From NCBI RefSeq assembly GCF_900112675.1, contig NZ_FOMQ01000002.1, positions 1-64,000 on the forward strand: DNA of 64,000 nucleotides, given 5' to 3'. Under the pieces are notes generated by a model that worked only from the letters and a program-made list of their open reading frames with translations, ran no database searches and was not told where the DNA came from. This DNA is from Paracidovorax konjaci. GTDB taxonomy: Bacteria; Pseudomonadota; Gammaproteobacteria; Burkholderiales; Burkholderiaceae_C. The position numbers and the translations under genes are program-made. Positions 1-64,000 of the stretch are shown here, piece after piece; the stretch's first letter is position 1; the number at the start of each line of letters is the position of its first letter.

Positions 1-439
1 CGCTCTCCCCATATTGCACGCAGTAATCCCACGTGCGGTAACTGCGGCTGAGTTTCTTGTCCAGCGGATATCCGTAGACCCCCAGCACCTCCTCGATGAT
101 CTGCGGCACGCTCTTGTTCTGGAATATCCGGAAGTCGCTCTTGCGCGACGCCAGCCACACCCACGGCTGCAGCCTCAGCCGGTACGAGTAGTACCGGTGG
201 TCCTGACCCTGCATCCCGAACCGCGTCACGATCCCGTCGATGTAGCGCCGCCCACCACCCTCCGTCTCCACCACCACCGTCGCGTTCTTGCCCAACAGCG
301 CCTTCGGGTCCACCTCCCGGCTCTCGCTTTGCAGGTCGATCTCCAGGCTGTACACCTCGCTCAACCCCTCACGGCCCCGCATCTCCCGGAAATGCAGCGC
401 ATCCCCTACCGGCGTTTGTATGGTGACTCGACGTGTCAT
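1..439 (-). CDS. vgrG: VgrG-type T6SS spike protein, N-terminal part (cut by window edge)
   Basis: The reverse strand from an ATG at 437-439 reads without a stop to base 1, giving 146 residues that begin MTRRVTIQTPVG. Visible landmarks are FREMRGREGLSEVYSLEID, the LLGKNATVVVE strand, YIDGIVTRFG and SYRLRLQPWVWLA, followed by FRIFQNKSVPQIIEEVL. These are the conserved start of the gp27-like domain of VgrG proteins, which trimerise as the puncturing tip of type VI secretion systems and carry effectors. A GGGAGG ribosome site lies 11 bases upstream of the ATG. The rest of the protein, including the gp5-like needle and any effector extension, lies outside the window. No other T6SS gene is visible, so it may be an orphan vgrG island. 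The family assignment is strong; the effector is unknown. Confidence 0.88.
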   Translation of the reverse strand, partial: MTRRVTIQTPVGDALHFREMRGREGLSEVYSLEIDLQSESREVDPKALLGKNATVVVETEGGGRRYIDGIVTRFGMQGQDHRYYSYRLRLQPWVWLASRKSDFRIFQNKSVPQIIEEVLGVYGYPLDKKLSRSYRTWDYCVQYGES

Positions 440-685
440 GGCGTGTGCAACCTCCCGTGCTCTTGTGGCGTACCCGGAAAAGGCCGGGATCATAGGCAGC
501 GTTGCGGGTTTTCCGCATCCTTCCGGGGGCGGAAGTTTGTGTCCGAATGTGAGGGGTCGGAGGGCAGGGCGGTGCGCACGGCGGGCGCCGCGGGCGGCCC
601 GGCGGATGCCGGCGGGGGGAGGCGCCGCGGGCATCCGCTATCCTTGGAGCCCTGTCCACCACCGCACGTCCTGCGCACCAAGACC

Positions 686-1573
686 GTGTCCGACCCCCAC
701 CCCGCGCGCCCGTCCGAACGCGAAGACAAGCGCACGTTCCTCCAGCGGCTCATCGAATTCATCCATCCCGGGCCCGATTCCAAGGATGAGCTGATCGCCA
801 CCCTGGCCGAGGCCGAGGACAACGACGTGATCAACGCCGATGCCCGCGTGATGCTCGAACGCGTGCTGCGCATGGCCGAGATGACGGCCAGCGACGTGAT
901 GGTTCCGGCCACGCGCATGGACCTGATCGACATCGATTCGCCGTTCGAGGCGCTGCTGCACCACGTCATCGACACGGCGCATTCGCGTTTCCCGGTCTAC
1001 CAGGGCGAGCGCGAGAACATCATCGGCATCCTGATGGCGAAGGACCTGCTCAAGCTGCAGCGGGCGCCCGAGCTGAACCTGCGCGCGCTGCTGCGCACGG
1101 TGGTGTACGTGCCCGAGAGCAAGGGCCTCAACGACCTGCTGCGCGAGTTCCGCGCGAACCGCATCCACATGGCGGTGGTGATCGATGAGTTCGGCCGCGT
1201 GGCCGGGCTGGTCACCATCGAGGACGTGCTGGAGCAGATCGTGGGCGAGATCGAGGACGAGTTCGACATCCCCGAGGACGAGGGCGACATCTTCGCGCTG
1301 GCCGACCGCACCTACCGCGTGAGCGGCGACACGCCCGTGGAGCGCGTGGCCGAGGCCTTCGACGTGCCCGCGATCGAGGGCAGCGACCGCGACGAGGAGT
1401 TCGAGACCATCGGCGGCCTGATCGCGCACGAGCTGGGCCACGCGCCGCGCCGCGGCGAATCGCTGGACCTGGCCGGGCTGCGCTTCGTGGTGCTGCACAC
1501 CAAGGGCGGGGCGGTGCGCTGGTTCAAGGTGTCGCCGGTGCCGGCGGATGCCGTGGGCCCGGACGCCGACTGA
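686..1573 (+). CDS. corC: CorC/HlyC-type CBS-domain protein (magnesium and cobalt efflux accessory)
   Basis: A 295-residue protein starting at GTG 686. The open frame runs further upstream, but homology starts at VSDPHPARPSEREDK, and 295 residues fits the family (about 290). It contains a CBS-domain pair (MVPATRMDLIDID; a second around IHMAVVIDEFGRVAGLVT) and a C-terminal CorC_HlyC (transporter-associated) domain ending GGAVRWFKVSPV. CorC (YbeX) is a cytoplasmic protein tied to magnesium/cobalt efflux and ribosome maintenance in enterobacteria. It lies 2 bases upstream of lnt, the same pairing as ybeX-lnt in E. coli, so the two are probably co-transcribed. The GTG start has no strong ribosome site, so its exact position is less certain than the gene. 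Confidence 0.9.
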   Translation: MSDPHPARPSEREDKRTFLQRLIEFIHPGPDSKDELIATLAEAEDNDVINADARVMLERVLRMAEMTASDVMVPATRMDLIDIDSPFEALLHHVIDTAHSRFPVYQGERENIIGILMAKDLLKLQRAPELNLRALLRTVVYVPESKGLNDLLREFRANRIHMAVVIDEFGRVAGLVTIEDVLEQIVGEIEDEFDIPEDEGDIFALADRTYRVSGDTPVERVAEAFDVPAIEGSDRDEEFETIGGLIAHELGHAPRRGESLDLAGLRFVVLHTKGGAVRWFKVSPVPADAVGPDAD

Positions 1574-1575
1574 CC

Positions 1576-3195
1576 ATGTCCACCCTTCACGCTTTCGGCG
1601 GGCGCGCCTCCCGTGCGCCCGCGGCGCTCCTGTGGACGGGCGCGGTGCTGGCCGGGCTCGCCCAGGCGGCTTCCATCGCCTGGCCCTGGGGGGGCGAGCC
1701 GCTCTGGTGGCTGCAACTGGCATCGCTGGCCGCCTTCGCGCGCATCCTGCTCGCCGCGCGCGGGGCCTGGCAGGCGGCGGGGTTCGGCGCAGCCTTCGCC
1801 ACGGCCTGGCTGGCGGGCACGTTCTGGTGGCTGTTCATCTCGATGCACACCTACGGCGGGCTGGCCGCGCCGCTGGCCGTGCTGGCGGTGCTGGGCCTGG
1901 CGGCCTTCCTGGGCAGCTACTACGCGGCAGCCGCCGCGGCGTTTCAGCGTTTTCATGCCCATGCCGCCGGAAACAGGACCTTTCTAGCTATCATTTTCGG
2001 AGCGTTGTGGCTGCTGGCCGAGCTGGCGCGCGGCGTGTGGTGGACGGGTTTCCCCTGGGGCGCCGGAGGCTATGCCCACGTGGAAGGTCCGTTCGCCGTG
2101 CTGGCGCGCTGGGTGGGCGTGTACGGCATCGGTGCCGTCGCGGCCGGGCTGGCGATGCTGGCGGTGCAACTGCGCTGGGCAGACCTGCGCCGGCCGCGGT
2201 GCTGGGCGGCGGGTGCCGCGCTCGCGGTCGCCTGGACCGGGCTCGCGGCGCAGCGCCACTGCGCGGTGGAGCTGTGCCACACCCCGATGCGCGCGCCCGC
2301 GAAGCTGTCCGTGGCGCTGCTGCAGGGCAACATCCCGCAGGACGAGAAATTCCAGGCCGGCAGCGGCGTGCCGCTGGCGCTGCGCTGGTACGGCGACGCG
2401 CTGCGCAGCGTGCAGGCCACGCTGGTGGTGGCGCCGGAGACGGCCGTGCCGCTGCTGCCGCAGCAATTGATGCCGGGTTACCTCGAATCCATCGCGGCGC
2501 ATTACACCGGCAGCGCAGGCGAGGGCGGCGGCGCCCCGCCGCGCGCGGCGCTGCTGGGCATTCCGCTGGGCGATGCGGAGCAGGGCTACACCAATTCGGT
2601 CATCGGCTTCGCGCCGGGGCAGCCCGTGCGCTACCAGTACGACAAGCACCACCTCGTGCCGTTCGGCGAATTCATCCCGCCGCTCTTTCGCTGGTTCACC
2701 GAGCTGATGAACATCCCGCTGGGCGACTTCAACCGCGGCGCCGTGGGGCAAGCGCCGTTCGCATGGGCAGGCCAGCGCATCGCGCCCAACATCTGCTACG
2801 AGGATCTGTTCGGCGAGGAACTAGCGGCGCGCTTTCGCGACCCGGCCGCCGCGCCCACGGTGTTCGTGAACGTGAGCAACATCGCCTGGTTCGGCGATTC
2901 GGTGGCCATCGACCAGCATCTGTCGATCAGCCGCATGCGGGCGCTGGAGTTCGAGCGGCCGATGGTGCGCGCCACCAACACCGGCGCGACGGCGCTGATC
3001 GACCACCGCGGCGTGGTCACGCGGCGGCTTGCGTCCCTGGAGCGCGGCATCCTGCTGGGCGAGGTGGAAGGCCGCGATGGCGCGCCCACGCCCTTCGCAT
3101 GGTGGGCTGCCCGCGCGGGCCTCTGGCCGCTCTGGGCGCTGGGCGCGCTCGTGGTGGCGGGCGCCTTCCTGGCGGCCCGGCGCCGGCAGCGCTGA
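1576..3195 (+). CDS. lnt: Apolipoprotein N-acyltransferase
   Basis: A 539-residue inner-membrane enzyme that adds the third acyl chain to the N-terminal cysteine of lipoproteins. About six hydrophobic segments occupy the first 220 residues, followed by a periplasmic nitrilase-like domain with the expected catalytic residues: Glu in VVAPETAVP, Lys in YDKHHLVPFGEF and Cys in NICYEDLFG. A final membrane helix precedes the terminal RRRQR. It is slightly longer than E. coli Lnt (512). Residues 123-143 are encoded by a diverged copy of the dispersed repeat described elsewhere (1942-2004), giving FQRFHAHAAGNRTFLAIIFGA at the edge of a membrane helix. Translationally close to corC. Confidence 0.95.
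   Translation: MSTLHAFGGRASRAPAALLWTGAVLAGLAQAASIAWPWGGEPLWWLQLASLAAFARILLAARGAWQAAGFGAAFATAWLAGTFWWLFISMHTYGGLAAPLAVLAVLGLAAFLGSYYAAAAAAFQRFHAHAAGNRTFLAIIFGALWLLAELARGVWWTGFPWGAGGYAHVEGPFAVLARWVGVYGIGAVAAGLAMLAVQLRWADLRRPRCWAAGAALAVAWTGLAAQRHCAVELCHTPMRAPAKLSVALLQGNIPQDEKFQAGSGVPLALRWYGDALRSVQATLVVAPETAVPLLPQQLMPGYLESIAAHYTGSAGEGGGAPPRAALLGIPLGDAEQGYTNSVIGFAPGQPVRYQYDKHHLVPFGEFIPPLFRWFTELMNIPLGDFNRGAVGQAPFAWAGQRIAPNICYEDLFGEELAARFRDPAAAPTVFVNVSNIAWFGDSVAIDQHLSISRMRALEFERPMVRATNTGATALIDHRGVVTRRLASLERGILLGEVEGRDGAPTPFAWWAARAGLWPLWALGALVVAGAFLAARRRQR
1942..2004 (+). repeat. Dispersed repeat copy A, diverged, inside lnt
   Basis: About 63 bases starting TTTCAGCG and containing CATGCCGCCGGA, then CTAGCTATCATTTTCGGAGC. 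The copy shares the 12-base CATGCCGCCGGA core exactly with copy C (54297) and keeps the GCTATC...TTTCGGAGCG end of the family, but the middle has diverged. It is read in the same frame as copies B, C and D (His-Ala-Ala-Gly ... Ala-Ile-Ile-Phe-Gly-Ala). It is the least conserved of the five, so membership is likely but not certain. Confidence 0.6.
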
Positions 3196-3204
3196 CCGGG
3201 CGCG

Positions 3205-4140
3205 TCAGCCGGGCATCCCGCCCGTGTCGGCATGCTGCGGCCGTGCGAGCACGGCGTGCAGGAGCCCTGGCAGCAGGCCCAGCATGCGCGTTGCGTGCCG
3301 GTCGGGCGGGCGGTGTTCGGCGTGGTAGGCGTAGAGCGGGATGGGCGCCAGGTCGCGCAGCGGCACGGCCACCACGGCGGCCGGGTCCAGGTTGCCGGCC
3401 GTGAGGAAATCCACCACCGTCCAGCCCAGGCCCCGCCGCACCAGCTCGACGGCCAGCTGCGAGGTCTGGACCTGGATGCCCAGCTCGGTGTGCACCCCGA
3501 GGCTGCGGGCCAGCTCGGTCATCGGAGCGCGCATGGGGTCGTCCCCCAGCAGCTGGATCATGGGCGTGTTGGCCAGGAACGAGATCGGGTCGTTGCGGTT
3601 CACGCGCACGGCGCGCTGCCAGATGTCGCGGCCCACGGCGATCGAGAGCGGCCCGCTCACCAGCATGCCGCTGCCCACCTGCGGGTGCGGATGCGGGTAG
3701 AAGCCCAGCGCGAAATCCACCGTGCGCGTGAGCAGCGCCTGGGCCATCTGGTCGGGGTGCAGGGTCCGCACCTCCACCTTCACGCGCGGCGATTCGCGCG
3801 CATGCAGTTCCAGCACCGTGGGCAGGAAGGTGTGCGTGATGGACGGGATCGCACCGAGGCGCACCTGCCCGCCCTCGGGCTGGCGCAGGTTGAAGGCGGT
3901 GCGGCGCAGTTCGTCGAGCTGGCGGTGGATCTGGCCCGATGCCACGAACAGCGCCTGCGCTTCGGGGGTGGGCACCAGGGCCCCGCGCACCCGGCTGAAG
4001 AGCGGGTAGCCGAGCTGCAGTTCCGCATGGGCGATGGTCTTGCTGACGGCCGAGGGCGTGATGCTGACCAGGCGGGCGGCGGCGCTCATGTTGCCCGCCT
4101 GCATGACGGCCTGGAAGACTTCGAGTTGCCGGAGGTTCAT
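3205..4140 (-). CDS. LysR-family transcriptional regulator
   Basis: A 311-residue protein from ATG 4140. Its first residues MNLRQLEVFQAVMQAG are the canonical start of the LysR winged-helix domain, so the in-frame upstream ATGs at 4206 and 4182 are not used. The helix-turn-helix (MSAAARLVSITPSAVSKTIA) is at about residues 17-36, and the rest is a substrate-binding domain with HTFLPTVLELH typical of the effector fold. It is divergently transcribed from the periplasmic asparaginase, with a perfect inverted repeat containing a T-N11-A box between them. That arrangement suggests it controls the asparaginase and itself. The effector (possibly asparagine, aspartate or glutamate) cannot be told from sequence. 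Confidence 0.88.
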   Translation of the reverse strand: MNLRQLEVFQAVMQAGNMSAAARLVSITPSAVSKTIAHAELQLGYPLFSRVRGALVPTPEAQALFVASGQIHRQLDELRRTAFNLRQPEGGQVRLGAIPSITHTFLPTVLELHARESPRVKVEVRTLHPDQMAQALLTRTVDFALGFYPHPHPQVGSGMLVSGPLSIAVGRDIWQRAVRVNRNDPISFLANTPMIQLLGDDPMRAPMTELARSLGVHTELGIQVQTSQLAVELVRRGLGWTVVDFLTAGNLDPAAVVAVPLRDLAPIPLYAYHAEHRPPDRHATRMLGLLPGLLHAVLARPQHADTGGMPG

Positions 4141-4165
4141 GGCATGGAAAGGGGGGATCGGAAGG

Positions 4166-5371
<1,206 letters not shown>

Positions 5372-5446
5372 TCGGTGATGGCGCCCCGCGGGGCGGCGGC
5401 TTCGGGCCGCCGTGCCCGGGGCCCCAAGCCGCTTTCCACCCCCTCC

Positions 5447-5473
5447 AGGCCGCTCCATGCGGCCTTTCTTTTT
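5447..5473 (+). terminator. Rho-independent terminator after the asparaginase gene
   Basis: A 7-base perfect stem AGGCCGC / GCGGCCT with a TCCAT loop is followed by TTCTTTTT. It lies 75 bases past the asparaginase stop and upstream of fabA, and so separates the two transcription units. Confidence 0.8.
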
Positions 5474-5635
5474 GCATCGCATGAATCCGCCGCGAGGCTG
5501 CGGCGCGTGGTTTGTCGCATTGGCAAGGGGGGAGGACTCTCCGCAGACTGGATAATGCGTGTTTGCGACCGCCGGTCCACCGGCTCGCGCGCACACGAAA
5601 CGCGGCGCCCGCGCCCATCTGGAGCACGACTGACA

Positions 5636-6178
5636 ATGGCTGAATCCTTTTCCTATGAACAACTGATCGCCTCGGGTGAAGGCCGGCTGTTCACCCCTGA
5701 CAGCGGACGACTGCCGCTGCCGCCCATGCTGATGTTCGACCGCATCACGCACATCGACGCCGACGGCGGCGAACACGGGCTGGGAAAGATTCGCGCCGAA
5801 CTCGACGTTCGCCCCGACCTCTGGTTCTTCGACTGCCACTTCCAGGGCGACCCCGTCATGCCCGGCTGCCTGGGCCTGGATGCCATGTGGCAGCTCATCG
5901 GCTTCTACCTCACCTGGCTGAAACTGCCGGGCCGCGGCCGTGCCCTGGGCGCCGGCGAGGTCAAGTTCACGGGCGAGGTGGGCCCGGGCGTGAAGCTCGT
6001 CACCTATGAAATCGACATCAAGCGCGTCATCAAGCGCAAGCTCGTGATGGCCATCGGCGACGCCCGCCTGCTGGCCGACGGCCAGGAAATCTACGTGGCA
6101 TCGGACCTGCGCGTGGGCCTGTTCAAGCGCGACGAAGGCGGGAAGGACGGCGCACCCGCGGCGGGAGCACAGGCATGA
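5636..6178 (+). CDS. fabA: 3-hydroxyacyl-[acyl-carrier-protein] dehydratase/isomerase FabA
   Basis: A 180-residue enzyme from ATG 5636 ([16 protein letters not shown]), slightly longer than E. coli FabA (172). It carries the hot-dog core with the catalytic histidine in [18 protein letters not shown] and the downstream aspartate. FabA dehydrates 3-hydroxydecanoyl-ACP and isomerises it to the cis-3 form, the branch point of anaerobic unsaturated fatty acid synthesis. Its stop overlaps the fabB start by four bases (ATGA), the typical translationally coupled fabA-fabB operon. Nothing unusual apart from a short charged C-terminal tail. Confidence 0.96.
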
Positions 6179-7404
6179 CCACGAAGAAGCGCGTCGTCAT
6201 CACGGGTGCGGGCATCGTCTCGTGCATCGGCAATGACCAGCAGGCCGTGACCGCCTCGCTGCGCGAGGGCAAGTCCGGCATCCGCGCGATGCCCGAGTTC
6301 GCCGAACTCGGCCTGCGCAGCCAGGTGGCGGGCGCACCCCAGATCGACCTGGACGCGGTCATCGACCGCAAGCAGCGCCGGTTCATGGGCGATGCGGCGG
6401 CGTATGCCTACCTGTCGCTGAAGGACGCCATCGCGCAGTCGGGCCTGGCGCCCGAACAGGTCTCGAACCCGCGCACCGGGCTCATCATGGGCTCGGGCGG
6501 CGGCTCGCCGGCCAACCAGATCGAGGCGGCGGACACGCTGCGCTCCAAGGGCATCCGCCGCGTCGGGCCCTACCAGGTGACGCGCTGCATGGGCTCGACC
6601 GTGTCGGCCAACCTGTCCACCGCGTTCGCCATCAAGGGCATCAACTTCTCCATCACCTCGGCCTGCAGCACCTCCGCGCACTGCGTGGGCATGGCGGCGC
6701 AGCAGATCGCCTTCGGCCTGCAGGACGTGATGTTCGCGGGCGGCGGCGAAGAGCTGTCCTGGGGCCTGGCCACGCTGTTCGACGGCATGGGCGCCATGTC
6801 CAGCAAATTCAACGGCACGCCCGAGAAGGCCTCGCGCCCGTACGACGCCGAGCGCGACGGTTTCGTGATCGCCGGCGGCGGCGGCGCGCTGGTGCTCGAA
6901 AGCCTCGACCATGCGCAGGCCCGGGGCGCCACCATCCTGGCCGAGATCGTCGGTTTCGGCCTCTCGTCGGACGGCGAGGACATGGTCGCGCCGTCGGGCG
7001 ACGGGGCCATCGCCTGCATGCGCCAGGCCATCGCGGAAGCGGGCGGCGGCACGATCGACTATGTGAACACGCACGGCACCTCGACCCCCGTGGGCGACCT
7101 GCCCGAACTGCGCGCGCTGCGCGAGGTGTTCGGCGATGCCGTGCCCCCGTTCTCCAGCACCAAGTCGCTCACCGGGCATTCGCAGGGCGCGACCGGCGTG
7201 CAGGAAGCGATCTACTGCCTCTACATGCTCCAGGGCGGCTTCATCGCGGGCTCGGCCAACGTCGAGACGCCCGACCCCGCCGTGGGCGACCTGCCCCTGG
7301 TGACGGCCTCGCGCGAGGCGCCGCTGCGCACCGTGCTGTCCAACAGCTTCGGCTTTGGCGGCACCAACGCCAGCCTGGTGCTGCGGCGCTGGGATGGTCA
7401 GTAG
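6175..7404 (+). CDS. fabB: Beta-ketoacyl-ACP synthase I
   Basis: A 409-residue condensing enzyme. The Cys-His-His triad is visible: Cys in [12 protein letters not shown], His in [11 protein letters not shown] and His in [11 protein letters not shown]; the C-terminal [14 protein letters not shown] is conserved. With FabA it elongates unsaturated acyl chains. It is coupled to fabA by an ATGA overlap. Its 3' end overlaps the convergent cytochrome gene by seven bases. Confidence 0.96.
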
Positions 7405-8444
7405 TTCTCGTTGACGTCGCGGAACGGCCCGAACTTCGCCCGGCGGTAGGCCTCGGGCTGCCCCGGGAAGTGTTCCGGGATCGCGAAGCCCTGCGGGCGC
7501 AGCGCGGGGTCCGGGTAGAGGCGCTGGCGGTTCGGGTTCTGCAGGCGGGGCGTCGCGTCGTCGTTCAGGAACGCCGCGATGTCCAGCGCCTGCTCCGGCG
7601 TGAGCTGGGGCCTCTCGTGCGTGGTACCCAGGGGCATGGACGCGCGGATGTAGCGTGCGAGCAGCGGCACCGCGAACATGTGGCCTGCGTTGTCGTAGGT
7701 ATCGGTGCCCGCGATCGGCGGGAACAGGTACCCGCCCCCGGCGTTGAAGTCGGGGCGCCGCTGGCCGGCGGCGTCCGCGCCATGGCAGGCGCTGCACAGC
7801 GCAGCGAACTGCTTCGCTCCGCGCACGGGGTCCGCCGCACGCGCAACGGCGGGCAGGGGCTGCAGGCCCGTGCGCTCCATGGCCGAGTGCGGCGGCGTGC
7901 CCAGCGCCAGCCAGCGCAGGTAGGCTACGATGGATTTCACTTCGGGCGATTCCGGCGTGACCGGTACGCTGCCGGGGCCGAACATGCCGATCACGCGCTG
8001 CTCCAGCGAAATGATCTTGCCGGACTTGATGTCGAACTTCGGATAGTCGTTGACGGCGTTCACCAGCGGCAGCGCGAAGGGCTTGGTTCCGGGCAGGCCG
8101 GACGGGCCTGCCGCGTGGCAGTGCACGCAGTTCAGGCTGTTCCAGCCCATGCGCTTCGATGCATCGGGCGCGAGCTTGCCGACGCGGGACGCGGTGCGGT
8201 TCAGCAGGTCGATGCCCTCGCGCACCGCATCGCCCTCTGGCCCCTCCGGGATGCGCGCCGCATCGGGCTCGCGCCAGGGCTGGGGCGGGCGGGCCGCGTA
8301 GCGCTCCAGCAGGGCGCGTGCCTGCGGCGTGGGCAGGGCATCGCCGACCCGGTGCGGCGCGATGTCGAAGGCGCCCGCAGAGAGCGCGAAGGTCCAGAGG
8401 CCGAGGAAAAGCGGCAGTGCGCCCACCCGTTTCATGCGTGTCAT
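7398..8444 (-). CDS. Exported di-heme cytochrome c (TsdA-like)
   Basis: A 348-residue protein with an N-terminal signal peptide ([17 protein letters not shown]) and two CxxCH heme-binding motifs: [13 protein letters not shown] in the N-terminal half and [13 protein letters not shown] in the C-terminal half. The architecture and length fit the thiosulfate dehydrogenase (TsdA)-like di-heme family, with candidate methionine ligands in IGMFGPGS and RASMPLGT. It probably acts in the periplasm in electron transfer or sulfur-compound oxidation. No sox or partner cytochrome gene is adjacent, so the substrate is undecided. A second in-frame ATG at 8435 is an equally possible start. It is convergent with fabB and divergent from glyQ. 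Confidence 0.8.
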
Positions 8445-8730
8445 GGTTGTGGTTTTTTCGAGGAAGGCCGAGCCTTGCGGGGCATCCGCCGGTCGGATCG
8501 TGGATTCTGCACGGTGGAATGTTGGATTTTTCGATGCCGATGCGCAAATACCACGGTGCGCCGCGGGCCCTGCCGGCCGGGCCGGGGCGGTGCGCCGCGC
8601 CCCCTGCAGGCTGCCAGGGCCTGCGGCCCGCCCCCGTAGAATCTGCGGTCCCGCGCTTGGCGCGGCCCATTCTCATGACCGCGCCCGGGCCCCTGGCCAT
8701 GCAGTCCCGCGCGCCAGGACACACACACGC

Positions 8731-9678
<948 letters not shown>

Positions 9679-9711
9679 GGCGCCGCCCGCGGACCGAGAG
9701 ACACCACCACC

Positions 9712-11838
9712 ATGACCCATCCGAATCTTCTCGTTGAACTGTTCGTCGAAGAGCTGCCCCCGAAGGCGCTGCAGAAGCTCGGCGATGCGTTTGCCGGCGT
9801 GCTGCTGTCGCAGCTGCAGGCCCAGGGCCTCGCATCCTCCGCCTCGCGCGTGACGGCCTACGCCTCGCCGCGCCGGCTGGCGGCCCACATCACCGAAGTC
9901 GCGCCGCAGGCCGCCGACAAGGCCGTTTCGCAGAAGCTCATGCCCGTGACCGTGGGCCTGGACGCGGCCGGCAATGCCACGCCCGCGCTGCTCAAGAAGC
10001 TCGCTGCGCTGGGCGCCGATGCGTCCGCCGTGCCGGGCTTGCGCCGCGCGCCCGACGGCAAGGCCGAGGCACTGTTCCACGACAGCACGGTGCGCGGCGC
10101 CACGCTGTCCGAAGGGCTGCAGAAGGCATTGCAGGAATCGGTGGCGAAGCTGCCGATCCCCAAGGTGATGCGCTACCAGCTGGAATCGGGCTGCGAGCAG
10201 CCGGGCTGGACCAGCGTGAGCTTCGTGCGCCCGGCGCACGGCCTCGTCGCGCTGCACGGCACCGAGGTGCTGCTGTCGGTCTCGGTGCTGGGCCTCACGG
10301 CCGGCAACGCCACGCACGGCCACCGCTTCGAGGCCGCCGTGGACCCGGTGGTGGTGCGCAGCGCCGACACCTACGCGCAGCAGCTGGCCGAGGAGGGCGC
10401 CGTGATCGCCGGCTTCGCCGAGCGCCGCGCCGAGATCGTGCGCCAGCTGCAGGCCGCCGCCGAGCGCGTGGGAGGCGGCGTGCGCCCCATCGACGACGAC
10501 GCCCTGCTCGACGAAGTGACGGCCCTGGTCGAGCGGCCGAACGTGCTCGTGTGCGAGTTCGAGAAGCAGTTCCTGGATGTGCCGCAGGAATGCCTCATCC
10601 TCACGATGAAGGCCAACCAGAAGTATTTCCCGCTGCTCGATGCCGAGGGCCGGCTCACGCACCGCTTCCTCGTGGTGAGCAATATCCGCCCCGACGATGC
10701 GAGCGCCGTGACGGGCGGCAACGAGCGTGTGGTGCGCCCGCGCCTGGCCGACGCCAAGTTCTTCTTCGACCAGGACCGCAAGAAGACGCTCGAATCGCGC
10801 GTGGCCTCGCTGGCCAAGGTGGTCTACCACAACCAGCTCGGCACGCAGGGCGAGCGCGTGGAGCGCGTGCGGGCCATCGCGCGCGCCATCGCCCAGCAGA
10901 TCGGCGACGTGGAGCTGTCGCGCCACGCCGACCAGGCCGCGCAGCTCGCCAAGGCCGATCTCGTGACCGACATGGTGGGCGAATTCCCCGAGCTGCAGGG
11001 CACGATGGGCCGCTACTACGCCCAGGCCGACGGCCTGCCCGCCGCTGTGGCCGACGCCATCGAGGACCACTACAAGCCGCGCTTCGCGGGCGACACGCTG
11101 CCGCGCGGTGATGTGGGCGTGGTGGTGGCGCTGGCCGACAAGCTCGAGACGCTGGTGGGCATGTTCGGCATCGGCAACCTGCCCACGGGCGACCGCGATC
11201 CGTTCGCGCTGCGCCGCCACGCGCTGGGCGTGATCCGCATGCTGGTCGAGAAGGACCTGCCGCTGGATCTGGAGACCCTGCTGCACAGCGCCTTGCCGGC
11301 CTTCGGCGACAAGGTGCAGGACGCGACCGCCGCGCTGGCCGATTTCATCTACGACCGCCTCGCCGGCAGCCTGCGCGAGCAGGGCTACAGCGCCCAGGAG
11401 GTCGATGCCGTGCTGGCCCTGCGCCCGCAGCGCCTGGCGCTCGTCGAGAAGCAGCTCGCCGCCGTGCGCGCCTTCGCCGCGCTGCCCGAGGCGCCCGCGC
11501 TCGCCGCGGCCAACAAGCGCGTCACCAACATCCTCAAGAAGGCCGGGGACGTGGATGCGCACGTCAACCCCGAGCTGCTGCGCGAGCAGGCCGAGAAGGA
11601 CCTGTACGCGGCCCTGCAGCGCTTCGTGCCCGAGGCCGACGCGCTCTTCGCCCGCGGCGACTACACGGGCAGCCTGCAGACGCTGGCCGTGCTGCGCGCG
11701 CCGGTGGACGCGTTCTTCGACGACGTGATGGTCAATGCCGAGGAGCTGGACCTGCGGCTCAACCGCCAGGGCCTGCTGCAGAGCCTGCACGCGGCGATGA
11801 ACCGCGTGGCCGACCTCTCGCGCCTGGCCGCGGCCTGA
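9712..11838 (+). CDS. glyS: Glycyl-tRNA synthetase beta subunit
   Basis: A 708-residue protein beginning MTHPNLLVELFVEELPPKAL, the standard GlyS start (E. coli 689). It has the tRNA-binding and HD-like domains of the family, with conserved PNVLVCEFEKQFLDVPQE, MKANQKYFPL, and a C-terminal anticodon-binding region ending FFDDVMVNAEELDLRLNRQGLL. It partners GlyQ for aminoacylation. The start is supported by a purine-rich leader ACCGAGAGACACC. The downstream membrane protein begins 16 bases after the stop and may share the transcript. Confidence 0.97.
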   Translation: MTHPNLLVELFVEELPPKALQKLGDAFAGVLLSQLQAQGLASSASRVTAYASPRRLAAHITEVAPQAADKAVSQKLMPVTVGLDAAGNATPALLKKLAALGADASAVPGLRRAPDGKAEALFHDSTVRGATLSEGLQKALQESVAKLPIPKVMRYQLESGCEQPGWTSVSFVRPAHGLVALHGTEVLLSVSVLGLTAGNATHGHRFEAAVDPVVVRSADTYAQQLAEEGAVIAGFAERRAEIVRQLQAAAERVGGGVRPIDDDALLDEVTALVERPNVLVCEFEKQFLDVPQECLILTMKANQKYFPLLDAEGRLTHRFLVVSNIRPDDASAVTGGNERVVRPRLADAKFFFDQDRKKTLESRVASLAKVVYHNQLGTQGERVERVRAIARAIAQQIGDVELSRHADQAAQLAKADLVTDMVGEFPELQGTMGRYYAQADGLPAAVADAIEDHYKPRFAGDTLPRGDVGVVVALADKLETLVGMFGIGNLPTGDRDPFALRRHALGVIRMLVEKDLPLDLETLLHSALPAFGDKVQDATAALADFIYDRLAGSLREQGYSAQEVDAVLALRPQRLALVEKQLAAVRAFAALPEAPALAAANKRVTNILKKAGDVDAHVNPELLREQAEKDLYAALQRFVPEADALFARGDYTGSLQTLAVLRAPVDAFFDDVMVNAEELDLRLNRQGLLQSLHAAMNRVADLSRLAAA

Positions 11839-11854
11839 CGGCTCCCTCCTGCCC

Positions 11855-12547
11855 ATGACCCCGCCGCCGGCCCCGCTCCTGCCGGGCGCCCCGGAGGGCG
11901 CCACCCGCACGGCGTGGTGGCTGTTCGCGCCCCCGGCCGCCCTCATGGGCCTGCGCTGGCTGCTGGAGTGGCACGGCGACCGCTGGCCCGGCCCGGATGC
12001 CTGGGCGCTGGCACCGTTCGCCGGCACGCGCGATCCGGGGCTGGGCTTGGCCGCGCTGGGTGCCGGTGCCGCCGCCATCGCGGCGGTGGGCGTGCTGCTG
12101 CGCTGGACGGCGCGCCGCCGGGGCCGCCCGCATGCACGGCGCGTGGCGGCCGGATTGTGGGTGCTGGCCTGCGTGGGCGGCGCGCTGGCGATGGCCGCGC
12201 GCCACTGGGATGCCCGCTGGCTGCAGCCGCTGCCGGAGGCCCGCGTGTCCGTGGCCGGCAGCCGGGTGCAGCCGCCCAGCCTGCGCGGCCCGGGCGGCAC
12301 GCAGGTCGTGCTGCGCTGGGAGGATGCCGACCCGTCCGCGCCGGTGGCTCCAGGCACACCGCCGGAGGCGGGTGCCGCGCCGGTGCTGCGCCAGGCCACG
12401 CTGCCCGGCAGTGCCGCTGCCGCGTGGCGGCCCGGCCAGGCACTGCGGCTGCAGTGGGCGCGGGGCCGCTTCGGCGGCCTCTACGCCACGGGCTGGCAGC
12501 CGCTGGCGGCGGGCGGCACCGCGCCCGCGGCGCCGCATCTTCCATAA
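11855..12547 (+). CDS. Uncharacterised small membrane protein
   Basis: A 230-residue protein I cannot assign to a named family. It has three hydrophobic stretches (about residues 22-40, 65-85, 100-118) and then a C-terminal, probably non-cytoplasmic, domain rich in Pro, Ala and Gly with strand-like segments (VSVAGSRVQPPSL, TQVVLRWEDADP, RLQWARGRFGGLYATGWQPL). It sits 16 bases after glyS and 8 bases before gmhB, so it is likely co-transcribed with both. High GC and tight spacing support real coding, but the function is unknown. Confidence 0.65.
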   Translation: MTPPPAPLLPGAPEGATRTAWWLFAPPAALMGLRWLLEWHGDRWPGPDAWALAPFAGTRDPGLGLAALGAGAAAIAAVGVLLRWTARRRGRPHARRVAAGLWVLACVGGALAMAARHWDARWLQPLPEARVSVAGSRVQPPSLRGPGGTQVVLRWEDADPSAPVAPGTPPEAGAAPVLRQATLPGSAAAAWRPGQALRLQWARGRFGGLYATGWQPLAAGGTAPAAPHLP

Positions 12548-12555
12548 TCGCGCGC

Positions 12556-13116
12556 ATGAAACTCGCCATCCTCGACCGCGACGGCACGCTCAACGCCACG
12601 GGCGAGGGCTTCATCTCCACGCCCGACGAATGGGTGCCCATGCCCGGGGCGCTCGAAGCGGTCGCGCGGCTCAACCATGCGGGCTGGCACGTGGCCGTGG
12701 CCACCAACCAGCCGGGCCTGGGGCGCGGTCTGTTCGATGTGCTGGCGCTCAATGCCGTCCACGCGCGCATGCACCGCCTGCTCGCCGCGGTGGGCGGGCG
12801 CATCGACGCGGTGTTCTATTGCCCCCACGCGCCCGACGAAGGCTGCGCCTGCCGCAAGCCCGCGCCCGGCCTGCTGGAGCAGATCCGCGACCGCTACGGC
12901 ATGGAGGGCGAGGACATCCTCGTGGTCGGCAACTGCGCGGAGCACCTCCAGGCGGGCGCCGCCATCGGCGCGCAACTGCATGCGGTGGGCGCGGGCGCGC
13001 ACGAGGGCCTCGGCGACCCCGCCGCCTGGCCCGGGCTGCAGCGCCACGCCAGCCTCGCGGACTTCGCCGACCGCGTGCTCGCGGGCGGCACGCGGCTTCC
13101 GCCGGCCGGGGGCTGA
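12556..13116 (+). CDS. gmhB: GmhB-like heptose bisphosphate phosphatase (HAD family)
   Basis: A 186-residue HAD-family protein from ATG 12556. Motif I is ILDRDGTLNA (nucleophile Asp and general acid), motif II VATNQPGLGRG, motif III lysine in CRKPAPG, and the GmhB zinc loop CPHAPDEGCAC is complete. GmhB removes the 7-phosphate of D-glycero-beta-D-manno-heptose-1,7-bisphosphate during LPS-core heptose synthesis. Motif IV is odd: it reads VVGNCAEHLQAG where the family has GD...D, so both acidic metal ligands are Asn and His. The enzyme may be weakened or altered. It lies 8 bases after the small membrane gene. Confidence 0.85.
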   Translation: MKLAILDRDGTLNATGEGFISTPDEWVPMPGALEAVARLNHAGWHVAVATNQPGLGRGLFDVLALNAVHARMHRLLAAVGGRIDAVFYCPHAPDEGCACRKPAPGLLEQIRDRYGMEGEDILVVGNCAEHLQAGAAIGAQLHAVGAGAHEGLGDPAAWPGLQRHASLADFADRVLAGGTRLPPAGG

Positions 13117-13135
13117 CCCGGACGCAGCGCGCATA

Positions 13136-13201
13136 CGCTATGTTTTTAATAGCAGCATGTCCAGTGAATACGGCGGCATGCAGGCAAAAAGACCTCTGAA
13201 A
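13136..13201 (-). repeat. Dispersed repeat copy E, intergenic, reverse orientation
   Basis: Read on the minus strand, this region is TTTCAGAGG...TGCATGCCGCCG...GCTGCTATTAAAAA...TAGCG, matching the family start (TTTC), core (ATGCCGCCG) and end (GCTATT...TAGCG). It occupies most of the gmhB-plsC gap, ending 20 bases before the plsC ATG, and is the only copy outside a coding region and the only one on the minus strand. Confidence 0.75.
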
Positions 13202-13221
13202 CTCTCTCTTTTCCGATCCGC

Positions 13222-13977
13222 ATGGCCCTGATCCGCTCCATCGCCCATCTGCTCTGGATGGCCCTCACCGTCGTGCCCTACACGCTCGCCATCCTGGTGG
13301 CGCGCGCCTGCGGAGCCCGCACGCGCACCCGCTACCGCATCGCGCGTGCGTGGCTCAAGCTCAGCGTGGACGCGGCCAATGCCATCATGGGCATCCGCCC
13401 GCGCGTCACCGGCATGGAGCACCTGCCGCAGGATCCCCAGCAGGGCGTGGTGCTGCTGGTCAAGCACCAGTCCACCTACGAGACCTTCCTGATGCCGGCG
13501 ATCATGCCGCGCCCCCTGGCCTACGTCTTCAAGAAGGAGCTGCTGCACATCCCGTTCTTCGGCTGGTCCATCGGCAGCCTGGACATGATCCACATCGACC
13601 GCAGCCAGCGAGCGCGCGCCTTCGTCAAGGTGCTGCAGCAGGGCCGCGCGCTGCTGGCGCAGGGCACGTGGGTCATCATGTTCCCCGAGGGCACGCGCAT
13701 CGAGCGCGGCCAGAAGGGCGAGTACAAGAGCGGCGGCTCGCGGCTGGCCATCGAGGCCGGCGTGCCCGTGGTGCCGATCGCCGTCACGTCGGCGAAGGTC
13801 TGGCCGCGCAAGGCCTTCGTCAAGCGGCCCGGCACGGTGGATGTCTCGATCGGCCGCCCGATCCCTTCCACGGGGCGCAAGCCCGACGAACTCATGGCCG
13901 AGGCCGAGGCCTGGATCGAGGCCGAGATGCGCCGCCTGGACCCCGAAGCCTACGGAGCGCCCGGCGCGCGGCCCTGA
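13222..13977 (+). CDS. plsC: 1-acyl-sn-glycerol-3-phosphate acyltransferase
   Basis: A 251-residue membrane-bound acyltransferase with an N-terminal hydrophobic helix (LLWMALTVVPYTLAILVA). The catalytic H-x4-acidic motif appears as VKHQSTYETF (acid is Glu), with the substrate motif MFPEGTRIERG and the VPVVPIAV strand. It acylates lysophosphatidic acid to phosphatidic acid in the inner membrane. The 105-base gap upstream is mostly repeat copy E. Its stop overlaps the start of the next gene (TGATG), indicating coupling. Confidence 0.92.
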   Translation: MALIRSIAHLLWMALTVVPYTLAILVARACGARTRTRYRIARAWLKLSVDAANAIMGIRPRVTGMEHLPQDPQQGVVLLVKHQSTYETFLMPAIMPRPLAYVFKKELLHIPFFGWSIGSLDMIHIDRSQRARAFVKVLQQGRALLAQGTWVIMFPEGTRIERGQKGEYKSGGSRLAIEAGVPVVPIAVTSAKVWPRKAFVKRPGTVDVSIGRPIPSTGRKPDELMAEAEAWIEAEMRRLDPEAYGAPGARP

Positions 13978-14927
13978 TGCAGCGGCTGGTGCAGCTCGCG
14001 CTGGATTTCTTCGGCGGCGGGGCGGAACCCGCGGCCCCGGCGAAGCCGCCGCGGGTTTCTGTGCCAAAACGCACGGATGCCGCCGGATCCATTGAAAAGT
14101 TTGCTCCTGAAATAATAGCAAATCCGCACGCGCCGGCGCCTGCCGTGCCGCTGGACACGCTGCTTTCCCCGGCGCAGTTCCGCCACCCCCGCGCGAACCG
14201 CGAGGTGCTGCTGGGCGAGGCGCTGGTCGCCTACGCGCTGCAGCGCTCGCGGCGGCGCACCATCGGCTTCACCGTAGGGCCGGACGGGCTCGCGGTGCGC
14301 GCGCCCGGCTGGGTGTCGCTCGCGAACGTGGACGAGGCCGTGCGCGGCAAGGCCGACTGGATCCTGCGCAAGCTCGGCGAGGCGCAGGAGCGCCAGCGCC
14401 GCCAGGAAGATGCGCGCATCGCCTGGGGCGACGGCGCCGTGCTGCCCTACCTGGGCGAGCCGCTCACCGTGGTGCTCGACCCCACGCACGGTTTCCGGGG
14501 GCAGGGCGGGGCGCTGGTGCCCGGCCCGGACGGCGGGCGCTGCCTGCACGTCGGCCTGCCGCACGCGGCCACGCCGGCCCAGGTGCGCGACGCCGTGCAG
14601 GCCTGGCTCATGCGCGATGCACGCCGCCACTTCATCGCCCGCCTCGACCACTACGCGCCCCTGCTGGGCGTGCAGTGGCGCACGCTGCGGCTGTCCAGCG
14701 CCCACACGCGCTGGGGCAGCGCGCGCGCCGATGGATCGATCCGCCTCAACTGGAGGCTGCTGCACTACCGGCCGTCCATCATCGATTACGTGGTCGCGCA
14801 CGAACTCTCCCACCTGCGCCACATGGACCACAGCCCGCGCTTCTGGGACACCGTCGCCACCGTGGTGCCCGACTACGCCGCGCTGCGCGACCGCCTGCGC
14901 GACGAGCCGGCGCCGCGCTGGGAGTGA
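13977..14927 (+). CDS. YgjP/DUF45-type metallopeptidase-fold protein
   Basis: A 316-residue protein from ATG 13977, overlapping the plsC stop by one base. The C-terminal half is the YgjP-like domain with the zinc motif VAHELSHLRHMDHSPRFW, preceded by RTLRLSSAHTRWGSARADGSIRLNW. E. coli YgjP has been described as a nucleotide pyrophosphatase despite the protease-like fold, so the biochemical role here is uncertain. The N-terminal 55 residues are not part of the fold: residues 27-48 (VPKRTDAAGSIEKFAPEII...) are encoded by a dispersed repeat copy at 14056-14120. Operon with plsC. Confidence 0.85.
   Translation: MQRLVQLALDFFGGGAEPAAPAKPPRVSVPKRTDAAGSIEKFAPEIIANPHAPAPAVPLDTLLSPAQFRHPRANREVLLGEALVAYALQRSRRRTIGFTVGPDGLAVRAPGWVSLANVDEAVRGKADWILRKLGEAQERQRRQEDARIAWGDGAVLPYLGEPLTVVLDPTHGFRGQGGALVPGPDGGRCLHVGLPHAATPAQVRDAVQAWLMRDARRHFIARLDHYAPLLGVQWRTLRLSSAHTRWGSARADGSIRLNWRLLHYRPSIIDYVVAHELSHLRHMDHSPRFWDTVATVVPDYAALRDRLRDEPAPRWE
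14056..14120 (+). repeat. Dispersed repeat copy B, in frame in the YgjP-like gene
   Basis: 65 bases starting TTTCTGTGCC, then AAAACGCACGGATG, the core GCCGCCGGATCCATTGAAAA, GTTTGCTCCTG and AATAATAGCA. It is identical to copy C over a 24-base stretch beginning ATGCCGCCGGATCC and shares AAAACGCACGGATG with copy D. Translated as Lys-Arg-Thr-Asp-Ala-Ala-Gly-Ser-Ile-Glu-Lys-Phe-Ala-Pro-Glu-Ile-Ile-Ala. Confidence 0.88.
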
Positions 14928-14974
14928 CGCGGGACGCCGCCAGCGGCCGGCCGGGATTGGCACAGAATGCGGCC

Positions 14975-15427
14975 ATGACTGCTTCTTCCTCTTCCTCTTC
15001 CTCTTCCTCTTCTTCTTCCATCACCGCCATTCCCGCCGAGGGCTACGCCGGCGACGTCCCGCCTCCGCTCGCCTGGCAGTGGGTGCAGAGCGGGCAGGCC
15101 GTGCTCATCGACGTGCGCACCGACGCCGAGCGCGACTGGGTCGGCTTCGTGCCCGGCGCCGTGGCCATCCCGTGGAAGGTCTATCCCGGCATGGCCCTGA
15201 ACCCCGGGTTCGACGAAGCGCTGCGCGCCGCCGTGCCCGAGGGCGGCCGGGCCGTGCTGCTGTGCCGCAGCGGCGTGCGTTCGGTGGCGGCGGCGCGGCG
15301 CGCCACCGAACTGGGCCTCACGGCCTTCAACATCCTCGAAGGCTTCGAGGGCGACGCGGACGCCGACGGCCACCGCAACCGCACGGGCGGCTGGCGGTTC
15401 CGCGGGTTGCCCTGGCGGCAGGGGTGA
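14975..15427 (+). CDS. Single-domain rhodanese-like sulfurtransferase
   Basis: A 150-residue protein from ATG 14975. After MTA come twelve consecutive serines encoded by a TCT/TCC tract, then the rhodanese fold: VLIDVRTDAERDWVGFVPGA, the active-site loop LLCRSGVRSVAAA with catalytic Cys, and NILEGFEGD. Such proteins transfer sulfane sulfur to cyanide or other acceptors; the physiological acceptor is unknown. No export signal is seen; the serine run is more like a flexible tail. It follows the YgjP-like gene by 47 bases. Confidence 0.88.
   Translation: MTASSSSSSSSSSSSITAIPAEGYAGDVPPPLAWQWVQSGQAVLIDVRTDAERDWVGFVPGAVAIPWKVYPGMALNPGFDEALRAAVPEGGRAVLLCRSGVRSVAAARRATELGLTAFNILEGFEGDADADGHRNRTGGWRFRGLPWRQG
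14984..15019 (+). repeat. TCTTCC simple-sequence tract encoding Ser12
   Basis: Four tandem TCTTCC hexamers followed by TCT TCT TCT TCC, directly after the start of the rhodanese gene. The unit length is a multiple of three, so slippage would change serine number, not the reading frame. Confidence 0.9.
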
Positions 15428-15451
15428 GGCTCTGACCGCTGTGCCCCGCTT

Positions 15452-17599
15452 TCAGAAGCGGGGCCTGCTGCGCCTGTTCGACGTGCACGCCACGGGCCTG
15501 TCCGCCTCGGCAGATGCCCGTTCGGCCTGCCTGAACAGCGCATGCTGCACATCGTCGGAGAGGGGCGGCTTCCTGGCCAGGATCAGGCGCACGGTCACTC
15601 TGCGGTTCTTCTCGTGGCATTCGTGGAGATTCGCAGTGCGGCCTTCCTGCGGACACTGCCCGGCCGACAGGTCGCGGCTTCCTCGGCCTGGTGTTTCGAG
15701 CCGGTAGTCGCCCGTCAACTGCGTGCCTTTCAATGCCTTGCGGGTCACCCATTCGGCCACGCAGGCCGCGCGGCGCTCGGACAATCCCTGGTTGCCCGCA
15801 TCCGACAGAGGCAGGGGGTCCGAGTGGCCGGTGACCACCACCTTGTCGAGGCGCCATGCGTTTCCGCGGGAGTCGCCGGGTGACGCGAGTGGCGACAGCG
15901 ACTCCTGCACGCGCGCCACTTCGTCGACGAGGTCGTCGATGCTGTTCACGGCCTTCACGGAGTCCGACTGGAAGTAGACGGCGTGTTCAATGTCATGGCA
16001 CCGCGCACGCGCGTTGCGCACGATCTTCACCTCTTCGCTGCTCACCTCGATGTCGGTGCGCGGGTCTGCCCGGCCCGATTTTTTTCCGCCGTCGGGTTCT
16101 TTCCCGATCCGCAGCAGCGATCGCGTACCCATGCCGTGCCAGAGCGCATCCACGGGCGTCACCAGTGCCGCACCGCCGGGCTCCGCACAGAAGCTGAGGA
16201 AGATCCCTGCATGGTCGGCTTGCGAGCGCACGAGCGCGAGCGCCTCGCCTTTCAGCCGCAGCGTCTGCTGCTCGGCGCGCAGGCCCAGGCTGCGGAAGAT
16301 TCCGGAGCTCAGCTTTCCATCGATCTGGGAGTCCACCCAGAGTACGGTGCCATAGATCACCAGCAGGAGCAGCAGGGAAAAATAGATCCGCGATTCCAGC
16401 GCATAGGCGTTTTGGATGGGCGGCATTGCCACAGGCTCACCAATGGCCTCGGGGAGAGTCGCTCCACCGCTTTCCGGCGCGTGGGTAGGGCGGTCGGACG
16501 CGCCTGCGCTCTCCGGCCGGGAGACCGTCTGGGCAAAGAAAGCCCCGAACAATGCCATGAGTGCGGCGCAGGAAAACCAGAAATCCAGGGATCCGTGCGT
16601 GGTGCCGTTGTCTGCGTGTGCCGGCGCGGGCTCGAACGGCCATGCCATCGTGCCAGCAGCCATCGCCAGGATCAGCGCGACGCCTCCAAGGAAGAGCGCG
16701 ACGATCGCCGCGGGTGGGCGTGGGCGGCGTGTGGGTTCGTCACCGCCCGTGTCTTTTTTCAGGGCGCCGGTGGGGCGTGTCCATGCCGAGATGAACACCC
16801 ATGCCAGCAGACCGGCGATCCAGGGAAACACGAGAACATAGAACGCATACTGGGGCAGAACCACACCGAGCCAGGGCAGCAGCCACAGTTCGACGACTCC
16901 GTAGCAGCAGCCCAGGAAGATCCATTCGGAGCCCTTCAGGATGCCCGCGCCCGTTCCGCTTCTCCAGGCGCACCCTGCCATCAGGCCTCCCAGCGCCATG
17001 GCGGCGAACGCATGGCTGGCAATGAGTCCAGAAGTGGCGGAATCCGAAGGCGCAAACGGTGACGCGTAGAGCGTCCAGAGGAACAAAAACGAAGCAGCCT
17101 TGGAGAGCGCAGGGGCCAGGATCCAGAACTCCGCCTGGCCCTGCCAGCCTTTTTTGGCCGCGTTCCTCTTCTCCGCAGCCTCGAAGATCATGAACGGGAT
17201 GAAAGCGGCGAGCCCCAGCCCCGCCAGGACCAGGGCCAGCAGCCCGAATCCCAGGGCCACGAACACGAAGAGCAGGTTGTCCCCCACCGACAGCCCCGAG
17301 GGAAAGAATTGGATGGCCATGAAGCAATACAGGAACGTGGCCAGTACGCCGTACCCCGCAGCGATGAGCGGAATGGCCGTCTTCGCGGTATCGATATATC
17401 CCGTCAACCGCTTCGAGTGGCTCTCCAGCGCCTGCCTGCGCTCCTTCTCCGCGGTGGCTCTGCGCAGCTCGGCCTCTGCCAACTGATTGGCGGCGCGGGC
17501 CTCGCGCAACCGGTCCATGACCCCGGATGGCGGCATGGCAGACGGTGCGGCCTCGCCCAGCGCGGCACGTAGCAGCCATGCGCGAATGCGTCGCAGCAT
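15452..17599 (-). CDS. Multi-span membrane protein with C-terminal OmpA-like domain
   Basis: A 715-residue protein not matching a named family I recognise. Residues 25-65 form a charged helix, probably coiled coil (LREARAANQLAEAELRRATAEKERRQALESH as separate heptads). About eight to nine hydrophobic segments follow up to residue 410, then a lone helix (YFSLLLLLVIYGTVLWV). The C-terminal 250 residues contain an OmpA/MotB-type peptidoglycan-binding signature: AVYFQSDSVKAVNSIDDLVDEVA, VVVTGHSDPLP, LSERRAACVAEWV and KNRRVTVRLI. The topology suggests an inner-membrane protein holding peptidoglycan, as MotB or TolR-like stators do, but with far more membrane spans. It is monocistronic and convergent with the rhodanese gene. 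Confidence 0.75.
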   Translation of the reverse strand: MLRRIRAWLLRAALGEAAPSAMPPSGVMDRLREARAANQLAEAELRRATAEKERRQALESHSKRLTGYIDTAKTAIPLIAAGYGVLATFLYCFMAIQFFPSGLSVGDNLLFVFVALGFGLLALVLAGLGLAAFIPFMIFEAAEKRNAAKKGWQGQAEFWILAPALSKAASFLFLWTLYASPFAPSDSATSGLIASHAFAAMALGGLMAGCAWRSGTGAGILKGSEWIFLGCCYGVVELWLLPWLGVVLPQYAFYVLVFPWIAGLLAWVFISAWTRPTGALKKDTGGDEPTRRPRPPAAIVALFLGGVALILAMAAGTMAWPFEPAPAHADNGTTHGSLDFWFSCAALMALFGAFFAQTVSRPESAGASDRPTHAPESGGATLPEAIGEPVAMPPIQNAYALESRIYFSLLLLLVIYGTVLWVDSQIDGKLSSGIFRSLGLRAEQQTLRLKGEALALVRSQADHAGIFLSFCAEPGGAALVTPVDALWHGMGTRSLLRIGKEPDGGKKSGRADPRTDIEVSSEEVKIVRNARARCHDIEHAVYFQSDSVKAVNSIDDLVDEVARVQESLSPLASPGDSRGNAWRLDKVVVTGHSDPLPLSDAGNQGLSERRAACVAEWVTRKALKGTQLTGDYRLETPGRGSRDLSAGQCPQEGRTANLHECHEKNRRVTVRLILARKPPLSDDVQHALFRQAERASAEADRPVACTSNRRSRPRF

Positions 17600-17713
17600 G
17601 TATTCCTCCCTCTCGTATCGTTTCTTTTTGGGTTGCCGTCATGCGGCGGACGGCCGAGCAGGAATGTAGCCGGGACGTGCACGGCGGCTGATGTCCCACC
17701 GTGCGACGGCATG

Positions 17714-17738
17714 AAAAAAGGGACCGCAAGGTCCCTTT
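17714..17738 (-). terminator. Rho-independent terminator of the BON-LysM gene
   Basis: Perfect 9-base stem AAAGGGACC / GGTCCCTTT with a four-base loop; on the minus strand the T-run TTTTTT follows. It lies 22 bases past the minus-strand stop at 17760. Confidence 0.88.
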
Positions 17739-17759
17739 GGTGCCGATCCGTACCGTTCT

Positions 17760-18257
17760 TCAGAGCGGTGGAATCCGCAGCTTCTGCCCCGGATAGATCT
17801 TGTCCGGGTGCGTCAGCATGGGTTGGTTGGCTTCGAAGATGCGGGGGTACTTGTTGGCATCGCCGTAGTACTTCTTGGCGATGGCCGAGAGCGTGTCGCC
17901 GCGCACCACGTCGTGGTACTGGCCCTCGGGTTCGGGCGTGTCCACGGCGAGCTGGTTGTCCACGCTGGTCACACCGGAGACGTTGCCGCAGCACAGCGTG
18001 ACCTTCTCCTTGACGGCCTGCGAAGGCGCTTCGCCCTTGACGGTGACCTTGCCCTCGGGGCCTGCGAACGTGACCTGCACATTGCGCACGCCGAGGTTCT
18101 GGGAGGCGATGTAGGTTTCGATCGCCTTGCCCGCCGTGGCGTTGAGTTGATCCTGGCTCGGTGCGGCGGCTGCGGGGGTGGCGGCCGGCGCAGCGTGCGC
18201 CTCCTTGCCGCCGAACAGCTTTTCTCCGGCTTCCTTGACGAAGCTGAAAAGACCCAT
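17760..18257 (-). CDS. BON-LysM domain protein (Kbp/YgaU-like potassium-binding protein)
   Basis: A 165-residue protein from ATG 18257 (MGLFSFVKEAGEKLFGGKE) with a good AGGAGC ribosome site. The order is a short amphipathic N-terminus, an Ala/Pro linker, a BON domain (VQVTFAGPEGKVTVKGEAP ... VDNQLAVDTPEPEG as segments) and a C-terminal LysM (YHDVVRGDTLSAIAKKYYG). This matches Kbp/YgaU of E. coli, a cytoplasmic potassium-binding protein; no signal peptide is present. Transcription ends at the strong terminator at 17714. It is divergent from coaX. Confidence 0.9.
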   Translation of the reverse strand: MGLFSFVKEAGEKLFGGKEAHAAPAATPAAAAPSQDQLNATAGKAIETYIASQNLGVRNVQVTFAGPEGKVTVKGEAPSQAVKEKVTLCCGNVSGVTSVDNQLAVDTPEPEGQYHDVVRGDTLSAIAKKYYGDANKYPRIFEANQPMLTHPDKIYPGQKLRIPPL

Positions 18258-18457
18258 GGCATTGCTCCTTTTTCTCTGGTGAAGACCGGCCTGGTAGCGG
18301 CCGGCGCCAACCAATGTAGCGTCCGCCTCCGCGGGGGCCGTGTCGGACATCGGCCCGACCCCGCCGCGGGCCGGTGCATGGCCGGGAGTGTGATGCGGTG
18401 TCCCTCGCGTGTCGGCGCGAAGGGGACGCGTTCGTAAAACTCGTGATAATCCGCCGC

Positions 18458-19228
18458 ATGACTTTTCTGGCCATCGACGTCGGCAACACGCGCCTGAAAT
18501 GGGCCATGTACGACGCTCCCCAGCCAGGTGCCGCCGTCCTGGCCCATGGCGCCGAATTCCTCGACCACATCGAACGCCTCGCCGATACCGCATGGGCAGG
18601 GCTGCCCGCACCCACGCGCATGCTGGGCTGCGTGGTGGCGGGTGACGCGGTGCGCCGCCGTGTGATAGAGCAGATGGAGTGGTGGGACGTGCCTGCGCAT
18701 TGGGTCGTGCCTTCGGCGCAGGAGGCCGGGCTCGTCAACGGCTACGACCATCCGACGCGCCTGGGCTCTGACCGCTGGGTGGCGATGATCGGTGCACGCC
18801 ACCGGTTGCTGAGCGAGGGCCCCGCGCGGCCGCTGGTGGTGGTGATGGTCGGCACGGCGGTGACGGTGGAGGCGATCGACGCGCAGGGCCGCTTCCTGGG
18901 TGGTCTGATCCTGCCGGGGCACGGCATCATGCTGCGCGCGCTGGAGTCCGGCACGGCCGGCCTGCACGTGCCCACGGGCGAGGTGACGCTCTTTCCCACC
19001 AACACGAGCGATGCGCTCACCAGCGGTGGCACCTATGCCATCGCGGGGGCGGTGGAGCGCATGGTGCAGCACGTCATGCAGCACTGCGGCGCGGAGCCGG
19101 CGTGCATGATGACCGGCGGTGCGGGCTGGAAGATGGCGCCCAGCATGACGCGGCCGTTCGACCTCATCGAGAACCTCATTTTCGAGGGCCTGCTCGCCAT
19201 TGCCGCCGAACGCTTTCCGGAAGGCTGA
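18458..19228 (+). CDS. coaX: Type III pantothenate kinase
   Basis: A 256-residue enzyme from ATG 18458. Phosphate-binding motif [16 protein letters not shown] at the N-terminus, [13 protein letters not shown] and [13 protein letters not shown] follow, with [13 protein letters not shown] conserved. It phosphorylates pantothenate, the first step of coenzyme A synthesis, without feedback inhibition and usually needing potassium. In betaproteobacteria this gene is often next to birA; birA is not visible here. It is convergent with the downstream TPR-like gene. Confidence 0.93.
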
Positions 19229-19272
19229 GGCGGCGGTTCCCGGGTTGCCCGGTGCGCGCGTCGGGGCGTGCC

Positions 19273-20049
19273 TCAGCCGTCGGCGAGTTCGAGGCGCGCC
19301 AGTTCCACCGCCAGGCGTTCGGCGGCATCGGCCGCCTCGGCCTGCGCGGCGTCTTCGTAGAGCCGCGTGGCTTCGGCCCCGCGGCCCTCGCCTTCGAGCA
19401 TGACCAGGGCGTTGGCGTACTCGATGCGTCCGATCACCGAATGCGGGTTGAGCGCGAACGCTTCCTCGAACAGCCGCAGGCTTTCTTCACGGCGCGCGCC
19501 GTGCGTGATGCTGCCCACCATCTCGCCCACCTTGTCGATCACTTCGGCGTGGAACACCGCGAGCGCGAGCCGCGCGTCGGCATGCCGGTCGCTCAGATCG
19601 ATGGCCCGGCCCAGCGCGCTGCGCACTTCGCGCGGGAGCCCCTGCGCCAGCGCCTTCGCAACGCTGATGCCCTGGCTGTAGCGGCCCAGCGCGTAGGCAT
19701 GCCAGAACCATGCGTTCGCATTGCCGGGCTCGGCCTGCGCCTGTGCCCGGGAGCGGTGCGAGGCCTCTTCCAGCAACTGCAGCCGCGTGGCTTCGCTGGG
19801 TTCGAGGTAGGTGGCATACACGATGGTGGCCTTGTTCGCAGCCGTGACGCCCGCACCGCCGGCGGCCAGTCCGGCGCGCGCGGCTTCCTCGAACCGGCCG
19901 CTGTGGAACAGCGCCCAGGCCTGCAGCACGGCGGGGTCTTCCGGGCAGGGTTCGGCATCGCCCTGGTGCAGGCGGCTCCACTGCCGGCGCACCTCGTCCG
20001 GTGTGAAGGGATAGTCGTCGGCGTGGGGAAAGGGGGACCAGGATTCCAT
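19273..20049 (-). CDS. TPR-like repeat protein of unknown function
   Basis: A 258-residue, alpha-helical, alanine-rich protein from ATG 20049 (MESWSPFPHADDYPFTPDEV). Helical pairs resembling degenerate tetratricopeptide repeats are visible (VLQAWALFHSGRFEEAARAG; ANAWFWHAYALGRYSQGISV; ESLRLFEEAFALNPHSVIGR). No signal peptide or catalytic motif is seen. It starts 41 bases after the PhaD-like regulator gene on the same strand, so the two may share a transcript. A scaffold role is plausible; no specific function can be assigned. Confidence 0.75.
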   Translation of the reverse strand: MESWSPFPHADDYPFTPDEVRRQWSRLHQGDAEPCPEDPAVLQAWALFHSGRFEEAARAGLAAGGAGVTAANKATIVYATYLEPSEATRLQLLEEASHRSRAQAQAEPGNANAWFWHAYALGRYSQGISVAKALAQGLPREVRSALGRAIDLSDRHADARLALAVFHAEVIDKVGEMVGSITHGARREESLRLFEEAFALNPHSVIGRIEYANALVMLEGEGRGAEATRLYEDAAQAEAADAAERLAVELARLELADG

Positions 20050-20090
20050 GGTGTCTCGTAAGGGGCGGCGAAGAGGCGCTGCGCCGGCGG

Positions 20091-20759
20091 TCATCCGGTG
20101 ACGGCGGGTGTGCCGTAGCCTTCCGACAGTGCCTTCAGGTGCGTGCGCTGGCCTTCGTCCAGATAGGGGAGCAGCAGGCCTAGCACCTGCTGTGCGCCGC
20201 GCAGCAGCGCGGTCTGTTCGTTGCCGGGCTCCAGGGCGTGCCGCGGATCGCGCACGTATTCGAAGCTCAGCCAGTAGGTGATCACCACCATGGTGCTTTC
20301 GGCGACCGTGTCGAGGTCGCGGGGCGCAATGCGCAGGGCACCCGAGCCCTCCATGCCGATGAGCATCGCACGTACCGCGCGCGCCTTGCGCGCCAGCAGG
20401 TCCTGGAAATGCGTCTCCAGATGGCGGTTGCGGGAGAGCAGGTCGTTCAGGTCGCGGTAGAGGAAGCGGTACTGCCAGATGCGCTCGAACAGCGAGTGCA
20501 GCAGAAACCATGCGTCTTCGACGTCGCGCACGCCGTCGGCGGCAGCCAGCAGTTCGCCCAGTTCCGCTTCATAGCGGGCATAGAGCGCCGTGACGAGTTC
20601 TTCCTTCGCGGCATAGTGGTAGTAGAGATTGCCGGGGCTGATGCGCAGTTCTGCCGAAATGGCCGTGGTGGACACATTGGGTTCGCCGAAGCGGTTGAAC
20701 AGCTCCAGCGTCGTCTCCAGGATGCGCTCGGCGGTGCGGCGCGGCGCTTTTTTGGCCAT
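20091..20759 (-). CDS. TetR-family regulator, PhaD-like
   Basis: A 222-residue regulator from ATG 20759 (MAKKAPRRTAERILETTLELF). The helix-turn-helix region LFNRFGEPNVSTTAISAELRISPGNLYYHY is very close in style to PhaD of pseudomonads, as is the following WFLLHSLFERIWQYRFLYRDL (each quoted in parts). PhaD-type proteins control polyhydroxyalkanoate granule genes. The gene directly upstream on the same strand is a phasin, which supports a role in PHA metabolism. The 5' leader contains a 30-base GA repeat (read on this strand). The PhaD assignment is inference from similarity and context. Confidence 0.82.
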   Translation of the reverse strand: MAKKAPRRTAERILETTLELFNRFGEPNVSTTAISAELRISPGNLYYHYAAKEELVTALYARYEAELGELLAAADGVRDVEDAWFLLHSLFERIWQYRFLYRDLNDLLSRNRHLETHFQDLLARKARAVRAMLIGMEGSGALRIAPRDLDTVAESTMVVITYWLSFEYVRDPRHALEPGNEQTALLRGAQQVLGLLLPYLDEGQRTHLKALSEGYGTPAVTG

Positions 20760-20832
20760 CTCTGCCTCCCCTTGTCTCGTGGGTGGTTGTTCGAGGGCCT
20801 GCACGCTCGCCAAGCCCGGGGGCTGTGAATCG

Positions 20833-20862
20833 CCCTCTCTCTCTCTTTCTATCTCTCTCTCT
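20833..20862. repeat. CT/GA dinucleotide tract in the phasin-TetR gap
   Basis: An almost pure CT run interrupted by TTTCTAT, between the phasin stop (20949) and the PhaD-like start (20759). On the transcribed strand it is GA-rich and 70-100 bases upstream of the start codon. Length variation by slippage could alter leader length or promoter spacing. Confidence 0.8.
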
Positions 20863-20948
20863 GCCGTTCACTCTAACCGACCCCGCGGAGCCCGCTCTTT
20901 TGCAGTGCACCATGCGGGGTCTTCGGGGCGCAGCCCGGGGGCGGATCG

Positions 20949-21434
20949 TCAATCCGCGGAGGATTTCGCGGAAGGCGGTGCGGAGGGGGATGGGCCGCCA
21001 TTCCCTGCCTGCGTCGCCTCCAATGCCCGGGTGAGTGCATCGATGCGGTCGTGAAGCGCCTGCAGTTCCTGGCGCGTCGGCACGCCCAGGCGGGAGAGCG
21101 CCTGGGCCACGCGGTCTTCGAAGACCGATTCCAGCTGGCGCCAGGGGCCGGCCGCGCGCGCTCCCAGTTCGCTCGCAACGCCGCCCACGCGGGAGGCGGC
21201 TTCGGCCAGATGCTGCTGTGCCGTCGATTGGGTGCGTTGCTGTAGTGCCAGCCCCTCCTGGACCAGCGCCTCAAAGACCTTGCTGCCCTCCTGCTGCGCC
21301 TTCGCGAAGGCGCCCAGGCCTGCCAGCCAGACCTGCTGGGCGGAGTCGCGCGCCGAGCGCGCCGCGGCGGAAGCGTTGCCGCCGGCCTCGTCGGCCGGCG
21401 AAGGGGGGGCATCATGCGGAGGGCGAGGGATCAT
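20949..21434 (-). CDS. Phasin family protein (PhaI/PhaF-like)
   Basis: A 161-residue protein with the phasin core [21 protein letters not shown] and [15 protein letters not shown], followed by a long amphipathic helix ([21 protein letters not shown]) and a leucine-zipper-like segment ([18 protein letters not shown]). Phasins coat polyhydroxyalkanoate granules. It lacks the lysine-rich histone-like tail of PhaF, so it is closer to PhaI. N-terminal Pro/Ala and C-terminal Ser/Pro tails look disordered. It is divergent from rfbB and upstream of the PhaD-like regulator. Confidence 0.85.
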
Positions 21435-21559
21435 TTTCGGGGCTCCTTTTCCGGTGCGCCCGACACTCTACGCCCGTCCTTTGCGCTTCGTTACGGCGGT
21501 TTGTAACGCGATGGGATAATGACCCGCTTTGCCACACGGCACTTTTGCAAGAAAAACCC

Positions 21560-22645
21560 ATGATTCTGGTCACCGGCGGCGCGGGCTTCATAGGCGCCAA
21601 TTTCGTCCTCGACTGGCTGGCCTGCGGCAATGAGCCCGTGGTCAACCTCGACAAGCTCACCTACGCGGGCAATCTGCAGAATCTCGCCTCGTTGCAGGGC
21701 GATGGGCGGCATGTCTTCGTTCAGGGGGACATCGGCGACAAGGACCTCATCGACCGGCTGCTGGCCGAGCACCGTCCGCGCGCGGTCGTGAACTTCGCGG
21801 CCGAATCGCATGTGGACCGGTCCATCCACGGCCCGGAGGACTTCATCCAGACCAACGTGGTCGGCACCTTCCGGCTCCTGGAGTCGGTGCGCCAGCATTG
21901 GCAGGGCCTGCCGCAGGAGGAGCGGGATGCCTTCCGATTCCTGCACGTTTCGACGGACGAGGTGTATGGAACGCTCGGCCCGAAGGATCCCGCCTTCACC
22001 GAAACGCATGCCTGCGAGCCCAACAGCCCGTACTCCGCGAGCAAGGCCGCCAGCGACCACCTCGTGCGCGCATGGCACCACACCTACGGCCTGCCCGTGC
22101 TCACGACCAACTGCAGCAACAACTACGGGCCCTTCCATTTCCCGGAAAAGCTGATCCCTCTCATGATCGTGAACGCGCTGGCCGGCAAGCCGTTGCCGGT
22201 GTATGGCGACGGCATGCAGATCCGCGACTGGCTCTACGTGCGCGACCATTGCAGCGCGATCCGCCGCGTGCTGGAAGCCGGCCAGCCCGGCGAGACCTAC
22301 AACGTGGGCGGCTGGAACGAGAAACCCAACATCGAAATCGTGCAGACGATCTGCGCGCTGCTGGACGAGCTTCGGCCGCGTGCCGACGGGCAGCGCTACG
22401 GCGGCCAGATCAGCTACGTCAAGGATCGCCCCGGACATGACCGGCGCTACGCGATCGACGCACGCAAGATCGAGCGCGAACTGGGCTGGAAGCCGGCGGA
22501 GACTTTCGAAACCGGCATCCGCAAGACCGTGGAGTGGTATCTCCGCCATGGCGATTGGGTCGAGGCCGTGACGAGCGGCGCCTACCGGGACTGGGTCGAT
22601 CAGCACTACCAGCAGCCTGCCGCTCAGGAAGCCGCCGCGGCATGA
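21560..22645 (+). CDS. rfbB: dTDP-glucose 4,6-dehydratase
   Basis: A 361-residue short-chain dehydrogenase/reductase of the extended type, from ATG 21560. NAD-binding [27 protein letters not shown], and active-site [16 protein letters not shown] are present, with the Thr-Asp-Glu triad in [12 protein letters not shown]. It converts dTDP-glucose to the 4-keto-6-deoxy sugar, the second step of dTDP-L-rhamnose synthesis. Its stop overlaps rfbD (ATGA); rfbA and rfbC follow, forming a complete rmlBDAC set. Confidence 0.97.
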
Positions 22646-23532
22646 ACATCCTTCTCTTCGGCAAGGGCGGGCAGGTGGGCTGGGAATTGCAGCGCAGCCT
22701 CTCCGTGCTGGGCACGGTGACGGCGCTGGACTTCGACAGCACCGGCCATTGCGGCGACTTTTCCCGGCCGGGCGATATCGCAGACACCGTGCGGGCCGTG
22801 CGTCCTGACGTCATCGTGAATGCCGCAGCCCATACCGCGGTGGACAAGGCGGAGAGCGAGCCCGAGCTGGCGCACACCCTCAATGCCGCCACGCCGGGCG
22901 TGCTGGCCGAAGAGGCCGCGCGGCTGGGCGCCTGGCTGGTGCACTACAGCACCGACTACGTTTTCGACGGCAGTGGCACGCGGCCGTGGGTGGAATCCGA
23001 TACCCCCGCACCGTTGTCGGTGTATGGCCGGACCAAGTTCGAAGGCGAGCGGCGCATCCAGGCCAGCGGTGCGCGCCACCTGATCCTTCGCACGAGCTGG
23101 GTGTACGGGGCCAGGGGCGGCAATTTCGCCAAGACCATGCTGCGGCTGGCACAGGAGCGCGACCGCCTCACCGTGATCGACGACCAGTGGGGCGCCCCGA
23201 CGGGTGCCGACCTGCTGGCCGATGCCACCGCCCATGCGATACGCCATCTGCAGCAGCGGCCCGAGGACGCCGGCCTCTACCACCTCGTGGCCGCCGGCGA
23301 GACCCATTGGCATGCGTATGCGAGCTATGTATTGCAGGAAGCGAAGCGGCTGCAGCCGGGCCTCCAGCTTGCAGCCAGGGACGTGGTCGCCGTGCCCACC
23401 AGCGCCTTCCCCACGCCCGCGGTGCGGCCGCACAACTCGCGGCTCGACACGCGCAGGTTCCAGACCGCTTTCGGCCTGACGCTGCCGCACTGGCAGGCAG
23501 GCATCGCCCGCATGCTCGCGGAAATCCTTTGA
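22642..23532 (+). CDS. rfbD: dTDP-4-dehydrorhamnose reductase
   Basis: A 296-residue NADPH-dependent SDR enzyme. The nucleotide motif is [13 protein letters not shown], followed by [23 protein letters not shown] and the [10 protein letters not shown] active-site Tyr-Lys pair. It makes dTDP-L-rhamnose in the last step of the pathway. Start overlaps rfbB by four bases, so it is translationally coupled. Confidence 0.96.
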
Positions 23533-23557
23533 GACGCAACCTCTTTCACACAGCACC

Positions 23558-24433
23558 ATGACCGCACGCAAGGGCATCATCCTGGCCGGAGGCTCGGGCA
23601 CGCGCCTGCACCCCGCGACGCTCGCCATCAGCAAGCAACTGCTGCCGGTGTATGACAAGCCGATGATCTACTACCCGCTGAGCACGCTGATGCTCGCGGG
23701 CATCCGGGAAATCCTCATCATCAGCACGCCGCAGGACACACCGCGGTTCGAGCAGCTGTTGGGCGATGGCAGCCAGTGGGGTATCCAGCTCAGCTACGCC
23801 GTTCAACCCAGCCCCGATGGGCTGGCCCAGGCTTTTCTCATTGGCGAGAAGTTCCTGGACGGCAGCCCCAGCGCCCTGGTGCTCGGCGACAACATCTTCC
23901 ACGGGCACGATTTCGAGGATCTGCTGCGCAGCGCCATGGGCCGGGACGACGGCGCGAGCGTCTTCGCATACCACGTGCATGACCCCGAGCGTTATGGCGT
24001 GGCCGAATTCGACGGGCGCGGGCGGGTGCTTTCCATTGAGGAAAAACCTACTGCACCCAAGTCGAGCTACGCGGTGACGGGACTGTATTTCTACGATCGG
24101 CAGGTGGTCGAACTCGCCGCCAGCCTCAAGCCATCGGCGCGCGGCGAACTCGAAATCACCGATCTCAACCGCCTCTATCTGGAGCGGGACGCGCTGCATG
24201 TGGAGATCATGGGGCGGGGCTACGCCTGGCTCGACACCGGCACGCACGAAAGCCTGCTGGAGGCCGGACAGTTCATCGCCACGCTGGAGCATCGCCAGGG
24301 CCTGAAGATCGCCTGCCCGGAGGAGATCGCGTGGCGCAACGGGCTCATCGACGATGGGCAGCTTCAACGCCTCGCCGCACCGTTGGCCAAGAGCGGCTAC
24401 GGCGCCTATCTGCTGCGCTTGCTGGGGGCCTGA
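23558..24433 (+). CDS. rfbA: Glucose-1-phosphate thymidylyltransferase
   Basis: A 291-residue nucleotidyltransferase with [17 protein letters not shown], the signature glycine-rich loop, and [20 protein letters not shown], plus the metal site [13 protein letters not shown]. It activates glucose-1-phosphate to dTDP-glucose, the first step of rhamnose synthesis, and is normally feedback-inhibited by dTDP-rhamnose. It follows rfbD by 25 bases in the same operon. Confidence 0.97.
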
Positions 24434-24555
24434 GCCCTGTTCGTTGACCGGTTTCGGCCTGCGGCGGACGCGGCGCGGGTGCCGGCGATGCAATGCCTGC
24501 TTTCCTGTTTCCGTATGTCCGCCCCAGTCCTGTTGAACGTCCGATTGCCACACCC

Positions 24556-25101
24556 ATGAACGCCATTCCCACCCGCATCCCCGATGTCGTCGTCATCGAG
24601 CCCAAGGTCTTCGGCGACGCACGGGGCTTTTTCTTCGAGAGTTTCAACCAGCGCGCCTTCGACGAAGCCACGGGGAGCCGCCATGCATTCGTGCAGGACA
24701 ACCACAGCCGCAGCACCCGCGGCGTGCTGCGCGGCCTGCACTACCAGATCCAGCAACCCCAGGGAAAGCTCGTGCGCGTGGTGCGAGGCACGGTCTTCGA
24801 TGTGGCGGTCGACCTGCGCAAAAGCTCGCCCACTTTCGGCCAGTGGGTGGGGGAAGAACTGAGCGAAGAGAACCAGCGGCAGATGTGGGTGCCTCCAGGG
24901 TTCGCCCATGGCTTTGTAGTGCTCAGCGAAAGCGCTGACTTTCTCTACAAGACCACCGATTACTACGCGCCGGAGCACGAGCGTTGCATCGCCTGGAACG
25001 ATCCTGAACTCGCGATCGACTGGCGGTTCGGCGGGGAGCCCAGCCTGTCCGCCAAGGACGTGAAAGGGCTCTCTCTTCGCAAAGCCGAAGTGTTCGCCTG
25101 A
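24556..25101 (+). CDS. rfbC: dTDP-4-dehydrorhamnose 3,5-epimerase
   Basis: A 181-residue cupin-fold epimerase. Start at ATG 24556 (MNAIPTRIPDVVVIEPKVFG) chosen because homology begins here; the frame is open 63 bases further upstream. Family landmarks: DARGFFFESFNQ, QDNHSRSTRGVLRGLHYQ with catalytic His, and WVPPGFAHGFVVLSE. It epimerises C3 and C5 of the keto sugar. It completes the rfbBDAC operon; the 122-base gap to rfbA is longer than the others but shows no terminator. Confidence 0.96.
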   Translation: MNAIPTRIPDVVVIEPKVFGDARGFFFESFNQRAFDEATGSRHAFVQDNHSRSTRGVLRGLHYQIQQPQGKLVRVVRGTVFDVAVDLRKSSPTFGQWVGEELSEENQRQMWVPPGFAHGFVVLSESADFLYKTTDYYAPEHERCIAWNDPELAIDWRFGGEPSLSAKDVKGLSLRKAEVFA

Positions 25102-25126
25102 GCCCCCGCCCGGGCGGTGAGCGGCC

Positions 25127-27022
25127 TCACCGTCCGGGTGGCGCCAGGGCTTCCTGAGTGGCGCGGTAGAGCTGGTCGGAGGCGAACAGCGCGTTGTCGG
25201 GATCGAACGAGAAAATGTTGTGCCCGCGTGGCACGAGGTGGCCATTCCACCGGGGCTCCAGGAAGAAAGAAAGGAACTCCGCGCCATGCCGCGCATGGGT
25301 CTCCATCACGCGTCGCACTTCGGCCGCATCCATGGGCCTGAGCGGATGGAACTCCGTGATGCCATAGCGTGACGCGCCCCTTCCCGACAACCAGTCGAAA
25401 TAGGATTGGCCGTAGGTCGGTTCTCCATAGAGGCTGACGCCCAGGCGGATGCCCTTCAGCGGGCGCAGCGAGCCCTCGATGGCAAACTTGTTCGCATCCC
25501 AGCTCGGGTTGGTGAAGGGGATGATCTGGTGCGTGTAGCGTGGCACGTTCGACAGGCAAGACCCCTCCACTACACCGTCGAAATGGCGCAGGTAGTCGAC
25601 CACCTGCTGTCCGCGATATGCGTGCCACAACGGCACCAGCGGATTGAAGTAGTAGGAAGAGGCGGGTTGCGGGAAATCGATGTGCGCCTGGATCGTTGCG
25701 TCGGGCGTCGTCGCCGGCAGCGGCCGTTGCGGGAGCAGGCGGGGCGTTTTCTGCTGGCGATCCATGATGGCGATGTCGCGCTGCCCGAGGTGGGTCAGCT
25801 TGCCGGGGGCGGTTTCCAGAAAGACATCCAGGCGGTGAAGGCCGGCAGGCAACCGCCGGAAGTCCAGATCCATCCGCCAGCCGGTATTGGCGTCTCCGAA
25901 CTCGGGTTTGGCGGCCAGCACATCCTGCCGGCCCCAGTGCACGGCTGTCTCACCAATGGGTTCGCCGTTGCGGTACACGTGGATGCGCAGCGGCTGCCCG
26001 GTCTTGGATTTCGGAGCATAGGCCCATCCCGAGACGGGCAGGGTGCCGTGGGCGAATCCGTCGATGTGCTCGGTGAATCGGCGCAGGGGTTCGGTGCGGA
26101 TGTCGCGCGACGGCGGCATCACTTCGTCGAACGATGCATAGTCTGCTCCGACCACGCGGTTGAACTGATCGACCCGTTTGAACGCAGTGCGCAGGTACTC
26201 CCGGAATCCTGCAACCGATGCGGGGCTGTAATCGGTCACCCGGTAGAGCCCATCGAATCCCATGCCGGCCTGAAAGTTCGGAAACAGATGGTGCAGTTCT
26301 CCCAGAAGGGTGATGCCGCGAATCTTGGACCGCTCCTTGGGGTCCAGCTGGCAGGCCGCATCCAAGACCGCGCGCACGGCTTCGGCCCGGCGTTCTGTCA
26401 GCGCGTTGTGCGTGGTGGCAAAGGTCCAGTTGAAAACCTTCGTGTCGTAATAATCGTCCTGGCCCATGGGGCCGTCTCGGGTCTGGCCCATGTTCGCAGG
26501 GTCGGCGGCCAGAGCTTCCTCGATGGGCGAGTGGGCTGAGAAATGGGTCGAGAACAGATACAGGATGGCTGGGCGCGGTGTATCTCGGAGGGTGCGCACC
26601 AGTCGGTTCACCATGTCTCCATCGATCTGCCAACGTCCATCCGCTTCCTGGCGGAATAGCTTCAGCAACGGGACTGGAAGCGTGTAGCCGAGTTCGACCG
26701 GAAGGTCGGGCCGTGCGGCCGGTTGCAAAGTCTTCAGCGTGGATTCGACGAGTGCCGCTGCCGATCCTTGGGGGCCTGTGCAGGTGGCACTCAGGCTTTC
26801 AACGGCCTCTGGCAGGCTGGTTTCGGACAGGATGCATGGCTCGATCACGCCGATCATCGGTGCCAGCAGCAGGGGCGTCGATGGTGCCTGCTGCGACGCG
26901 GGTGCGATCTGGTGCAGAAGCCTGGCGCCCCCTGCGCCGGCCAGCAGGACACCGGCCGCGGCGAGGCCCAGGGCGGAATGCAGAAGGTTCAGGCGGGGAG
27001 GACGGGACATGGGTGCGTGCAT
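25127..27022 (-). CDS. Exported protein of unknown function, weakly GH42-like
   Basis: A 631-residue protein (ATG 27022; ATG 27010 is an alternative) with one N-terminal hydrophobic segment (LLHSALGLAAAGVLLAGAGGA) that anchors or exports it. Residues near the middle, FREYLRTAFKRVDQFNRVVG followed by YASFDEVMPP, resemble the segment of GH42/GH-A glycosidases where Fr-WL-kYg-LN-wg is followed by a proline motif. Further on are a beta-sandwich-like stretch (SGWAYAPKSKTGQPLRIHVY) and an EFHPLRPMDAAEVRRVMETH helix. A catalytic acid pair cannot be placed with confidence. It lies between the rhamnose operon and the type II secretion operon, convergent with rfbC and divergent from gspE, so action on a rhamnose-containing surface glycan is a guess. 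Confidence 0.6.
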   Translation of the reverse strand: MHAPMSRPPRLNLLHSALGLAAAGVLLAGAGGARLLHQIAPASQQAPSTPLLLAPMIGVIEPCILSETSLPEAVESLSATCTGPQGSAAALVESTLKTLQPAARPDLPVELGYTLPVPLLKLFRQEADGRWQIDGDMVNRLVRTLRDTPRPAILYLFSTHFSAHSPIEEALAADPANMGQTRDGPMGQDDYYDTKVFNWTFATTHNALTERRAEAVRAVLDAACQLDPKERSKIRGITLLGELHHLFPNFQAGMGFDGLYRVTDYSPASVAGFREYLRTAFKRVDQFNRVVGADYASFDEVMPPSRDIRTEPLRRFTEHIDGFAHGTLPVSGWAYAPKSKTGQPLRIHVYRNGEPIGETAVHWGRQDVLAAKPEFGDANTGWRMDLDFRRLPAGLHRLDVFLETAPGKLTHLGQRDIAIMDRQQKTPRLLPQRPLPATTPDATIQAHIDFPQPASSYYFNPLVPLWHAYRGQQVVDYLRHFDGVVEGSCLSNVPRYTHQIIPFTNPSWDANKFAIEGSLRPLKGIRLGVSLYGEPTYGQSYFDWLSGRGASRYGITEFHPLRPMDAAEVRRVMETHARHGAEFLSFFLEPRWNGHLVPRGHNIFSFDPDNALFASDQLYRATQEALAPPGR

Positions 27023-27176
27023 CGGGCGTAAGGTGTGCGGGCAGAGACTGTAAGCGACACAGCGGAGCTGCCAGGGAGGCTTCGCGACCCGCGCGGCTAC
27101 ACTTGCCGGCTTCGGGCGCCACGAGGGCCATTCCCTTTCGGCGCCGCCTCCAGCGGGGCATCCCCAGCACGTTTTC

Positions 27177-28913
27177 ATGACGATAACTACCCTCCCTGAC
27201 CGTACAGAGCCGACAGCCGACGCGACCGCCGTGCAGCGCCCTCCGCTGGGCGAATTGCTTGTCCATTCGGGCAAGCTGAGCGCGCGGGATCTTGAGCGGG
27301 CCCTGTCTGCCCAACAGGAAATGGGCGGGCTGCTGGGCCGTGTGCTCGTCCGCCTCGGATTGGTGTCCGAACTGGATGTCATCCAGGCGCTGTCACGGCA
27401 ACTGGACATCCCGCTCATCGCCGCTGCTGAATTTCCTGAATTGATGCCGGAGGTGGAAGGCTTGCTGCCGGAATTCCTGCAGGCCAACAGCGTCTATCCC
27501 CTTTATGTCAGCGAGGGGCGCCTGCACGTGGCGATGGCCGTGCCGCAGGACCCCTTCGTGGTCAAGGCGCTCCACCTTGCCACGGGCCATGTGGTGGTGC
27601 CCCGCCTGGCGCTCGAAAGCGACATCGAGAAGGCGCTCGCAGAGCCTGTGGAGCAGGCCGGGGACGACGAGACGGACGACGGTTTCGGCGACGGCTCCGA
27701 TGGGGGCGACTTCGTCGAGCATCTGAAGGACCTTGCCAGCGAGGCGCCGGTCATCCGGCTGGTGAACACCATCATCGGCCGCGTCATCGACCTGCGCGCT
27801 TCCGACATCCACCTGGAGCCCTTTGACGATGGACTGCACGTGCGATATCGGGTGGATGGCGTCATCCAGCTAGGGGAACTCGTTCCCCCGCGCCTCAGTG
27901 CCGCGGTCAGCTCGCGGGTGAAGTTGTTGGCCCACCTCGACATCGCGGAGCGGCGCCTGCCGCAGGACGGACGCATCAAGACACGCGTCAAAGGCCGCGA
28001 ACTCGACTTGCGCGTGTCCACCGTGCCGACCGTGCACGGGGAAAGCGTGGTCATGCGGGTGCTGGACCGTGCGAGCGTTCGGCTTCAGCTGGAAACCATG
28101 GGTTTCGAGAAGGACACGCTGGAACGCTTCAACATGCTGCTGGCCAAGCCGCACGGCATTCTGCTGGTGACGGGGCCGACCGGTTCCGGCAAGACCACCA
28201 CGCTGTATGCAGCACTGTCCAAGATCGATGCGGAGTCCAACAAGATCATCACCGTGGAGGACCCGGTCGAGTACCAGTTGGAAGGCATCAACCAGATCCA
28301 GGTCCATCCGCAGATCAACCTCACGTTCGCCAATGCGCTTCGCTCCATCCTGCGGCAGGATCCGGACATCATCATGATCGGTGAAATGCGGGACGGCGAA
28401 ACTGCGCAGATCGCGGTGCAGTCGGCCCTCACCGGGCATCTGGTGCTTTCCACGCTGCACACGAACACTGCCGCGGGCGCGGTCATCCGCATGAAAGACA
28501 TGGGGGTGGAGGGCTACCTGATCACTTCCTCGGTCAACGGTGTGCTGGCGCAGCGGCTGGTGAGAACCCTCTGCAGCCATTGCAAGGAGCCCTATGAGCC
28601 GGGCGATGAAGTGCGGCAAAGCACTGGGTTGGCGCGATTTAGCAGTTTCGGGCAGGCGATCTTCCGGGCCGTGGGTTGCGAGCATTGCCGCGGCTCCGGC
28701 TATCGCGGGCGAACGGGGATCCACGAGCTGTTCGTGCTCGACGAACCCATGCGCCGCGCCATCATCGATGGCAAGGATGCCAATGCCCTCAATGCCCTCG
28801 CTGCGCAGGGCGGCATGCTCAACCTGCACGAGGACGGCCTTCGCAAGGTGGCTGCAGGGATGACCACGCTGGACGAACTTGCCCGCGTCACCCAGGACCA
28901 GGGCGATGCCTGA
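27177..28913 (+). CDS. gspE: Type II secretion ATPase GspE
   Basis: A 578-residue secretion ATPase. N-terminal N1 and N2 domains (LGELLVHSGKLSARDLERAL) contact GspL; the C-terminal ATPase has Walker A VTGPTGSGKTTTLYAA near residue 330, Asp box, Walker B DPDIIMIGEMRD and a four-cysteine zinc site (CSHC ... CEHC). It powers pseudopilus assembly from the cytoplasmic side. It is the first gene of the gsp operon; its 3' end overlaps gspF by eight bases. Confidence 0.97.
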   Translation: MTITTLPDRTEPTADATAVQRPPLGELLVHSGKLSARDLERALSAQQEMGGLLGRVLVRLGLVSELDVIQALSRQLDIPLIAAAEFPELMPEVEGLLPEFLQANSVYPLYVSEGRLHVAMAVPQDPFVVKALHLATGHVVVPRLALESDIEKALAEPVEQAGDDETDDGFGDGSDGGDFVEHLKDLASEAPVIRLVNTIIGRVIDLRASDIHLEPFDDGLHVRYRVDGVIQLGELVPPRLSAAVSSRVKLLAHLDIAERRLPQDGRIKTRVKGRELDLRVSTVPTVHGESVVMRVLDRASVRLQLETMGFEKDTLERFNMLLAKPHGILLVTGPTGSGKTTTLYAALSKIDAESNKIITVEDPVEYQLEGINQIQVHPQINLTFANALRSILRQDPDIIMIGEMRDGETAQIAVQSALTGHLVLSTLHTNTAAGAVIRMKDMGVEGYLITSSVNGVLAQRLVRTLCSHCKEPYEPGDEVRQSTGLARFSSFGQAIFRAVGCEHCRGSGYRGRTGIHELFVLDEPMRRAIIDGKDANALNALAAQGGMLNLHEDGLRKVAAGMTTLDELARVTQDQGDA

Positions 28914-30177
28914 TTACGCATGGCGTGCCGTCGCCGCAAGCGGCAAGGTTGTCGAGGGATTCTTGAGTGCTCCCGGCGAGGCGCACGTGCTCAAGCAATT
29001 GCGTGAGCAGGGGTTGACGCCGCTGAGCATCGGCGGCGGCGCCGCCGGCGCTGCTTCGCCCGCGTCGCGGGCCCCCTCTGCCGCGGCCACTGCCGGGGTC
29101 AAGGGCTTGGTCCCGGAGGCGAAAGGCCGTGGCGGCAAGGGGCCTGTGAAGTCCGCAGACGTGCTGGCACTGACCTCGGAGCTTTCCATCATGCTGCGCG
29201 CCGGGCTGGCGCTCGACAACGCTCTGCGTGTCCTCATCGACATGAGCCACAAGCCCAGCATGGCATCGCTGCTGCAGGGCATTTTGGATGCGGTGAAGGG
29301 GGGCACGCCACTCAGCCGGGCTCTGTCGCAGCACCGAGAGTTGTTTGGTGATTTCTACATCAACATGGTGCGTTCGGGCGAGGCGAGCGGGCAGATGTCG
29401 GCAGTGCTGGAGCGACTGGTCGAACACATGGAGCGCCAGCGGGCGCTGAGGGACAGCGTGATCTCCGCCACCATCTATCCGGCCATTCTGCTGGGTGTCG
29501 CCGTGCTGTCGCTGATTGCAATGCTGGGCTTTGTGGTGCCTCAGTTCGAGAAGCTGTTCACCGACATGGGCGATGCGCTCCCCATGCCCACGCAGATGGT
29601 GATGGCATTGGGGCATGCCTTCACTCGGTATGGAATTTTCATGGGAATTGCCGCAGCAGGAATCGTGTTTCTGCTGCGTCGCTGGGCGTCTTCGCCTTCT
29701 GGGCGACTGTGGTGGCAATCGCGTCTGCTGAAACTGCCCCTCATGGGACGGCTGGCCCTCAAATACCAATTGACCCTGTTCTCCCGTTCATTGGGAACCT
29801 TGCTGGGCAATGGGGTGCCTATGCTGACTGCGCTGCACATCGCGACCGAGACCGTGGGCAATACCGTGCTCAGGCAGGCGCTCTCCAAAGTGGCTCCGGT
29901 GGTGAAGGAAGGCGGCAAGGTGGTTCAGGCCATCGCCTCCACCGGTATTTTCGAACCCATCGCGGTGAACCTGATCCGCGTGGGCGAAGAGACCGGGCGC
30001 ATCGGACAAATGATGCTCGAGTTGTCCAACATATTGAACCGGGAAGTGGAAACAGGGATCAAACGGCTGCTCACGCTGGTCGAGCCGGTGCTCATTCTGG
30101 TGTTGGGCATTCTTATCGCTGCCATCATTGTTTCCATCCTTCTCGGGATCCTGTCCATCAATGACCTCGCCGTATAA
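28906..30177 (+). CDS. gspF: Type II secretion inner-membrane platform protein GspF
   Basis: A 423-residue platform protein from ATG 28906 (MPDYAWRAVAASGKVVEGFL), overlapping the gspE stop. Two homologous T2SSF domains are present: SADVLALTSELSIMLRAGL and KYQLTLFSRSLGTLLGNGV, each followed by membrane helices (YPAILLGVAVLSLIAMLGFV; ILVLGILIAAIIVSILLGIL). A low-complexity Ala/Ser/Gly linker at about residues 45-80 is longer than usual. GspF sits at the base of the pseudopilus and transmits GspE motion. Confidence 0.96.
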   Translation: MPDYAWRAVAASGKVVEGFLSAPGEAHVLKQLREQGLTPLSIGGGAAGAASPASRAPSAAATAGVKGLVPEAKGRGGKGPVKSADVLALTSELSIMLRAGLALDNALRVLIDMSHKPSMASLLQGILDAVKGGTPLSRALSQHRELFGDFYINMVRSGEASGQMSAVLERLVEHMERQRALRDSVISATIYPAILLGVAVLSLIAMLGFVVPQFEKLFTDMGDALPMPTQMVMALGHAFTRYGIFMGIAAAGIVFLLRRWASSPSGRLWWQSRLLKLPLMGRLALKYQLTLFSRSLGTLLGNGVPMLTALHIATETVGNTVLRQALSKVAPVVKEGGKVVQAIASTGIFEPIAVNLIRVGEETGRIGQMMLELSNILNREVETGIKRLLTLVEPVLILVLGILIAAIIVSILLGILSINDLAV

Positions 30178-30205
30178 TTTTCGTTTGTCCAAGGAGTCCT
30201 CTCTC

Positions 30206-30661
30206 ATGGCGCATTCCCGTGCTGGCCGCTCCTGTGGCATTTCCATGCAACGCAAATCCGCTCGCGGCTTCACCCTCATCGAACTGTTGGTCGTGCTGGC
30301 CATTCTCACGCTGCTGGCGGGCCTGGTTGGCCCACGCGTGTTGAATCAGCTGGGCGGTGCCAAATCCAAGACAGCGGGCGTCCAGATCGCGGATCTCGAC
30401 AAGGCCCTTGAGTTGTTCAAGCTGGACGTCGGTCGTTACCCCAGCACTGAAGAAGGCCTGGATGCTCTCGTCAAACGTCCAGGTTCTGCGAATGGTTGGG
30501 CCGGCCCCTATCTCAAGGGTGGCGTCCCCTCGGATCCCTGGGGCCATCCGTACCGCTATGCCAATCCAGGTCCGAACGGTGGCATCGAAATCCTCTCCCT
30601 GGGCTCCGATGGTGCGCCTGGCGGTGAGGGTGAAGCGGGCGATATCCGCAACACGCCCTGA
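30206..30661 (+). CDS. gspG: Major pseudopilin GspG
   Basis: A 151-residue prepilin. Start at ATG 30206 after AAGGAG; ATG 30245 (MQRKSARG) is an alternative that would give the short leader normal for pseudopilins. The prepilin-peptidase site is ARG|FTLIELLVVLAILTLLAG, and the globular part has the GspG calcium-loop region and PYLKGGVPSDPWGHPYRY with ILSLGSDGAPGGEGEAGDI near the end. It forms the pseudopilus shaft. The long 20-residue leader preceding the RKSARG site is atypical if the first ATG is used. Confidence 0.95.
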   Translation: MAHSRAGRSCGISMQRKSARGFTLIELLVVLAILTLLAGLVGPRVLNQLGGAKSKTAGVQIADLDKALELFKLDVGRYPSTEEGLDALVKRPGSANGWAGPYLKGGVPSDPWGHPYRYANPGPNGGIEILSLGSDGAPGGEGEAGDIRNTP

Positions 30662-30687
30662 TCCCTCCGCTTTTCTGCAGTTCTGCC

Positions 30688-31134
30688 ATGCGGCGCGAGC
30701 GCGGCTTCACGCTGGTTGAATTGTTGGTGGTCTTTGCCATCATGGCGCTCGTGGTGGGGCTGGCTCCAATAGCGTTCGAACGGTTGCGTGAAGCGGCGTC
30801 GTACCGCGATACCGTCCGCACGATGACCAGCCAGATGCGTTCAGCCCGGCTGAGGGCGATGGCTGAAGGACGAGAAGTGCGTTTCTCGGTGGACCTCAGA
30901 AATCGTGCTTATGGCATAGATACGGCGATGAAGCCGCTGCCCCAGCCGTTGCAACTGCGCGCGATAGTGGCGGGCTCGGAATTGAGTTCGCCAAGCCAGG
31001 CGGCCATCCGTTTTTTACCCAGCGGAGGCGCCACCGGCGGAAGCATAGAAATCTTGCGTGCCCCTGGCGTAGGGACGCGGTTGCGGGTGGACTGGCTCTC
31101 CGGTCGTGTAACGCAAGAGGCTCTGACGCGATGA
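30688..31134 (+). CDS. gspH: Minor pseudopilin GspH
   Basis: A 148-residue protein with a very short leader and cleavage site RRERG|FTLVELLVVFAIMALVVG, then a beta-rich domain (EVRFSVDLRNRAYGID). GspH is a minor pseudopilin placed near the tip of the pseudopilus. The low similarity of the C-terminus between species makes GspH versus another minor pseudopilin depend on gene order; the order G-H-I-J-K fits. It overlaps gspI by four bases. Confidence 0.9.
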   Translation: MRRERGFTLVELLVVFAIMALVVGLAPIAFERLREAASYRDTVRTMTSQMRSARLRAMAEGREVRFSVDLRNRAYGIDTAMKPLPQPLQLRAIVAGSELSSPSQAAIRFLPSGGATGGSIEILRAPGVGTRLRVDWLSGRVTQEALTR

Positions 31135-31538
31135 GGCGGGGTAAGGGCCGTGCACAGCGGGGGTTGACCCTGCTGGAGTTGCTCGTGGCATTCGCCATCA
31201 TGGCCTTGTCGTTGGGCATGTTGTATCGCGCCATGGGTGGCAGTGCCCGCAGCGTGGCCGACGTGGACCGTTACCAGCGGGCCGTGGTCTTGGCGCAGTC
31301 GCTGCTCGCGCTGCGCGATGCTGTGCCGGAGCAGGGCTGGAATCAGACGGGGGATTCTGCTGGATACCAATGGCGCATCGCCAGCACACCCTATGCCACC
31401 GAATTCAACGGGCCGAACATTCCGCCGTTGCACGAGGTAAGCATCACGATTTCTTGGTCGGATGGCACGCGGCTGCGCAGCTTTGAACTCAGCACCTTGC
31501 GTCCTCAGCGTCGCTTGCCTGAGCCGGGGCGTTCCTGA
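31131..31538 (+). CDS. gspI: Minor pseudopilin GspI
   Basis: A 135-residue prepilin with leader MRRGKGRAQRG and the hydrophobic helix LTLLELLVAFAIMALSLGM. Note leucine instead of phenylalanine at +1 of the mature chain. With GspJ and GspK it forms the tip complex that primes the pseudopilus. It starts within the gspH stop codon overlap and ends overlapping gspJ by one base. Confidence 0.92.
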   Translation: MRRGKGRAQRGLTLLELLVAFAIMALSLGMLYRAMGGSARSVADVDRYQRAVVLAQSLLALRDAVPEQGWNQTGDSAGYQWRIASTPYATEFNGPNIPPLHEVSITISWSDGTRLRSFELSTLRPQRRLPEPGRS

Positions 31539-32212
31539 TGGCATTTCCCATGATTCGGAAAAACGACCACGCTGGCGGCTTTACCCTGGTGGAGTTGTTG
31601 GTCGTTATCTCACTGCTTTCTTTGGTCATGCTGGCCATGGGCTCGGCTTTGAGAACCACTGCGCAGACGGAGGAGCGCGTCGATGCGCGGCTTCGAAAAA
31701 TTGACGATTTGCGCGTAGTGGATAGTTTCCTGCGGTCGGTACTGGGCCGGGTATCCCTGCGGAAAAGACCACCGCCGGTAGCGATAGACGAGAGCCCTTA
31801 TTTCTTTTTTGGAAGACCCCAGGAAATGGTCTGGGTGGGAATCATGCCGGCCCGGTACGGGGCAGGGGGGCGCTATTTTTTCCGGTTGGGGCTGGAGGAT
31901 GGAAGTTCTGGGAAAGCACTGGTACTCAGATATCTTCCCTTCGTGGATGGTGGTGGCGGTCCTGACTGGGGACAGGCAGAAAGCTATGTGCTCGTACCAG
32001 CTGTGACCGGATTCGAACTTCGCTATGAAGATCCGTCGCAGGAGCCGCCCCAGTGGGGCGCTCCTTGGACGCCGACCGATCGATTGCCCCAACGCGTAGC
32101 GCTGCAGATAAGAAGCACTACCGATGTGTGGCCGGACATCATCGTGGCGATGCGAACCCTGCCGAACAGCGATCCTTCCATCGGCGGTGCGACTTTTGGG
32201 GGTAACCGATGA
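31538..32212 (+). CDS. gspJ: Minor pseudopilin GspJ
   Basis: A 224-residue minor pseudopilin; leader MAFPMIRKNDHAGG and cleavage before FTLVELLVVISLLSLVM. The globular domain has the expected beta-strands (ESYVLVPAVTGFELRYED) and PQRVALQIRSTT. The protein ends GGATFGGNR, a motif also found at the ends of the GspL and GspC-like proteins of this operon. It overlaps gspI and gspK by 1 and 4 bases. Confidence 0.92.
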   Translation: MAFPMIRKNDHAGGFTLVELLVVISLLSLVMLAMGSALRTTAQTEERVDARLRKIDDLRVVDSFLRSVLGRVSLRKRPPPVAIDESPYFFFGRPQEMVWVGIMPARYGAGGRYFFRLGLEDGSSGKALVLRYLPFVDGGGGPDWGQAESYVLVPAVTGFELRYEDPSQEPPQWGAPWTPTDRLPQRVALQIRSTTDVWPDIIVAMRTLPNSDPSIGGATFGGNR

Positions 32213-33072
32213 GTAGGCATTCTCATGGTCGCTTGGCTCAGCGGGAGTCGAGTGGCATGGTCTTGATCGCCGTGCTTTGGATCGTTGCGTCTCTGAGCAT
32301 CATCGTTACGGGAGTTACGCGGTCCATCCGCGAAGAGGCGCGCACGATGGCGCTCGCACGGCAGAGCGTTCAGGCCCAGGCGCTTGGTGATGCCGTCATA
32401 CAGATGGCGTTGCAGGCCATGGTCGCCAGCAATACGCCCATCAACCGTATGCTGCTTGCACAGCTTCAGTACCGTGGCGTGGCGATGGAGGTGCGCGCCA
32501 TGCCATTGAACGGGTTGATTGACATCAACAGCGCCCCTGTTCCTCTGTTGGCCAAGATGTACACCGTTGCTGGCGGGCTAAGCCCTGGGGATGCCGAAAC
32601 CCTGGCTCAGGCAACAGTTCAGGTGCGCGAACAGCGAAGCGCCTCAGGGACACAAGAACGTTTCGAAGCCGAGGAAGACCTCCTCAAAGTGCCCGGAGTC
32701 GATTACAGCCTCTATGCTAGACTTTTCCCTCTGATCACCGCTGACCTGCGAGGCCGGGGGCTTGTGAATCCCATGTCGGCTCCTCTCGAGGTCCTTGTCG
32801 TATTGGCTGGTGGAAACGTGGCTGCAGCCAAGAGCGTGGCCGATAAACGTGACACAGGGGCCCAAGGCGTTGATACGTCGGCGCTTGAAGCTGCATTCCT
32901 CGATAGCTCTTCGGTGCGTCGGATTCGCATGCAGGCACGTGTGCCCATGCTGGATGGCACGTGGCTGCGTGTCTCGCGCAGTGTCGATCTGACCGTACGT
33001 GCCCGAGACGGAGCACCGTGGTATTCCTTCCGTACCGGCGCCAGCGTGGAGCCGGTCGTCCGCAATCCCTGA
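32209..33072 (+). CDS. gspK: Minor pseudopilin GspK
   Basis: A 287-residue pseudopilin, the largest of the tip complex. Leader MSRHSHGRLAQRESSG, then MVLIAVLWIVASLSIIVTG; the mature chain lacks the Glu at position 5, as usual for GspK. Two GspK domains follow (LNGLIDINSAPVPLLAKM, LVNPMSAPLEVLVVLAGG). It caps the pseudopilus and may contact substrates. It overlaps gspJ; gspL starts 5 bases downstream. Confidence 0.93.
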   Translation: MSRHSHGRLAQRESSGMVLIAVLWIVASLSIIVTGVTRSIREEARTMALARQSVQAQALGDAVIQMALQAMVASNTPINRMLLAQLQYRGVAMEVRAMPLNGLIDINSAPVPLLAKMYTVAGGLSPGDAETLAQATVQVREQRSASGTQERFEAEEDLLKVPGVDYSLYARLFPLITADLRGRGLVNPMSAPLEVLVVLAGGNVAAAKSVADKRDTGAQGVDTSALEAAFLDSSSVRRIRMQARVPMLDGTWLRVSRSVDLTVRARDGAPWYSFRTGASVEPVVRNP

Positions 33073-33077
33073 CAACC

Positions 33078-34391
33078 ATGCCATCTCTTTCTTCCGAGGC
33101 CCGTTTTCTGGGAGTTGATCTACGTGCGCTTTGGCGTGAGATTCGTCAACCTTGGTTGCGAATGCACGACTGGCCTGCGTTGGCTTGGCTGACTCCTGCG
33201 GCCTCTGTGCGCGTGCTTCACCCCGATGGGCAGCAGACCTTTTGGCTGGGAGATGAACGCCAGGGAGGTTTGGCTGGAGTTGGCAAGCCTCCTTTTGTAG
33301 CTGTTGAATTGCCGGAAGAGTTGGTGTTGCGGCGCTCCCTGGCTTTGCCGGCGATGGCGGCTGTGGATGTCGCCAATGCCTCAGCGCTGGAAGCGCGGGC
33401 GATCAGCCCCTTTGTCAATGATGACCTGGCTTGGGGGCATCGAGCGCACTGGCTGTCCAGTGGGAATGTTCGCTCGGATGTGGTGTTGGCCTCCCGCCGA
33501 CAGATCGCTCAGTATCTGGCGACGCGGTTGGATGGCTTGGGAGATATCGAGCCTGAGGTCTGGGTCCTTAATGGCGAGGGACAGCCGGTAGTTTTGGAGG
33601 GTTATGGCGAGAGTCTGCGCTACGCCCATGCCTTGCGGTGGCGGCGCGCGGGTTATGCCCTTCTGGTTCTGATAGGTCTTTTGTCTCTGGCGGTAATGAT
33701 CACGCCGAGTCTGCAATTGCGCTTTCGCGCATTGGAGGCGGCGCAGTCCTATGCAGACGTTGCCAAGCGCACTGCTCCCGTAGTGCGGCAGCGGGAGCTG
33801 CTCATGCAATCTGCAGAGAAGCTGACTCTGTTATCTGAATTGGTAGCCACACGGATAGAGCCCTTGAAGGTGCTCGAGAAACTGACCCAGTTGCTGCCTG
33901 ACGATACCGCCCTTCAAAGCTTTCGCCTGCAAGGCTCGAAGGTCACCATCGCCGGAATGACGTCCAATTCATCGGCGCTTATGCAATTGCTGGGAAATGA
34001 GGCAGGTTTCAAAGAGGTTCGGGCACCCTCTGCGGCGACCCGAATGGGGAATACGGGCAAAGAAGCGTTTTCCATTGAGTTTCAGCTGGATCCCCAGGTA
34101 TTCGGCGCGCCTGTCAGCATGCTGCCGAAGACCGGTGTTCCGGGTGCCAATGCACTGGCGCCGATGGCGTCAGCTCCCTCTGCATCCGTTTCTTCTACTC
34201 CACGGGCTGAAAGCATGCCTTCGCCTGCAGCCTCGGTGGCTGCAAGTGCCGCTACTGCTACTGCTGCCGTGCCTCGGCCACCTGCCGCTCAGGGAGGGGC
34301 TACTTTCGGAGGCACGGCAGCAGCATCCACTGTAAGCGTGACTAAAAGTGCTTCGTCTTTTCCTGCTTCCGTGACGCGCGACAAACCATGA
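33078..34391 (+). CDS. gspL: Type II secretion assembly protein GspL
   Basis: A 437-residue bitopic protein from ATG 33078. The cytoplasmic actin-like domain (residues 1-190) binds GspE; a single membrane helix is YALLVLIGLLSLAVMITPSL; the periplasmic ferredoxin-like PilN/GspL fold covers TLLSELVATRIEPLKVLEKL to FSIEFQLDP. The last 90 residues are a low-complexity Ala/Ser/Pro tail with GGATFGGTAAAS, absent from typical GspL. It couples ATPase motion to the periplasm through GspM. It overlaps gspM by four bases. Confidence 0.9.
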   Translation: MPSLSSEARFLGVDLRALWREIRQPWLRMHDWPALAWLTPAASVRVLHPDGQQTFWLGDERQGGLAGVGKPPFVAVELPEELVLRRSLALPAMAAVDVANASALEARAISPFVNDDLAWGHRAHWLSSGNVRSDVVLASRRQIAQYLATRLDGLGDIEPEVWVLNGEGQPVVLEGYGESLRYAHALRWRRAGYALLVLIGLLSLAVMITPSLQLRFRALEAAQSYADVAKRTAPVVRQRELLMQSAEKLTLLSELVATRIEPLKVLEKLTQLLPDDTALQSFRLQGSKVTIAGMTSNSSALMQLLGNEAGFKEVRAPSAATRMGNTGKEAFSIEFQLDPQVFGAPVSMLPKTGVPGANALAPMASAPSASVSSTPRAESMPSPAASVAASAATATAAVPRPPAAQGGATFGGTAAASTVSVTKSASSFPASVTRDKP

Positions 34392-34948
34392 AACGCATGC
34401 CTCATCGCGAGAAGTTGATTCTTGCTGGTACCCTTTTGCTGGGCCTGATTCCTCTGGCCTCTATGGGATGGTATGTCGCACAGCGTCATACGGAAGCGGA
34501 GGCGCGCCTTGAGCAATTAGAGCCCCGCTATGCACGGCTATTGGGTTTGGAGGCTCAGAAATCTGAGATCGAAGTTGCGTTGGCAAGTGCGGGCGAAGCG
34601 CGGACGCAATACATCTATCCTGCCAGCCAAGACGCCAATCAGACCGGGAACGTGGCGCAGCAGAAGATTCGGGACATTTTCAGCGCCGCCGGGCTTCAGG
34701 TGAGCAGCAGCCAGGTCTTGCCCGCCAAAGAAGAGAAAGGCTTTGATCGCATACCGCTCAGCGTCCGCGCCGAAGGGGACATGCTGGCCCTGCAGAGTGC
34801 GCTTGCCGTGTTGAACAGCCAACTTCCGCTCATTCTCATCAATGACTTGGACGTCCAGGTCATCGGAGCGTTTGGAAACCTGGATCCAAAAAACGCACCG
34901 AGGTTGTCTATCGCCTTCGGCTTGAGCATCTTGCGGGAGCGGTCATGA
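34388..34948 (+). CDS. gspM: Type II secretion assembly protein GspM
   Basis: A 186-residue protein with a cytoplasmic MKRMPHREK head, a membrane helix (LILAGTLLLGLIPLASMGWYV), a coiled-coil segment (AEARLEQLEPRYARLLGLEAQ) and a ferredoxin-like periplasmic domain. It stabilises and localises GspL. The gene order L-M and four-base overlaps at both ends (gspL and the GspC-like gene) support the assignment. Confidence 0.9.
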   Translation: MKRMPHREKLILAGTLLLGLIPLASMGWYVAQRHTEAEARLEQLEPRYARLLGLEAQKSEIEVALASAGEARTQYIYPASQDANQTGNVAQQKIRDIFSAAGLQVSSSQVLPAKEEKGFDRIPLSVRAEGDMLALQSALAVLNSQLPLILINDLDVQVIGAFGNLDPKNAPRLSIAFGLSILRERS

Positions 34949-35568
34949 AAAGATACGCCCTGCATATCCTGCTGTTCTTGAATGTGGCCCTGGCGCTGCT
35001 TCTGCTATGGATGTGGGTATCCGTAGATGGCACTCTGCGCAATGTCCGTTGGATACCGCCCGAGCCTCGCAAAGCCGACCTTGGCGGTTTGGTTCCTGCA
35101 TTGCCCGTCGTCGGCACTGCAGATACCCAGGCTTTCGTAGCCATGCTGGACAGACCTCTTTTTTCCAGCAACCGTCGCCCACCTCCTCCGCCTCCGCCAC
35201 CTTCTGCAAATGAGCCCCCACCTGACAATCTGTCTTCTGCGCGTTTGTCGGGCGTGTATTCGGGAGGTAGTGAAGGAGGGGTCATCATTCTGGTGGCGGG
35301 AAAGCAGAGGCGCCTGAAGCTGAACGACAACATTGATGGTTGGGTGTTGACCTCCATTCAGGACCGAGTCGTCACTTTTGGCAGGGGCGGCGAGGTGCGC
35401 ACGCTATTGCTACCGAGAGCCACGGTAACTGTCTATTCCGGCGCACCTCTTCCTGCTTCTGTCGGCAGGGGAGCACAGCCTTCCGCCGCTCCGCCTGGTG
35501 GAGGAGGTGCCGGCGGGGCCCAGCCACCTCCGCGTCGTGCCACCTTTGGTGGTAGCCGAACCCCTTGA
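34945..35568 (+). CDS. GspC-like T2SS protein with HR domain but no PDZ (GspN position)
   Basis: A 207-residue bitopic protein: membrane helix ILLFLNVALALLLLWMWV, the LDRPLFSSNR motif found in GspC/GspN proteins, an eight-proline run, and a homology-region-like beta domain (ARLSGVYSGG, VIILVAGKQRRLKLND, VVTFGRGGEVRTLLL). GspC connects the inner platform to the secretin through this HR domain. There is no PDZ or coiled-coil region after it; instead a Gly/Ala/Pro tail ends RRATFGGSRTP. In related operons the gene after gspM is annotated gspN. I see no other gspC, so this short protein may do the connecting job. Confidence 0.8.
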   Translation: MKRYALHILLFLNVALALLLLWMWVSVDGTLRNVRWIPPEPRKADLGGLVPALPVVGTADTQAFVAMLDRPLFSSNRRPPPPPPPPSANEPPPDNLSSARLSGVYSGGSEGGVIILVAGKQRRLKLNDNIDGWVLTSIQDRVVTFGRGGEVRTLLLPRATVTVYSGAPLPASVGRGAQPSAAPPGGGGAGGAQPPPRRATFGGSRTP

Positions 35569-35613
35569 ATTGCGCACGCTGATGCGCTTTCCCTGTTTTC
35601 TGGGCACGTAGTC

Positions 35614-38064
35614 ATGATTTCTTATCGATACGCTCTTACTTCTATCAGCTTGGCCGTTTGCCAGATGGCTGCGGCCCAAGCGCCCAGCCCCGAGGCCGTG
35701 ACCGGAACCAACATCACGACCGAATCAGCGGCGACAGGCACTAGAGCCGCCGCGGCACCAGAAGGTGGCAATGCCATGGATGCCAAAACCGGACTTGATG
35801 CGGGTGTGGGCCAGGGGGAGGAGGAACGCACAATTCAGCCGCGCATCATGCGCGGCAACGACAGAGTTCTGGCGGACCCCAAATCTGTGCCTCCAATCAC
35901 AGGGGCTCCCATGTCGTTCAGCTTTGAAGAAGCACCCGTTGCAGAGGTGGTGCGTACCATCCTGGGGGATATAGGCAAGGCCAACTACGTGCTGCATCCG
36001 CCTCTGAACGGCACCGTCACCTTGTCGACGCGAACCCCCATACCGCCTGACCAGGCAATGTTCTTGCTGGAGAGCGCTTTGCAAGCCAACGGTTTGGGGA
36101 TGCTGCGAGATGCCCGAGGGACATATCACGTCGGGCGTCCAGATGCATTGCGGGCGATTGGGGGAACTTTGCGTCAGGTTCGTAGTGGAGAACCGTTGCC
36201 CCCCGGGAACGGAGCGATCATCGTCCCGCTACAGTACATTGGCGCTGCAGAAATGGCGTCCATTCTGAGGCCGATGGTTGCTCCAGATGCCATAGTGCGT
36301 GTGGATAACTTGCGCAATCTGTTGGTTCTTTCCGGGACCCGCACTCAGGCTGAAAGCTGGCTGGATCTGGTCAACACTTTCGATGTGGACTTGCTCAAAG
36401 GCATGTCCGTGGGGGTGTTTCCGCTCAAATATGCGTCCATCAAAGAAGTGGAGGCTGCGCTTCGTGTGGTGAGCGGTGGTGGGGCTGGGCCGACACCATC
36501 TTCGGGCGCCGCTACTGGATCTGCTTCTGCTGCGGCGGCTGTCGCCAACCAGGCAAGCGCCGCTCCGGTGTTGCTGGGTGAGGGCAATCCCTTGTTTGGG
36601 GCATTGCGCATAATGCCGATCGAACGGATCAACAGTCTCTTGGTGGTTACGCCACGGGCATCGTATCTGGATGAGGCGCGTCGCTGGATCGAGAAACTTG
36701 ATCAGCCCAGTGACAATGGCGCCGAGCCTCAGCTTTTCATCTACCACGTACAGAATGGCAATGCCAAGCATCTTGCCGGCGTGCTGGCAGGCATTTTCGG
36801 TGGGCAGAGCGGGGGCAATACCGCCAACAGCGGCGTTGCCCCGGGGCTTGGTGGTGCTTACTCCAACTCGTTTGGGCAAGGAAACTTTGGTAGCGGCAGC
36901 TCCGGGTTTGGGAACTCGGCATTTGGCAACTCCACTTTCAACAGTTCTGGATTTGGCTCCTCAGGTGGATTCGGCAATCGCAGCGGCTTGAGTGGCAACA
37001 GCTTCGGCTCCATGCAAACCAATCGTACCGGGCAAGCGCAGGGCAGCACGACGCCTGGTGTGGTGGGCGCCAACATTGGCGGTATCCGAGTGATGGCAGA
37101 TGAATTGAACAACTCGGTGCTGATCTGGGGGACAAAATCCGAATACTCCAAAATCGAGGCAACACTCAAGCGTCTCGACTTGCCGCCCACTCAAGTGCTG
37201 ATTGAAGCATCTATCGTGGAAGTGACGTTGGATGACACCCTGCAATATGGTTTGCAATGGGCTTTCAACAATAGCGGCCCTTCCGGATACAGCGGTACTG
37301 GGCAACTGCTCTCCAATAGCAATACCAGCGGAGTCATCGGGACCATACCTATCGCTGCTGCCTCGGGATTCACGTACTCATTGGCAAATTCGCTGGGCAG
37401 GGTCAGGGTGGTCTTGAATGCTTTGGCCACCAAAAGGCTGCTGAAAGTCATATCCAGCCCGTCGTTGATGGTGCTGGATAACCATACGGCCATGATGAGC
37501 GTAGGTAATCAGCAGCCGGTTCAAACGGCTTCTACAACCTTCGCTGACAACTCGAACTCCGTCACGAGCACAATCCAATACCGCGATACCGGTGTGAGCC
37601 TGGCCGTCACGCCCTCAGTGAATGCAGGCAATCTTGTGACGATGCAGATTGATCAATCCGTGACAGACGCGGTGGCTGACAGTTCTGGAAGTGTCTCCTT
37701 GCAGCCTGTATTCCAACAGCGGCAGATCACAAGCAAAGTGGCGGTGCGTTCAGGGGAGGCGATTGTCCTCGGGGGATTGATTCGCGACACCAGCAACGCG
37801 TCGAAGTCCGGCGTGCCCCTTCTTCAAGAGCTTCCCCTCGTTGGAAGCCTGTTCAGCAATAACGGCAAGACAGGGAACCGTACTGAGCTGCTGGTAGTCA
37901 TTACTCCCAAGGTCGTTCGGACGGACATCGACATCCGTGAAGTCAGTGACGAACTGCGAGATCGACTGAAAGGACTCCAGGTGATTGAATTGCGTGAAAC
38001 AGGGAGAGGCGGCTCCCCATCACAAAGTGCCCCGGTCACAGTGCAGCCCTTGCAGCCACAGTAA
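35614..38064 (+). CDS. gspD: Type II secretion secretin GspD
   Basis: An 816-residue outer-membrane secretin. Signal peptide near MISYRYALTSISLAVCQMAA; N0 domain from FSFEEAPVAEVVRTILGDI; N1-N3 ring-forming domains with IIVPLQYIGAAEMASILRPM; the secretin core holds VLIEASIVEVTLDDTLQYGL, VISSPSLMVLDNHTAMMSVG, and the C-terminal VLGGLIRDTSNASKSGVPLL. Between about residues 409 and 480 lies a low-complexity Gly/Ser/Asn/Phe insert with many FG pairs (GQGNFGSGSSGFGNSAFGN). It forms the secretion channel. It lies 45 bases after the GspC-like gene. Confidence 0.96.
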   Translation: MISYRYALTSISLAVCQMAAAQAPSPEAVTGTNITTESAATGTRAAAAPEGGNAMDAKTGLDAGVGQGEEERTIQPRIMRGNDRVLADPKSVPPITGAPMSFSFEEAPVAEVVRTILGDIGKANYVLHPPLNGTVTLSTRTPIPPDQAMFLLESALQANGLGMLRDARGTYHVGRPDALRAIGGTLRQVRSGEPLPPGNGAIIVPLQYIGAAEMASILRPMVAPDAIVRVDNLRNLLVLSGTRTQAESWLDLVNTFDVDLLKGMSVGVFPLKYASIKEVEAALRVVSGGGAGPTPSSGAATGSASAAAAVANQASAAPVLLGEGNPLFGALRIMPIERINSLLVVTPRASYLDEARRWIEKLDQPSDNGAEPQLFIYHVQNGNAKHLAGVLAGIFGGQSGGNTANSGVAPGLGGAYSNSFGQGNFGSGSSGFGNSAFGNSTFNSSGFGSSGGFGNRSGLSGNSFGSMQTNRTGQAQGSTTPGVVGANIGGIRVMADELNNSVLIWGTKSEYSKIEATLKRLDLPPTQVLIEASIVEVTLDDTLQYGLQWAFNNSGPSGYSGTGQLLSNSNTSGVIGTIPIAAASGFTYSLANSLGRVRVVLNALATKRLLKVISSPSLMVLDNHTAMMSVGNQQPVQTASTTFADNSNSVTSTIQYRDTGVSLAVTPSVNAGNLVTMQIDQSVTDAVADSSGSVSLQPVFQQRQITSKVAVRSGEAIVLGGLIRDTSNASKSGVPLLQELPLVGSLFSNNGKTGNRTELLVVITPKVVRTDIDIREVSDELRDRLKGLQVIELRETGRGGSPSQSAPVTVQPLQPQ

Positions 38065-38082
38065 TTCTTTACTATTTTTCCT

Positions 38083-38502
38083 ATGACTCTTAAGACTACC
38101 TTTTCCAAAGCTAAGTGGACCGGAGCTGCCTTGTGCGCTGTGGTCTTGGCAGGATGTGCATCCATGTCCCCAGCAACTCCAGAGCAGGTAGTGAAACAGC
38201 GCGCTGCCGAGTACTGGAAAGCGCGCATCGCAGGGCAATACGATAAGTCTTATGCACTGACCCCCCCTTCCTACCGGAAAGCATATACGAGCGAGCAATT
38301 CGCGCGTCAGTTCGGTACTGCCGCTTCGGTTATCAGTGCCGAAGTCACGGGGGTGCAATGCGAACTGGAGAAATGCTCGGCCAAGATCAAGCTTACCGCC
38401 AAGCCTTTTATCATTGGCCTCAAGCTGGATGCCATAGATACGTATCTTGATGAGGCCTGGATTTTAGAAGACGGACAATGGTGGCGGTTTCAGGATCTTT
38501 GA
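38083..38502 (+). CDS. Small outer-membrane lipoprotein after gspD
   Basis: A 139-residue lipoprotein: ALCAVVLAGCASM is a clear lipobox, Cys at about residue 25, with Ala-Ser next, compatible with outer-membrane sorting. The mature part (RAAEYWKARIAGQYDKSYAL ... SEQFARQFG) looks like an NTF2-type alpha/beta fold, and has a VQCELEKCSAK Cys pair. Only 18 bases separate it from gspD, so it is probably in the gsp operon; a pilotin or secretin-accessory role is possible but unproven. Confidence 0.8.
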   Translation: MTLKTTFSKAKWTGAALCAVVLAGCASMSPATPEQVVKQRAAEYWKARIAGQYDKSYALTPPSYRKAYTSEQFARQFGTAASVISAEVTGVQCELEKCSAKIKLTAKPFIIGLKLDAIDTYLDEAWILEDGQWWRFQDL

Positions 38503-38994
38503 TCTGAACAGCCAGCCCTGCTGTGATGGCGGGGCATAGCTGTCTTTCTTCTCGGCAACCCGACAGGGAGTGGTTGTTGAAGTGAGTGAGACGACTTCTG
38601 GCGTGTCCACGCCGTGTGGATGCACCAGTCCCAGGCAAGATGCTCGAATGTGTACGGATTCGGGATTTTTTGCTTGGGAATGCAGGCTTCTTTTGGTATT
38701 GTTCGGCCCCAAGGTTTGTAGAGGTCGGAGAGTGCAGACCCGCTGTTCGCCACACGTTCAGCGCAGGCTCTTCCGCATCCACAAGCCCTGCCCAAAGAAT
38801 GGTCGGGCTCATCCCCAGCCGTGCTCGGGTGGGCTGTACGCGAACGAGCTGTCTTTGTACTGTTGCATTTCATCAACAGCCGAAGGTTTGGCAGATGTTC
38901 CGCAGTACAGGCCTTGAATGTGCTGTGCTACTATTCTTTGGCGTAATCAATCGTGGTAGTTGCGCTTACCAACTTTTTAACTGGAGTTCTCGAT
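38503..38994 (+). promoter_or_regulatory. 492-base non-coding region upstream of the S-layer-like gene
   Basis: I see no convincing gene here; open frames present lack ribosome sites and family motifs. The region is less GC-rich than its surroundings and ends in a good ribosome site, CTGGAG at 38981-38986, eight bases before ATG 38995. A short inverted repeat TCCAC-GCCGT-GTGGA lies near 38607. The length suggests a dedicated promoter and perhaps a long untranslated leader for the highly codon-biased gene that follows; no promoter boxes can be placed with confidence. Confidence 0.5.
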
Positions 38995-40608
38995 ATGAAG
39001 AAAAATGTTCTGGCCCTGAGCATTGCTGCCATGATTGGTGGCCTGGGCTTCGCTGGCGCCGCATCCGCTGATGTGGTCGTTGGCGCCGCTCCGCTGACGG
39101 CTACGACTGCTACGCAGCTGTCGTTCGCCGAAGGTGGCGTGGGCCATGCACTGCTGGTGCCTTACTTCAACGCGCAAAACGGCAACATGACCGTTCTGCA
39201 CGTGGTGAACACCGACACCTCCCGCGGCAAGGCCGTGAAGGTCCGTTTCCGCGGCGCTCTGAACTCTGACGACATTCTTGACTTCCAAGTCTTCATGTCG
39301 CCTGGTGACGTGTGGACTGCTGCAGTGACGGCTGGTTCCGACGGCGTTGCTCAAATCGTGACCGCTGACGGCACCTGCACGCTGCCCAAGCTGTCCAAGG
39401 GTGTGAACCAACCGTTCGTTCTGGACCGTCTGAACCCTGGCATCGCCACGGCTGACAAGGCCAACAACACGCGTGAAGGCTACGTTGAAATTTTCAACAT
39501 GGCTGACATTCCTCCGACGCTGGCTGGTTCCGCTACGGTTAACCCCCTGTACACGGCTATCAAGCACGTGAACGGCGTGGCACCTTGCACCCAGACCGCT
39601 CTGGACGCAACGCTGAACAACTTCACGACCCCTGCTGCCGTGGCCGCTGCTGGCTTCGACACGCCTTCGACGGGTCTGGTGGGTGACTGGTACATCATCA
39701 ACGTCGCACAAACCACGACGTTCTCCGGTGGTGCAACGGCCATCCGTGCTGAAACCGCTGGTGGCGTTCCTGCCGTCGGTAACTTCGTGCACTTCCCTCA
39801 GCTGTCCACGAACGCTCCTACGCCTGACAACTTCACGGCTGACCCGCTGTTCCGTACGCTGAACGTGTACAACGCGTCGAACGTGGCTGCAACGGGCCTG
39901 CCTAAGGTCGCTGCCGCTAACTACGACCTGCCCGACATGTCCACGCCTTACATCACCGCTGCTGGTGTTGCTGTGTCGCCTCTGGTGCAAGCCACGCGCC
40001 TGACGGACGCTCTGGCCGTGACGTCGATCTCCAACCAGTACGCCAACGATGCAAGCATCTCGGCCAAGACTGACTGGGTGTTCTCGATGCCTACCCGTCG
40101 TTACAACGTGGTTGCCAACTACGCTGCTGCTAACTCCAGCCCTGTGGACACGGCCAACATCCGTCTGTTCACCGACCTGAACGTTGACGGCACGGTGGCT
40201 ACCGAGCGTTTCAACCCCAGCAACACCTCGCTGCTGGCTTCGGGCGGCGCGATCTGCGTGAGCTCCACTGGCCAAGCGTTCTACGATCGTGAAGAGCAAA
40301 CGCAATCCAGCGGTGCAGTGTTCTCGCCTGGTTCCGTGACGCAAACCCGCTTCTGCGGTGAAACCAGCGTTCTGAGCTTCGCTGATGCTGGCAACTCCGT
40401 GCTGTCGGCTTCCGTTGCTCGTCAAAACCTGACGACCGGTTCGTTCACGAACGGCTGGAGCCGCGTTGCTGTGCCTAACAACAACCTGGGTCTGCCAATC
40501 CTGGGCTCTTCGTTCATCAAGCTGACGAACCCGCAAGCTTCGGCTGGCACGTCCGGTACCTACGGTATCACGTGGCCCCACCGCTTCACGCGTCCTTCCG
40601 TTCAGTAA
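38995..40608 (+). CDS. S-layer-like abundant exported protein
   Basis: A 537-residue protein with a classical Sec signal peptide (MKKNVLALSIAAMIGGLGFA, cleavage after ASA), a mature chain rich in Ala, Thr, Asn and Val with little Lys, and four cysteines (GTCTL, APCTQ, AICVS, RFCGE), suggesting two disulfides. It uses a narrow codon set (GCT, CGT, GTT, AAC, CTG) unlike its neighbours, the mark of a very highly expressed gene. It has its own long leader and a strong terminator. These traits, plus type II secretion and O-polysaccharide export genes on either side, suggest a surface-layer or major secreted protein. No family domain was recognised with certainty. Confidence 0.75.
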   Translation: MKKNVLALSIAAMIGGLGFAGAASADVVVGAAPLTATTATQLSFAEGGVGHALLVPYFNAQNGNMTVLHVVNTDTSRGKAVKVRFRGALNSDDILDFQVFMSPGDVWTAAVTAGSDGVAQIVTADGTCTLPKLSKGVNQPFVLDRLNPGIATADKANNTREGYVEIFNMADIPPTLAGSATVNPLYTAIKHVNGVAPCTQTALDATLNNFTTPAAVAAAGFDTPSTGLVGDWYIINVAQTTTFSGGATAIRAETAGGVPAVGNFVHFPQLSTNAPTPDNFTADPLFRTLNVYNASNVAATGLPKVAAANYDLPDMSTPYITAAGVAVSPLVQATRLTDALAVTSISNQYANDASISAKTDWVFSMPTRRYNVVANYAAANSSPVDTANIRLFTDLNVDGTVATERFNPSNTSLLASGGAICVSSTGQAFYDREEQTQSSGAVFSPGSVTQTRFCGETSVLSFADAGNSVLSASVARQNLTTGSFTNGWSRVAVPNNNLGLPILGSSFIKLTNPQASAGTSGTYGITWPHRFTRPSVQ

Positions 40609-40651
40609 TAACGGATAGGTTGCTACGGCACTTTTCACAGAAATGTGATCC

Positions 40652-40685
40652 AAAAAAGGCGGGGGTCTCCCCCGCCTTTTTTTAT
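40652..40685 (+). terminator. Strong rho-independent terminator of the S-layer-like gene
   Basis: Stem AAGGCGGGGG / CCCCCGCCTT with a three-base TCT loop, flanked by A6 and T7-8. It is the strongest terminator in the window and isolates the S-layer-like transcript from the prolyl isomerase gene 24 bases downstream. The symmetric A and T runs could let it work in both directions. Confidence 0.93.
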
Positions 40686-40708
40686 TTTCATTGAGGGTTG
40701 ACTCACAC

Positions 40709-41608
40709 ATGAAACGTTTCCCATCCCGTCTCTGCGTTGGTGCCATGCTTTCGGTACTGGCTCTGTATGCCAATGCACAAGAACCCGCGTTGATCCAAGG
40801 CCCCAATGTCACTATTGACGGTAGCGATATGCGCGCAGACTCGCTGCGTATGCCGCCGGAAATGCGGGATTCTGTGCTGTCTCGCCCCCAGACAGTGACC
40901 CAGATTGCCTCTAATCTGTATGCACGCCGGGCAATGGCCCAGCGGGCCGAAGCCAGCGGTTTGGAGAAAGACTCGGAAGTGGCAGCGGCACTGCGAATCG
41001 CTCGCGACAAGGTGCTTTCAGACGCCTACCTTGCCAAAATGGACAAGGACAAGATGCTGTCGGATTCGGTTGCCGAGGGAATCGCACGCAACATCTACAA
41101 AGCCAAGCCGGAGCGATTCAAGTCCCCTGAGCAAGTGCAGGTGCGCCATATCTTGATTGCGGGAAGTGATGCCGACGCCCGAGCGCAAATCGAGAAGATC
41201 CAACAAGAACTCAAAACGGGTGCAGATTTTGCACAGCTGGCAAAGGAACGGTCTGCGGACAAGGGCAGCGCTACCAAGGGGGGAGACCTCGGTTTCTTCG
41301 AGGCTGGCAAGATGGTGCCTGAGTTCGATAAGGCCGCCTTCGCGTTGACCAAGCCCGGCGAACTCAGTGACATCGTTCAGAGCAAATTCGGTTATCACAT
41401 CCTCCAACTCCAAGGACGCCATCCGGCCAGGACCCGGACGTTCGATGAGGCAAAGGACGAATTGGTCCAGGAAGTGCGGAACAATGCCCAGCAAGAAGCG
41501 CGGGTAGCCGATGCGCAGGCTCTGCAGAAGGAAGCCAAGATCAACAAAGAAGCCATCGAAACTTTTGCAGCCGGGTACACACCCAAGCCAGCCAAAGCGG
41601 CTCCATAA
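40709..41608 (+). CDS. Periplasmic parvulin-type peptidyl-prolyl isomerase
   Basis: A 299-residue protein from ATG 40709, with signal peptide (LCVGAMLSVLALYANAQ). A helical SurA/PrsA-like N-terminal region precedes the PpiC domain: VQVRHILIAGSDADARAQIE, FAQLAKERSADKGSATKGGD, LGFFEAGKMVPEFDKAAFAL and FGYHILQLQGRHP. It speeds proline isomerisation and chaperones outer-membrane or secreted proteins. Its location straight after the S-layer-like gene suggests a dedicated folding factor for it. It has only a short gap (24 bases) after the terminator, so some read-through or a promoter within the terminator region must serve it. Confidence 0.92.
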   Translation: MKRFPSRLCVGAMLSVLALYANAQEPALIQGPNVTIDGSDMRADSLRMPPEMRDSVLSRPQTVTQIASNLYARRAMAQRAEASGLEKDSEVAAALRIARDKVLSDAYLAKMDKDKMLSDSVAEGIARNIYKAKPERFKSPEQVQVRHILIAGSDADARAQIEKIQQELKTGADFAQLAKERSADKGSATKGGDLGFFEAGKMVPEFDKAAFALTKPGELSDIVQSKFGYHILQLQGRHPARTRTFDEAKDELVQEVRNNAQQEARVADAQALQKEAKINKEAIETFAAGYTPKPAKAAP

Positions 41609-41697
41609 CGCATAAGCTTTGAGATTGCTTCAGGTGCGCGCAAGGGGAGACCCTTGCGTCTTGTTTGGCGGGTACTCCGCCATGGATTGATTTCTAC

Positions 41698-42498
41698 ATG
41701 CAGACTTTGCGGAACGAGTGGCGCGCAGTATGGAGCGCCCGCTCTTTGGTATGGGTTCTGACTTTGCGTGAGGTGGCGGCGCGCCACGCAGGCACTGCCG
41801 TCGGGATTCTCTGGCCCTATTTGCAGCCCCTGCTGACCGTTGCAGCCTATTACTTGGTTTTCGACGTCGTGTTCTCCATGCGTTTGGGCAATGGAGCACC
41901 AACGCATGCCGTAGGCACCTTCCTGGTGGTGGGGGCCCTGCCGTGGATGGCATTCTGCGACGCGGTGTCGAGGGGAATGAACAGCTTGATAGAGGCCGGT
42001 GGCATGTTGCAGAAGAACCCTCTGCCGCCAGTGCTCTTCACCACGCGTGCCGTGCTGGCCAGTGGAGTCATTTTCGTTCCCCTGCTGCTTCTGGTCGCCT
42101 TGGTCTACATGCCATTGCACGGCTTTCGTGTGGCAATGTTGGCCATGGGCCCTCTGCTAGTACTGCAGCTGCTGCTAAGCCTCTTTATCGGATATCTCCT
42201 GGCCATCCTCGCGGCTGCATTGCGCGATACGGTGCAGATCGTGGGCTTTCTTCTTTCGGTGGGTATCTATCTCACCCCCATCCTGTTTCCGCTCACCATG
42301 TTCCCTGAGAACTGGCGATGGGTTCTCTGGCTCAACCCGATGACTGCCCTTGTCATAGGCTATCAACAGGTTTTGTTGTTGGGGGAATGGCCGCCGTTGA
42401 GCGTTTGGGTGGCAGGGTCTGCCTGGCTGCTCGTCGTTGCAGCGGCTCTGAGCGTGGTGGTGAAGCGTAGCCGAGATCAATTGGTGGATTGGTTATGA
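41698..42498 (+). CDS. wzm: Polysaccharide ABC transporter permease (Wzm-like)
   Basis: A 266-residue ABC-2 type permease, start taken at ATG 41698 (MQTLRNEWRAVWSARSLVW); a TTG at 41665 in frame is an alternative. About six membrane helices, with the ABC2 motifs LTLREVAARHAGTAVGILWP and LNPMTALVIGYQQVLLLGEWP. Wzm exports undecaprenyl-linked O-polysaccharide or capsule across the inner membrane. It overlaps wzt by four bases, so the two form a transporter pair. Confidence 0.9.
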   Translation: MQTLRNEWRAVWSARSLVWVLTLREVAARHAGTAVGILWPYLQPLLTVAAYYLVFDVVFSMRLGNGAPTHAVGTFLVVGALPWMAFCDAVSRGMNSLIEAGGMLQKNPLPPVLFTTRAVLASGVIFVPLLLLVALVYMPLHGFRVAMLAMGPLLVLQLLLSLFIGYLLAILAAALRDTVQIVGFLLSVGIYLTPILFPLTMFPENWRWVLWLNPMTALVIGYQQVLLLGEWPPLSVWVAGSAWLLVVAAALSVVVKRSRDQLVDWL

Positions 42499-43772
42499 CT
42501 GCGTTGCAATCGTCTTCTGAAACCGTGCTGCAAGTGAGGAATGTCAGTAAAGAGTATCGCCTCTACGCATCCCCGCGCCAGCGGCTGAAATCCCTCATCA
42601 CGGGACGATCCCAGCATCGCAGCCACTGGGCATTGAAGGACGTTTCGTTTGAATTGCGGCGCGGCCAATGTATCGGAGTCATCGGCGACAACGGAGCCGG
42701 CAAGAGCTCGCTGCTGAAATTGCTGGCCGGTACGCTGCAACCTTCCTTAGGCTCGATTGAGCGAGTGGGCCGTGTGACGGCTATTCTTGAACTGGGGGCG
42801 GGTTTTCATCCGGACTTCAGTGGCCGGGACAATCTCTACTTCGGCGGTAGCCTGATCGGGATCGACCGTGAGGAAATGCAGCGCCTGGAGCCCGAGATCG
42901 TCGAGTTCTGCGAATTGGGCGAGGCGTTGGATCGGCCCGTCAAGACGTACTCGTCGGGGATGGCCGTTCGGTTGGCTTTTGCGCTGGTGACGGCGGTTCA
43001 GCCCGATGTGCTCATCATCGACGAAGCGCTTGCTGTGGGCGATCAGCATTTCCAAAAGAAATGCGTAGATCGGATCATGGCTTTCAGGGATGCAGGTTGC
43101 ACGATCCTGTTCTGTTCCCACAGCCCCTACCATATCCGGCACCTGTGCGATCTTGCCTTATGGCTCAAGGGGGGTCAGGTAGAGCAGTTCGGCGAAACAG
43201 AACCCGTACTTGCAGCCTACGATCTGCACACCCGCCAGCGTGATGGCGAGCAGGAAAGCTATGCCTTGCCTGATGAGGCTGTTGCGGTTGATTCTGCACT
43301 ATCCGAGGCACCCGCCGCCGTTGCTTCCGTCGCGGGCCATAAAGTTGCTGCGGCCGACGCTGGCAGCGCCTGTATTCTCGCTGTGGATGTTCGCGACCTT
43401 GCCGAGCCCAAGGGAGATCGGCCCGGGGTACTGCAGAGCAATGACTTGGTCGTTTCCATCCGTGTTCGCGGCCGCGGTGAAGAGCGGCCGAACATCGGGT
43501 TCATGATTGAACAGTCTCGCGGGGTGGGTATCACTTCGTTGGCCACCCACGAGGAGGGAGCGATTCCCGTGCGGCTCGAGGACGGGTCGTGGCAGTCGGT
43601 TCTGACATTTCCCGATTTGCCGCTGCACAGCGGAGACTACGTCATCAGCGCCTACCTTTTCGACGAAACAGGGCTGGTGGTGTACGACGAGTGGTTCCAA
43701 TTCCTGCACTTCCACTTTTCTTTCCCCAAGCCCTTGCCTGGATTGGTCCGCCTGCCGCATCGCTGGGAATGA
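42495..43772 (+). CDS. wzt: Polysaccharide ABC transporter ATPase with C-terminal carbohydrate-binding domain (Wzt-like)
   Basis: A 425-residue ATPase. Walker A is IGDNGAGKSSLLKLLAG, signature KTYSSGMAVRLAFALV, Walker B LIIDEALAVGD, H-loop FCSHSPYHI. From about residue 275 there is a beta-sandwich domain (VVSIRVRGRGEERPNIGFMI, VLTFPDLPLHSGDYVISAYL) typical of Wzt proteins that recognise a modified non-reducing chain end before export. The linker between domains is Ala-rich. That domain implies a terminally capped O-polysaccharide; the methyltransferases downstream are candidate capping enzymes. Confidence 0.93.
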   Translation: MTALQSSSETVLQVRNVSKEYRLYASPRQRLKSLITGRSQHRSHWALKDVSFELRRGQCIGVIGDNGAGKSSLLKLLAGTLQPSLGSIERVGRVTAILELGAGFHPDFSGRDNLYFGGSLIGIDREEMQRLEPEIVEFCELGEALDRPVKTYSSGMAVRLAFALVTAVQPDVLIIDEALAVGDQHFQKKCVDRIMAFRDAGCTILFCSHSPYHIRHLCDLALWLKGGQVEQFGETEPVLAAYDLHTRQRDGEQESYALPDEAVAVDSALSEAPAAVASVAGHKVAAADAGSACILAVDVRDLAEPKGDRPGVLQSNDLVVSIRVRGRGEERPNIGFMIEQSRGVGITSLATHEEGAIPVRLEDGSWQSVLTFPDLPLHSGDYVISAYLFDETGLVVYDEWFQFLHFHFSFPKPLPGLVRLPHRWE

Positions 43773-43776
43773 TCTG

Positions 43777-44730
43777 GTGACGACGCTGCTGAAGCGCGCT
43801 TGGTCGCGTTGGAAGAGAGAAAGCCGGGATGCGGTGGAGGTGGTGGTGCTTCCGGGACTTGCGGCACTGCTGCCGTGGCCTGTGTGCTTTCGGCTGTTTC
43901 GGCGGATGGCGCAGTGGGCCTGGCTCTACCGGGAGAGTTGCGATGCTGCTCTGGTGCAGGCCCAGGCGAAAGGGTGGAGTGGTGCGCGTTCCGCGGAATG
44001 GCTGGCCGAGCGGAGGCTGGTGACGTTGGTCGACCACGCCGATCACTATCTCTTTCGCACCCGTTCCGCGCGATGGATGGCCCGGCACATCGATGTGGAG
44101 GGCGCATGGGAGGGCCAGGGGGGCGCCGGATTGCTGCTCACCTTCCACTGGGGTGCGGGAATGTGGGCACTCTGCCATGCACACGCAGCAGGAATGCGCG
44201 GCAACATGGTGCTGGCGGCTCCCGGCGGGCGTGATTTCGATGGGCGCTGGATCTTCGGCCGCTACGTGCGTTCACGCATGCGGTCCGTGCGGATGGCGTT
44301 GGAGCGTCCGGTGATTTTTGTGCCGGGGGGCATGCCAACCTTGCGCGAAGCCTTGCAGCGGCAGGAGCAGGTCGTCGTGGTGATCGATGTACCCGAAGAC
44401 CAGGTGAACGTGACGCGGATCGCGACCATTCTGGGAGAGCCGGTCAGCGTGCCAGCCGTCCTTCCTCAACTCGCCGTCGAGCGCTCCTTGCCCACCACGG
44501 TTTTCCACATGGGGATCGACCCCGATTCGGGGCGCAGGTGTCTGAAGATCGCGCCCTTGGGGGTGTTCGACGATCCGCAGTTGCTGACCGATAAAGTGTT
44601 CGAACATTTCGACGCGGTGCTCAGGCAGCGGCCTGCGGCATGGCACTTGTGGACCGAAGCCCCCCGCTTTTTCCGGGCGCGGCCCGAAGACCGGGAGAAT
44701 GCAATGACTCAGAAGGCGGTGAATTCTTGA
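43777..44730 (+). CDS. LpxL/HtrB-like acyltransferase-fold protein
   Basis: A 317-residue protein with a GTG start at 43777, four bases after the wzt stop. The order of motifs resembles lysophospholipid/lipid A acyltransferases: WLAERRLVTLVDHADHYLF, LLLTFHWGAGMWALCH where the catalytic His is expected, and a PVIFVPGGMPTLREALQ and VVVVIDVPEDQ segment. The acidic residue normally four positions after the His is not evident (His is followed by Trp-Gly-Ala-Gly-Met), so activity is uncertain. A membrane-associated helix (VVVLPGLAALLPWPVCFRLF) is near the N-terminus. It may modify a lipid in the surface glycan locus. Confidence 0.65.
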   Translation: MTTLLKRAWSRWKRESRDAVEVVVLPGLAALLPWPVCFRLFRRMAQWAWLYRESCDAALVQAQAKGWSGARSAEWLAERRLVTLVDHADHYLFRTRSARWMARHIDVEGAWEGQGGAGLLLTFHWGAGMWALCHAHAAGMRGNMVLAAPGGRDFDGRWIFGRYVRSRMRSVRMALERPVIFVPGGMPTLREALQRQEQVVVVIDVPEDQVNVTRIATILGEPVSVPAVLPQLAVERSLPTTVFHMGIDPDSGRRCLKIAPLGVFDDPQLLTDKVFEHFDAVLRQRPAAWHLWTEAPRFFRARPEDRENAMTQKAVNS

Positions 44731-44735
44731 ACTGG

Positions 44736-45584
44736 ATGAATCAGTTGCGTGAGCGTTTCGTCGGCCTGCCCCACTGGGACGCCAGCCAGATCACGGATGA
44801 ATGGTTCCGCGCGCATTTCGAATACGCCGCTGACGTGGTCAACCATTGGGTCGGCGACGTGCTGAACCTCCGCGAGGCCCGCCTGCTGAATTTCGGTTGT
44901 GGCGACGGCATCACGGACTTGGCGTTGGTCCTGCGGCACGGAGCTACGGGTATCCATGGCATCGATATTCGCCAGGAATATGCGAAGCTGCCCCGGATCG
45001 CGCGGGAGCAGCTCGGAATGCCGCGCCTTCCGGCCGCGCTGACGTTCGAAACCATTGCCCCCGGTGCGCCGCTGGCGGGCCGGCGTCCATTGGTGGACGG
45101 CATCATGAGTTGGTCCACGTTCGAGCATGTGCAGCGTGGGCAATTGCTGCCGATCCTGCAGGACCTCCATGCCTGCCTGCGCCCTGGGGGATATTTCTTC
45201 ATCCAGATCGAGCCGCTGTTCTATTCACCTTTCGGCTCGCACTTGCGCCGGTACGACGATGTGCCGTGGCACCACCTGCTGGTGGATGAAGAGGCGCTGT
45301 GGGAGGTGATTCGTACCCACGAAGGCCCGATCGACGCCGCCGAAACCGATTTCGGTTTTGCCGACTTCGGGCCGGAGGGCTACAAGCGGTTCGTGTTCAA
45401 CGAGTATCGCGCGCTGAACCGCCTGACTGCGGATGAGTTGGTCGCGCTGACTGCGGAGGCCGGATTCCACGTCGTGCGGCAGGAGCGCCGCAATGTGCAG
45501 ATGGCCATCCCGGAAGCCCTGCGTGACCGGTACCCTGAAGAATTGCTGCTCAACAACGAGATATTTCTGCTCCTGGGCAAGTAA
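44736..45584 (+). CDS. Class I SAM-dependent methyltransferase
   Basis: A 282-residue protein; ATG 44736 (MNQLRERFVGLPHWDASQI) is chosen, with TTG 44727 overlapping the previous stop as an alternative. SAM-binding motif I is ARLLNFGCGDGITDLALVL, acidic loop GIHGIDIRQEY, motif IV GIMSWSTFEHVQRG. The acceptor is unknown; by position, after wzt, a sugar methyl transfer capping or decorating O-polysaccharide is plausible. It is convergent with the 1303-residue glycosyltransferase gene. Confidence 0.85.
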   Translation: MNQLRERFVGLPHWDASQITDEWFRAHFEYAADVVNHWVGDVLNLREARLLNFGCGDGITDLALVLRHGATGIHGIDIRQEYAKLPRIAREQLGMPRLPAALTFETIAPGAPLAGRRPLVDGIMSWSTFEHVQRGQLLPILQDLHACLRPGGYFFIQIEPLFYSPFGSHLRRYDDVPWHHLLVDEEALWEVIRTHEGPIDAAETDFGFADFGPEGYKRFVFNEYRALNRLTADELVALTAEAGFHVVRQERRNVQMAIPEALRDRYPEELLLNNEIFLLLGK

Positions 45585-45666
45585 GGGGTGCGAATTTGGT
45601 AGGGAAGGCGTGCGCTGCATGCCGCCCCTTTCCGCCTCTGCCACTGGCCTTATGCCCGATGCCGCG

Positions 45667-48600
45667 TCAGGCCTGCAGCCAGTTTTTCACGCGCCTTTGC
45701 CAATGCGGGGGAATGCTTCGCGCCACTCCACGCAGAACGGGCAGTGAGCGAAGGTAGACGACCGCCGACAGCAATCCCGATTTCGCTGCGGCCACAGGCG
45801 TTTCCTGGGGCAGGAAGCGTTGCAGCTCATCCGGAGAACAGGGTTGGGATTGCGTGATTGCAACCATGCCTGCGAGGTAGTCACTTGCGTATTGGAAGGA
45901 AGCAGGCGACACATACCGAGGTGGTTCGGAAGGCTGCGATTCGGACAGCGCGGGAGCTTCTCCGGTAACGAAATTCCGCTCACGCACATCGTCGAACCAC
46001 GCAAGCCACTGTGCCGCCGAAGCGTCCCAGGCATGCACCCAGCTCCAAGGACGTCCGGTCAGCCGTTCGCGGAATGCGCCGATGTCAGGCACGGCGACCG
46101 GCAAGCCCGCCAGCAACGCGGCGCTCAGCGTATAGCTGTAGGTTTCCGGCCATTGGGCGGGGAACCATACCAAATCAGGCTCGAGCCATTCCAGCAACCG
46201 CTGGAGGTCTTTCTCGGCGTATTCGCCATGCACCGTGAGCCGCGCCCGCGGCTGCGTTTGCAGGCTTCGATACCCATAGCCGATCAAGTGGAAATCCACC
46301 AGTGCGTCGCGTCGTGCCGCTTCCGCCGCAACGGCCTCGAGCAGATCCGCTCCCTTGATGGCGCTGAGTGCGCCGATAACGACCACTTTCAGCCGCTGGC
46401 CACCGTGAAGTGGGCGAGGTGAGGGCGCAGGAAGTGCCAGCCGGTCCGGCAGGTCGGTATGGGGCACCGCATACACCTTGGCGGTGGGAGCGAAGGCCGC
46501 GATGCGTTGCGCTGTGTCGTGGCTTGGTGCCAGCACATGGCGGGCGCCACTCAGAAGGAGCGCATTGGCATGCCGCCATTGCGCCACCGACCCGCCCAGC
46601 GGTGCCTGCATGTCGGGGGGGCAGCAGAGGCACTGCCCCGGTCCCGCTTCGCCGACGTAGCGGTGGGCGGTACCGGTCATGGAGATGTGCGTGCAGTAGC
46701 TGTAATAGTCGTGTGCCGTGAAGTCGTAGGCCACGTCCAGCAGGTGAGGGAGGTTGCGTACCTCCTGGCCGTGCCCCAGCAGGTGGTGGAAGTGCACATG
46801 GCACACGCCGAGGCGCTGGAGCATGTGGATCAGATCGTCCTGCTGGTCGTGCAGGCGGAAGGTCAGTTCGAACCCCTCCTCCTCGCGCGCCATGCGCAGC
46901 CGCACGCTGTGCCCCGGTGCGGGCGTGAGCGTCAGGAAATGGGCCTTGTCCGCCAGGTGGGCCGCCAGTTCCCGGACATGCCGTACGGTGCCACCCGCGC
47001 GATCGTGCAGGATGTTCAGCACCACCGGCCGACCGCCTTCTGCGATGCGTGCCGCATCCAGGGCCAGGCGGTGGGGCTTTGCGGGGTCCCGCTGCACGAA
47101 GGCGTGCACATCGCGGTCATAGCTGGGGTGCAGCCGGCGCAGTGTTTCCATGGCTGCGAGCTCACGCGGGCTCTTGCTGTCGCCGAAGCTCACGCCTCCG
47201 GTGTGCAGCACGAAGGTATCCAGCAGATGCAGATTGCGCCAGCCCGCCGCCTGCGCGCGCTGGCAGAAATCGTTCTCTTCGCCGTAGCCCTTGCCGAAGT
47301 GTTCCGTGTCGAACAAGCCCACCTGCTCCAGGCAATCGCGGCGGATGTACATGCAGAAACCCACGCCCGTTGGAACGTCGACCACCGCGCCGGGGTTGGT
47401 GCGCGCGCACAGCGCATCCAGCCGGGCGGTGTCGTAGCCTGGAGGCAGACCATTGTCCTTGCAGAAGAGCGGATAGCTGCAGATCGTGGCGTTGTTGGAG
47501 AAGGGCGTCACCGACGCTACCTTCGCGTCGCCATAGGCGGCTTGCCGGATGCGGTCGAGCCAGTCGTTGGCGACTTCCGTGTCGCTGTTGAGCAGCAGCA
47601 CATCGTTGCTGTCGCTGAGGGCCATCCCGCGGTTCACCGTGCCGACGAAGCCCAGGTTCTCGGCGTTCTCCAGCAGCAGGATGCGCTGGTCTCCCGCAGC
47701 GCGTTCGCGCAACCAGGCGGTCACTGCGGGTTCAGGGCTCGCGTCGTTGATGACGATGAGGCGATAAGGGGTGCGACAGGCACTCGCGAGCACCGATTCC
47801 ACGCAAAGCTGCGTGTCGGCCAGCCCTCGGTACACGGGCACGATGACGTCGACCAGGTGTGCCGCCGGGGTGACAGGAACCGGCACATGCTGAGCAGCCG
47901 CCTGGACCGGGCCCGGGGCGCGGCCCAGCAGCCGGTCGATTCGCATCTTGGCGTGGACGATGGGGCGTGTCGCTCGGAACACTGTGGAGCTTTCGATGGT
48001 TCTCAGGTGGTGGGCCAGGGCGCCGAAGTCGCGTTGCATGCAACCCAGCGCATGGTGGAGCCGGGTGAGGTCGCGCTGGTACTGGGACGCGCGGGACTGC
48101 AGAGCGGACCGCTGCTCCAGCAGGGTGGCGTACTCCTGCTGCAATGCCAGATGATTCGATTCCAGCAGGCGTTTCTGCTCTTCCACCGCGTTCTTCTGCT
48201 CTTCCACTGCACGTTTCTGGTCTTCCACCGCGCGTTTCTGGCCTTCGACAGCACTTTTCTCCTGGGTCAATGCCTGCCGGATCGCATCCATCTCTGCATT
48301 CAGGCGCACTTGCGTCGCATGGTTTTCGTCCTGGAGGGCGGCAATGCGTTCCTGAAGCGGCAGCACGGTGCCGGAGAGCGCGACGTAGTCGGCCGACATG
48401 GGCCAGCCCAGGTCCACCTCCAGGCTCGCGCCTTCGCCAGCACTGCCAAAGGCATCGACCGGAATGGGCAACTGCATCCAGGGGTCTTCACCGGTCAGCA
48501 GCAACAGGCTTGCCGCGGAAGCCGCCGGCATGGCCTGGAGGTCCCAGGCGATCTGCTGGTGCGGCATGCTTGCGAGCAGCGGCCGGGCATCGGGCGTGGC

Positions 48601-49578
48601 CTGCCAAGACCATGCGGCGCTGCCATCCGGAGCGCGGAGCGTGAGCCCGTGCAGGTGCAGGAAACCCGGCCGGTCGGCCGGATCCAGGCGCAGCTGCGTG
48701 ATGGGGTCGGCGGATGCCGGCAGATCGAACCGCAGGGTTTGCCGGTGCGATCCGATCACTCCCCGGGCCGTGAGTTTGTGGTCTTCCGCGAAACCGTCGC
48801 GCGTGCCCCAGTACAACTGGGCCGTGAACAATGCCTGGGCGGGCGAGGTCTCCGCATCCGTGCCTGCAGTGTTGGCGACCACTTCGTCCGCTGGCCGCGC
48901 GATGCCGATGAACTGGTAGGCCATGGCATCCGGGGCGGCCAGCAGGTGCCGCGCCACGGCGGGAGGCAGCTTGTCGAACGCGGCGTCGAATTCAGACTCG
49001 GGCACTTCGCGCCGGATGGTGTCGATACCGTCGAGTGCCCACCGCTCTTCGCCCAGGAAACGGGCCAGCGAACGCCGGGTGAAGAAGCGCAGATGGGTGC
49101 GGTCCAGCAGGCCTTCTTCGCGGTAGCGGAATTCACCTTGCAGCAGTTCTGCCACCAGGCCGCAATAGCCCGCGTTGGGCACGGAAATCAGCAGGCGGCC
49201 TGCCGGGGCCAGAAGCTGGCGGCACTGCTCCAAGACCTGCTCGGGGCGGCGCAGATGTTCCAGCACGTCGGCGCAGACGATGTAGTCGTAGCGTTGCCCG
49301 GTAAAAACGGTAACGAGGTCGCAGGTTTCGAGGTCATCGACCACCACGCGGCGGTAGTGGGGCCGTGCGTGGACGGCTTCGGCTTCGCTCCAGGTCACGC
49401 CATCGCTGGTCGCGCCGCGGGTTTCCTTGAGATATTGCCCCAGGGCGCCGCTGCCGCAGCCCAGGTCCAGCACGGTGGCGCCTTCGTGGATCTGATCTGC
49501 CAGGACGGAAAGGGAGGTGCGTTCATCGGGTCGGATGCTGCGCAGATAGACGTGCAGATCCTCGATTGTTTGGGTCAT
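45667..49578 (-). CDS. Fused methyltransferase / coiled coil / two-glycosyltransferase protein
   Basis: A 1303-residue protein from ATG 49578. Residues 1-200: SAM methyltransferase (ATVLDLGCGSGALGQYL, VCADVLEHLRRPEQVL). 245-400: a beta-rich region. 405-520: coiled coil with five heptads of the type QKRAVEE encoded by a 21-base tandem repeat. 575-800: GT2 glycosyltransferase (DVIVPVYRGLADTQLCVES, LLLNSDTEVAN as metal site, GKGYGEENDFCQRAQ). 850-1240: a second, GT4-like domain (VVVIGALSAIKGADLLEA; LVWFPAQWPETYSYTLSAAL). It probably builds and methyl-caps a surface polysaccharide; the coiled coil could act as a length ruler, as in E. coli WbdD. It is transcribed opposite to all neighbours. Confidence 0.88.
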   Translation of the reverse strand: MTQTIEDLHVYLRSIRPDERTSLSVLADQIHEGATVLDLGCGSGALGQYLKETRGATSDGVTWSEAEAVHARPHYRRVVVDDLETCDLVTVFTGQRYDYIVCADVLEHLRRPEQVLEQCRQLLAPAGRLLISVPNAGYCGLVAELLQGEFRYREEGLLDRTHLRFFTRRSLARFLGEERWALDGIDTIRREVPESEFDAAFDKLPPAVARHLLAAPDAMAYQFIGIARPADEVVANTAGTDAETSPAQALFTAQLYWGTRDGFAEDHKLTARGVIGSHRQTLRFDLPASADPITQLRLDPADRPGFLHLHGLTLRAPDGSAAWSWQATPDARPLLASMPHQQIAWDLQAMPAASAASLLLLTGEDPWMQLPIPVDAFGSAGEGASLEVDLGWPMSADYVALSGTVLPLQERIAALQDENHATQVRLNAEMDAIRQALTQEKSAVEGQKRAVEDQKRAVEEQKNAVEEQKRLLESNHLALQQEYATLLEQRSALQSRASQYQRDLTRLHHALGCMQRDFGALAHHLRTIESSTVFRATRPIVHAKMRIDRLLGRAPGPVQAAAQHVPVPVTPAAHLVDVIVPVYRGLADTQLCVESVLASACRTPYRLIVINDASPEPAVTAWLRERAAGDQRILLLENAENLGFVGTVNRGMALSDSNDVLLLNSDTEVANDWLDRIRQAAYGDAKVASVTPFSNNATICSYPLFCKDNGLPPGYDTARLDALCARTNPGAVVDVPTGVGFCMYIRRDCLEQVGLFDTEHFGKGYGEENDFCQRAQAAGWRNLHLLDTFVLHTGGVSFGDSKSPRELAAMETLRRLHPSYDRDVHAFVQRDPAKPHRLALDAARIAEGGRPVVLNILHDRAGGTVRHVRELAAHLADKAHFLTLTPAPGHSVRLRMAREEEGFELTFRLHDQQDDLIHMLQRLGVCHVHFHHLLGHGQEVRNLPHLLDVAYDFTAHDYYSYCTHISMTGTAHRYVGEAGPGQCLCCPPDMQAPLGGSVAQWRHANALLLSGARHVLAPSHDTAQRIAAFAPTAKVYAVPHTDLPDRLALPAPSPRPLHGGQRLKVVVIGALSAIKGADLLEAVAAEAARRDALVDFHLIGYGYRSLQTQPRARLTVHGEYAEKDLQRLLEWLEPDLVWFPAQWPETYSYTLSAALLAGLPVAVPDIGAFRERLTGRPWSWVHAWDASAAQWLAWFDDVRERNFVTGEAPALSESQPSEPPRYVSPASFQYASDYLAGMVAITQSQPCSPDELQRFLPQETPVAAAKSGLLSAVVYLRSLPVLRGVARSIPPHWQRRVKNWLQA
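48160..48264 (-). repeat. Five 21-base tandem units encoding heptads
   Basis: Five consecutive 21-base units (48160, 48181, 48202, 48223, 48244), each starting TTCCA or TTCGA on the plus strand. On the coding strand they encode QEKSAVE, GQKRAVE, DQKRAVE, EQKNAVE, EQKRLLE at about residues 439-473 of the fused glycosyltransferase. The unit equals one coiled-coil heptad, so gain or loss of a unit keeps both frame and heptad register. Confidence 0.9.
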
Positions 49579-49674
49579 CCCGGGATTATGACGGGCGCAT
49601 GAAGTGCGCCTGCCGGGCATACGTAGCGTCCTCCTACAGGGCTGTCGGCCGAGGGAGACGACAATACCCGGTTC

Positions 49675-50463
49675 ATGACAATAAACTCCCACACGGCTGG
49701 CGGCCTGGCGGTATCGGTCGTCAGCCACGGCCACGGCCCGCTTCTGCGCGACATGCTCCACGGCATGGCGCGCTGCTGTCGGGGCAGTGTGACCCGTGTG
49801 GTGCTGACCTTGAACATCCCCGAGCCGGTGCCTGCGCCGCCCGATGGAGCAGGATGGCCCTTCGTCCTGGAGGTGCGCAGCAACCCCGCGCCGCTGGGTT
49901 TCGGCGCCAACCACAACCGCGCTTTGGCCGGAGCCGGCGAGCCCTACGTGGGCGTCGTGAACCCGGACATCGCCTTCCTCGATGACGATCCCTTCGCCCC
50001 GCTGCGCCGCGCGGCTGCCGCGCCGGGCGTCGGTTGCGCCTACCCCGAGCAGGTGGACGGGCAGGGCGCCGTGCAGGATGCCGAGCGTGAACTGCCGACC
50101 CCGTCCGCGCTGTGGCGCAGGCGCGTGCTGAAGCGTTCGGACCGCCGGCGCGACTGGGTGAATGCGGCATTCCTGCTTTTCCCGACGGCTGCCTGGAAGG
50201 CTGCCGGTGGCTTCGACGAGCGGTATTTCATGTATTGCGAGGATGTGGATCTGTGCCTGCGACTGCGCCTGCAGGGCCTGTCCCTGGTGAAGGTGCCCGT
50301 GCGGGTGGGCCACGTGGGGCAGCGTGCGAGCCGCCGCCGCGGCGCGCACCTTGCCTGGCATATCCGGAGCCTCTTCCGGCTGTGGGCGTCGCCGGTGTAT
50401 CGCCAGGCGCGAGCTTTGTTGCGTGCGGATACAGCCGAACCGCGTAGGATCGGCGCCCCATGA
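49675..50463 (+). CDS. GT2 family glycosyltransferase, rhamnosyltransferase-like
   Basis: A 262-residue GT-A fold enzyme. LAVSVVSHGHGPLLRDML starts the nucleotide-binding strand; the core contains NPAPLGFGANHNRALAGAG, VGVVNPDIAFLDDDP (DxD-like region) and FDERYFMYCEDVDLCLRLR, the GT2 E-D-x-D motif. The type is common among WbbL-like rhamnosyltransferases, consistent with the rhamnose genes in the window. It has its own short upstream region (96 bases, divergent from the fused gene) and overlaps the next gene by four bases. Confidence 0.87.
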   Translation: MTINSHTAGGLAVSVVSHGHGPLLRDMLHGMARCCRGSVTRVVLTLNIPEPVPAPPDGAGWPFVLEVRSNPAPLGFGANHNRALAGAGEPYVGVVNPDIAFLDDDPFAPLRRAAAAPGVGCAYPEQVDGQGAVQDAERELPTPSALWRRRVLKRSDRRRDWVNAAFLLFPTAAWKAAGGFDERYFMYCEDVDLCLRLRLQGLSLVKVPVRVGHVGQRASRRRGAHLAWHIRSLFRLWASPVYRQARALLRADTAEPRRIGAP

Positions 50464-51563
50464 TCTGGTTGTCTCTGGTCAGCTTTCTGGTGACGGCCCT
50501 GACCGCTGCCTGCATCGTCCGTTGGGGGCGGGGGCACGCCGCGAATTATGGCGAGGCCATGCCGCAGCGTTTCCATCTGGGCGATGTGCCCCGGCTCGGT
50601 GGCGCTGCGCTGCTGGCCGGCATGGGCGTCAGCTGGGCGCTGGGTGCGTTCCAGTCGCTCTGGCTGGGAGACCCGGGTTCGCTGCGGCTCGGCTCCTGGG
50701 TGGGCTGGTGGCTGGCGTCCCTGCTGCCCGCGGCCATCGGCGGCCTGCTCGAAGACATGACGCAACGGCTCACGGTGCGCTACCGGCTGCTGCTCACGGC
50801 GATGTCCGGTGGGGTGGCGCTGATGGTGCTCAACATGAACCTGCCCCGGCTGGGCCTGCCCTGGCTCGATGCCCATCTGGTCGAGATGCCCTGGGTGGGC
50901 ATGGCCATCGTGGTGTTGGCCGTGGCGGGGCTTCCGCATGCGTTCAATATCATCGACGGCTACAACGGGCTGGCCGCGATGGTGGCGCTCATCGTCTGCC
51001 TGGCGCTGGCCCACGTGAGCCTGCAGGTGGGTGACCGCGCGCTGGCATCGCTGCTGATCTGCACGGCGGCCGCCACCATGGGGTTCCTGGTATGGAACTA
51101 CCCGCGGGGGATGCTGTTCGCGGGCGACAGCGGGGCCTATATCTGGGGGGTGATGATCGCCCTCAGCAGCATCGCGCTGGTGCAGCGCAACCGCGAGGTT
51201 TCTCCGTGGTTCCCGATGCTGCTGCTGATGTATCCGGTGTGGGAGACCCTGTTCTCCAGCTACCGCAAGCTGGTGAGGGGGGTGTCGCCGGGCGTCGCCG
51301 ATGCGCTGCATTTCCACCAGTTGATCTACCGCCGCATCGTGCGCGGCGTCTTCCACGACGACGAATCGCGGCGCGTGCTCATGCGCAACAACCGCACCTC
51401 GCCCTACCTGTGGGGTTTCACCATGCTCACCGTGGTGCCGGCCGTGCTCTTCTGGAGCAACACGCCCATGCTGATGGTGTTCTGCGGCCTGTTCGGCCTG
51501 ACCTACGTGACGGCGTACCTGGCCATCGTGCGATTCAAGGTGCCAGCCTGGCTGCGGCACTGA
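50460..51563 (+). CDS. WecA/TagO-type undecaprenyl-phosphate sugar-1-phosphate transferase
   Basis: A 367-residue membrane protein with ten or so helices, of glycosyltransferase family 4 (MraY/WecA). Conserved loops: [37 protein letters not shown] (the metal-binding DD-like motif is ED here), [18 protein letters not shown], and [11 protein letters not shown]. It starts lipid-linked O-polysaccharide synthesis by attaching the first sugar phosphate to undecaprenyl phosphate. Loop histidines ([14 protein letters not shown]) are also as in WecA. The sugar is not predictable. It overlaps the GT2 gene. Confidence 0.9.
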
Positions 51564-51690
51564 GCCCCGGGCCTGGCACCCGCCCGACCCGCGCGGGTGG
51601 CCGCGCCCGACGCCGCCGCGGGTGGAGCGGGCACAATGCGGTTTTTCCAACCCCCGTGCAGCCCCTGTTTTTCACGTCGAGCGTTCCTCC

Positions 51691-52581
51691 ATGACCGATC
51701 TGCAATCCATCGCCCCCCGGGACAAGGCCGAGATCCTGGCCCAGGCACTGCCCTACATCCGCAAGTTCCACGGCAAGACCATCGTCATCAAGTACGGCGG
51801 CAATGCCATGACCGACCCGGCGCTGCAGGCCGATTTCGCCGAGGACGTGGTGCTCCTCAAGCTGGTCGGCATGAACCCCGTGGTGGTGCACGGCGGCGGC
51901 CCGCAGATCGAGACCGCGCTCAAGCGTCTGGGCAAGCAGGGCCACTTCATCCAGGGCATGCGGGTGACCGATGCCGAAACCATGGAAGTGGTCGAGTGGG
52001 TGCTGGCCGGCGAGGTGCAGCAGGACATCGTGGGCCTGATCAACCAGGCCGGCGGCAAGGCCGTGGGCCTGACGGGGCGCGACGGCGGCCTGATCCGCGC
52101 GCGCAAGCTCAAGCTGGCCGACAAGGACGATCCGACCAAGGAGCACGACATCGGTCAGGTGGGCGACATCGTCTCCATCGATCCCAGCGTGGTCAAGGCA
52201 CTGCAGGACGATGCCTTCATCCCCGTGATCAGCCCGCTGGGCTTCGGCGAGGACAACGAGAGCTTCAACATCAACGCCGACGTGGTCGCCAGCAAGCTGG
52301 CCTCGGTGCTCAAGGCCGAGAAGCTCATGATGCTCACCAACATCCCGGGCGTGCTGAACAAGGCGGGCGAGCTGATCACCGAACTCACGGCCCGCGAGAT
52401 CGACGAACTGGTGGACGACGGCACCATCTCGGGCGGCATGCTGCCCAAGCTGGCCGGCGCCATCGATGCGGCCAAGAGCGGCGTCAATTCGGTGCACATC
52501 GTGGATGGCCGCGTACCCCATGCCATGCTGCTGGAGATCCTGACCGAACAGGCGTACGGCACCATGATCCGCAGCCACTGA
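51691..52581 (+). CDS. argB: Acetylglutamate kinase
   Basis: A 296-residue amino acid kinase from ATG 51691 ([20 protein letters not shown]). Substrate loops [33 protein letters not shown], and [15 protein letters not shown] are conserved. It phosphorylates N-acetylglutamate in arginine synthesis. The N-terminal helix seen in arginine-sensitive hexameric enzymes appears present, suggesting feedback inhibition (inference). It is followed by the two-component genes after 76 bases. Confidence 0.97.
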
Positions 52582-52657
52582 TAGGCATGGCTTCCACGGT
52601 GGCTGCCGGCGGACCGGGACCGACCCGCCGGCTCCACGGATAGGGCCGGCGAACGCG

Positions 52658-53377
52658 ATGCGCCTCCTGCTGGTCGAAGACGACGTGATGCTGGCCAGCG
52701 GGATCAAGCTGGGCCTGACCGATGCCGGCTATGCCGTCGACTGGGTGGGCAGCGGCGAGCGCGCCGAGGAAGTGCTGCGCGGCGAAACCTTCGACGCCGC
52801 GATCATCGACATCGGCCTGCCCGGCATGGATGGCCTGGAACTCACCCGCTGCCTGCGCCGCCCGGACATGGCCAACCCGTCGATGCCGGTGCTGATCCTC
52901 ACTGCGCGCGATGCCTTGCACGACCGCGTGCAGGGCCTGGACCTGGGCGCCGACGACTACATGGTCAAGCCCTATGAACTGCCCGAGCTGCTGGCCCGGC
53001 TGCGGGCGTTGCTGCGCCGCTCGCAGGCGGCCACCACCGCGGTGCTGAGCTTCGGGCCGCTGGAGCTGGACACCGCCGGCCGGAGCGTGAGCGTGCGTGG
53101 CCCCGCGGCGGAGGGCGGGCTGGCCGTGCGGCAGACGATCGAGCTGGGCCCGCGCGAATGGACGGTGCTGGAGTACCTGATGATCCATGCCCCGAAGCCG
53201 GCCAGCAAGGAGAAGCTGGTGCAGGCGCTGACCGGCTGGGACAAGGAGATCACGCCGAACGCCGTGGAGGTGTACGTGTCGCGGCTGCGCGGCAAGCTCG
53301 AGCCCAGCGGCGTGGCGCTGCGCTCCATCCGGGGCTTCGGCTACCGGCTGGAGCTGCGCCTGCCGGGGGCCGCCTGA
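52658..53377 (+). CDS. OmpR-family response regulator
   Basis: A 239-residue regulator. The receiver domain starts MRLLLVEDDVMLASGIKLGL with phosphoacceptor Asp51 in AAIIDIGLPGMDG, switch Thr in LILTARDA and Lys in YMVKPYELPEL. The DNA-binding winged helix is at the C-terminus (LGPREWTVLEYLMIHAPKPA, VEVYVSRLRGKLEPSGVALR). Between the two is a longer loop (RSVSVRGPAAEGGLAVRQ). The type is QseB/TctD-like. The cognate kinase gene begins 92 bases downstream. Confidence 0.94.
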   Translation: MRLLLVEDDVMLASGIKLGLTDAGYAVDWVGSGERAEEVLRGETFDAAIIDIGLPGMDGLELTRCLRRPDMANPSMPVLILTARDALHDRVQGLDLGADDYMVKPYELPELLARLRALLRRSQAATTAVLSFGPLELDTAGRSVSVRGPAAEGGLAVRQTIELGPREWTVLEYLMIHAPKPASKEKLVQALTGWDKEITPNAVEVYVSRLRGKLEPSGVALRSIRGFGYRLELRLPGAA

Positions 53378-53469
53378 GCGCTCTGCACGGCAACGGGCAC
53401 GCGGGCATTCCGGCAGCCGCTGCCCTACTTTTTTCTCTGCCTGCCCTTTTTCCAGCCCATTCCCCCACC

Positions 53470-54921
53470 ATGACGTCCGCCCTGCGCAATCGCCTGCTGC
53501 TGCTGCTGGTGCTGCCGCTGTGCGTGCTGGCCCTCGTGGGGGCGTGGCTGGACTACCGGTCTGCGGACGAGGCGGCCAGCCGCCACGACCAGCGGCTGAT
53601 GCGCCTGTTGCCCGCGCTGGCCGATTCGGTCGTGGCGCCCCCGCTGCGCGACGGCGGGGCGCCGGTGCTGCTGCTGGCCCCGCCGGTGGAAGAGTTCCTG
53701 CGCCAGAACGCCGGCTACGCGGGCTACAGCGTGCAGGACCTGTCGGGCCGCATCCTGCTGGGCGACCACTGGGTCTACAGCGCGGTGCCGCCCACGCACG
53801 ATCCGGAATTCCACAGCGCCGAGTACGACAGCGTCACGTACCGCATCGCGGTGCAGCGCACCCGGACGGGGGCCGGCGAGCTGGTGGTGGCGCTGGCCGA
53901 TGGCTCCGATCCGCGGCAGCAGTGGGGCAAGCAGATGCTGCTGCGCGTGCTGCTGCCCAACCTCGTGCTGGTGGCGGCGGCGGGTCTGGCCATCCACTGG
54001 GCGGTGCGGCGGGCCTTCAAGCCGCTGGTGGACTTGGCCGAGGCGGTGGAGCGGCGCTCTCCGCGCGACCTGAGCCCGATTTCCGAGGCAGCGTCCCCAG
54101 CCGAAGTGCGGCCCCTCGTGAATTCGCTCAACCGGCTGTTCGCCCTGGTGAACGCGCAGACCGAGGGCCAGCGACGCTTCGTGGCCGATGCCGCCCACCA
54201 GCTGCGCACCCCGTTGGCCGGGCTGCAGGCGCAGGTGGAGGCCTGGGCCCTTTCTGCGCGGGCGGCGGGCAGGGTGCGGGAGGGGGCAGTGCAGGGTTTG
54301 GAGTCAAAAGGCATCCATGCCGCCGGATCCATTGAAAAGTCTGCTATTGTTTTGGGAGCAGAGGAGATCGAAAAGCTCCGGCATGCAGCGCGCCGCACCT
54401 CCAAGCTGGCTCACCAGTTGCTGGCCCTCTCGCGTGCCGATGCGGGCGGGCTGGACGGCCAGCCGATGCAGCGCGTGGACCTCAAGGCCCTGTGTGAAAG
54501 CATCCTGGAGGCGTTCCTCGATGCCGCCACCGCCAAGGGCCTGGACCTTGGCCTGGAGGTCGCCCCCGCCCAGGCGAGCGGCCATGGCTGGCTGCTGCGG
54601 GAGCTGCTCTCCAACCTGGTGGACAACGCCATCAAGTACACGCCCGAGGGCGGGAGCGTGACCCTGCGCTGCGGCCTGGGTGCCGGTGGCGCCGCCTTCC
54701 TGCAGGTCGAGGACGATGGGCCCGGGATCGCCGAATCCGAGCGCGGCCGGGTGCTGCAGCGCTTCTACCGTGTGCCCGGGGCGGCCGGCGAGGGCACGGG
54801 CCTGGGGCTGGCGATCGCCGACGAGATCGCCCGGGTGCATGGCGGTGCGCTGCAACTCGGCGCCGGGGCGCAGGGGCGCGGGCTGCTCGCCACCGTGTCG
54901 ATTCCCACGGGGTCGGCCTAG
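53470..54921 (+). CDS. Sensor histidine kinase (QseC/TctE-like) with repeat-encoded insert
   Basis: A 483-residue membrane kinase from ATG 53470. Two membrane helices (LLLLLVLPLCVLALVGAWL; LLPNLVLVAAAGLAIHWAV) flank a periplasmic sensor of about 130 residues. A HAMP region precedes the DHp domain with phosphoacceptor His243 (VADAAHQLRTPLAGLQAQVE), and the ATPase domain has the N box LLSNLVDNAIKYTPEGG and the G boxes VEDDGPGIAES and GTGLGLAIADEI. Residues 276-297 (GLESKGIHAAGSIEKSAIVLGA, quoted in parts) are encoded by a dispersed repeat copy and fall in the DHp hairpin loop, making the helix-to-helix spacing about 27 residues longer than in QseC. Signal unknown. Confidence 0.92.
   Translation: MTSALRNRLLLLLVLPLCVLALVGAWLDYRSADEAASRHDQRLMRLLPALADSVVAPPLRDGGAPVLLLAPPVEEFLRQNAGYAGYSVQDLSGRILLGDHWVYSAVPPTHDPEFHSAEYDSVTYRIAVQRTRTGAGELVVALADGSDPRQQWGKQMLLRVLLPNLVLVAAAGLAIHWAVRRAFKPLVDLAEAVERRSPRDLSPISEAASPAEVRPLVNSLNRLFALVNAQTEGQRRFVADAAHQLRTPLAGLQAQVEAWALSARAAGRVREGAVQGLESKGIHAAGSIEKSAIVLGAEEIEKLRHAARRTSKLAHQLLALSRADAGGLDGQPMQRVDLKALCESILEAFLDAATAKGLDLGLEVAPAQASGHGWLLRELLSNLVDNAIKYTPEGGSVTLRCGLGAGGAAFLQVEDDGPGIAESERGRVLQRFYRVPGAAGEGTGLGLAIADEIARVHGGALQLGAGAQGRGLLATVSIPTGSA
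54297..54360 (+). repeat. Dispersed repeat copy C, in frame in the sensor kinase
   Basis: 64 bases: TTTGGAGTCAAAAGGCATCC, then the core ATGCCGCCGGATCCATTGAA, AAGTCTGCTATTGTTTTGGG and AGCA. It shares a 24-base identical stretch with copy B and the segment GCTATTGTTTTGG with copy D. Read as Lys-Gly-Ile-His-Ala-Ala-Gly-Ser-Ile-Glu-Lys-Ser-Ala-Ile-Val-Leu-Gly-Ala in the kinase. Confidence 0.9.
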
Positions 54922-54985
54922 CGGGTGCTGCAAAAAGAGGCAGCAGGACCCTGTGCGAGAATCAATTGCACACAGCTGTTGCTCC

Positions 54986-55672
54986 ATGCAAGACACCGTT
55001 CCATCCCCTTCCGACGACAGCGCCGTGGCCGAGGCCGCGACGGCCTCCGGGCCCGCGCCGGCGCCCCGCCGCAGGCCCAAGCCCGGCGAGCGGCGGGTGC
55101 AGATCCTGCAGGCGCTCGCCGCCATGCTGGAGCAGCCCGGCTCGGACCGCATCACCACCGCCGCGCTGGCGGCCCGGCTGGAGGTCAGCGAAGCCGCCCT
55201 GTACCGGCACTTCGCCAGCAAGGCGCAGATGTTCGAGGGACTGATCGATTTCATCGAGCAGTCGGTGTTCTCGCTGATCGGCCAGATCATGGAGCGCGAA
55301 GGCCCGGCAGCGGAAGATGCCGTCCCTGCGGACGGCGCGCGCCGCGCGGCCCGGGTGGTCGCCATGGTGCTGCAGTTCGGCGAGCGCAACCCGGGCATGG
55401 TGCGCGTGATGGTCGGCGACGCGCTGGTTTTCGAGCACGAGCGCCTGCAACAGCGCATGAACCAGTTCTTCGACCGGATCGAATCCACGCTGCGCCAGTG
55501 CCTGCGCCCGGCCGCCGAGGCCGCGGGCTCTGCCACGCCGACGGCCGATGCCCATCTGCGCGCCGCCGCGCTCTGCGACCTCGTGCGCGGCCGGCTCCAG
55601 CGCTACGCGCGCACCGGCTTGCGCCGCGTGCCCACCGAACACCTCGACGCCACGCTCGCGCTGCTGCTGTAG
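54986..55672 (+). CDS. slmA: Nucleoid occlusion factor SlmA (TetR fold)
   Basis: A 228-residue TetR-fold protein from ATG 54986 (MQDTVPSPSDDSAVAEAA). The helix-turn-helix is ITTAALAARLEVSEAALYRH followed by FASKAQMFEGLIDFIEQSVF, both very close to SlmA. SlmA binds DNA sites over the chromosome and blocks FtsZ ring assembly over unsegregated DNA. The N-terminal 35 residues are Ala/Pro-rich and longer than in E. coli (198 residues total). It is near argB, as in related genomes; 64 bases separate it from the kinase. Confidence 0.9.
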   Translation: MQDTVPSPSDDSAVAEAATASGPAPAPRRRPKPGERRVQILQALAAMLEQPGSDRITTAALAARLEVSEAALYRHFASKAQMFEGLIDFIEQSVFSLIGQIMEREGPAAEDAVPADGARRAARVVAMVLQFGERNPGMVRVMVGDALVFEHERLQQRMNQFFDRIESTLRQCLRPAAEAAGSATPTADAHLRAAALCDLVRGRLQRYARTGLRRVPTEHLDATLALLL

Positions 55673-55783
55673 CGCCTCCCTGCAGGCGCGCAGGCGGGTG
55701 CGTGGGCATGTCTCGGTGTTTACCCTGAAACCCGGCCAGCCGCCCGCCCGGGGCTGGCGTGCGGGATTCCTTTTGCTGCAAAA

Positions 55784-55813
55784 TAGCACGATCGTTCGTT
55801 TTATTTCGTGCTA
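55784..55813. promoter_or_regulatory. Inverted repeat, candidate operator for the downstream TetR gene
   Basis: TAGCACG and CGTGCTA form a perfect 7-base inverted repeat with a 16-base spacer that itself holds ATCGTTCGTT, an element like those bound by fatty-acid TetR regulators. It overlaps the first possible GTG start (55808) of the TetR gene, which argues that translation starts at GTG 55817 or that the protein represses its own gene from this site. Confidence 0.6.
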
Positions 55814-56479
55814 CCTGTGTCGTCCACCATCTCCATCAAAACCCCGCGAGCGGCCACCACGCGGGAAGGCCGTGCGCTCCAGAAGGGCCAGCAGACCAAG
55901 GCGGCCATCGTCGATGCCGCGCTGGGGCTGGCCACGCACATCGGGCTGGAGGGGCTGTCCATCGGCGCGCTGGCCGACGTGACCGGCATGAGCAAGTCGG
56001 GCGTCTTCGCGCACTTCGGCTCGCGCGAGGAGCTGCAGATCTCCGTGGTGCGCGAATACCACATGCGCTTCGAGCAGGAAGTGTTCTATCCCGCCATGTC
56101 GGCGTCGCGCGGCCTGCCGCGCCTGCGCGCGCTCTTCGACAACTGGATGAAGCGCACGTCCATCGAAATCGATTCGGGTTGCATCTACATCAGCGGCGCG
56201 GTGGAGTTCGACGACCGCACGGGCCCCGTGCGCGACGCACTCGCCAATTCCGTGCTGACCTGGCATGCCGCCATGCGCCGCGCCATCGACCAGTGCAAGG
56301 AGCTGGACGAAGTGCGCGCCGACGTGGATTCCGACCAGATGCTCTTCGAGATCCACGGCCTCATCCTCGCGCTCCACTACGAGGCGCGCTTCCTGCAGAC
56401 GCCCGGCTCCATCGACCGCGCCAACGCCGGCTTCGACAACATCCTCGCCCGCTGCGCCGTCCGGCCCGCGGGCGGCTGA
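55808..56479 (+). CDS. TetR-family regulator of the beta-oxidation cluster
   Basis: A 223-residue regulator if GTG 55808 is used; GTG 55817 gives 220. Helix-turn-helix: GLEGLSIGALADVTGMSKSG, then VFAHFGSREELQISVV. The C-terminal ligand domain (YHMRFEQEVFYPAMSASRGL; WHAAMRRAIDQCKELDEV) resembles TetR_C family regulators beside fatty acid degradation genes. It lies 73 bases upstream of the acyl-CoA dehydrogenase on the same strand. An inverted repeat overlaps its start. The likely inducer is an acyl-CoA; this is inference from context. Confidence 0.85.
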   Translation: MLPVSSTISIKTPRAATTREGRALQKGQQTKAAIVDAALGLATHIGLEGLSIGALADVTGMSKSGVFAHFGSREELQISVVREYHMRFEQEVFYPAMSASRGLPRLRALFDNWMKRTSIEIDSGCIYISGAVEFDDRTGPVRDALANSVLTWHAAMRRAIDQCKELDEVRADVDSDQMLFEIHGLILALHYEARFLQTPGSIDRANAGFDNILARCAVRPAGG

Positions 56480-56552
56480 GTTCCTGTTTTCGCGTTTTCC
56501 CCAGACATCCGCTTCCACCCATCCAAAAGCACCGTTCCAAGGAGTCCCCCAC

Positions 56553-58358
56553 ATGCCGATCTACACGCCCCCCCTGCGCGACATGCAATTCGTCCTCCAC
56601 GAGGTCTTCCAGGTCACGGAGGAGTTCAAGGCGATCCCCCGGCATGCGGAGGTCGATGCCGACACGGTCAATGCCGTGCTGGAAGAGGCCGGCAAGTTCG
56701 CTGCGGGCGTGGCGTTTCCGCTGAACATCAGCGGCGACGAGGAAGGCTGCCACCTCGACAAGGCGACGCATGAAGTCACCACGCCCAAAGGCTTCAAGGA
56801 GGCCTACGGGCAGTACGTGGAGGGCGGCTGGGCGGCGCTGTCGTGCGAGCCCGAGTACGGCGGACAGGGCCTGCCGTTCGTGCTCAACCAATGCCTCTAC
56901 GAAATGCTCAACAGCGCCAACCAGGCCTGGACGATGTACCCCGGCCTGTCGCATGGCGCGTACGAAGCCCTGCATGCGCACGGCACGCCCGAGCAGAAGA
57001 AGCTCTACCTGCCCAAGCTGACCAGCGGCGAGTGGACCGGCACGATGTGCCTGACCGAGCCCCACTGCGGCACCGACCTGGGACTGCTGCGCACCAAGGC
57101 CGAGCCCGTGGCGGGCGCGCCCGAAGGCACCTACAAGATCACCGGCAACAAGATCTTCATCAGCGCGGGCGAGCACGACTTCACCGAGAACATCGTGCAC
57201 CTGGTGCTGGCCCGCCTGCCCGATGCGCCCAAGGGCAGCAAGGGCATCAGCCTGTTCGTCGTGCCCAAGTTCAACGTGAACGCCGATGGCTCGCTGGGCG
57301 AGCGCAATCCGATCTTCTGCGCGGGCCTGGAGCACAAGATGGGCATCCACGGCAACGCGACGGCGCAGATCGCCATCGACGGTGCCATCGGCACGCTGGT
57401 GGGCCAGCCGCACAAGGGCCTCGCCGCGATGTTCGTGATGATGAACGCCGCGCGCCTGGGCGTGGGCAACCAGTCGCTGGGCCTGACGGAAGTGGCCTTC
57501 CAGAACGCGCTGGCCTACGCGAAGGACCGCACGCAGATGCGCAGCCTCTCGGGCACCAAGGCCAAGGACAAGGACGCCGACCCGATCATCGTGCATCCCG
57601 ACGTGCGCAAGATGCTGCTCACGGCCAAGGCCTATGCCGAGGGGGCGCGCGCGCTGCAGATCTACTGCACGCTGCTGCTGGACAAGGCGCACAGCCATCC
57701 CGACGAGAAGGTGCGCAAGGACAGCGACGAACTCGTCGCGCTGCTCACGCCCATCGTCAAGGCCTTCATCACCGACAACGGCCACATCGCCACCAACGCG
57801 TGCATGCAGGTCTTCGGCGGCCATGGCTTCATCAAGGAATGGGGCATGGAGCAGTTCGTGCGGGACAACCGCATCAACATGATCTACGAAGGCACCAACA
57901 CCATCCAGTCGCTGGACCTGCTGGGCCGCAAGATCCTGGGCAACAACGGTGCGACGCTCAAGAAGTTCGGCAAGCTGGTGGGCAAGCTGGTCGAAGAGGA
58001 GGGCGTGAACGAGAAGATGGCCGAATTCATCAACCCCATCGCCTACCTGGGCGACCAGATGACCAAGTTCACCACCGAGATCGGCTTCAAGGGATTCCAG
58101 AACCCCGACGAAGTCGGCGCTGCCGCCGTGGATTACCTGCGCGTGGCGGGCCACCTCGTGTTCGGCTACATGTTCGCGCGCATGGCGCAGGTGGCGCTGC
58201 GCAAGATCGCCGCCGGCGACACCGATCCGTTCTACCAGGCCAAGCTGCAGACGGCACGCTTCTATTTCGCCAAGCTGTTCCCCGAGACGGCCACCCTGAT
58301 GCGCACGGCGCGCGCCGGCTCCAAGCCGCTCATGGACACCGACGCGGCCCTGGCCTGA
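56553..58358 (+). CDS. Acyl-CoA dehydrogenase (long form, DmdC/FadE-type)
   Basis: A 601-residue flavoprotein from ATG 56553 after AAGGAG. N-terminal acyl-CoA dehydrogenase domain, FAD/substrate loop TMCLTEPHCGTDLGLLRTKA, C-terminal catalytic Glu in NMIYEGTNTIQSLDLLGRK, and an extra C-terminal helical domain of about 120 residues typical of the long subfamily. It catalyses the first, trans-2-forming step of beta-oxidation and passes electrons to ETF. First structural gene of the cluster after the TetR gene. Confidence 0.94.
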   Translation: MPIYTPPLRDMQFVLHEVFQVTEEFKAIPRHAEVDADTVNAVLEEAGKFAAGVAFPLNISGDEEGCHLDKATHEVTTPKGFKEAYGQYVEGGWAALSCEPEYGGQGLPFVLNQCLYEMLNSANQAWTMYPGLSHGAYEALHAHGTPEQKKLYLPKLTSGEWTGTMCLTEPHCGTDLGLLRTKAEPVAGAPEGTYKITGNKIFISAGEHDFTENIVHLVLARLPDAPKGSKGISLFVVPKFNVNADGSLGERNPIFCAGLEHKMGIHGNATAQIAIDGAIGTLVGQPHKGLAAMFVMMNAARLGVGNQSLGLTEVAFQNALAYAKDRTQMRSLSGTKAKDKDADPIIVHPDVRKMLLTAKAYAEGARALQIYCTLLLDKAHSHPDEKVRKDSDELVALLTPIVKAFITDNGHIATNACMQVFGGHGFIKEWGMEQFVRDNRINMIYEGTNTIQSLDLLGRKILGNNGATLKKFGKLVGKLVEEEGVNEKMAEFINPIAYLGDQMTKFTTEIGFKGFQNPDEVGAAAVDYLRVAGHLVFGYMFARMAQVALRKIAAGDTDPFYQAKLQTARFYFAKLFPETATLMRTARAGSKPLMDTDAALA

Positions 58359-58380
58359 CGCCGGAAGCCTCCCGCCCTTG

Positions 58381-58443
58381 TTTGAACAAAAACGCACGGA
58401 TGTCGCCATGAAATCTACATTGTTTGCTATTGTTTTGGTAGCG
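58381..58443 (+). repeat. Dispersed repeat copy D, supplies start and signal peptide of next gene
   Basis: 63 bases: TTTGAACA, AAAACGCACGGATG, TCGCCATGAAATCTACAT and TGTTTGCTATTGTTTTGGTA, then GCG. It shares AAAACGCACGGATG with copy B and GCTATTGTTTTGG with copy C. The DUF2147 gene's ATG (58408) and most of its signal peptide (MKSTLFAIVLVA) lie within it, in the same frame as the other coding copies. Confidence 0.85.
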
Positions 58444-58842
58444 TCCGCGCTGCCGTCCTGGGCCCAGGTCTCCCCGGTGGGGACCTGGCGCAGCATCGAT
58501 GACAAGAGCGGCGAGGCCAAGGCAGAGATCCGTATCGCCGAGGCGGACGGCACCCTGTCGGGCCGCATCGAGAAGTCGCTCAAGAAGGACACCAAGCCCG
58601 ATGCCACCTGCACCGAATGCTCGGACGACCGCAAGGGCCAGCCCATCGCCGGCCTGGAGATCATCCGCGGCGGCAAGAAGGCCGAAGGCAAGGACGTCTG
58701 GGAGGGCGGCAAGATCCTCGACCCCGAGAACGGCAAGGAATACCGCGCCAGCTTCACGCCCATCGAGGGCGGCGCCAAGCTGGAAGTGCGCGGCTACCTG
58801 GGCCCGTTCTGGCGCACCCAGGTCTGGCAGCGCGTGCAGTAG
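58408..58842 (+). CDS. Secreted DUF2147-type protein
   Basis: A 144-residue protein from ATG 58408 (TTG 58378 is possible but would place charged residues before the signal). Signal peptide MKSTLFAIVLVASALPSWAQ, then the DUF2147 beta-barrel-like domain: VGTWRSIDDKSGEAKAEIRI, SGRIEKSLKKD, ATCTECSDDRKGQPIAGLEI and RGYLGPFWRTQVWQRV. The CTEC pair may form a disulfide. The family function is unknown, but the gene regularly sits within betaproteobacterial fatty-acid degradation clusters. The first 12 residues come from the dispersed repeat. Confidence 0.88.
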   Translation: MKSTLFAIVLVASALPSWAQVSPVGTWRSIDDKSGEAKAEIRIAEADGTLSGRIEKSLKKDTKPDATCTECSDDRKGQPIAGLEIIRGGKKAEGKDVWEGGKILDPENGKEYRASFTPIEGGAKLEVRGYLGPFWRTQVWQRVQ

Positions 58843-58979
58843 GCGCGGCCCGCAAAACGCTTCCGGCGCCGTTGCCGCGCGTTGCTGACCGACCGGCGCT
58901 GCCTGCGGCGCGGAGCCCCGCCAGAACCGCTTTGCCGCGTCGTGCCGACCGCTCTCCACCAATCCACAAGAAATCCACC

Positions 58980-61400
58980 ATGTCCCGATTCCAAGTGAAG
59001 AAAGTCGCCGTGCTCGGCGCGGGCGTGATGGGCGCGCAGATCGCCGCCCACCTCGCCAACGTGAAGGTTCCCGTGGTGCTGTTCGACCTGCCTGCCAAGG
59101 AAGGCCCGAAGAACGGCATCGTCACCAAGGCCATCGAGGGGCTCAAGAAGCTCAAGCCCGCGCCGCTGGGCGTGGTGGACGATGCCGCCCTCATCGGCCA
59201 GGCCAATTACGAAGAGCATCTGGAGCAGTTGCGCGAATGCGACCTCATCATCGAGGCCATCGCGGAGCGCATGGACTGGAAGCTCGACCTCTACCGGAAG
59301 ATCGCTCCGTTCGTCGCGCCGACCGCCATCGTGGCGTCCAACACCTCGGGGCTGTCGATCACGAAGCTCAGCGAGGCGCTGCCCGATGCCATCAAGCCGC
59401 GCTTCTGCGGCATCCACTTCTTCAACCCTCCGCGCTACATGGCGCTGGTGGAATTGATCGACACGCCCACGACACGGCCCGAAGTGCTCGACCAGCTCGA
59501 AGCCTTCGTGACCAGCGGCCTGGGCAAGGGCGTGGTGCGCGCGCACGACACGCCCAACTTCATCGCCAATCGCGTCGGCATCGCCGGCATGCTGGCGACG
59601 ATGAAGGAAGTGGAGAACTTCGGCCTCACCTTCGACGTGGTGGACGACCTCACGGGCAAGAAGCTCGGCCGCGCCAGCAGCGGCACCTTCCGCACGGCCG
59701 ACGTGGTGGGCCTGGACACCATGGCCCACGTCATCAAGACCCTGCAGGACAACCTGACCGAGGAGACCGACCCGTTCTACGGCAGCTTCGGCACGCCCGA
59801 AGTGTTGGCCAAGCTCATCGAGATGAAGAACCTCGGCCAGAAATCCAAGGCCGGCTTCTACAAGAAGGTGGGCCGCGACATCCTGCGCTTCGACCTGGAA
59901 AGCGGTGAGTACGTACCCGGCGGCCAGAAGGCCGACGAGGTCTATGGCCGCATGCTGAAGAAACCCGCGGGCGAGCGCCTGAAGCTGCTGCGCAACGCCG
60001 AGGGCGCGCAGGGCCGCTTCCTGTGGGCCATCCTGCGCAACAGCTTCCACTACGCCGCCGTGCACCTCGCCACGATCGCCGACAACGCCCGCGACGTGGA
60101 CCAGGCCATGCGCTGGGGCTTCGGCATGAAGCAGGGCCCGTTCGAGCTGTGGCAGGAGGCCGGCTGGCTCGATGTGGCGAAGATGATCCAGGAGGACATC
60201 GACGCCGGCAAGGCGCTCAGCAAGGCGCCGCTGCCCGAGTGGGTGTTCAAGGGCCCGGTGGCCGAAGCCGGTGGGGTCCACACGGCCGAAGGCTCGTGGA
60301 GCGCCTCGAAGGGGGCGTTCGTGCCGCGCCGCCAGTTGCCGGTGTATGGGCGCCAGCACTTCCCCGAGAAGCTGCTTGGCGAAAGCCTGCCCGACTGGCG
60401 CAAGGCTGGCACCACGGTGGCCGAGTCCGATGCGCTGCGCACCTGGACCCTCGACGGGCACGCGAGCCCCTCCGGCAGCCGGATCCTCATCGCGAGCATC
60501 AAGAGCAAGATGCACGCGATCAGCCCCGACGTGATGGAAGGGCTCGTCGAAGCCGTCGATACCGCCGAGCGCGAATACGACGGCCTGGTGATCTGGTCCG
60601 GTGACGCGCCCTTCAGCGTGGGCGCCGACCTGGCCGCCACGATGCCGGCCTTCGTGGTCGCGGGCATCTCGGCCATCGAGGGCGTGGAGCAGGAACTGCA
60701 GAACCTCATGCTGCGCCTGCGCTATGCCCAGGTGCCCGTGGTGTCCGCCATCCATGGCATGGCGCTGGGCGGCGGCTGCGAGCTGGCCGTCTATTCGGCG
60801 CGCCGCGTGGCGCACATGGAGAGCTACATCGGCCTCGTCGAAGTGGGCGTGGGTCTGGTGCCGGGCGCCGGCGGACTGACCTACATCGCCCGCCGTGCAG
60901 CCGAGAACGCGGCCGCCTCCACGGGCAAGGACCTGCTGCCGTTCCTGACCGAAGGCTTCACCGCCGCGGCCATGGCCAAGGTGGGCACCAGCGCGCTGGA
61001 GTCCCGCAAGCTCGGCTACCTGCTGGAGAGCGACGTCGTCGTGCCGCACAAGGACGAGGTGCTGTTCGTCGCGCTGAACGAAGCCCGCGCCATGGCCGCG
61101 AGCGGCTGGCGCGCGCCGCACCGGCGCCTGTTCCCCGTGGCGGGCCGCAGCGGCATCGCCACCATCCGCGGCTCGCTGGTGAACATGCGCGACGGCGGAT
61201 TCATCAGCGACCACGACCAGCACATCGCCACGCTGATCGCAGAGATCGTCTGCGGCGGCGACGTGGATGCCGGCACGCTGGTGAGCGAGGAATACCTGAT
61301 GGCCCTGGAGCGCAAGGCGTTCTGCAGCCTGATCCAGCATCCGAAGACGCAGGAGCGCATCCTGGGCATGCTCAACACCGGCAAGCCGCTGCGCAATTGA
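58980..61400 (+). CDS. 3-hydroxyacyl-CoA dehydrogenase / enoyl-CoA hydratase (FadN-type)
   Basis: An 806-residue bifunctional enzyme from ATG 58980. Domain order is 3-hydroxyacyl-CoA dehydrogenase first (VAVLGAGVMGAQIAAHLANV Rossmann motif; SNTSGLSITKLSEALP; GIHFFNPPRYMALVELI), then an enoyl-CoA hydratase domain at 505-700 (VVSAIHGMALGGGCELAVYS; LVEVGVGLVPGAGGLTYI). That order is the reverse of E. coli FadB and matches Bacillus FadN. It performs the hydration and NAD-dependent oxidation steps. Operon with the thiolase 107 bases downstream. Confidence 0.94.
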   Translation: MSRFQVKKVAVLGAGVMGAQIAAHLANVKVPVVLFDLPAKEGPKNGIVTKAIEGLKKLKPAPLGVVDDAALIGQANYEEHLEQLRECDLIIEAIAERMDWKLDLYRKIAPFVAPTAIVASNTSGLSITKLSEALPDAIKPRFCGIHFFNPPRYMALVELIDTPTTRPEVLDQLEAFVTSGLGKGVVRAHDTPNFIANRVGIAGMLATMKEVENFGLTFDVVDDLTGKKLGRASSGTFRTADVVGLDTMAHVIKTLQDNLTEETDPFYGSFGTPEVLAKLIEMKNLGQKSKAGFYKKVGRDILRFDLESGEYVPGGQKADEVYGRMLKKPAGERLKLLRNAEGAQGRFLWAILRNSFHYAAVHLATIADNARDVDQAMRWGFGMKQGPFELWQEAGWLDVAKMIQEDIDAGKALSKAPLPEWVFKGPVAEAGGVHTAEGSWSASKGAFVPRRQLPVYGRQHFPEKLLGESLPDWRKAGTTVAESDALRTWTLDGHASPSGSRILIASIKSKMHAISPDVMEGLVEAVDTAEREYDGLVIWSGDAPFSVGADLAATMPAFVVAGISAIEGVEQELQNLMLRLRYAQVPVVSAIHGMALGGGCELAVYSARRVAHMESYIGLVEVGVGLVPGAGGLTYIARRAAENAAASTGKDLLPFLTEGFTAAAMAKVGTSALESRKLGYLLESDVVVPHKDEVLFVALNEARAMAASGWRAPHRRLFPVAGRSGIATIRGSLVNMRDGGFISDHDQHIATLIAEIVCGGDVDAGTLVSEEYLMALERKAFCSLIQHPKTQERILGMLNTGKPLRN

Positions 61401-61507
61401 ATGCAAGCCCCGAGCCGCCTCGCGCCGTTCGCCGGCCCGCCGCTGCAGCGCGGTGGATGCCGCGGCCACGGCGCCGGCTGCGGGACCAACAGATAAGGAC
61501 ATCGATC

Positions 61508-62704
61508 ATGAAGCAAGTGCAAGACGCATACATCGTCGCCGCTACGCGCACGCCCATCGGCAAGTCGCACCGGGGCTACCTCCGCAACATGCGGCCCGAC
61601 GACCTGCTGGCCACCACCCTGAAAAGCGCGCTGGCCCAGGTGCCCGGGCTGGACCCGGCCGCCATCGAGGACATCGTCTGCGGCTGCGCCATTCCCGAAG
61701 CCCAGCAGGGCTTGAACGTGGCCCGCATCGCCGCCGTGCTGGCGGGCCTGCCCACGGGCGTGGGCGGCATCACCGTGAACCGTTTCTGCGCCTCGGGCCT
61801 GTCGGCGGTACAGATGGCCGCCGACCGCATCCGTGTGGGCGAGGCCGAGGTGATGATCGCCGCGGGCGTGGAGAGCATGAGCATGGTGCCCATGATGGGC
61901 AACAGCCCCAGCCTCTCGCCGAGCATCTTCGCGCGGGACGGCGACGTGGGCATCGCCTACGGCATGGGCCTCACGGCCGAGAAGGTGGCGCAGCAGTGGA
62001 AAGTCTCTCGGGAAGACCAGGACGCGTTCGCGCTGCAGTCGCACCAGCGTGCGCTGAAGGCGCAGCAGGCCGGCGAGTTCACCGACGAGATCACGCCCAT
62101 CGAGGTGACCGATCGCACGGCCGACCTGGCCACGGGCGAGTCCGTCGCCAGGACGCGCACGGTGTCGCTCGATGAAGGCGCACGCCCGGACACCAGCCTG
62201 GAAGGCCTCGCCAAGCTCAAGACCGTGTTCGCGGCGCGTGGCTCGGTGACGGCGGGCAACAGCTCGCAGACCAGCGACGGGGCGGGTGCGCTGATCCTGG
62301 CCAGCGAGTCGGCGGTGAAGCGCTTCGGCCTGACCCCGCTCGCACGCTTCGTGAGCTACGCCAGCAAGGGCGTGCCGCCGGCCATCATGGGCATCGGACC
62401 GATCGAGGCCATTCCGGCCGCGCTGCGCTATGCGGGTCTGAAGCAGGACGACATCGACTGGTATGAGCTGAACGAAGCCTTCGCGGCGCAGTCGCTCGCC
62501 GTGGTGCGCCAGCTGGGCCTGGACCCCTCCAGGGTCAATCCGATGGGCGGCGCCATCGCGCTGGGCCACCCGCTGGGCGCCACGGGGGCCATCCGCTCGG
62601 CCACGGTGGTGCATGCCCTGCGGCGCCACAACCTCAAGCGCGGCATGGTGACCATGTGCGTGGGCATGGGGCAGGGCGCTGCAGGCATCTTCGAGCGCGT
62701 CTGA
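61508..62704 (+). CDS. fadA: Acetyl-CoA acyltransferase (thiolase)
   Basis: A 398-residue thiolase from ATG 61508 (MKQVQDAYIVAATRTPIGKS). The nucleophile Cys is in TVNRFCASGLSAVQMAAD; the NEAFAAQ, GGAIALGHPLGATGA (His) and CVGMGQGAAG (second Cys) motifs complete the active site. It releases acetyl-CoA in the last beta-oxidation step, paired with the preceding FadN-type enzyme. The symbol follows FadA by role; paralogues such as fadI cannot be excluded. Confidence 0.93.
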   Translation: MKQVQDAYIVAATRTPIGKSHRGYLRNMRPDDLLATTLKSALAQVPGLDPAAIEDIVCGCAIPEAQQGLNVARIAAVLAGLPTGVGGITVNRFCASGLSAVQMAADRIRVGEAEVMIAAGVESMSMVPMMGNSPSLSPSIFARDGDVGIAYGMGLTAEKVAQQWKVSREDQDAFALQSHQRALKAQQAGEFTDEITPIEVTDRTADLATGESVARTRTVSLDEGARPDTSLEGLAKLKTVFAARGSVTAGNSSQTSDGAGALILASESAVKRFGLTPLARFVSYASKGVPPAIMGIGPIEAIPAALRYAGLKQDDIDWYELNEAFAAQSLAVVRQLGLDPSRVNPMGGAIALGHPLGATGAIRSATVVHALRRHNLKRGMVTMCVGMGQGAAGIFERV

Positions 62705-62791
62705 GCGAGAAAGAAAGCCCCCGCCGGGCCGGGCGCGTCACTTGCATGACGGCCCGGCCCGGCGTTCGTCGGCACACTGGAGCCCCACACC

Positions 62792-63643
62792 ATGACCGTT
62801 GCTGCTGCTGCCTCTTCCCCTCCCACCCATCCGCTCGACGACGCGCTGGTGCTCGGCGCCGTGGCCCCGGGCCAGTACACCGCACGCACGTCGCCGGCCT
62901 ACTGGAACATGGTCGGACCGTTCGGCGGCATCACGGCCGCCACATTGCTGCGCGCCGTGCTCCAGCACCCGGACCGGCTGGGCGATCCGCTGTCGCTCAC
63001 CGTGAACTACGCGGGCGCCATTGCCGAAGGCGAGTTCACCGTGCAGGCGTTGCCCGTGCGCACCAACCGCTCGACCCAGCACTGGACCCTGTCCATCCTG
63101 CAACCCGGAGCCGACGGTGCGCCGGTCGTGACCACCACGGCCACCGCCGTGACCGCGGTGCGGCGCGAGACCTGGAGCCTTCCGGACACGCCCATGCCGG
63201 AAACGCAAGGTCCCGAGGGGCTGGAGCGTGTCACGCGCGGCATGCCCGTGCAATGGCTGGACCGCTACGACCTGCGGCCCGTATCGGGAGCATTGCCCGT
63301 GCATTGGGACGGCGGCAGCGGCGACAGCAGCCTGAGCCGGCTCTGGATGCGCGATGAGCCTGCGCGCCCGCTCGACTTCTGCGCGCTCGCCGCCCTGGCC
63401 GATGTATTCTTCCCGCGGGTGTGGCTGCGCCGCGCACGCCAGGTGCCCGCCGGAACCGTGTCGCTCACGGTGTACTTCCATGCCAGCAGCGAGCAACTGG
63501 CAGCCACGGGCAGCGGCCACCTGCTGGGGCAGGCGCGGGCGCAGGAGTTCCGCAACGGCTTTTTCGACCAGACGGCGCAGCTCTGGAACCAGCGCGGCAC
63601 CATGCTCGCGAGCAGCCACCAGATCGTCTACTACAAAGAGTGA
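62792..63643 (+). CDS. Acyl-CoA thioesterase, double hot-dog (TesB-like)
   Basis: A 283-residue protein with two hot-dog domains: N-terminal PAYWNMVGPFGGITAATLLRA, linker, and C-terminal PARPLDFCALAALADVFFP with FFDQTAQLWNQRGTMLASSHQ. The ending SHQIVYYKE is typical of the acyl-CoA thioesterase family. It may release fatty acids or dispose of blocked intermediates during fatty acid degradation. It lies 87 bases after the thiolase gene. Confidence 0.88.
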   Translation: MTVAAAASSPPTHPLDDALVLGAVAPGQYTARTSPAYWNMVGPFGGITAATLLRAVLQHPDRLGDPLSLTVNYAGAIAEGEFTVQALPVRTNRSTQHWTLSILQPGADGAPVVTTTATAVTAVRRETWSLPDTPMPETQGPEGLERVTRGMPVQWLDRYDLRPVSGALPVHWDGGSGDSSLSRLWMRDEPARPLDFCALAALADVFFPRVWLRRARQVPAGTVSLTVYFHASSEQLAATGSGHLLGQARAQEFRNGFFDQTAQLWNQRGTMLASSHQIVYYKE

Positions 63644-63737
63644 GCCGCTCCGGCGGGCCAGGCACGGTGCCGGTGCCGTGGGCGCGCCATCTTGCTCTTT
63701 CCCTCTTCTTTTTTCTCCCGTTCCGCAGGAGCCCCGC

Positions 63738-64000
63738 ATGACCGAAAACCAGGACATCCTCGTACACACCGAATCGGGCGTGACGACCATCACCTTCAAC
63801 CGTGTGGAGAAAAAGAACTCCATCACACGCGCCATGTATGCCGCGCTCGCCGACGCTTTCGAGGCCGTGGCCCAGGATGCTGCCGTGCGCGTGGTGGTGC
63901 TGCAGGGCGACGTGGCCATCTTCAGCGCCGGCAACGACATCGGGGACTTCCTCAACAACCCGCCCTCCACGCAGGAGTCGCCGGTCTTTCGCTTCCTGCG
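63738..64000 (+). CDS. Enoyl-CoA hydratase/isomerase, N-terminal part (cut by window edge)
   Basis: From ATG 63738, after GCAGGAGC, 87 residues are readable before the window ends. The crotonase-fold start TITFNRVEKKNSITRAMYAA, and the oxyanion-loop region VVLQGDVAIFSAGNDIGDFL are clear. Such enzymes hydrate trans-2-enoyl-CoA or shift double bonds. It is likely an auxiliary enzyme in the beta-oxidation cluster. Confidence 0.9.
   Translation, partial: MTENQDILVHTESGVTTITFNRVEKKNSITRAMYAALADAFEAVAQDAAVRVVVLQGDVAIFSAGNDIGDFLNNPPSTQESPVFRFL

Follow-up and report, generated by a model that had tools for sequence, protein, structure and literature searches.

The window, i.e. the whole stretch of 64,000 nucleotides analyzed here from Paracidovorax konjaci (contig NZ_FOMQ01000002.1, positions 1 to 64,000), carries five sites of one dispersed repeat, four of which a profile built from genome copies identifies clearly and one (site A) marginally. 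Site A (1942..2004, forward strand) lies within lnt (open reading frame 1576-3195), whose product contains LNT_N and CN_hydrolase domains according to Pfam; its core begins at 1961 and its right arm at 1987, and the copy is degenerate (profile match at 1946, E = 0.003; this and the following E-values refer to a search of the window only). Site B (13131..13196, reverse strand; E = 5e-13) is located between the genes of a HAD-type hydrolase and an acyltransferase, which run in the same direction (Pfam). Site C (14057..14125, forward strand; core starting at 14077 and right arm at 14103; E = 4e-16) contributes in-frame codons to the N-terminal region of a YgjP-like protein, the Pfam YgjP-like domain beginning downstream of the element. 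Site D (54297..54361, forward strand; core starting at 54317 and right arm at 54343; E = 8e-18) is read in frame in a sensor kinase gene, where it separates the HisKA match from the HATPase_c domain (Pfam). Site E (58381..58447, forward strand; E = 5e-5) covers the start of a gene encoding a DUF2147 protein (Pfam), with the ATG at 58408, and encodes its first residues, MKSTLFAIVLVAS. As proposed in a preliminary description of this DNA, four copies are associated with genes in one codon phase (sites A, C and D inside genes; site E, as found here, at a gene start), and the hosts (Lnt, a YgjP-like protein, a sensor kinase and a DUF2147 protein) are supported by Pfam. Elsewhere in the window, a tandem array of 21-bp units, with five registered copies of a 42-nt family, occupies 48149-48274, and four segments resembling one another recur about every 440 bp at 30261-31620, whose translations presumably represent type IV pilin or pseudopilin N-termini.

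A scan of the complete P. konjaci genome (5.08 Mb, 36 contigs) yields copies far above chance expectation. A 32-nt core with up to three mismatches matches 184 times, with no match to the reversed pattern; two mutually exclusive core patterns account for 29 and 179 copies, again with reversed controls of 0; and a looser core pattern (up to three mismatches) matches 241 times. The best profile match on reversed DNA has E = 3. Sequences were sampled as 100 stretches around copies plus the window, giving 135 copies at E 1e-3 and 126 at 1e-10. The conserved span runs from about -20 to +46 around ATGCCGCCGGATCCATTGAATAGTTTGCTATT in the aligned copies; the profile extends over about 66 bp, compared with the 60-65 bp first given for the element. 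The element is built of three parts. On the left is an arm containing a short A or T run (AAAA in 23/105 and TTTT in 22/105 intergenic copies), followed by a core of some 26 nt and by the right arm, GCTAT-N8-TAGCA, the only part of the consensus that forms an inverted repeat. At positions +38 to +41, ATAG occurs in 73/105 copies and GTAG in 23/105; these positions lie within the right stem, and there is no invariant end tag. A left-arm hairpin shows no covariation among 105 copies, while Rfam at gathering scores returns no match in the window and only two tRNAs in nine loci. The consensus is without match at E 0.01 in either the plasmid or the phage collection, and an origin from plasmids or phages was rejected on these grounds; the P. 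konjaci core is likewise without match in a wider genome-contig collection, from which the P. konjaci genome itself is perhaps excluded. Even spacing was also considered and discarded (71 gaps, coefficient of variation 0.78, from an incomplete hand-made copy list). Three element copies occur inside about 2 kb at L042:821-2877.

Copies within genes comprise 19 of the 126 aligned copies, a proportion in which in-gene copies are over-represented because the sampled stretches include all 29 copies of the first core pattern and only part of the second. These copies were defined by an open-frame and codon test, passed by 21 copies, from which L065 and L070 were dropped as shadow frames. Their hosts, mostly unrelated, are by Pfam a GntR-aminotransferase, a sensor kinase, PGI, a Kdo transferase, YgjP, an M20 peptidase (which we take to be DapE), an Lhr-type helicase, CobU, TilS, MutL, an ABC ATPase, a lipoyl-dihydrolipoamide dehydrogenase, HemD, a NUDIX protein, EarP (two copies), a competence protein, DUF5682 and an RHS-repeat protein. 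The two copies in the EarP gene (L054:1685-3319) differ in frame and orientation. Fifteen in-gene copies follow the element orientation and four are reversed; 13 of the 15 are read as xAT GCC GCC GGA TCC ATT GAA (frame 2) and two in another frame, a bias (binomial 3e-5) that is partly affected by the selection of copies for an open frame. The consensus TAG is absent in 13/13 frame-2 copies and in 20/113 of the others (Fisher 2e-9, computed with 19/113), a comparison that is circular since an open frame was the selection criterion. In the 13 frame-2 hosts, GC3 is 0.43 in element codons versus 0.93 elsewhere, and the element is enriched in GGA among Gly codons (11/16 versus 10/483), ATT among Ile codons (19/31 versus 7/176) and AAA among Lys codons (18/27 versus 4/102). 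Element codons are unlike host codons, so it is the DNA sequence, and not the peptide, that is conserved. The earlier proposal that the residues shared by these proteins derive from a dispersed DNA repeat rather than from protein ancestry is borne out; the repeat is read in frame in unrelated genes and occurs far above chance. Annotators should note that in DapE, Pgi, MutL, TilS, HemD and other proteins here, a stretch of roughly 22 residues is dictated by a DNA repeat.

The window and its neighborhood were compared with the genomes G403 (the sister of P. konjaci), G399, G190 and G404. Matches to both flanks were obtained in G190 or G404 for 20 of the 29 hits queried (P. konjaci and G403 sequence); these 20 correspond to 12 distinct sites, the nine unmatched hits being uninformative. 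Together with site A, the relative carries the element with another core at 13/13 distinct testable sites and none is empty; L083 and site C in G190 were judged by eye, site C otherwise resting on G404, and in L042 two copies map to one G404 element that is only partly visible. Within the window, the profile gives site A only a weak score; its membership is settled by the orthologues in G399, G404 and G190, each of which carries its species' own version, 9 nt shorter in G404 and G190 and still filled. Site B is filled in G403, G399, G190 and G404, site C in G403, G399, G404 and, as judged by eye, G190, and site D, with other cores, in G399, G190 and G404; at site E, as read by eye, the start codon and first residues are made of the local version in P. 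konjaci, G190 and G404. At the protein level, the segment spans 22 residues, with other residues, in 10/15 congeners for DapE, 10/10 for Pgi and 5/5 for the GntR-type protein; in four further hosts, with two to three congeners each, it spans 22 residues in 5/11 comparisons and 6 to 31 in the remainder. In the DNA of the DapE, Pgi and GntR-type genes, repeat-bearing species share the outer arms and differ in the core, and the same segments are GC-rich in species without the repeat; clearly shorter segments occur in repeat-lacking genomes, namely DapE (five), WaaA in G407 and the helicase in G265. An insert of about 20-27 residues confined to repeat carriers, as the preliminary description anticipated, was looked for in the orthologues and is not found, the orthologues being filled at 13/13 sites. 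The sites are old and filled, and the lineage-specific part is the core.

Among 17 genomes of the genus, the core with up to three mismatches matches 241 times in P. konjaci, 249 in G403, nine in G399 and never in the other 14, while the strict core pattern is confined to P. konjaci among 399 family genomes (0 in the 398 others). The right arm, counted on both strands so that a palindromic copy may count twice, has 81-398 matches in 11 genomes of the genus, P. konjaci included (controls 1-7), and 9-20 in the remaining six (controls 0-11), which is background only. Across the 399 family genomes, according to a hand-transcribed list, it matches in 234 and reaches at least 20 matches in 110. The core of the G190 type is present in at least 80 records, and the matches listed include Acidovorax, Paracidovorax, Diaphorobacter, Simplicispira, Giesbergeria, Ottowia, Ramlibacter, Rhodoferax, Rubrivivax, Alicycliphilus and Comamonas. 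In a DapE tree of 16 species, P. konjaci and G403 are grouped (100/96; others 97/95), the six repeat-lacking genomes fall together (68/79; five of them 95/93) beside P. konjaci, G403 and G399, and the other repeat-bearing species are placed elsewhere. A single loss of the repeat would fit this midpoint-rooted tree if the root lay among repeat-bearing species.

The cores form species-specific dialects. The consensus is AGCGCTT-N7-AAGCGCAAGCA in G190 (17 copies), AGCGCAATNANNACTAGGGC in G404 (24 copies), ATGTCGCCGT in G399 (30 copies) and ATGCCGCCGGATCCATTGAATAGTTT in P. konjaci (74 copies), the last being the same in G403 (8 copies). Mean identity over the 26-nt core is 0.81 within P. konjaci and decreases to 0.77 with G403, 0.54 with G399, 0.30 with G404 and 0.23 with G190; core uniformity is strong in P. 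konjaci and moderate in G190, G404 and G399, each with a within-genome identity of 0.50-0.53. Single orthologous cores compared with G190 or G404, with core boundaries corrected for most false-hairpin cuts, have identities of 0.19-0.46 (11 comparisons) and, for site C against G404, 0.69; most of them resemble each other hardly more than randomly chosen copies from the two species do. In several G404 copies (L259-L261, L292-L311) the core is inverted between the same outer arms, so that two orientations coexist in one genome, and the P. konjaci core looks closest to the inverted orientation. Between P. konjaci and G403, 204/217 core positions and 1643/1801 flanking positions are conserved at seven sites, a weak difference (L117, where the alignment spanned the element only, is left out of this sum), and the two genomes share the variants peculiar to individual copies in Pgi, WaaA and the helicase gene.

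The interpretation that we tentatively favor, while giving it somewhat less than even odds, takes the P. konjaci repeat to be a lineage-specific version of a dispersed element, about 65 bp long, that occurs across the family and the copies of which serve as recognition sites of a putative trans-acting factor with dialects resembling those of uptake sequences. Each copy would be a recognition site for a putative sequence-specific DNA-binding activity, and the A/T runs would help the DNA bend. Selection or a biased-recombination drive would keep the sites and shift them jointly when the preference of the factor changes, as in the dialects of DNA uptake sequences (DUS) in Neisseriaceae, and the sites would decay where the putative factor is lost. 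This model is supported by the filled orthologous sites with other cores (13/13, plus DapE, Pgi and the GntR-type gene), by the gradient of core identity from P. konjaci through G403, G399 and G404 to G190, by the low GC3 of the in-gene copies relative to their hosts, by the six genomes with background counts as opposed to the eleven that bear the repeat, together with related cores in the other genera named above, and by the precedent of DUS dialects (PMC3630211). Evidence against it includes the low density (about 208 strict copies in 5.08 Mb) of an element much longer than DUS, the divergence of most orthologous cores at 54-81% of their positions, which is much for site-by-site change, the weaker core uniformity in G190, G404 and G399, and a core that is barely more conserved than its flanks between P. 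konjaci and G403.

The main rival, which we consider rather unlikely, is a selfish repeat homogenized by templated replacement, in which old sites receive the sequence of a new core, with the outer arms as matching ends, through ectopic gene conversion or through annealing of single-stranded copies at replication forks. Such copying would account for the many positions that differ at once in orthologous sites, the outer arms common to different dialects and the inverted cores between the same arms in several G404 copies. The shared arms are, however, short and variable, the copy-specific variants that P. konjaci and G403 have in common in Pgi, WaaA and the helicase gene indicate that replacement is not fast, and the intermediate position of G399 also fits gradual change.

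A lower probability, well within the unlikely range, is assigned to a REP/REPIN-like family moved by a RAYT (Y1_Tnp) transposase, the present sites being very old, vertically kept insertions. The P. konjaci genome contains a single gene of this type (L072:2759-3466, equivalent to G000:C14:101488-102192), upstream of a gltB-like gene, with one element copy a few hundred bases upstream of it, and the copies are mostly intergenic; with gene orientation assigned by a model trained on Pfam-verified host parts, the neighbors of the 73 scored of 105 intergenic copies are convergent in 32 cases, co-directional in 40 and divergent in one. RAYT as the driver, a candidate raised by the one adjacent copy, is nevertheless unsupported: RAYT genes are present in 374/399 family genomes, including G265 and G386, in which repeat counts are at background only, and three elements lie within 1.5 kb of 30 RAYT genes versus 2.06 expected, i.e. 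without enrichment. Repeats without a RAYT match occur in G040 and G163, whose assemblies are 70-74% complete.

A function at the RNA level, such as 3'-end formation or termination via the right-arm hairpin, would agree with the preference for convergent and same-direction gaps and with the conserved inverted right arm, yet it appears highly improbable given that copies are kept inside genes, that the right stem is broken in sites C and D, that cores differ between species, and that the Rfam and left-arm covariation searches described above were negative. Recent in-frame insertion in P. konjaci, in the manner of Rickettsia palindromic elements as first suggested for this DNA, is the least probable explanation, for although the in-frame copies in unrelated genes and the narrow range of the core (strict form in one of 399 family genomes; with up to three mismatches only in P. 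konjaci, G403 and, nine times, G399 among 17) would suit it, it is contradicted by the DapE, Pgi and GntR-type segments of the same length and by the 13 tested sites, none of them empty in repeat-bearing relatives, the clearly shorter segments being those seen in repeat-lacking genomes and site A remaining filled in G404 and G190 despite its 9-nt difference.

Neither insertion nor RNA function nor neutral drift readily accounts for positions that persist while the sequences at them are replaced in concert. If a factor exists, it should emerge from comparing the 11 repeat-bearing with the six repeat-lacking genomes of the genus. A bolder formulation, possible although we regard it as doubtful, is that hundreds of fixed genus-wide slots have their content of about 26 bp rewritten in place, lineage by lineage and even in housekeeping genes, by a putative targeting or templated-replacement system distinct from both RAYT transposition and ordinary uptake-sequence drift.

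Several known systems share features with the element. Rickettsia palindromic elements are DNA repeats that occur in frame in unrelated proteins, are absent from repeat-less orthologues and are palindromic as a whole. The element described here resembles them in its in-frame occurrence in unrelated genes (19/126 aligned copies), whereas it is shorter, palindromic in the right arm only, and filled with another version at orthologous sites in relatives. DNA uptake sequences, which promote the uptake of DNA through a receptor, are characterized by a very high density of a short motif, unlike the 208 strict copies of about 65 bp in 5.08 Mb found here; the element is much longer, has far fewer copies, and its cores differ almost throughout. 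The DUS dialects of Neisseriaceae are congruent with the core-genome tree and include intragenic and intergenic sites (PMC3630211), and the present element is similar in its dispersed sites within and between genes and in species dialects that follow the tree, as judged from core identities and the DapE tree.

A 2017 survey reports two unnamed motif pairs, GCTTAT(N)5AAGCG in Acidovorax ebreus TPSY and ATAGCT(N)22CAAAAG in Polaromonas naphthalenivorans CJ2, with 114 and 125 copies, mostly intergenic and some in genes (PMC5217627). By eye, these pairs are like the inner hairpin of the G190-type core, AGCGCTT-N7-AAGCGC, and the span from the left tract to AGCTAT in the right arm, respectively, and the neighbor orientation found here resembles that of the A. 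ebreus motif (44 convergent, 4 divergent, 59 co-oriented). The relevant section of the survey presents them as potential novel motifs, without joining them into one family and without dialects, conserved positions or a reading-frame analysis. These motif pairs are the only earlier sighting found, in literature mainly outside subscription journals, and a description elsewhere is possible. Finally, REP, BIME and REPIN sequences with RAYT (PMC3733652, PMC2817692) are comparable as abundant short repeats, mostly intergenic, with one RAYT in the genome. In REP sequences the palindrome carries a GTAG or CGTC tag at one of its ends (PMC3733652), whereas ATAG (73/105) or GTAG (23/105) here lies inside the right stem; the element further differs from REP and REPIN sequences in lacking an association with RAYT, in having copies within genes, and in occupying positions common to species.
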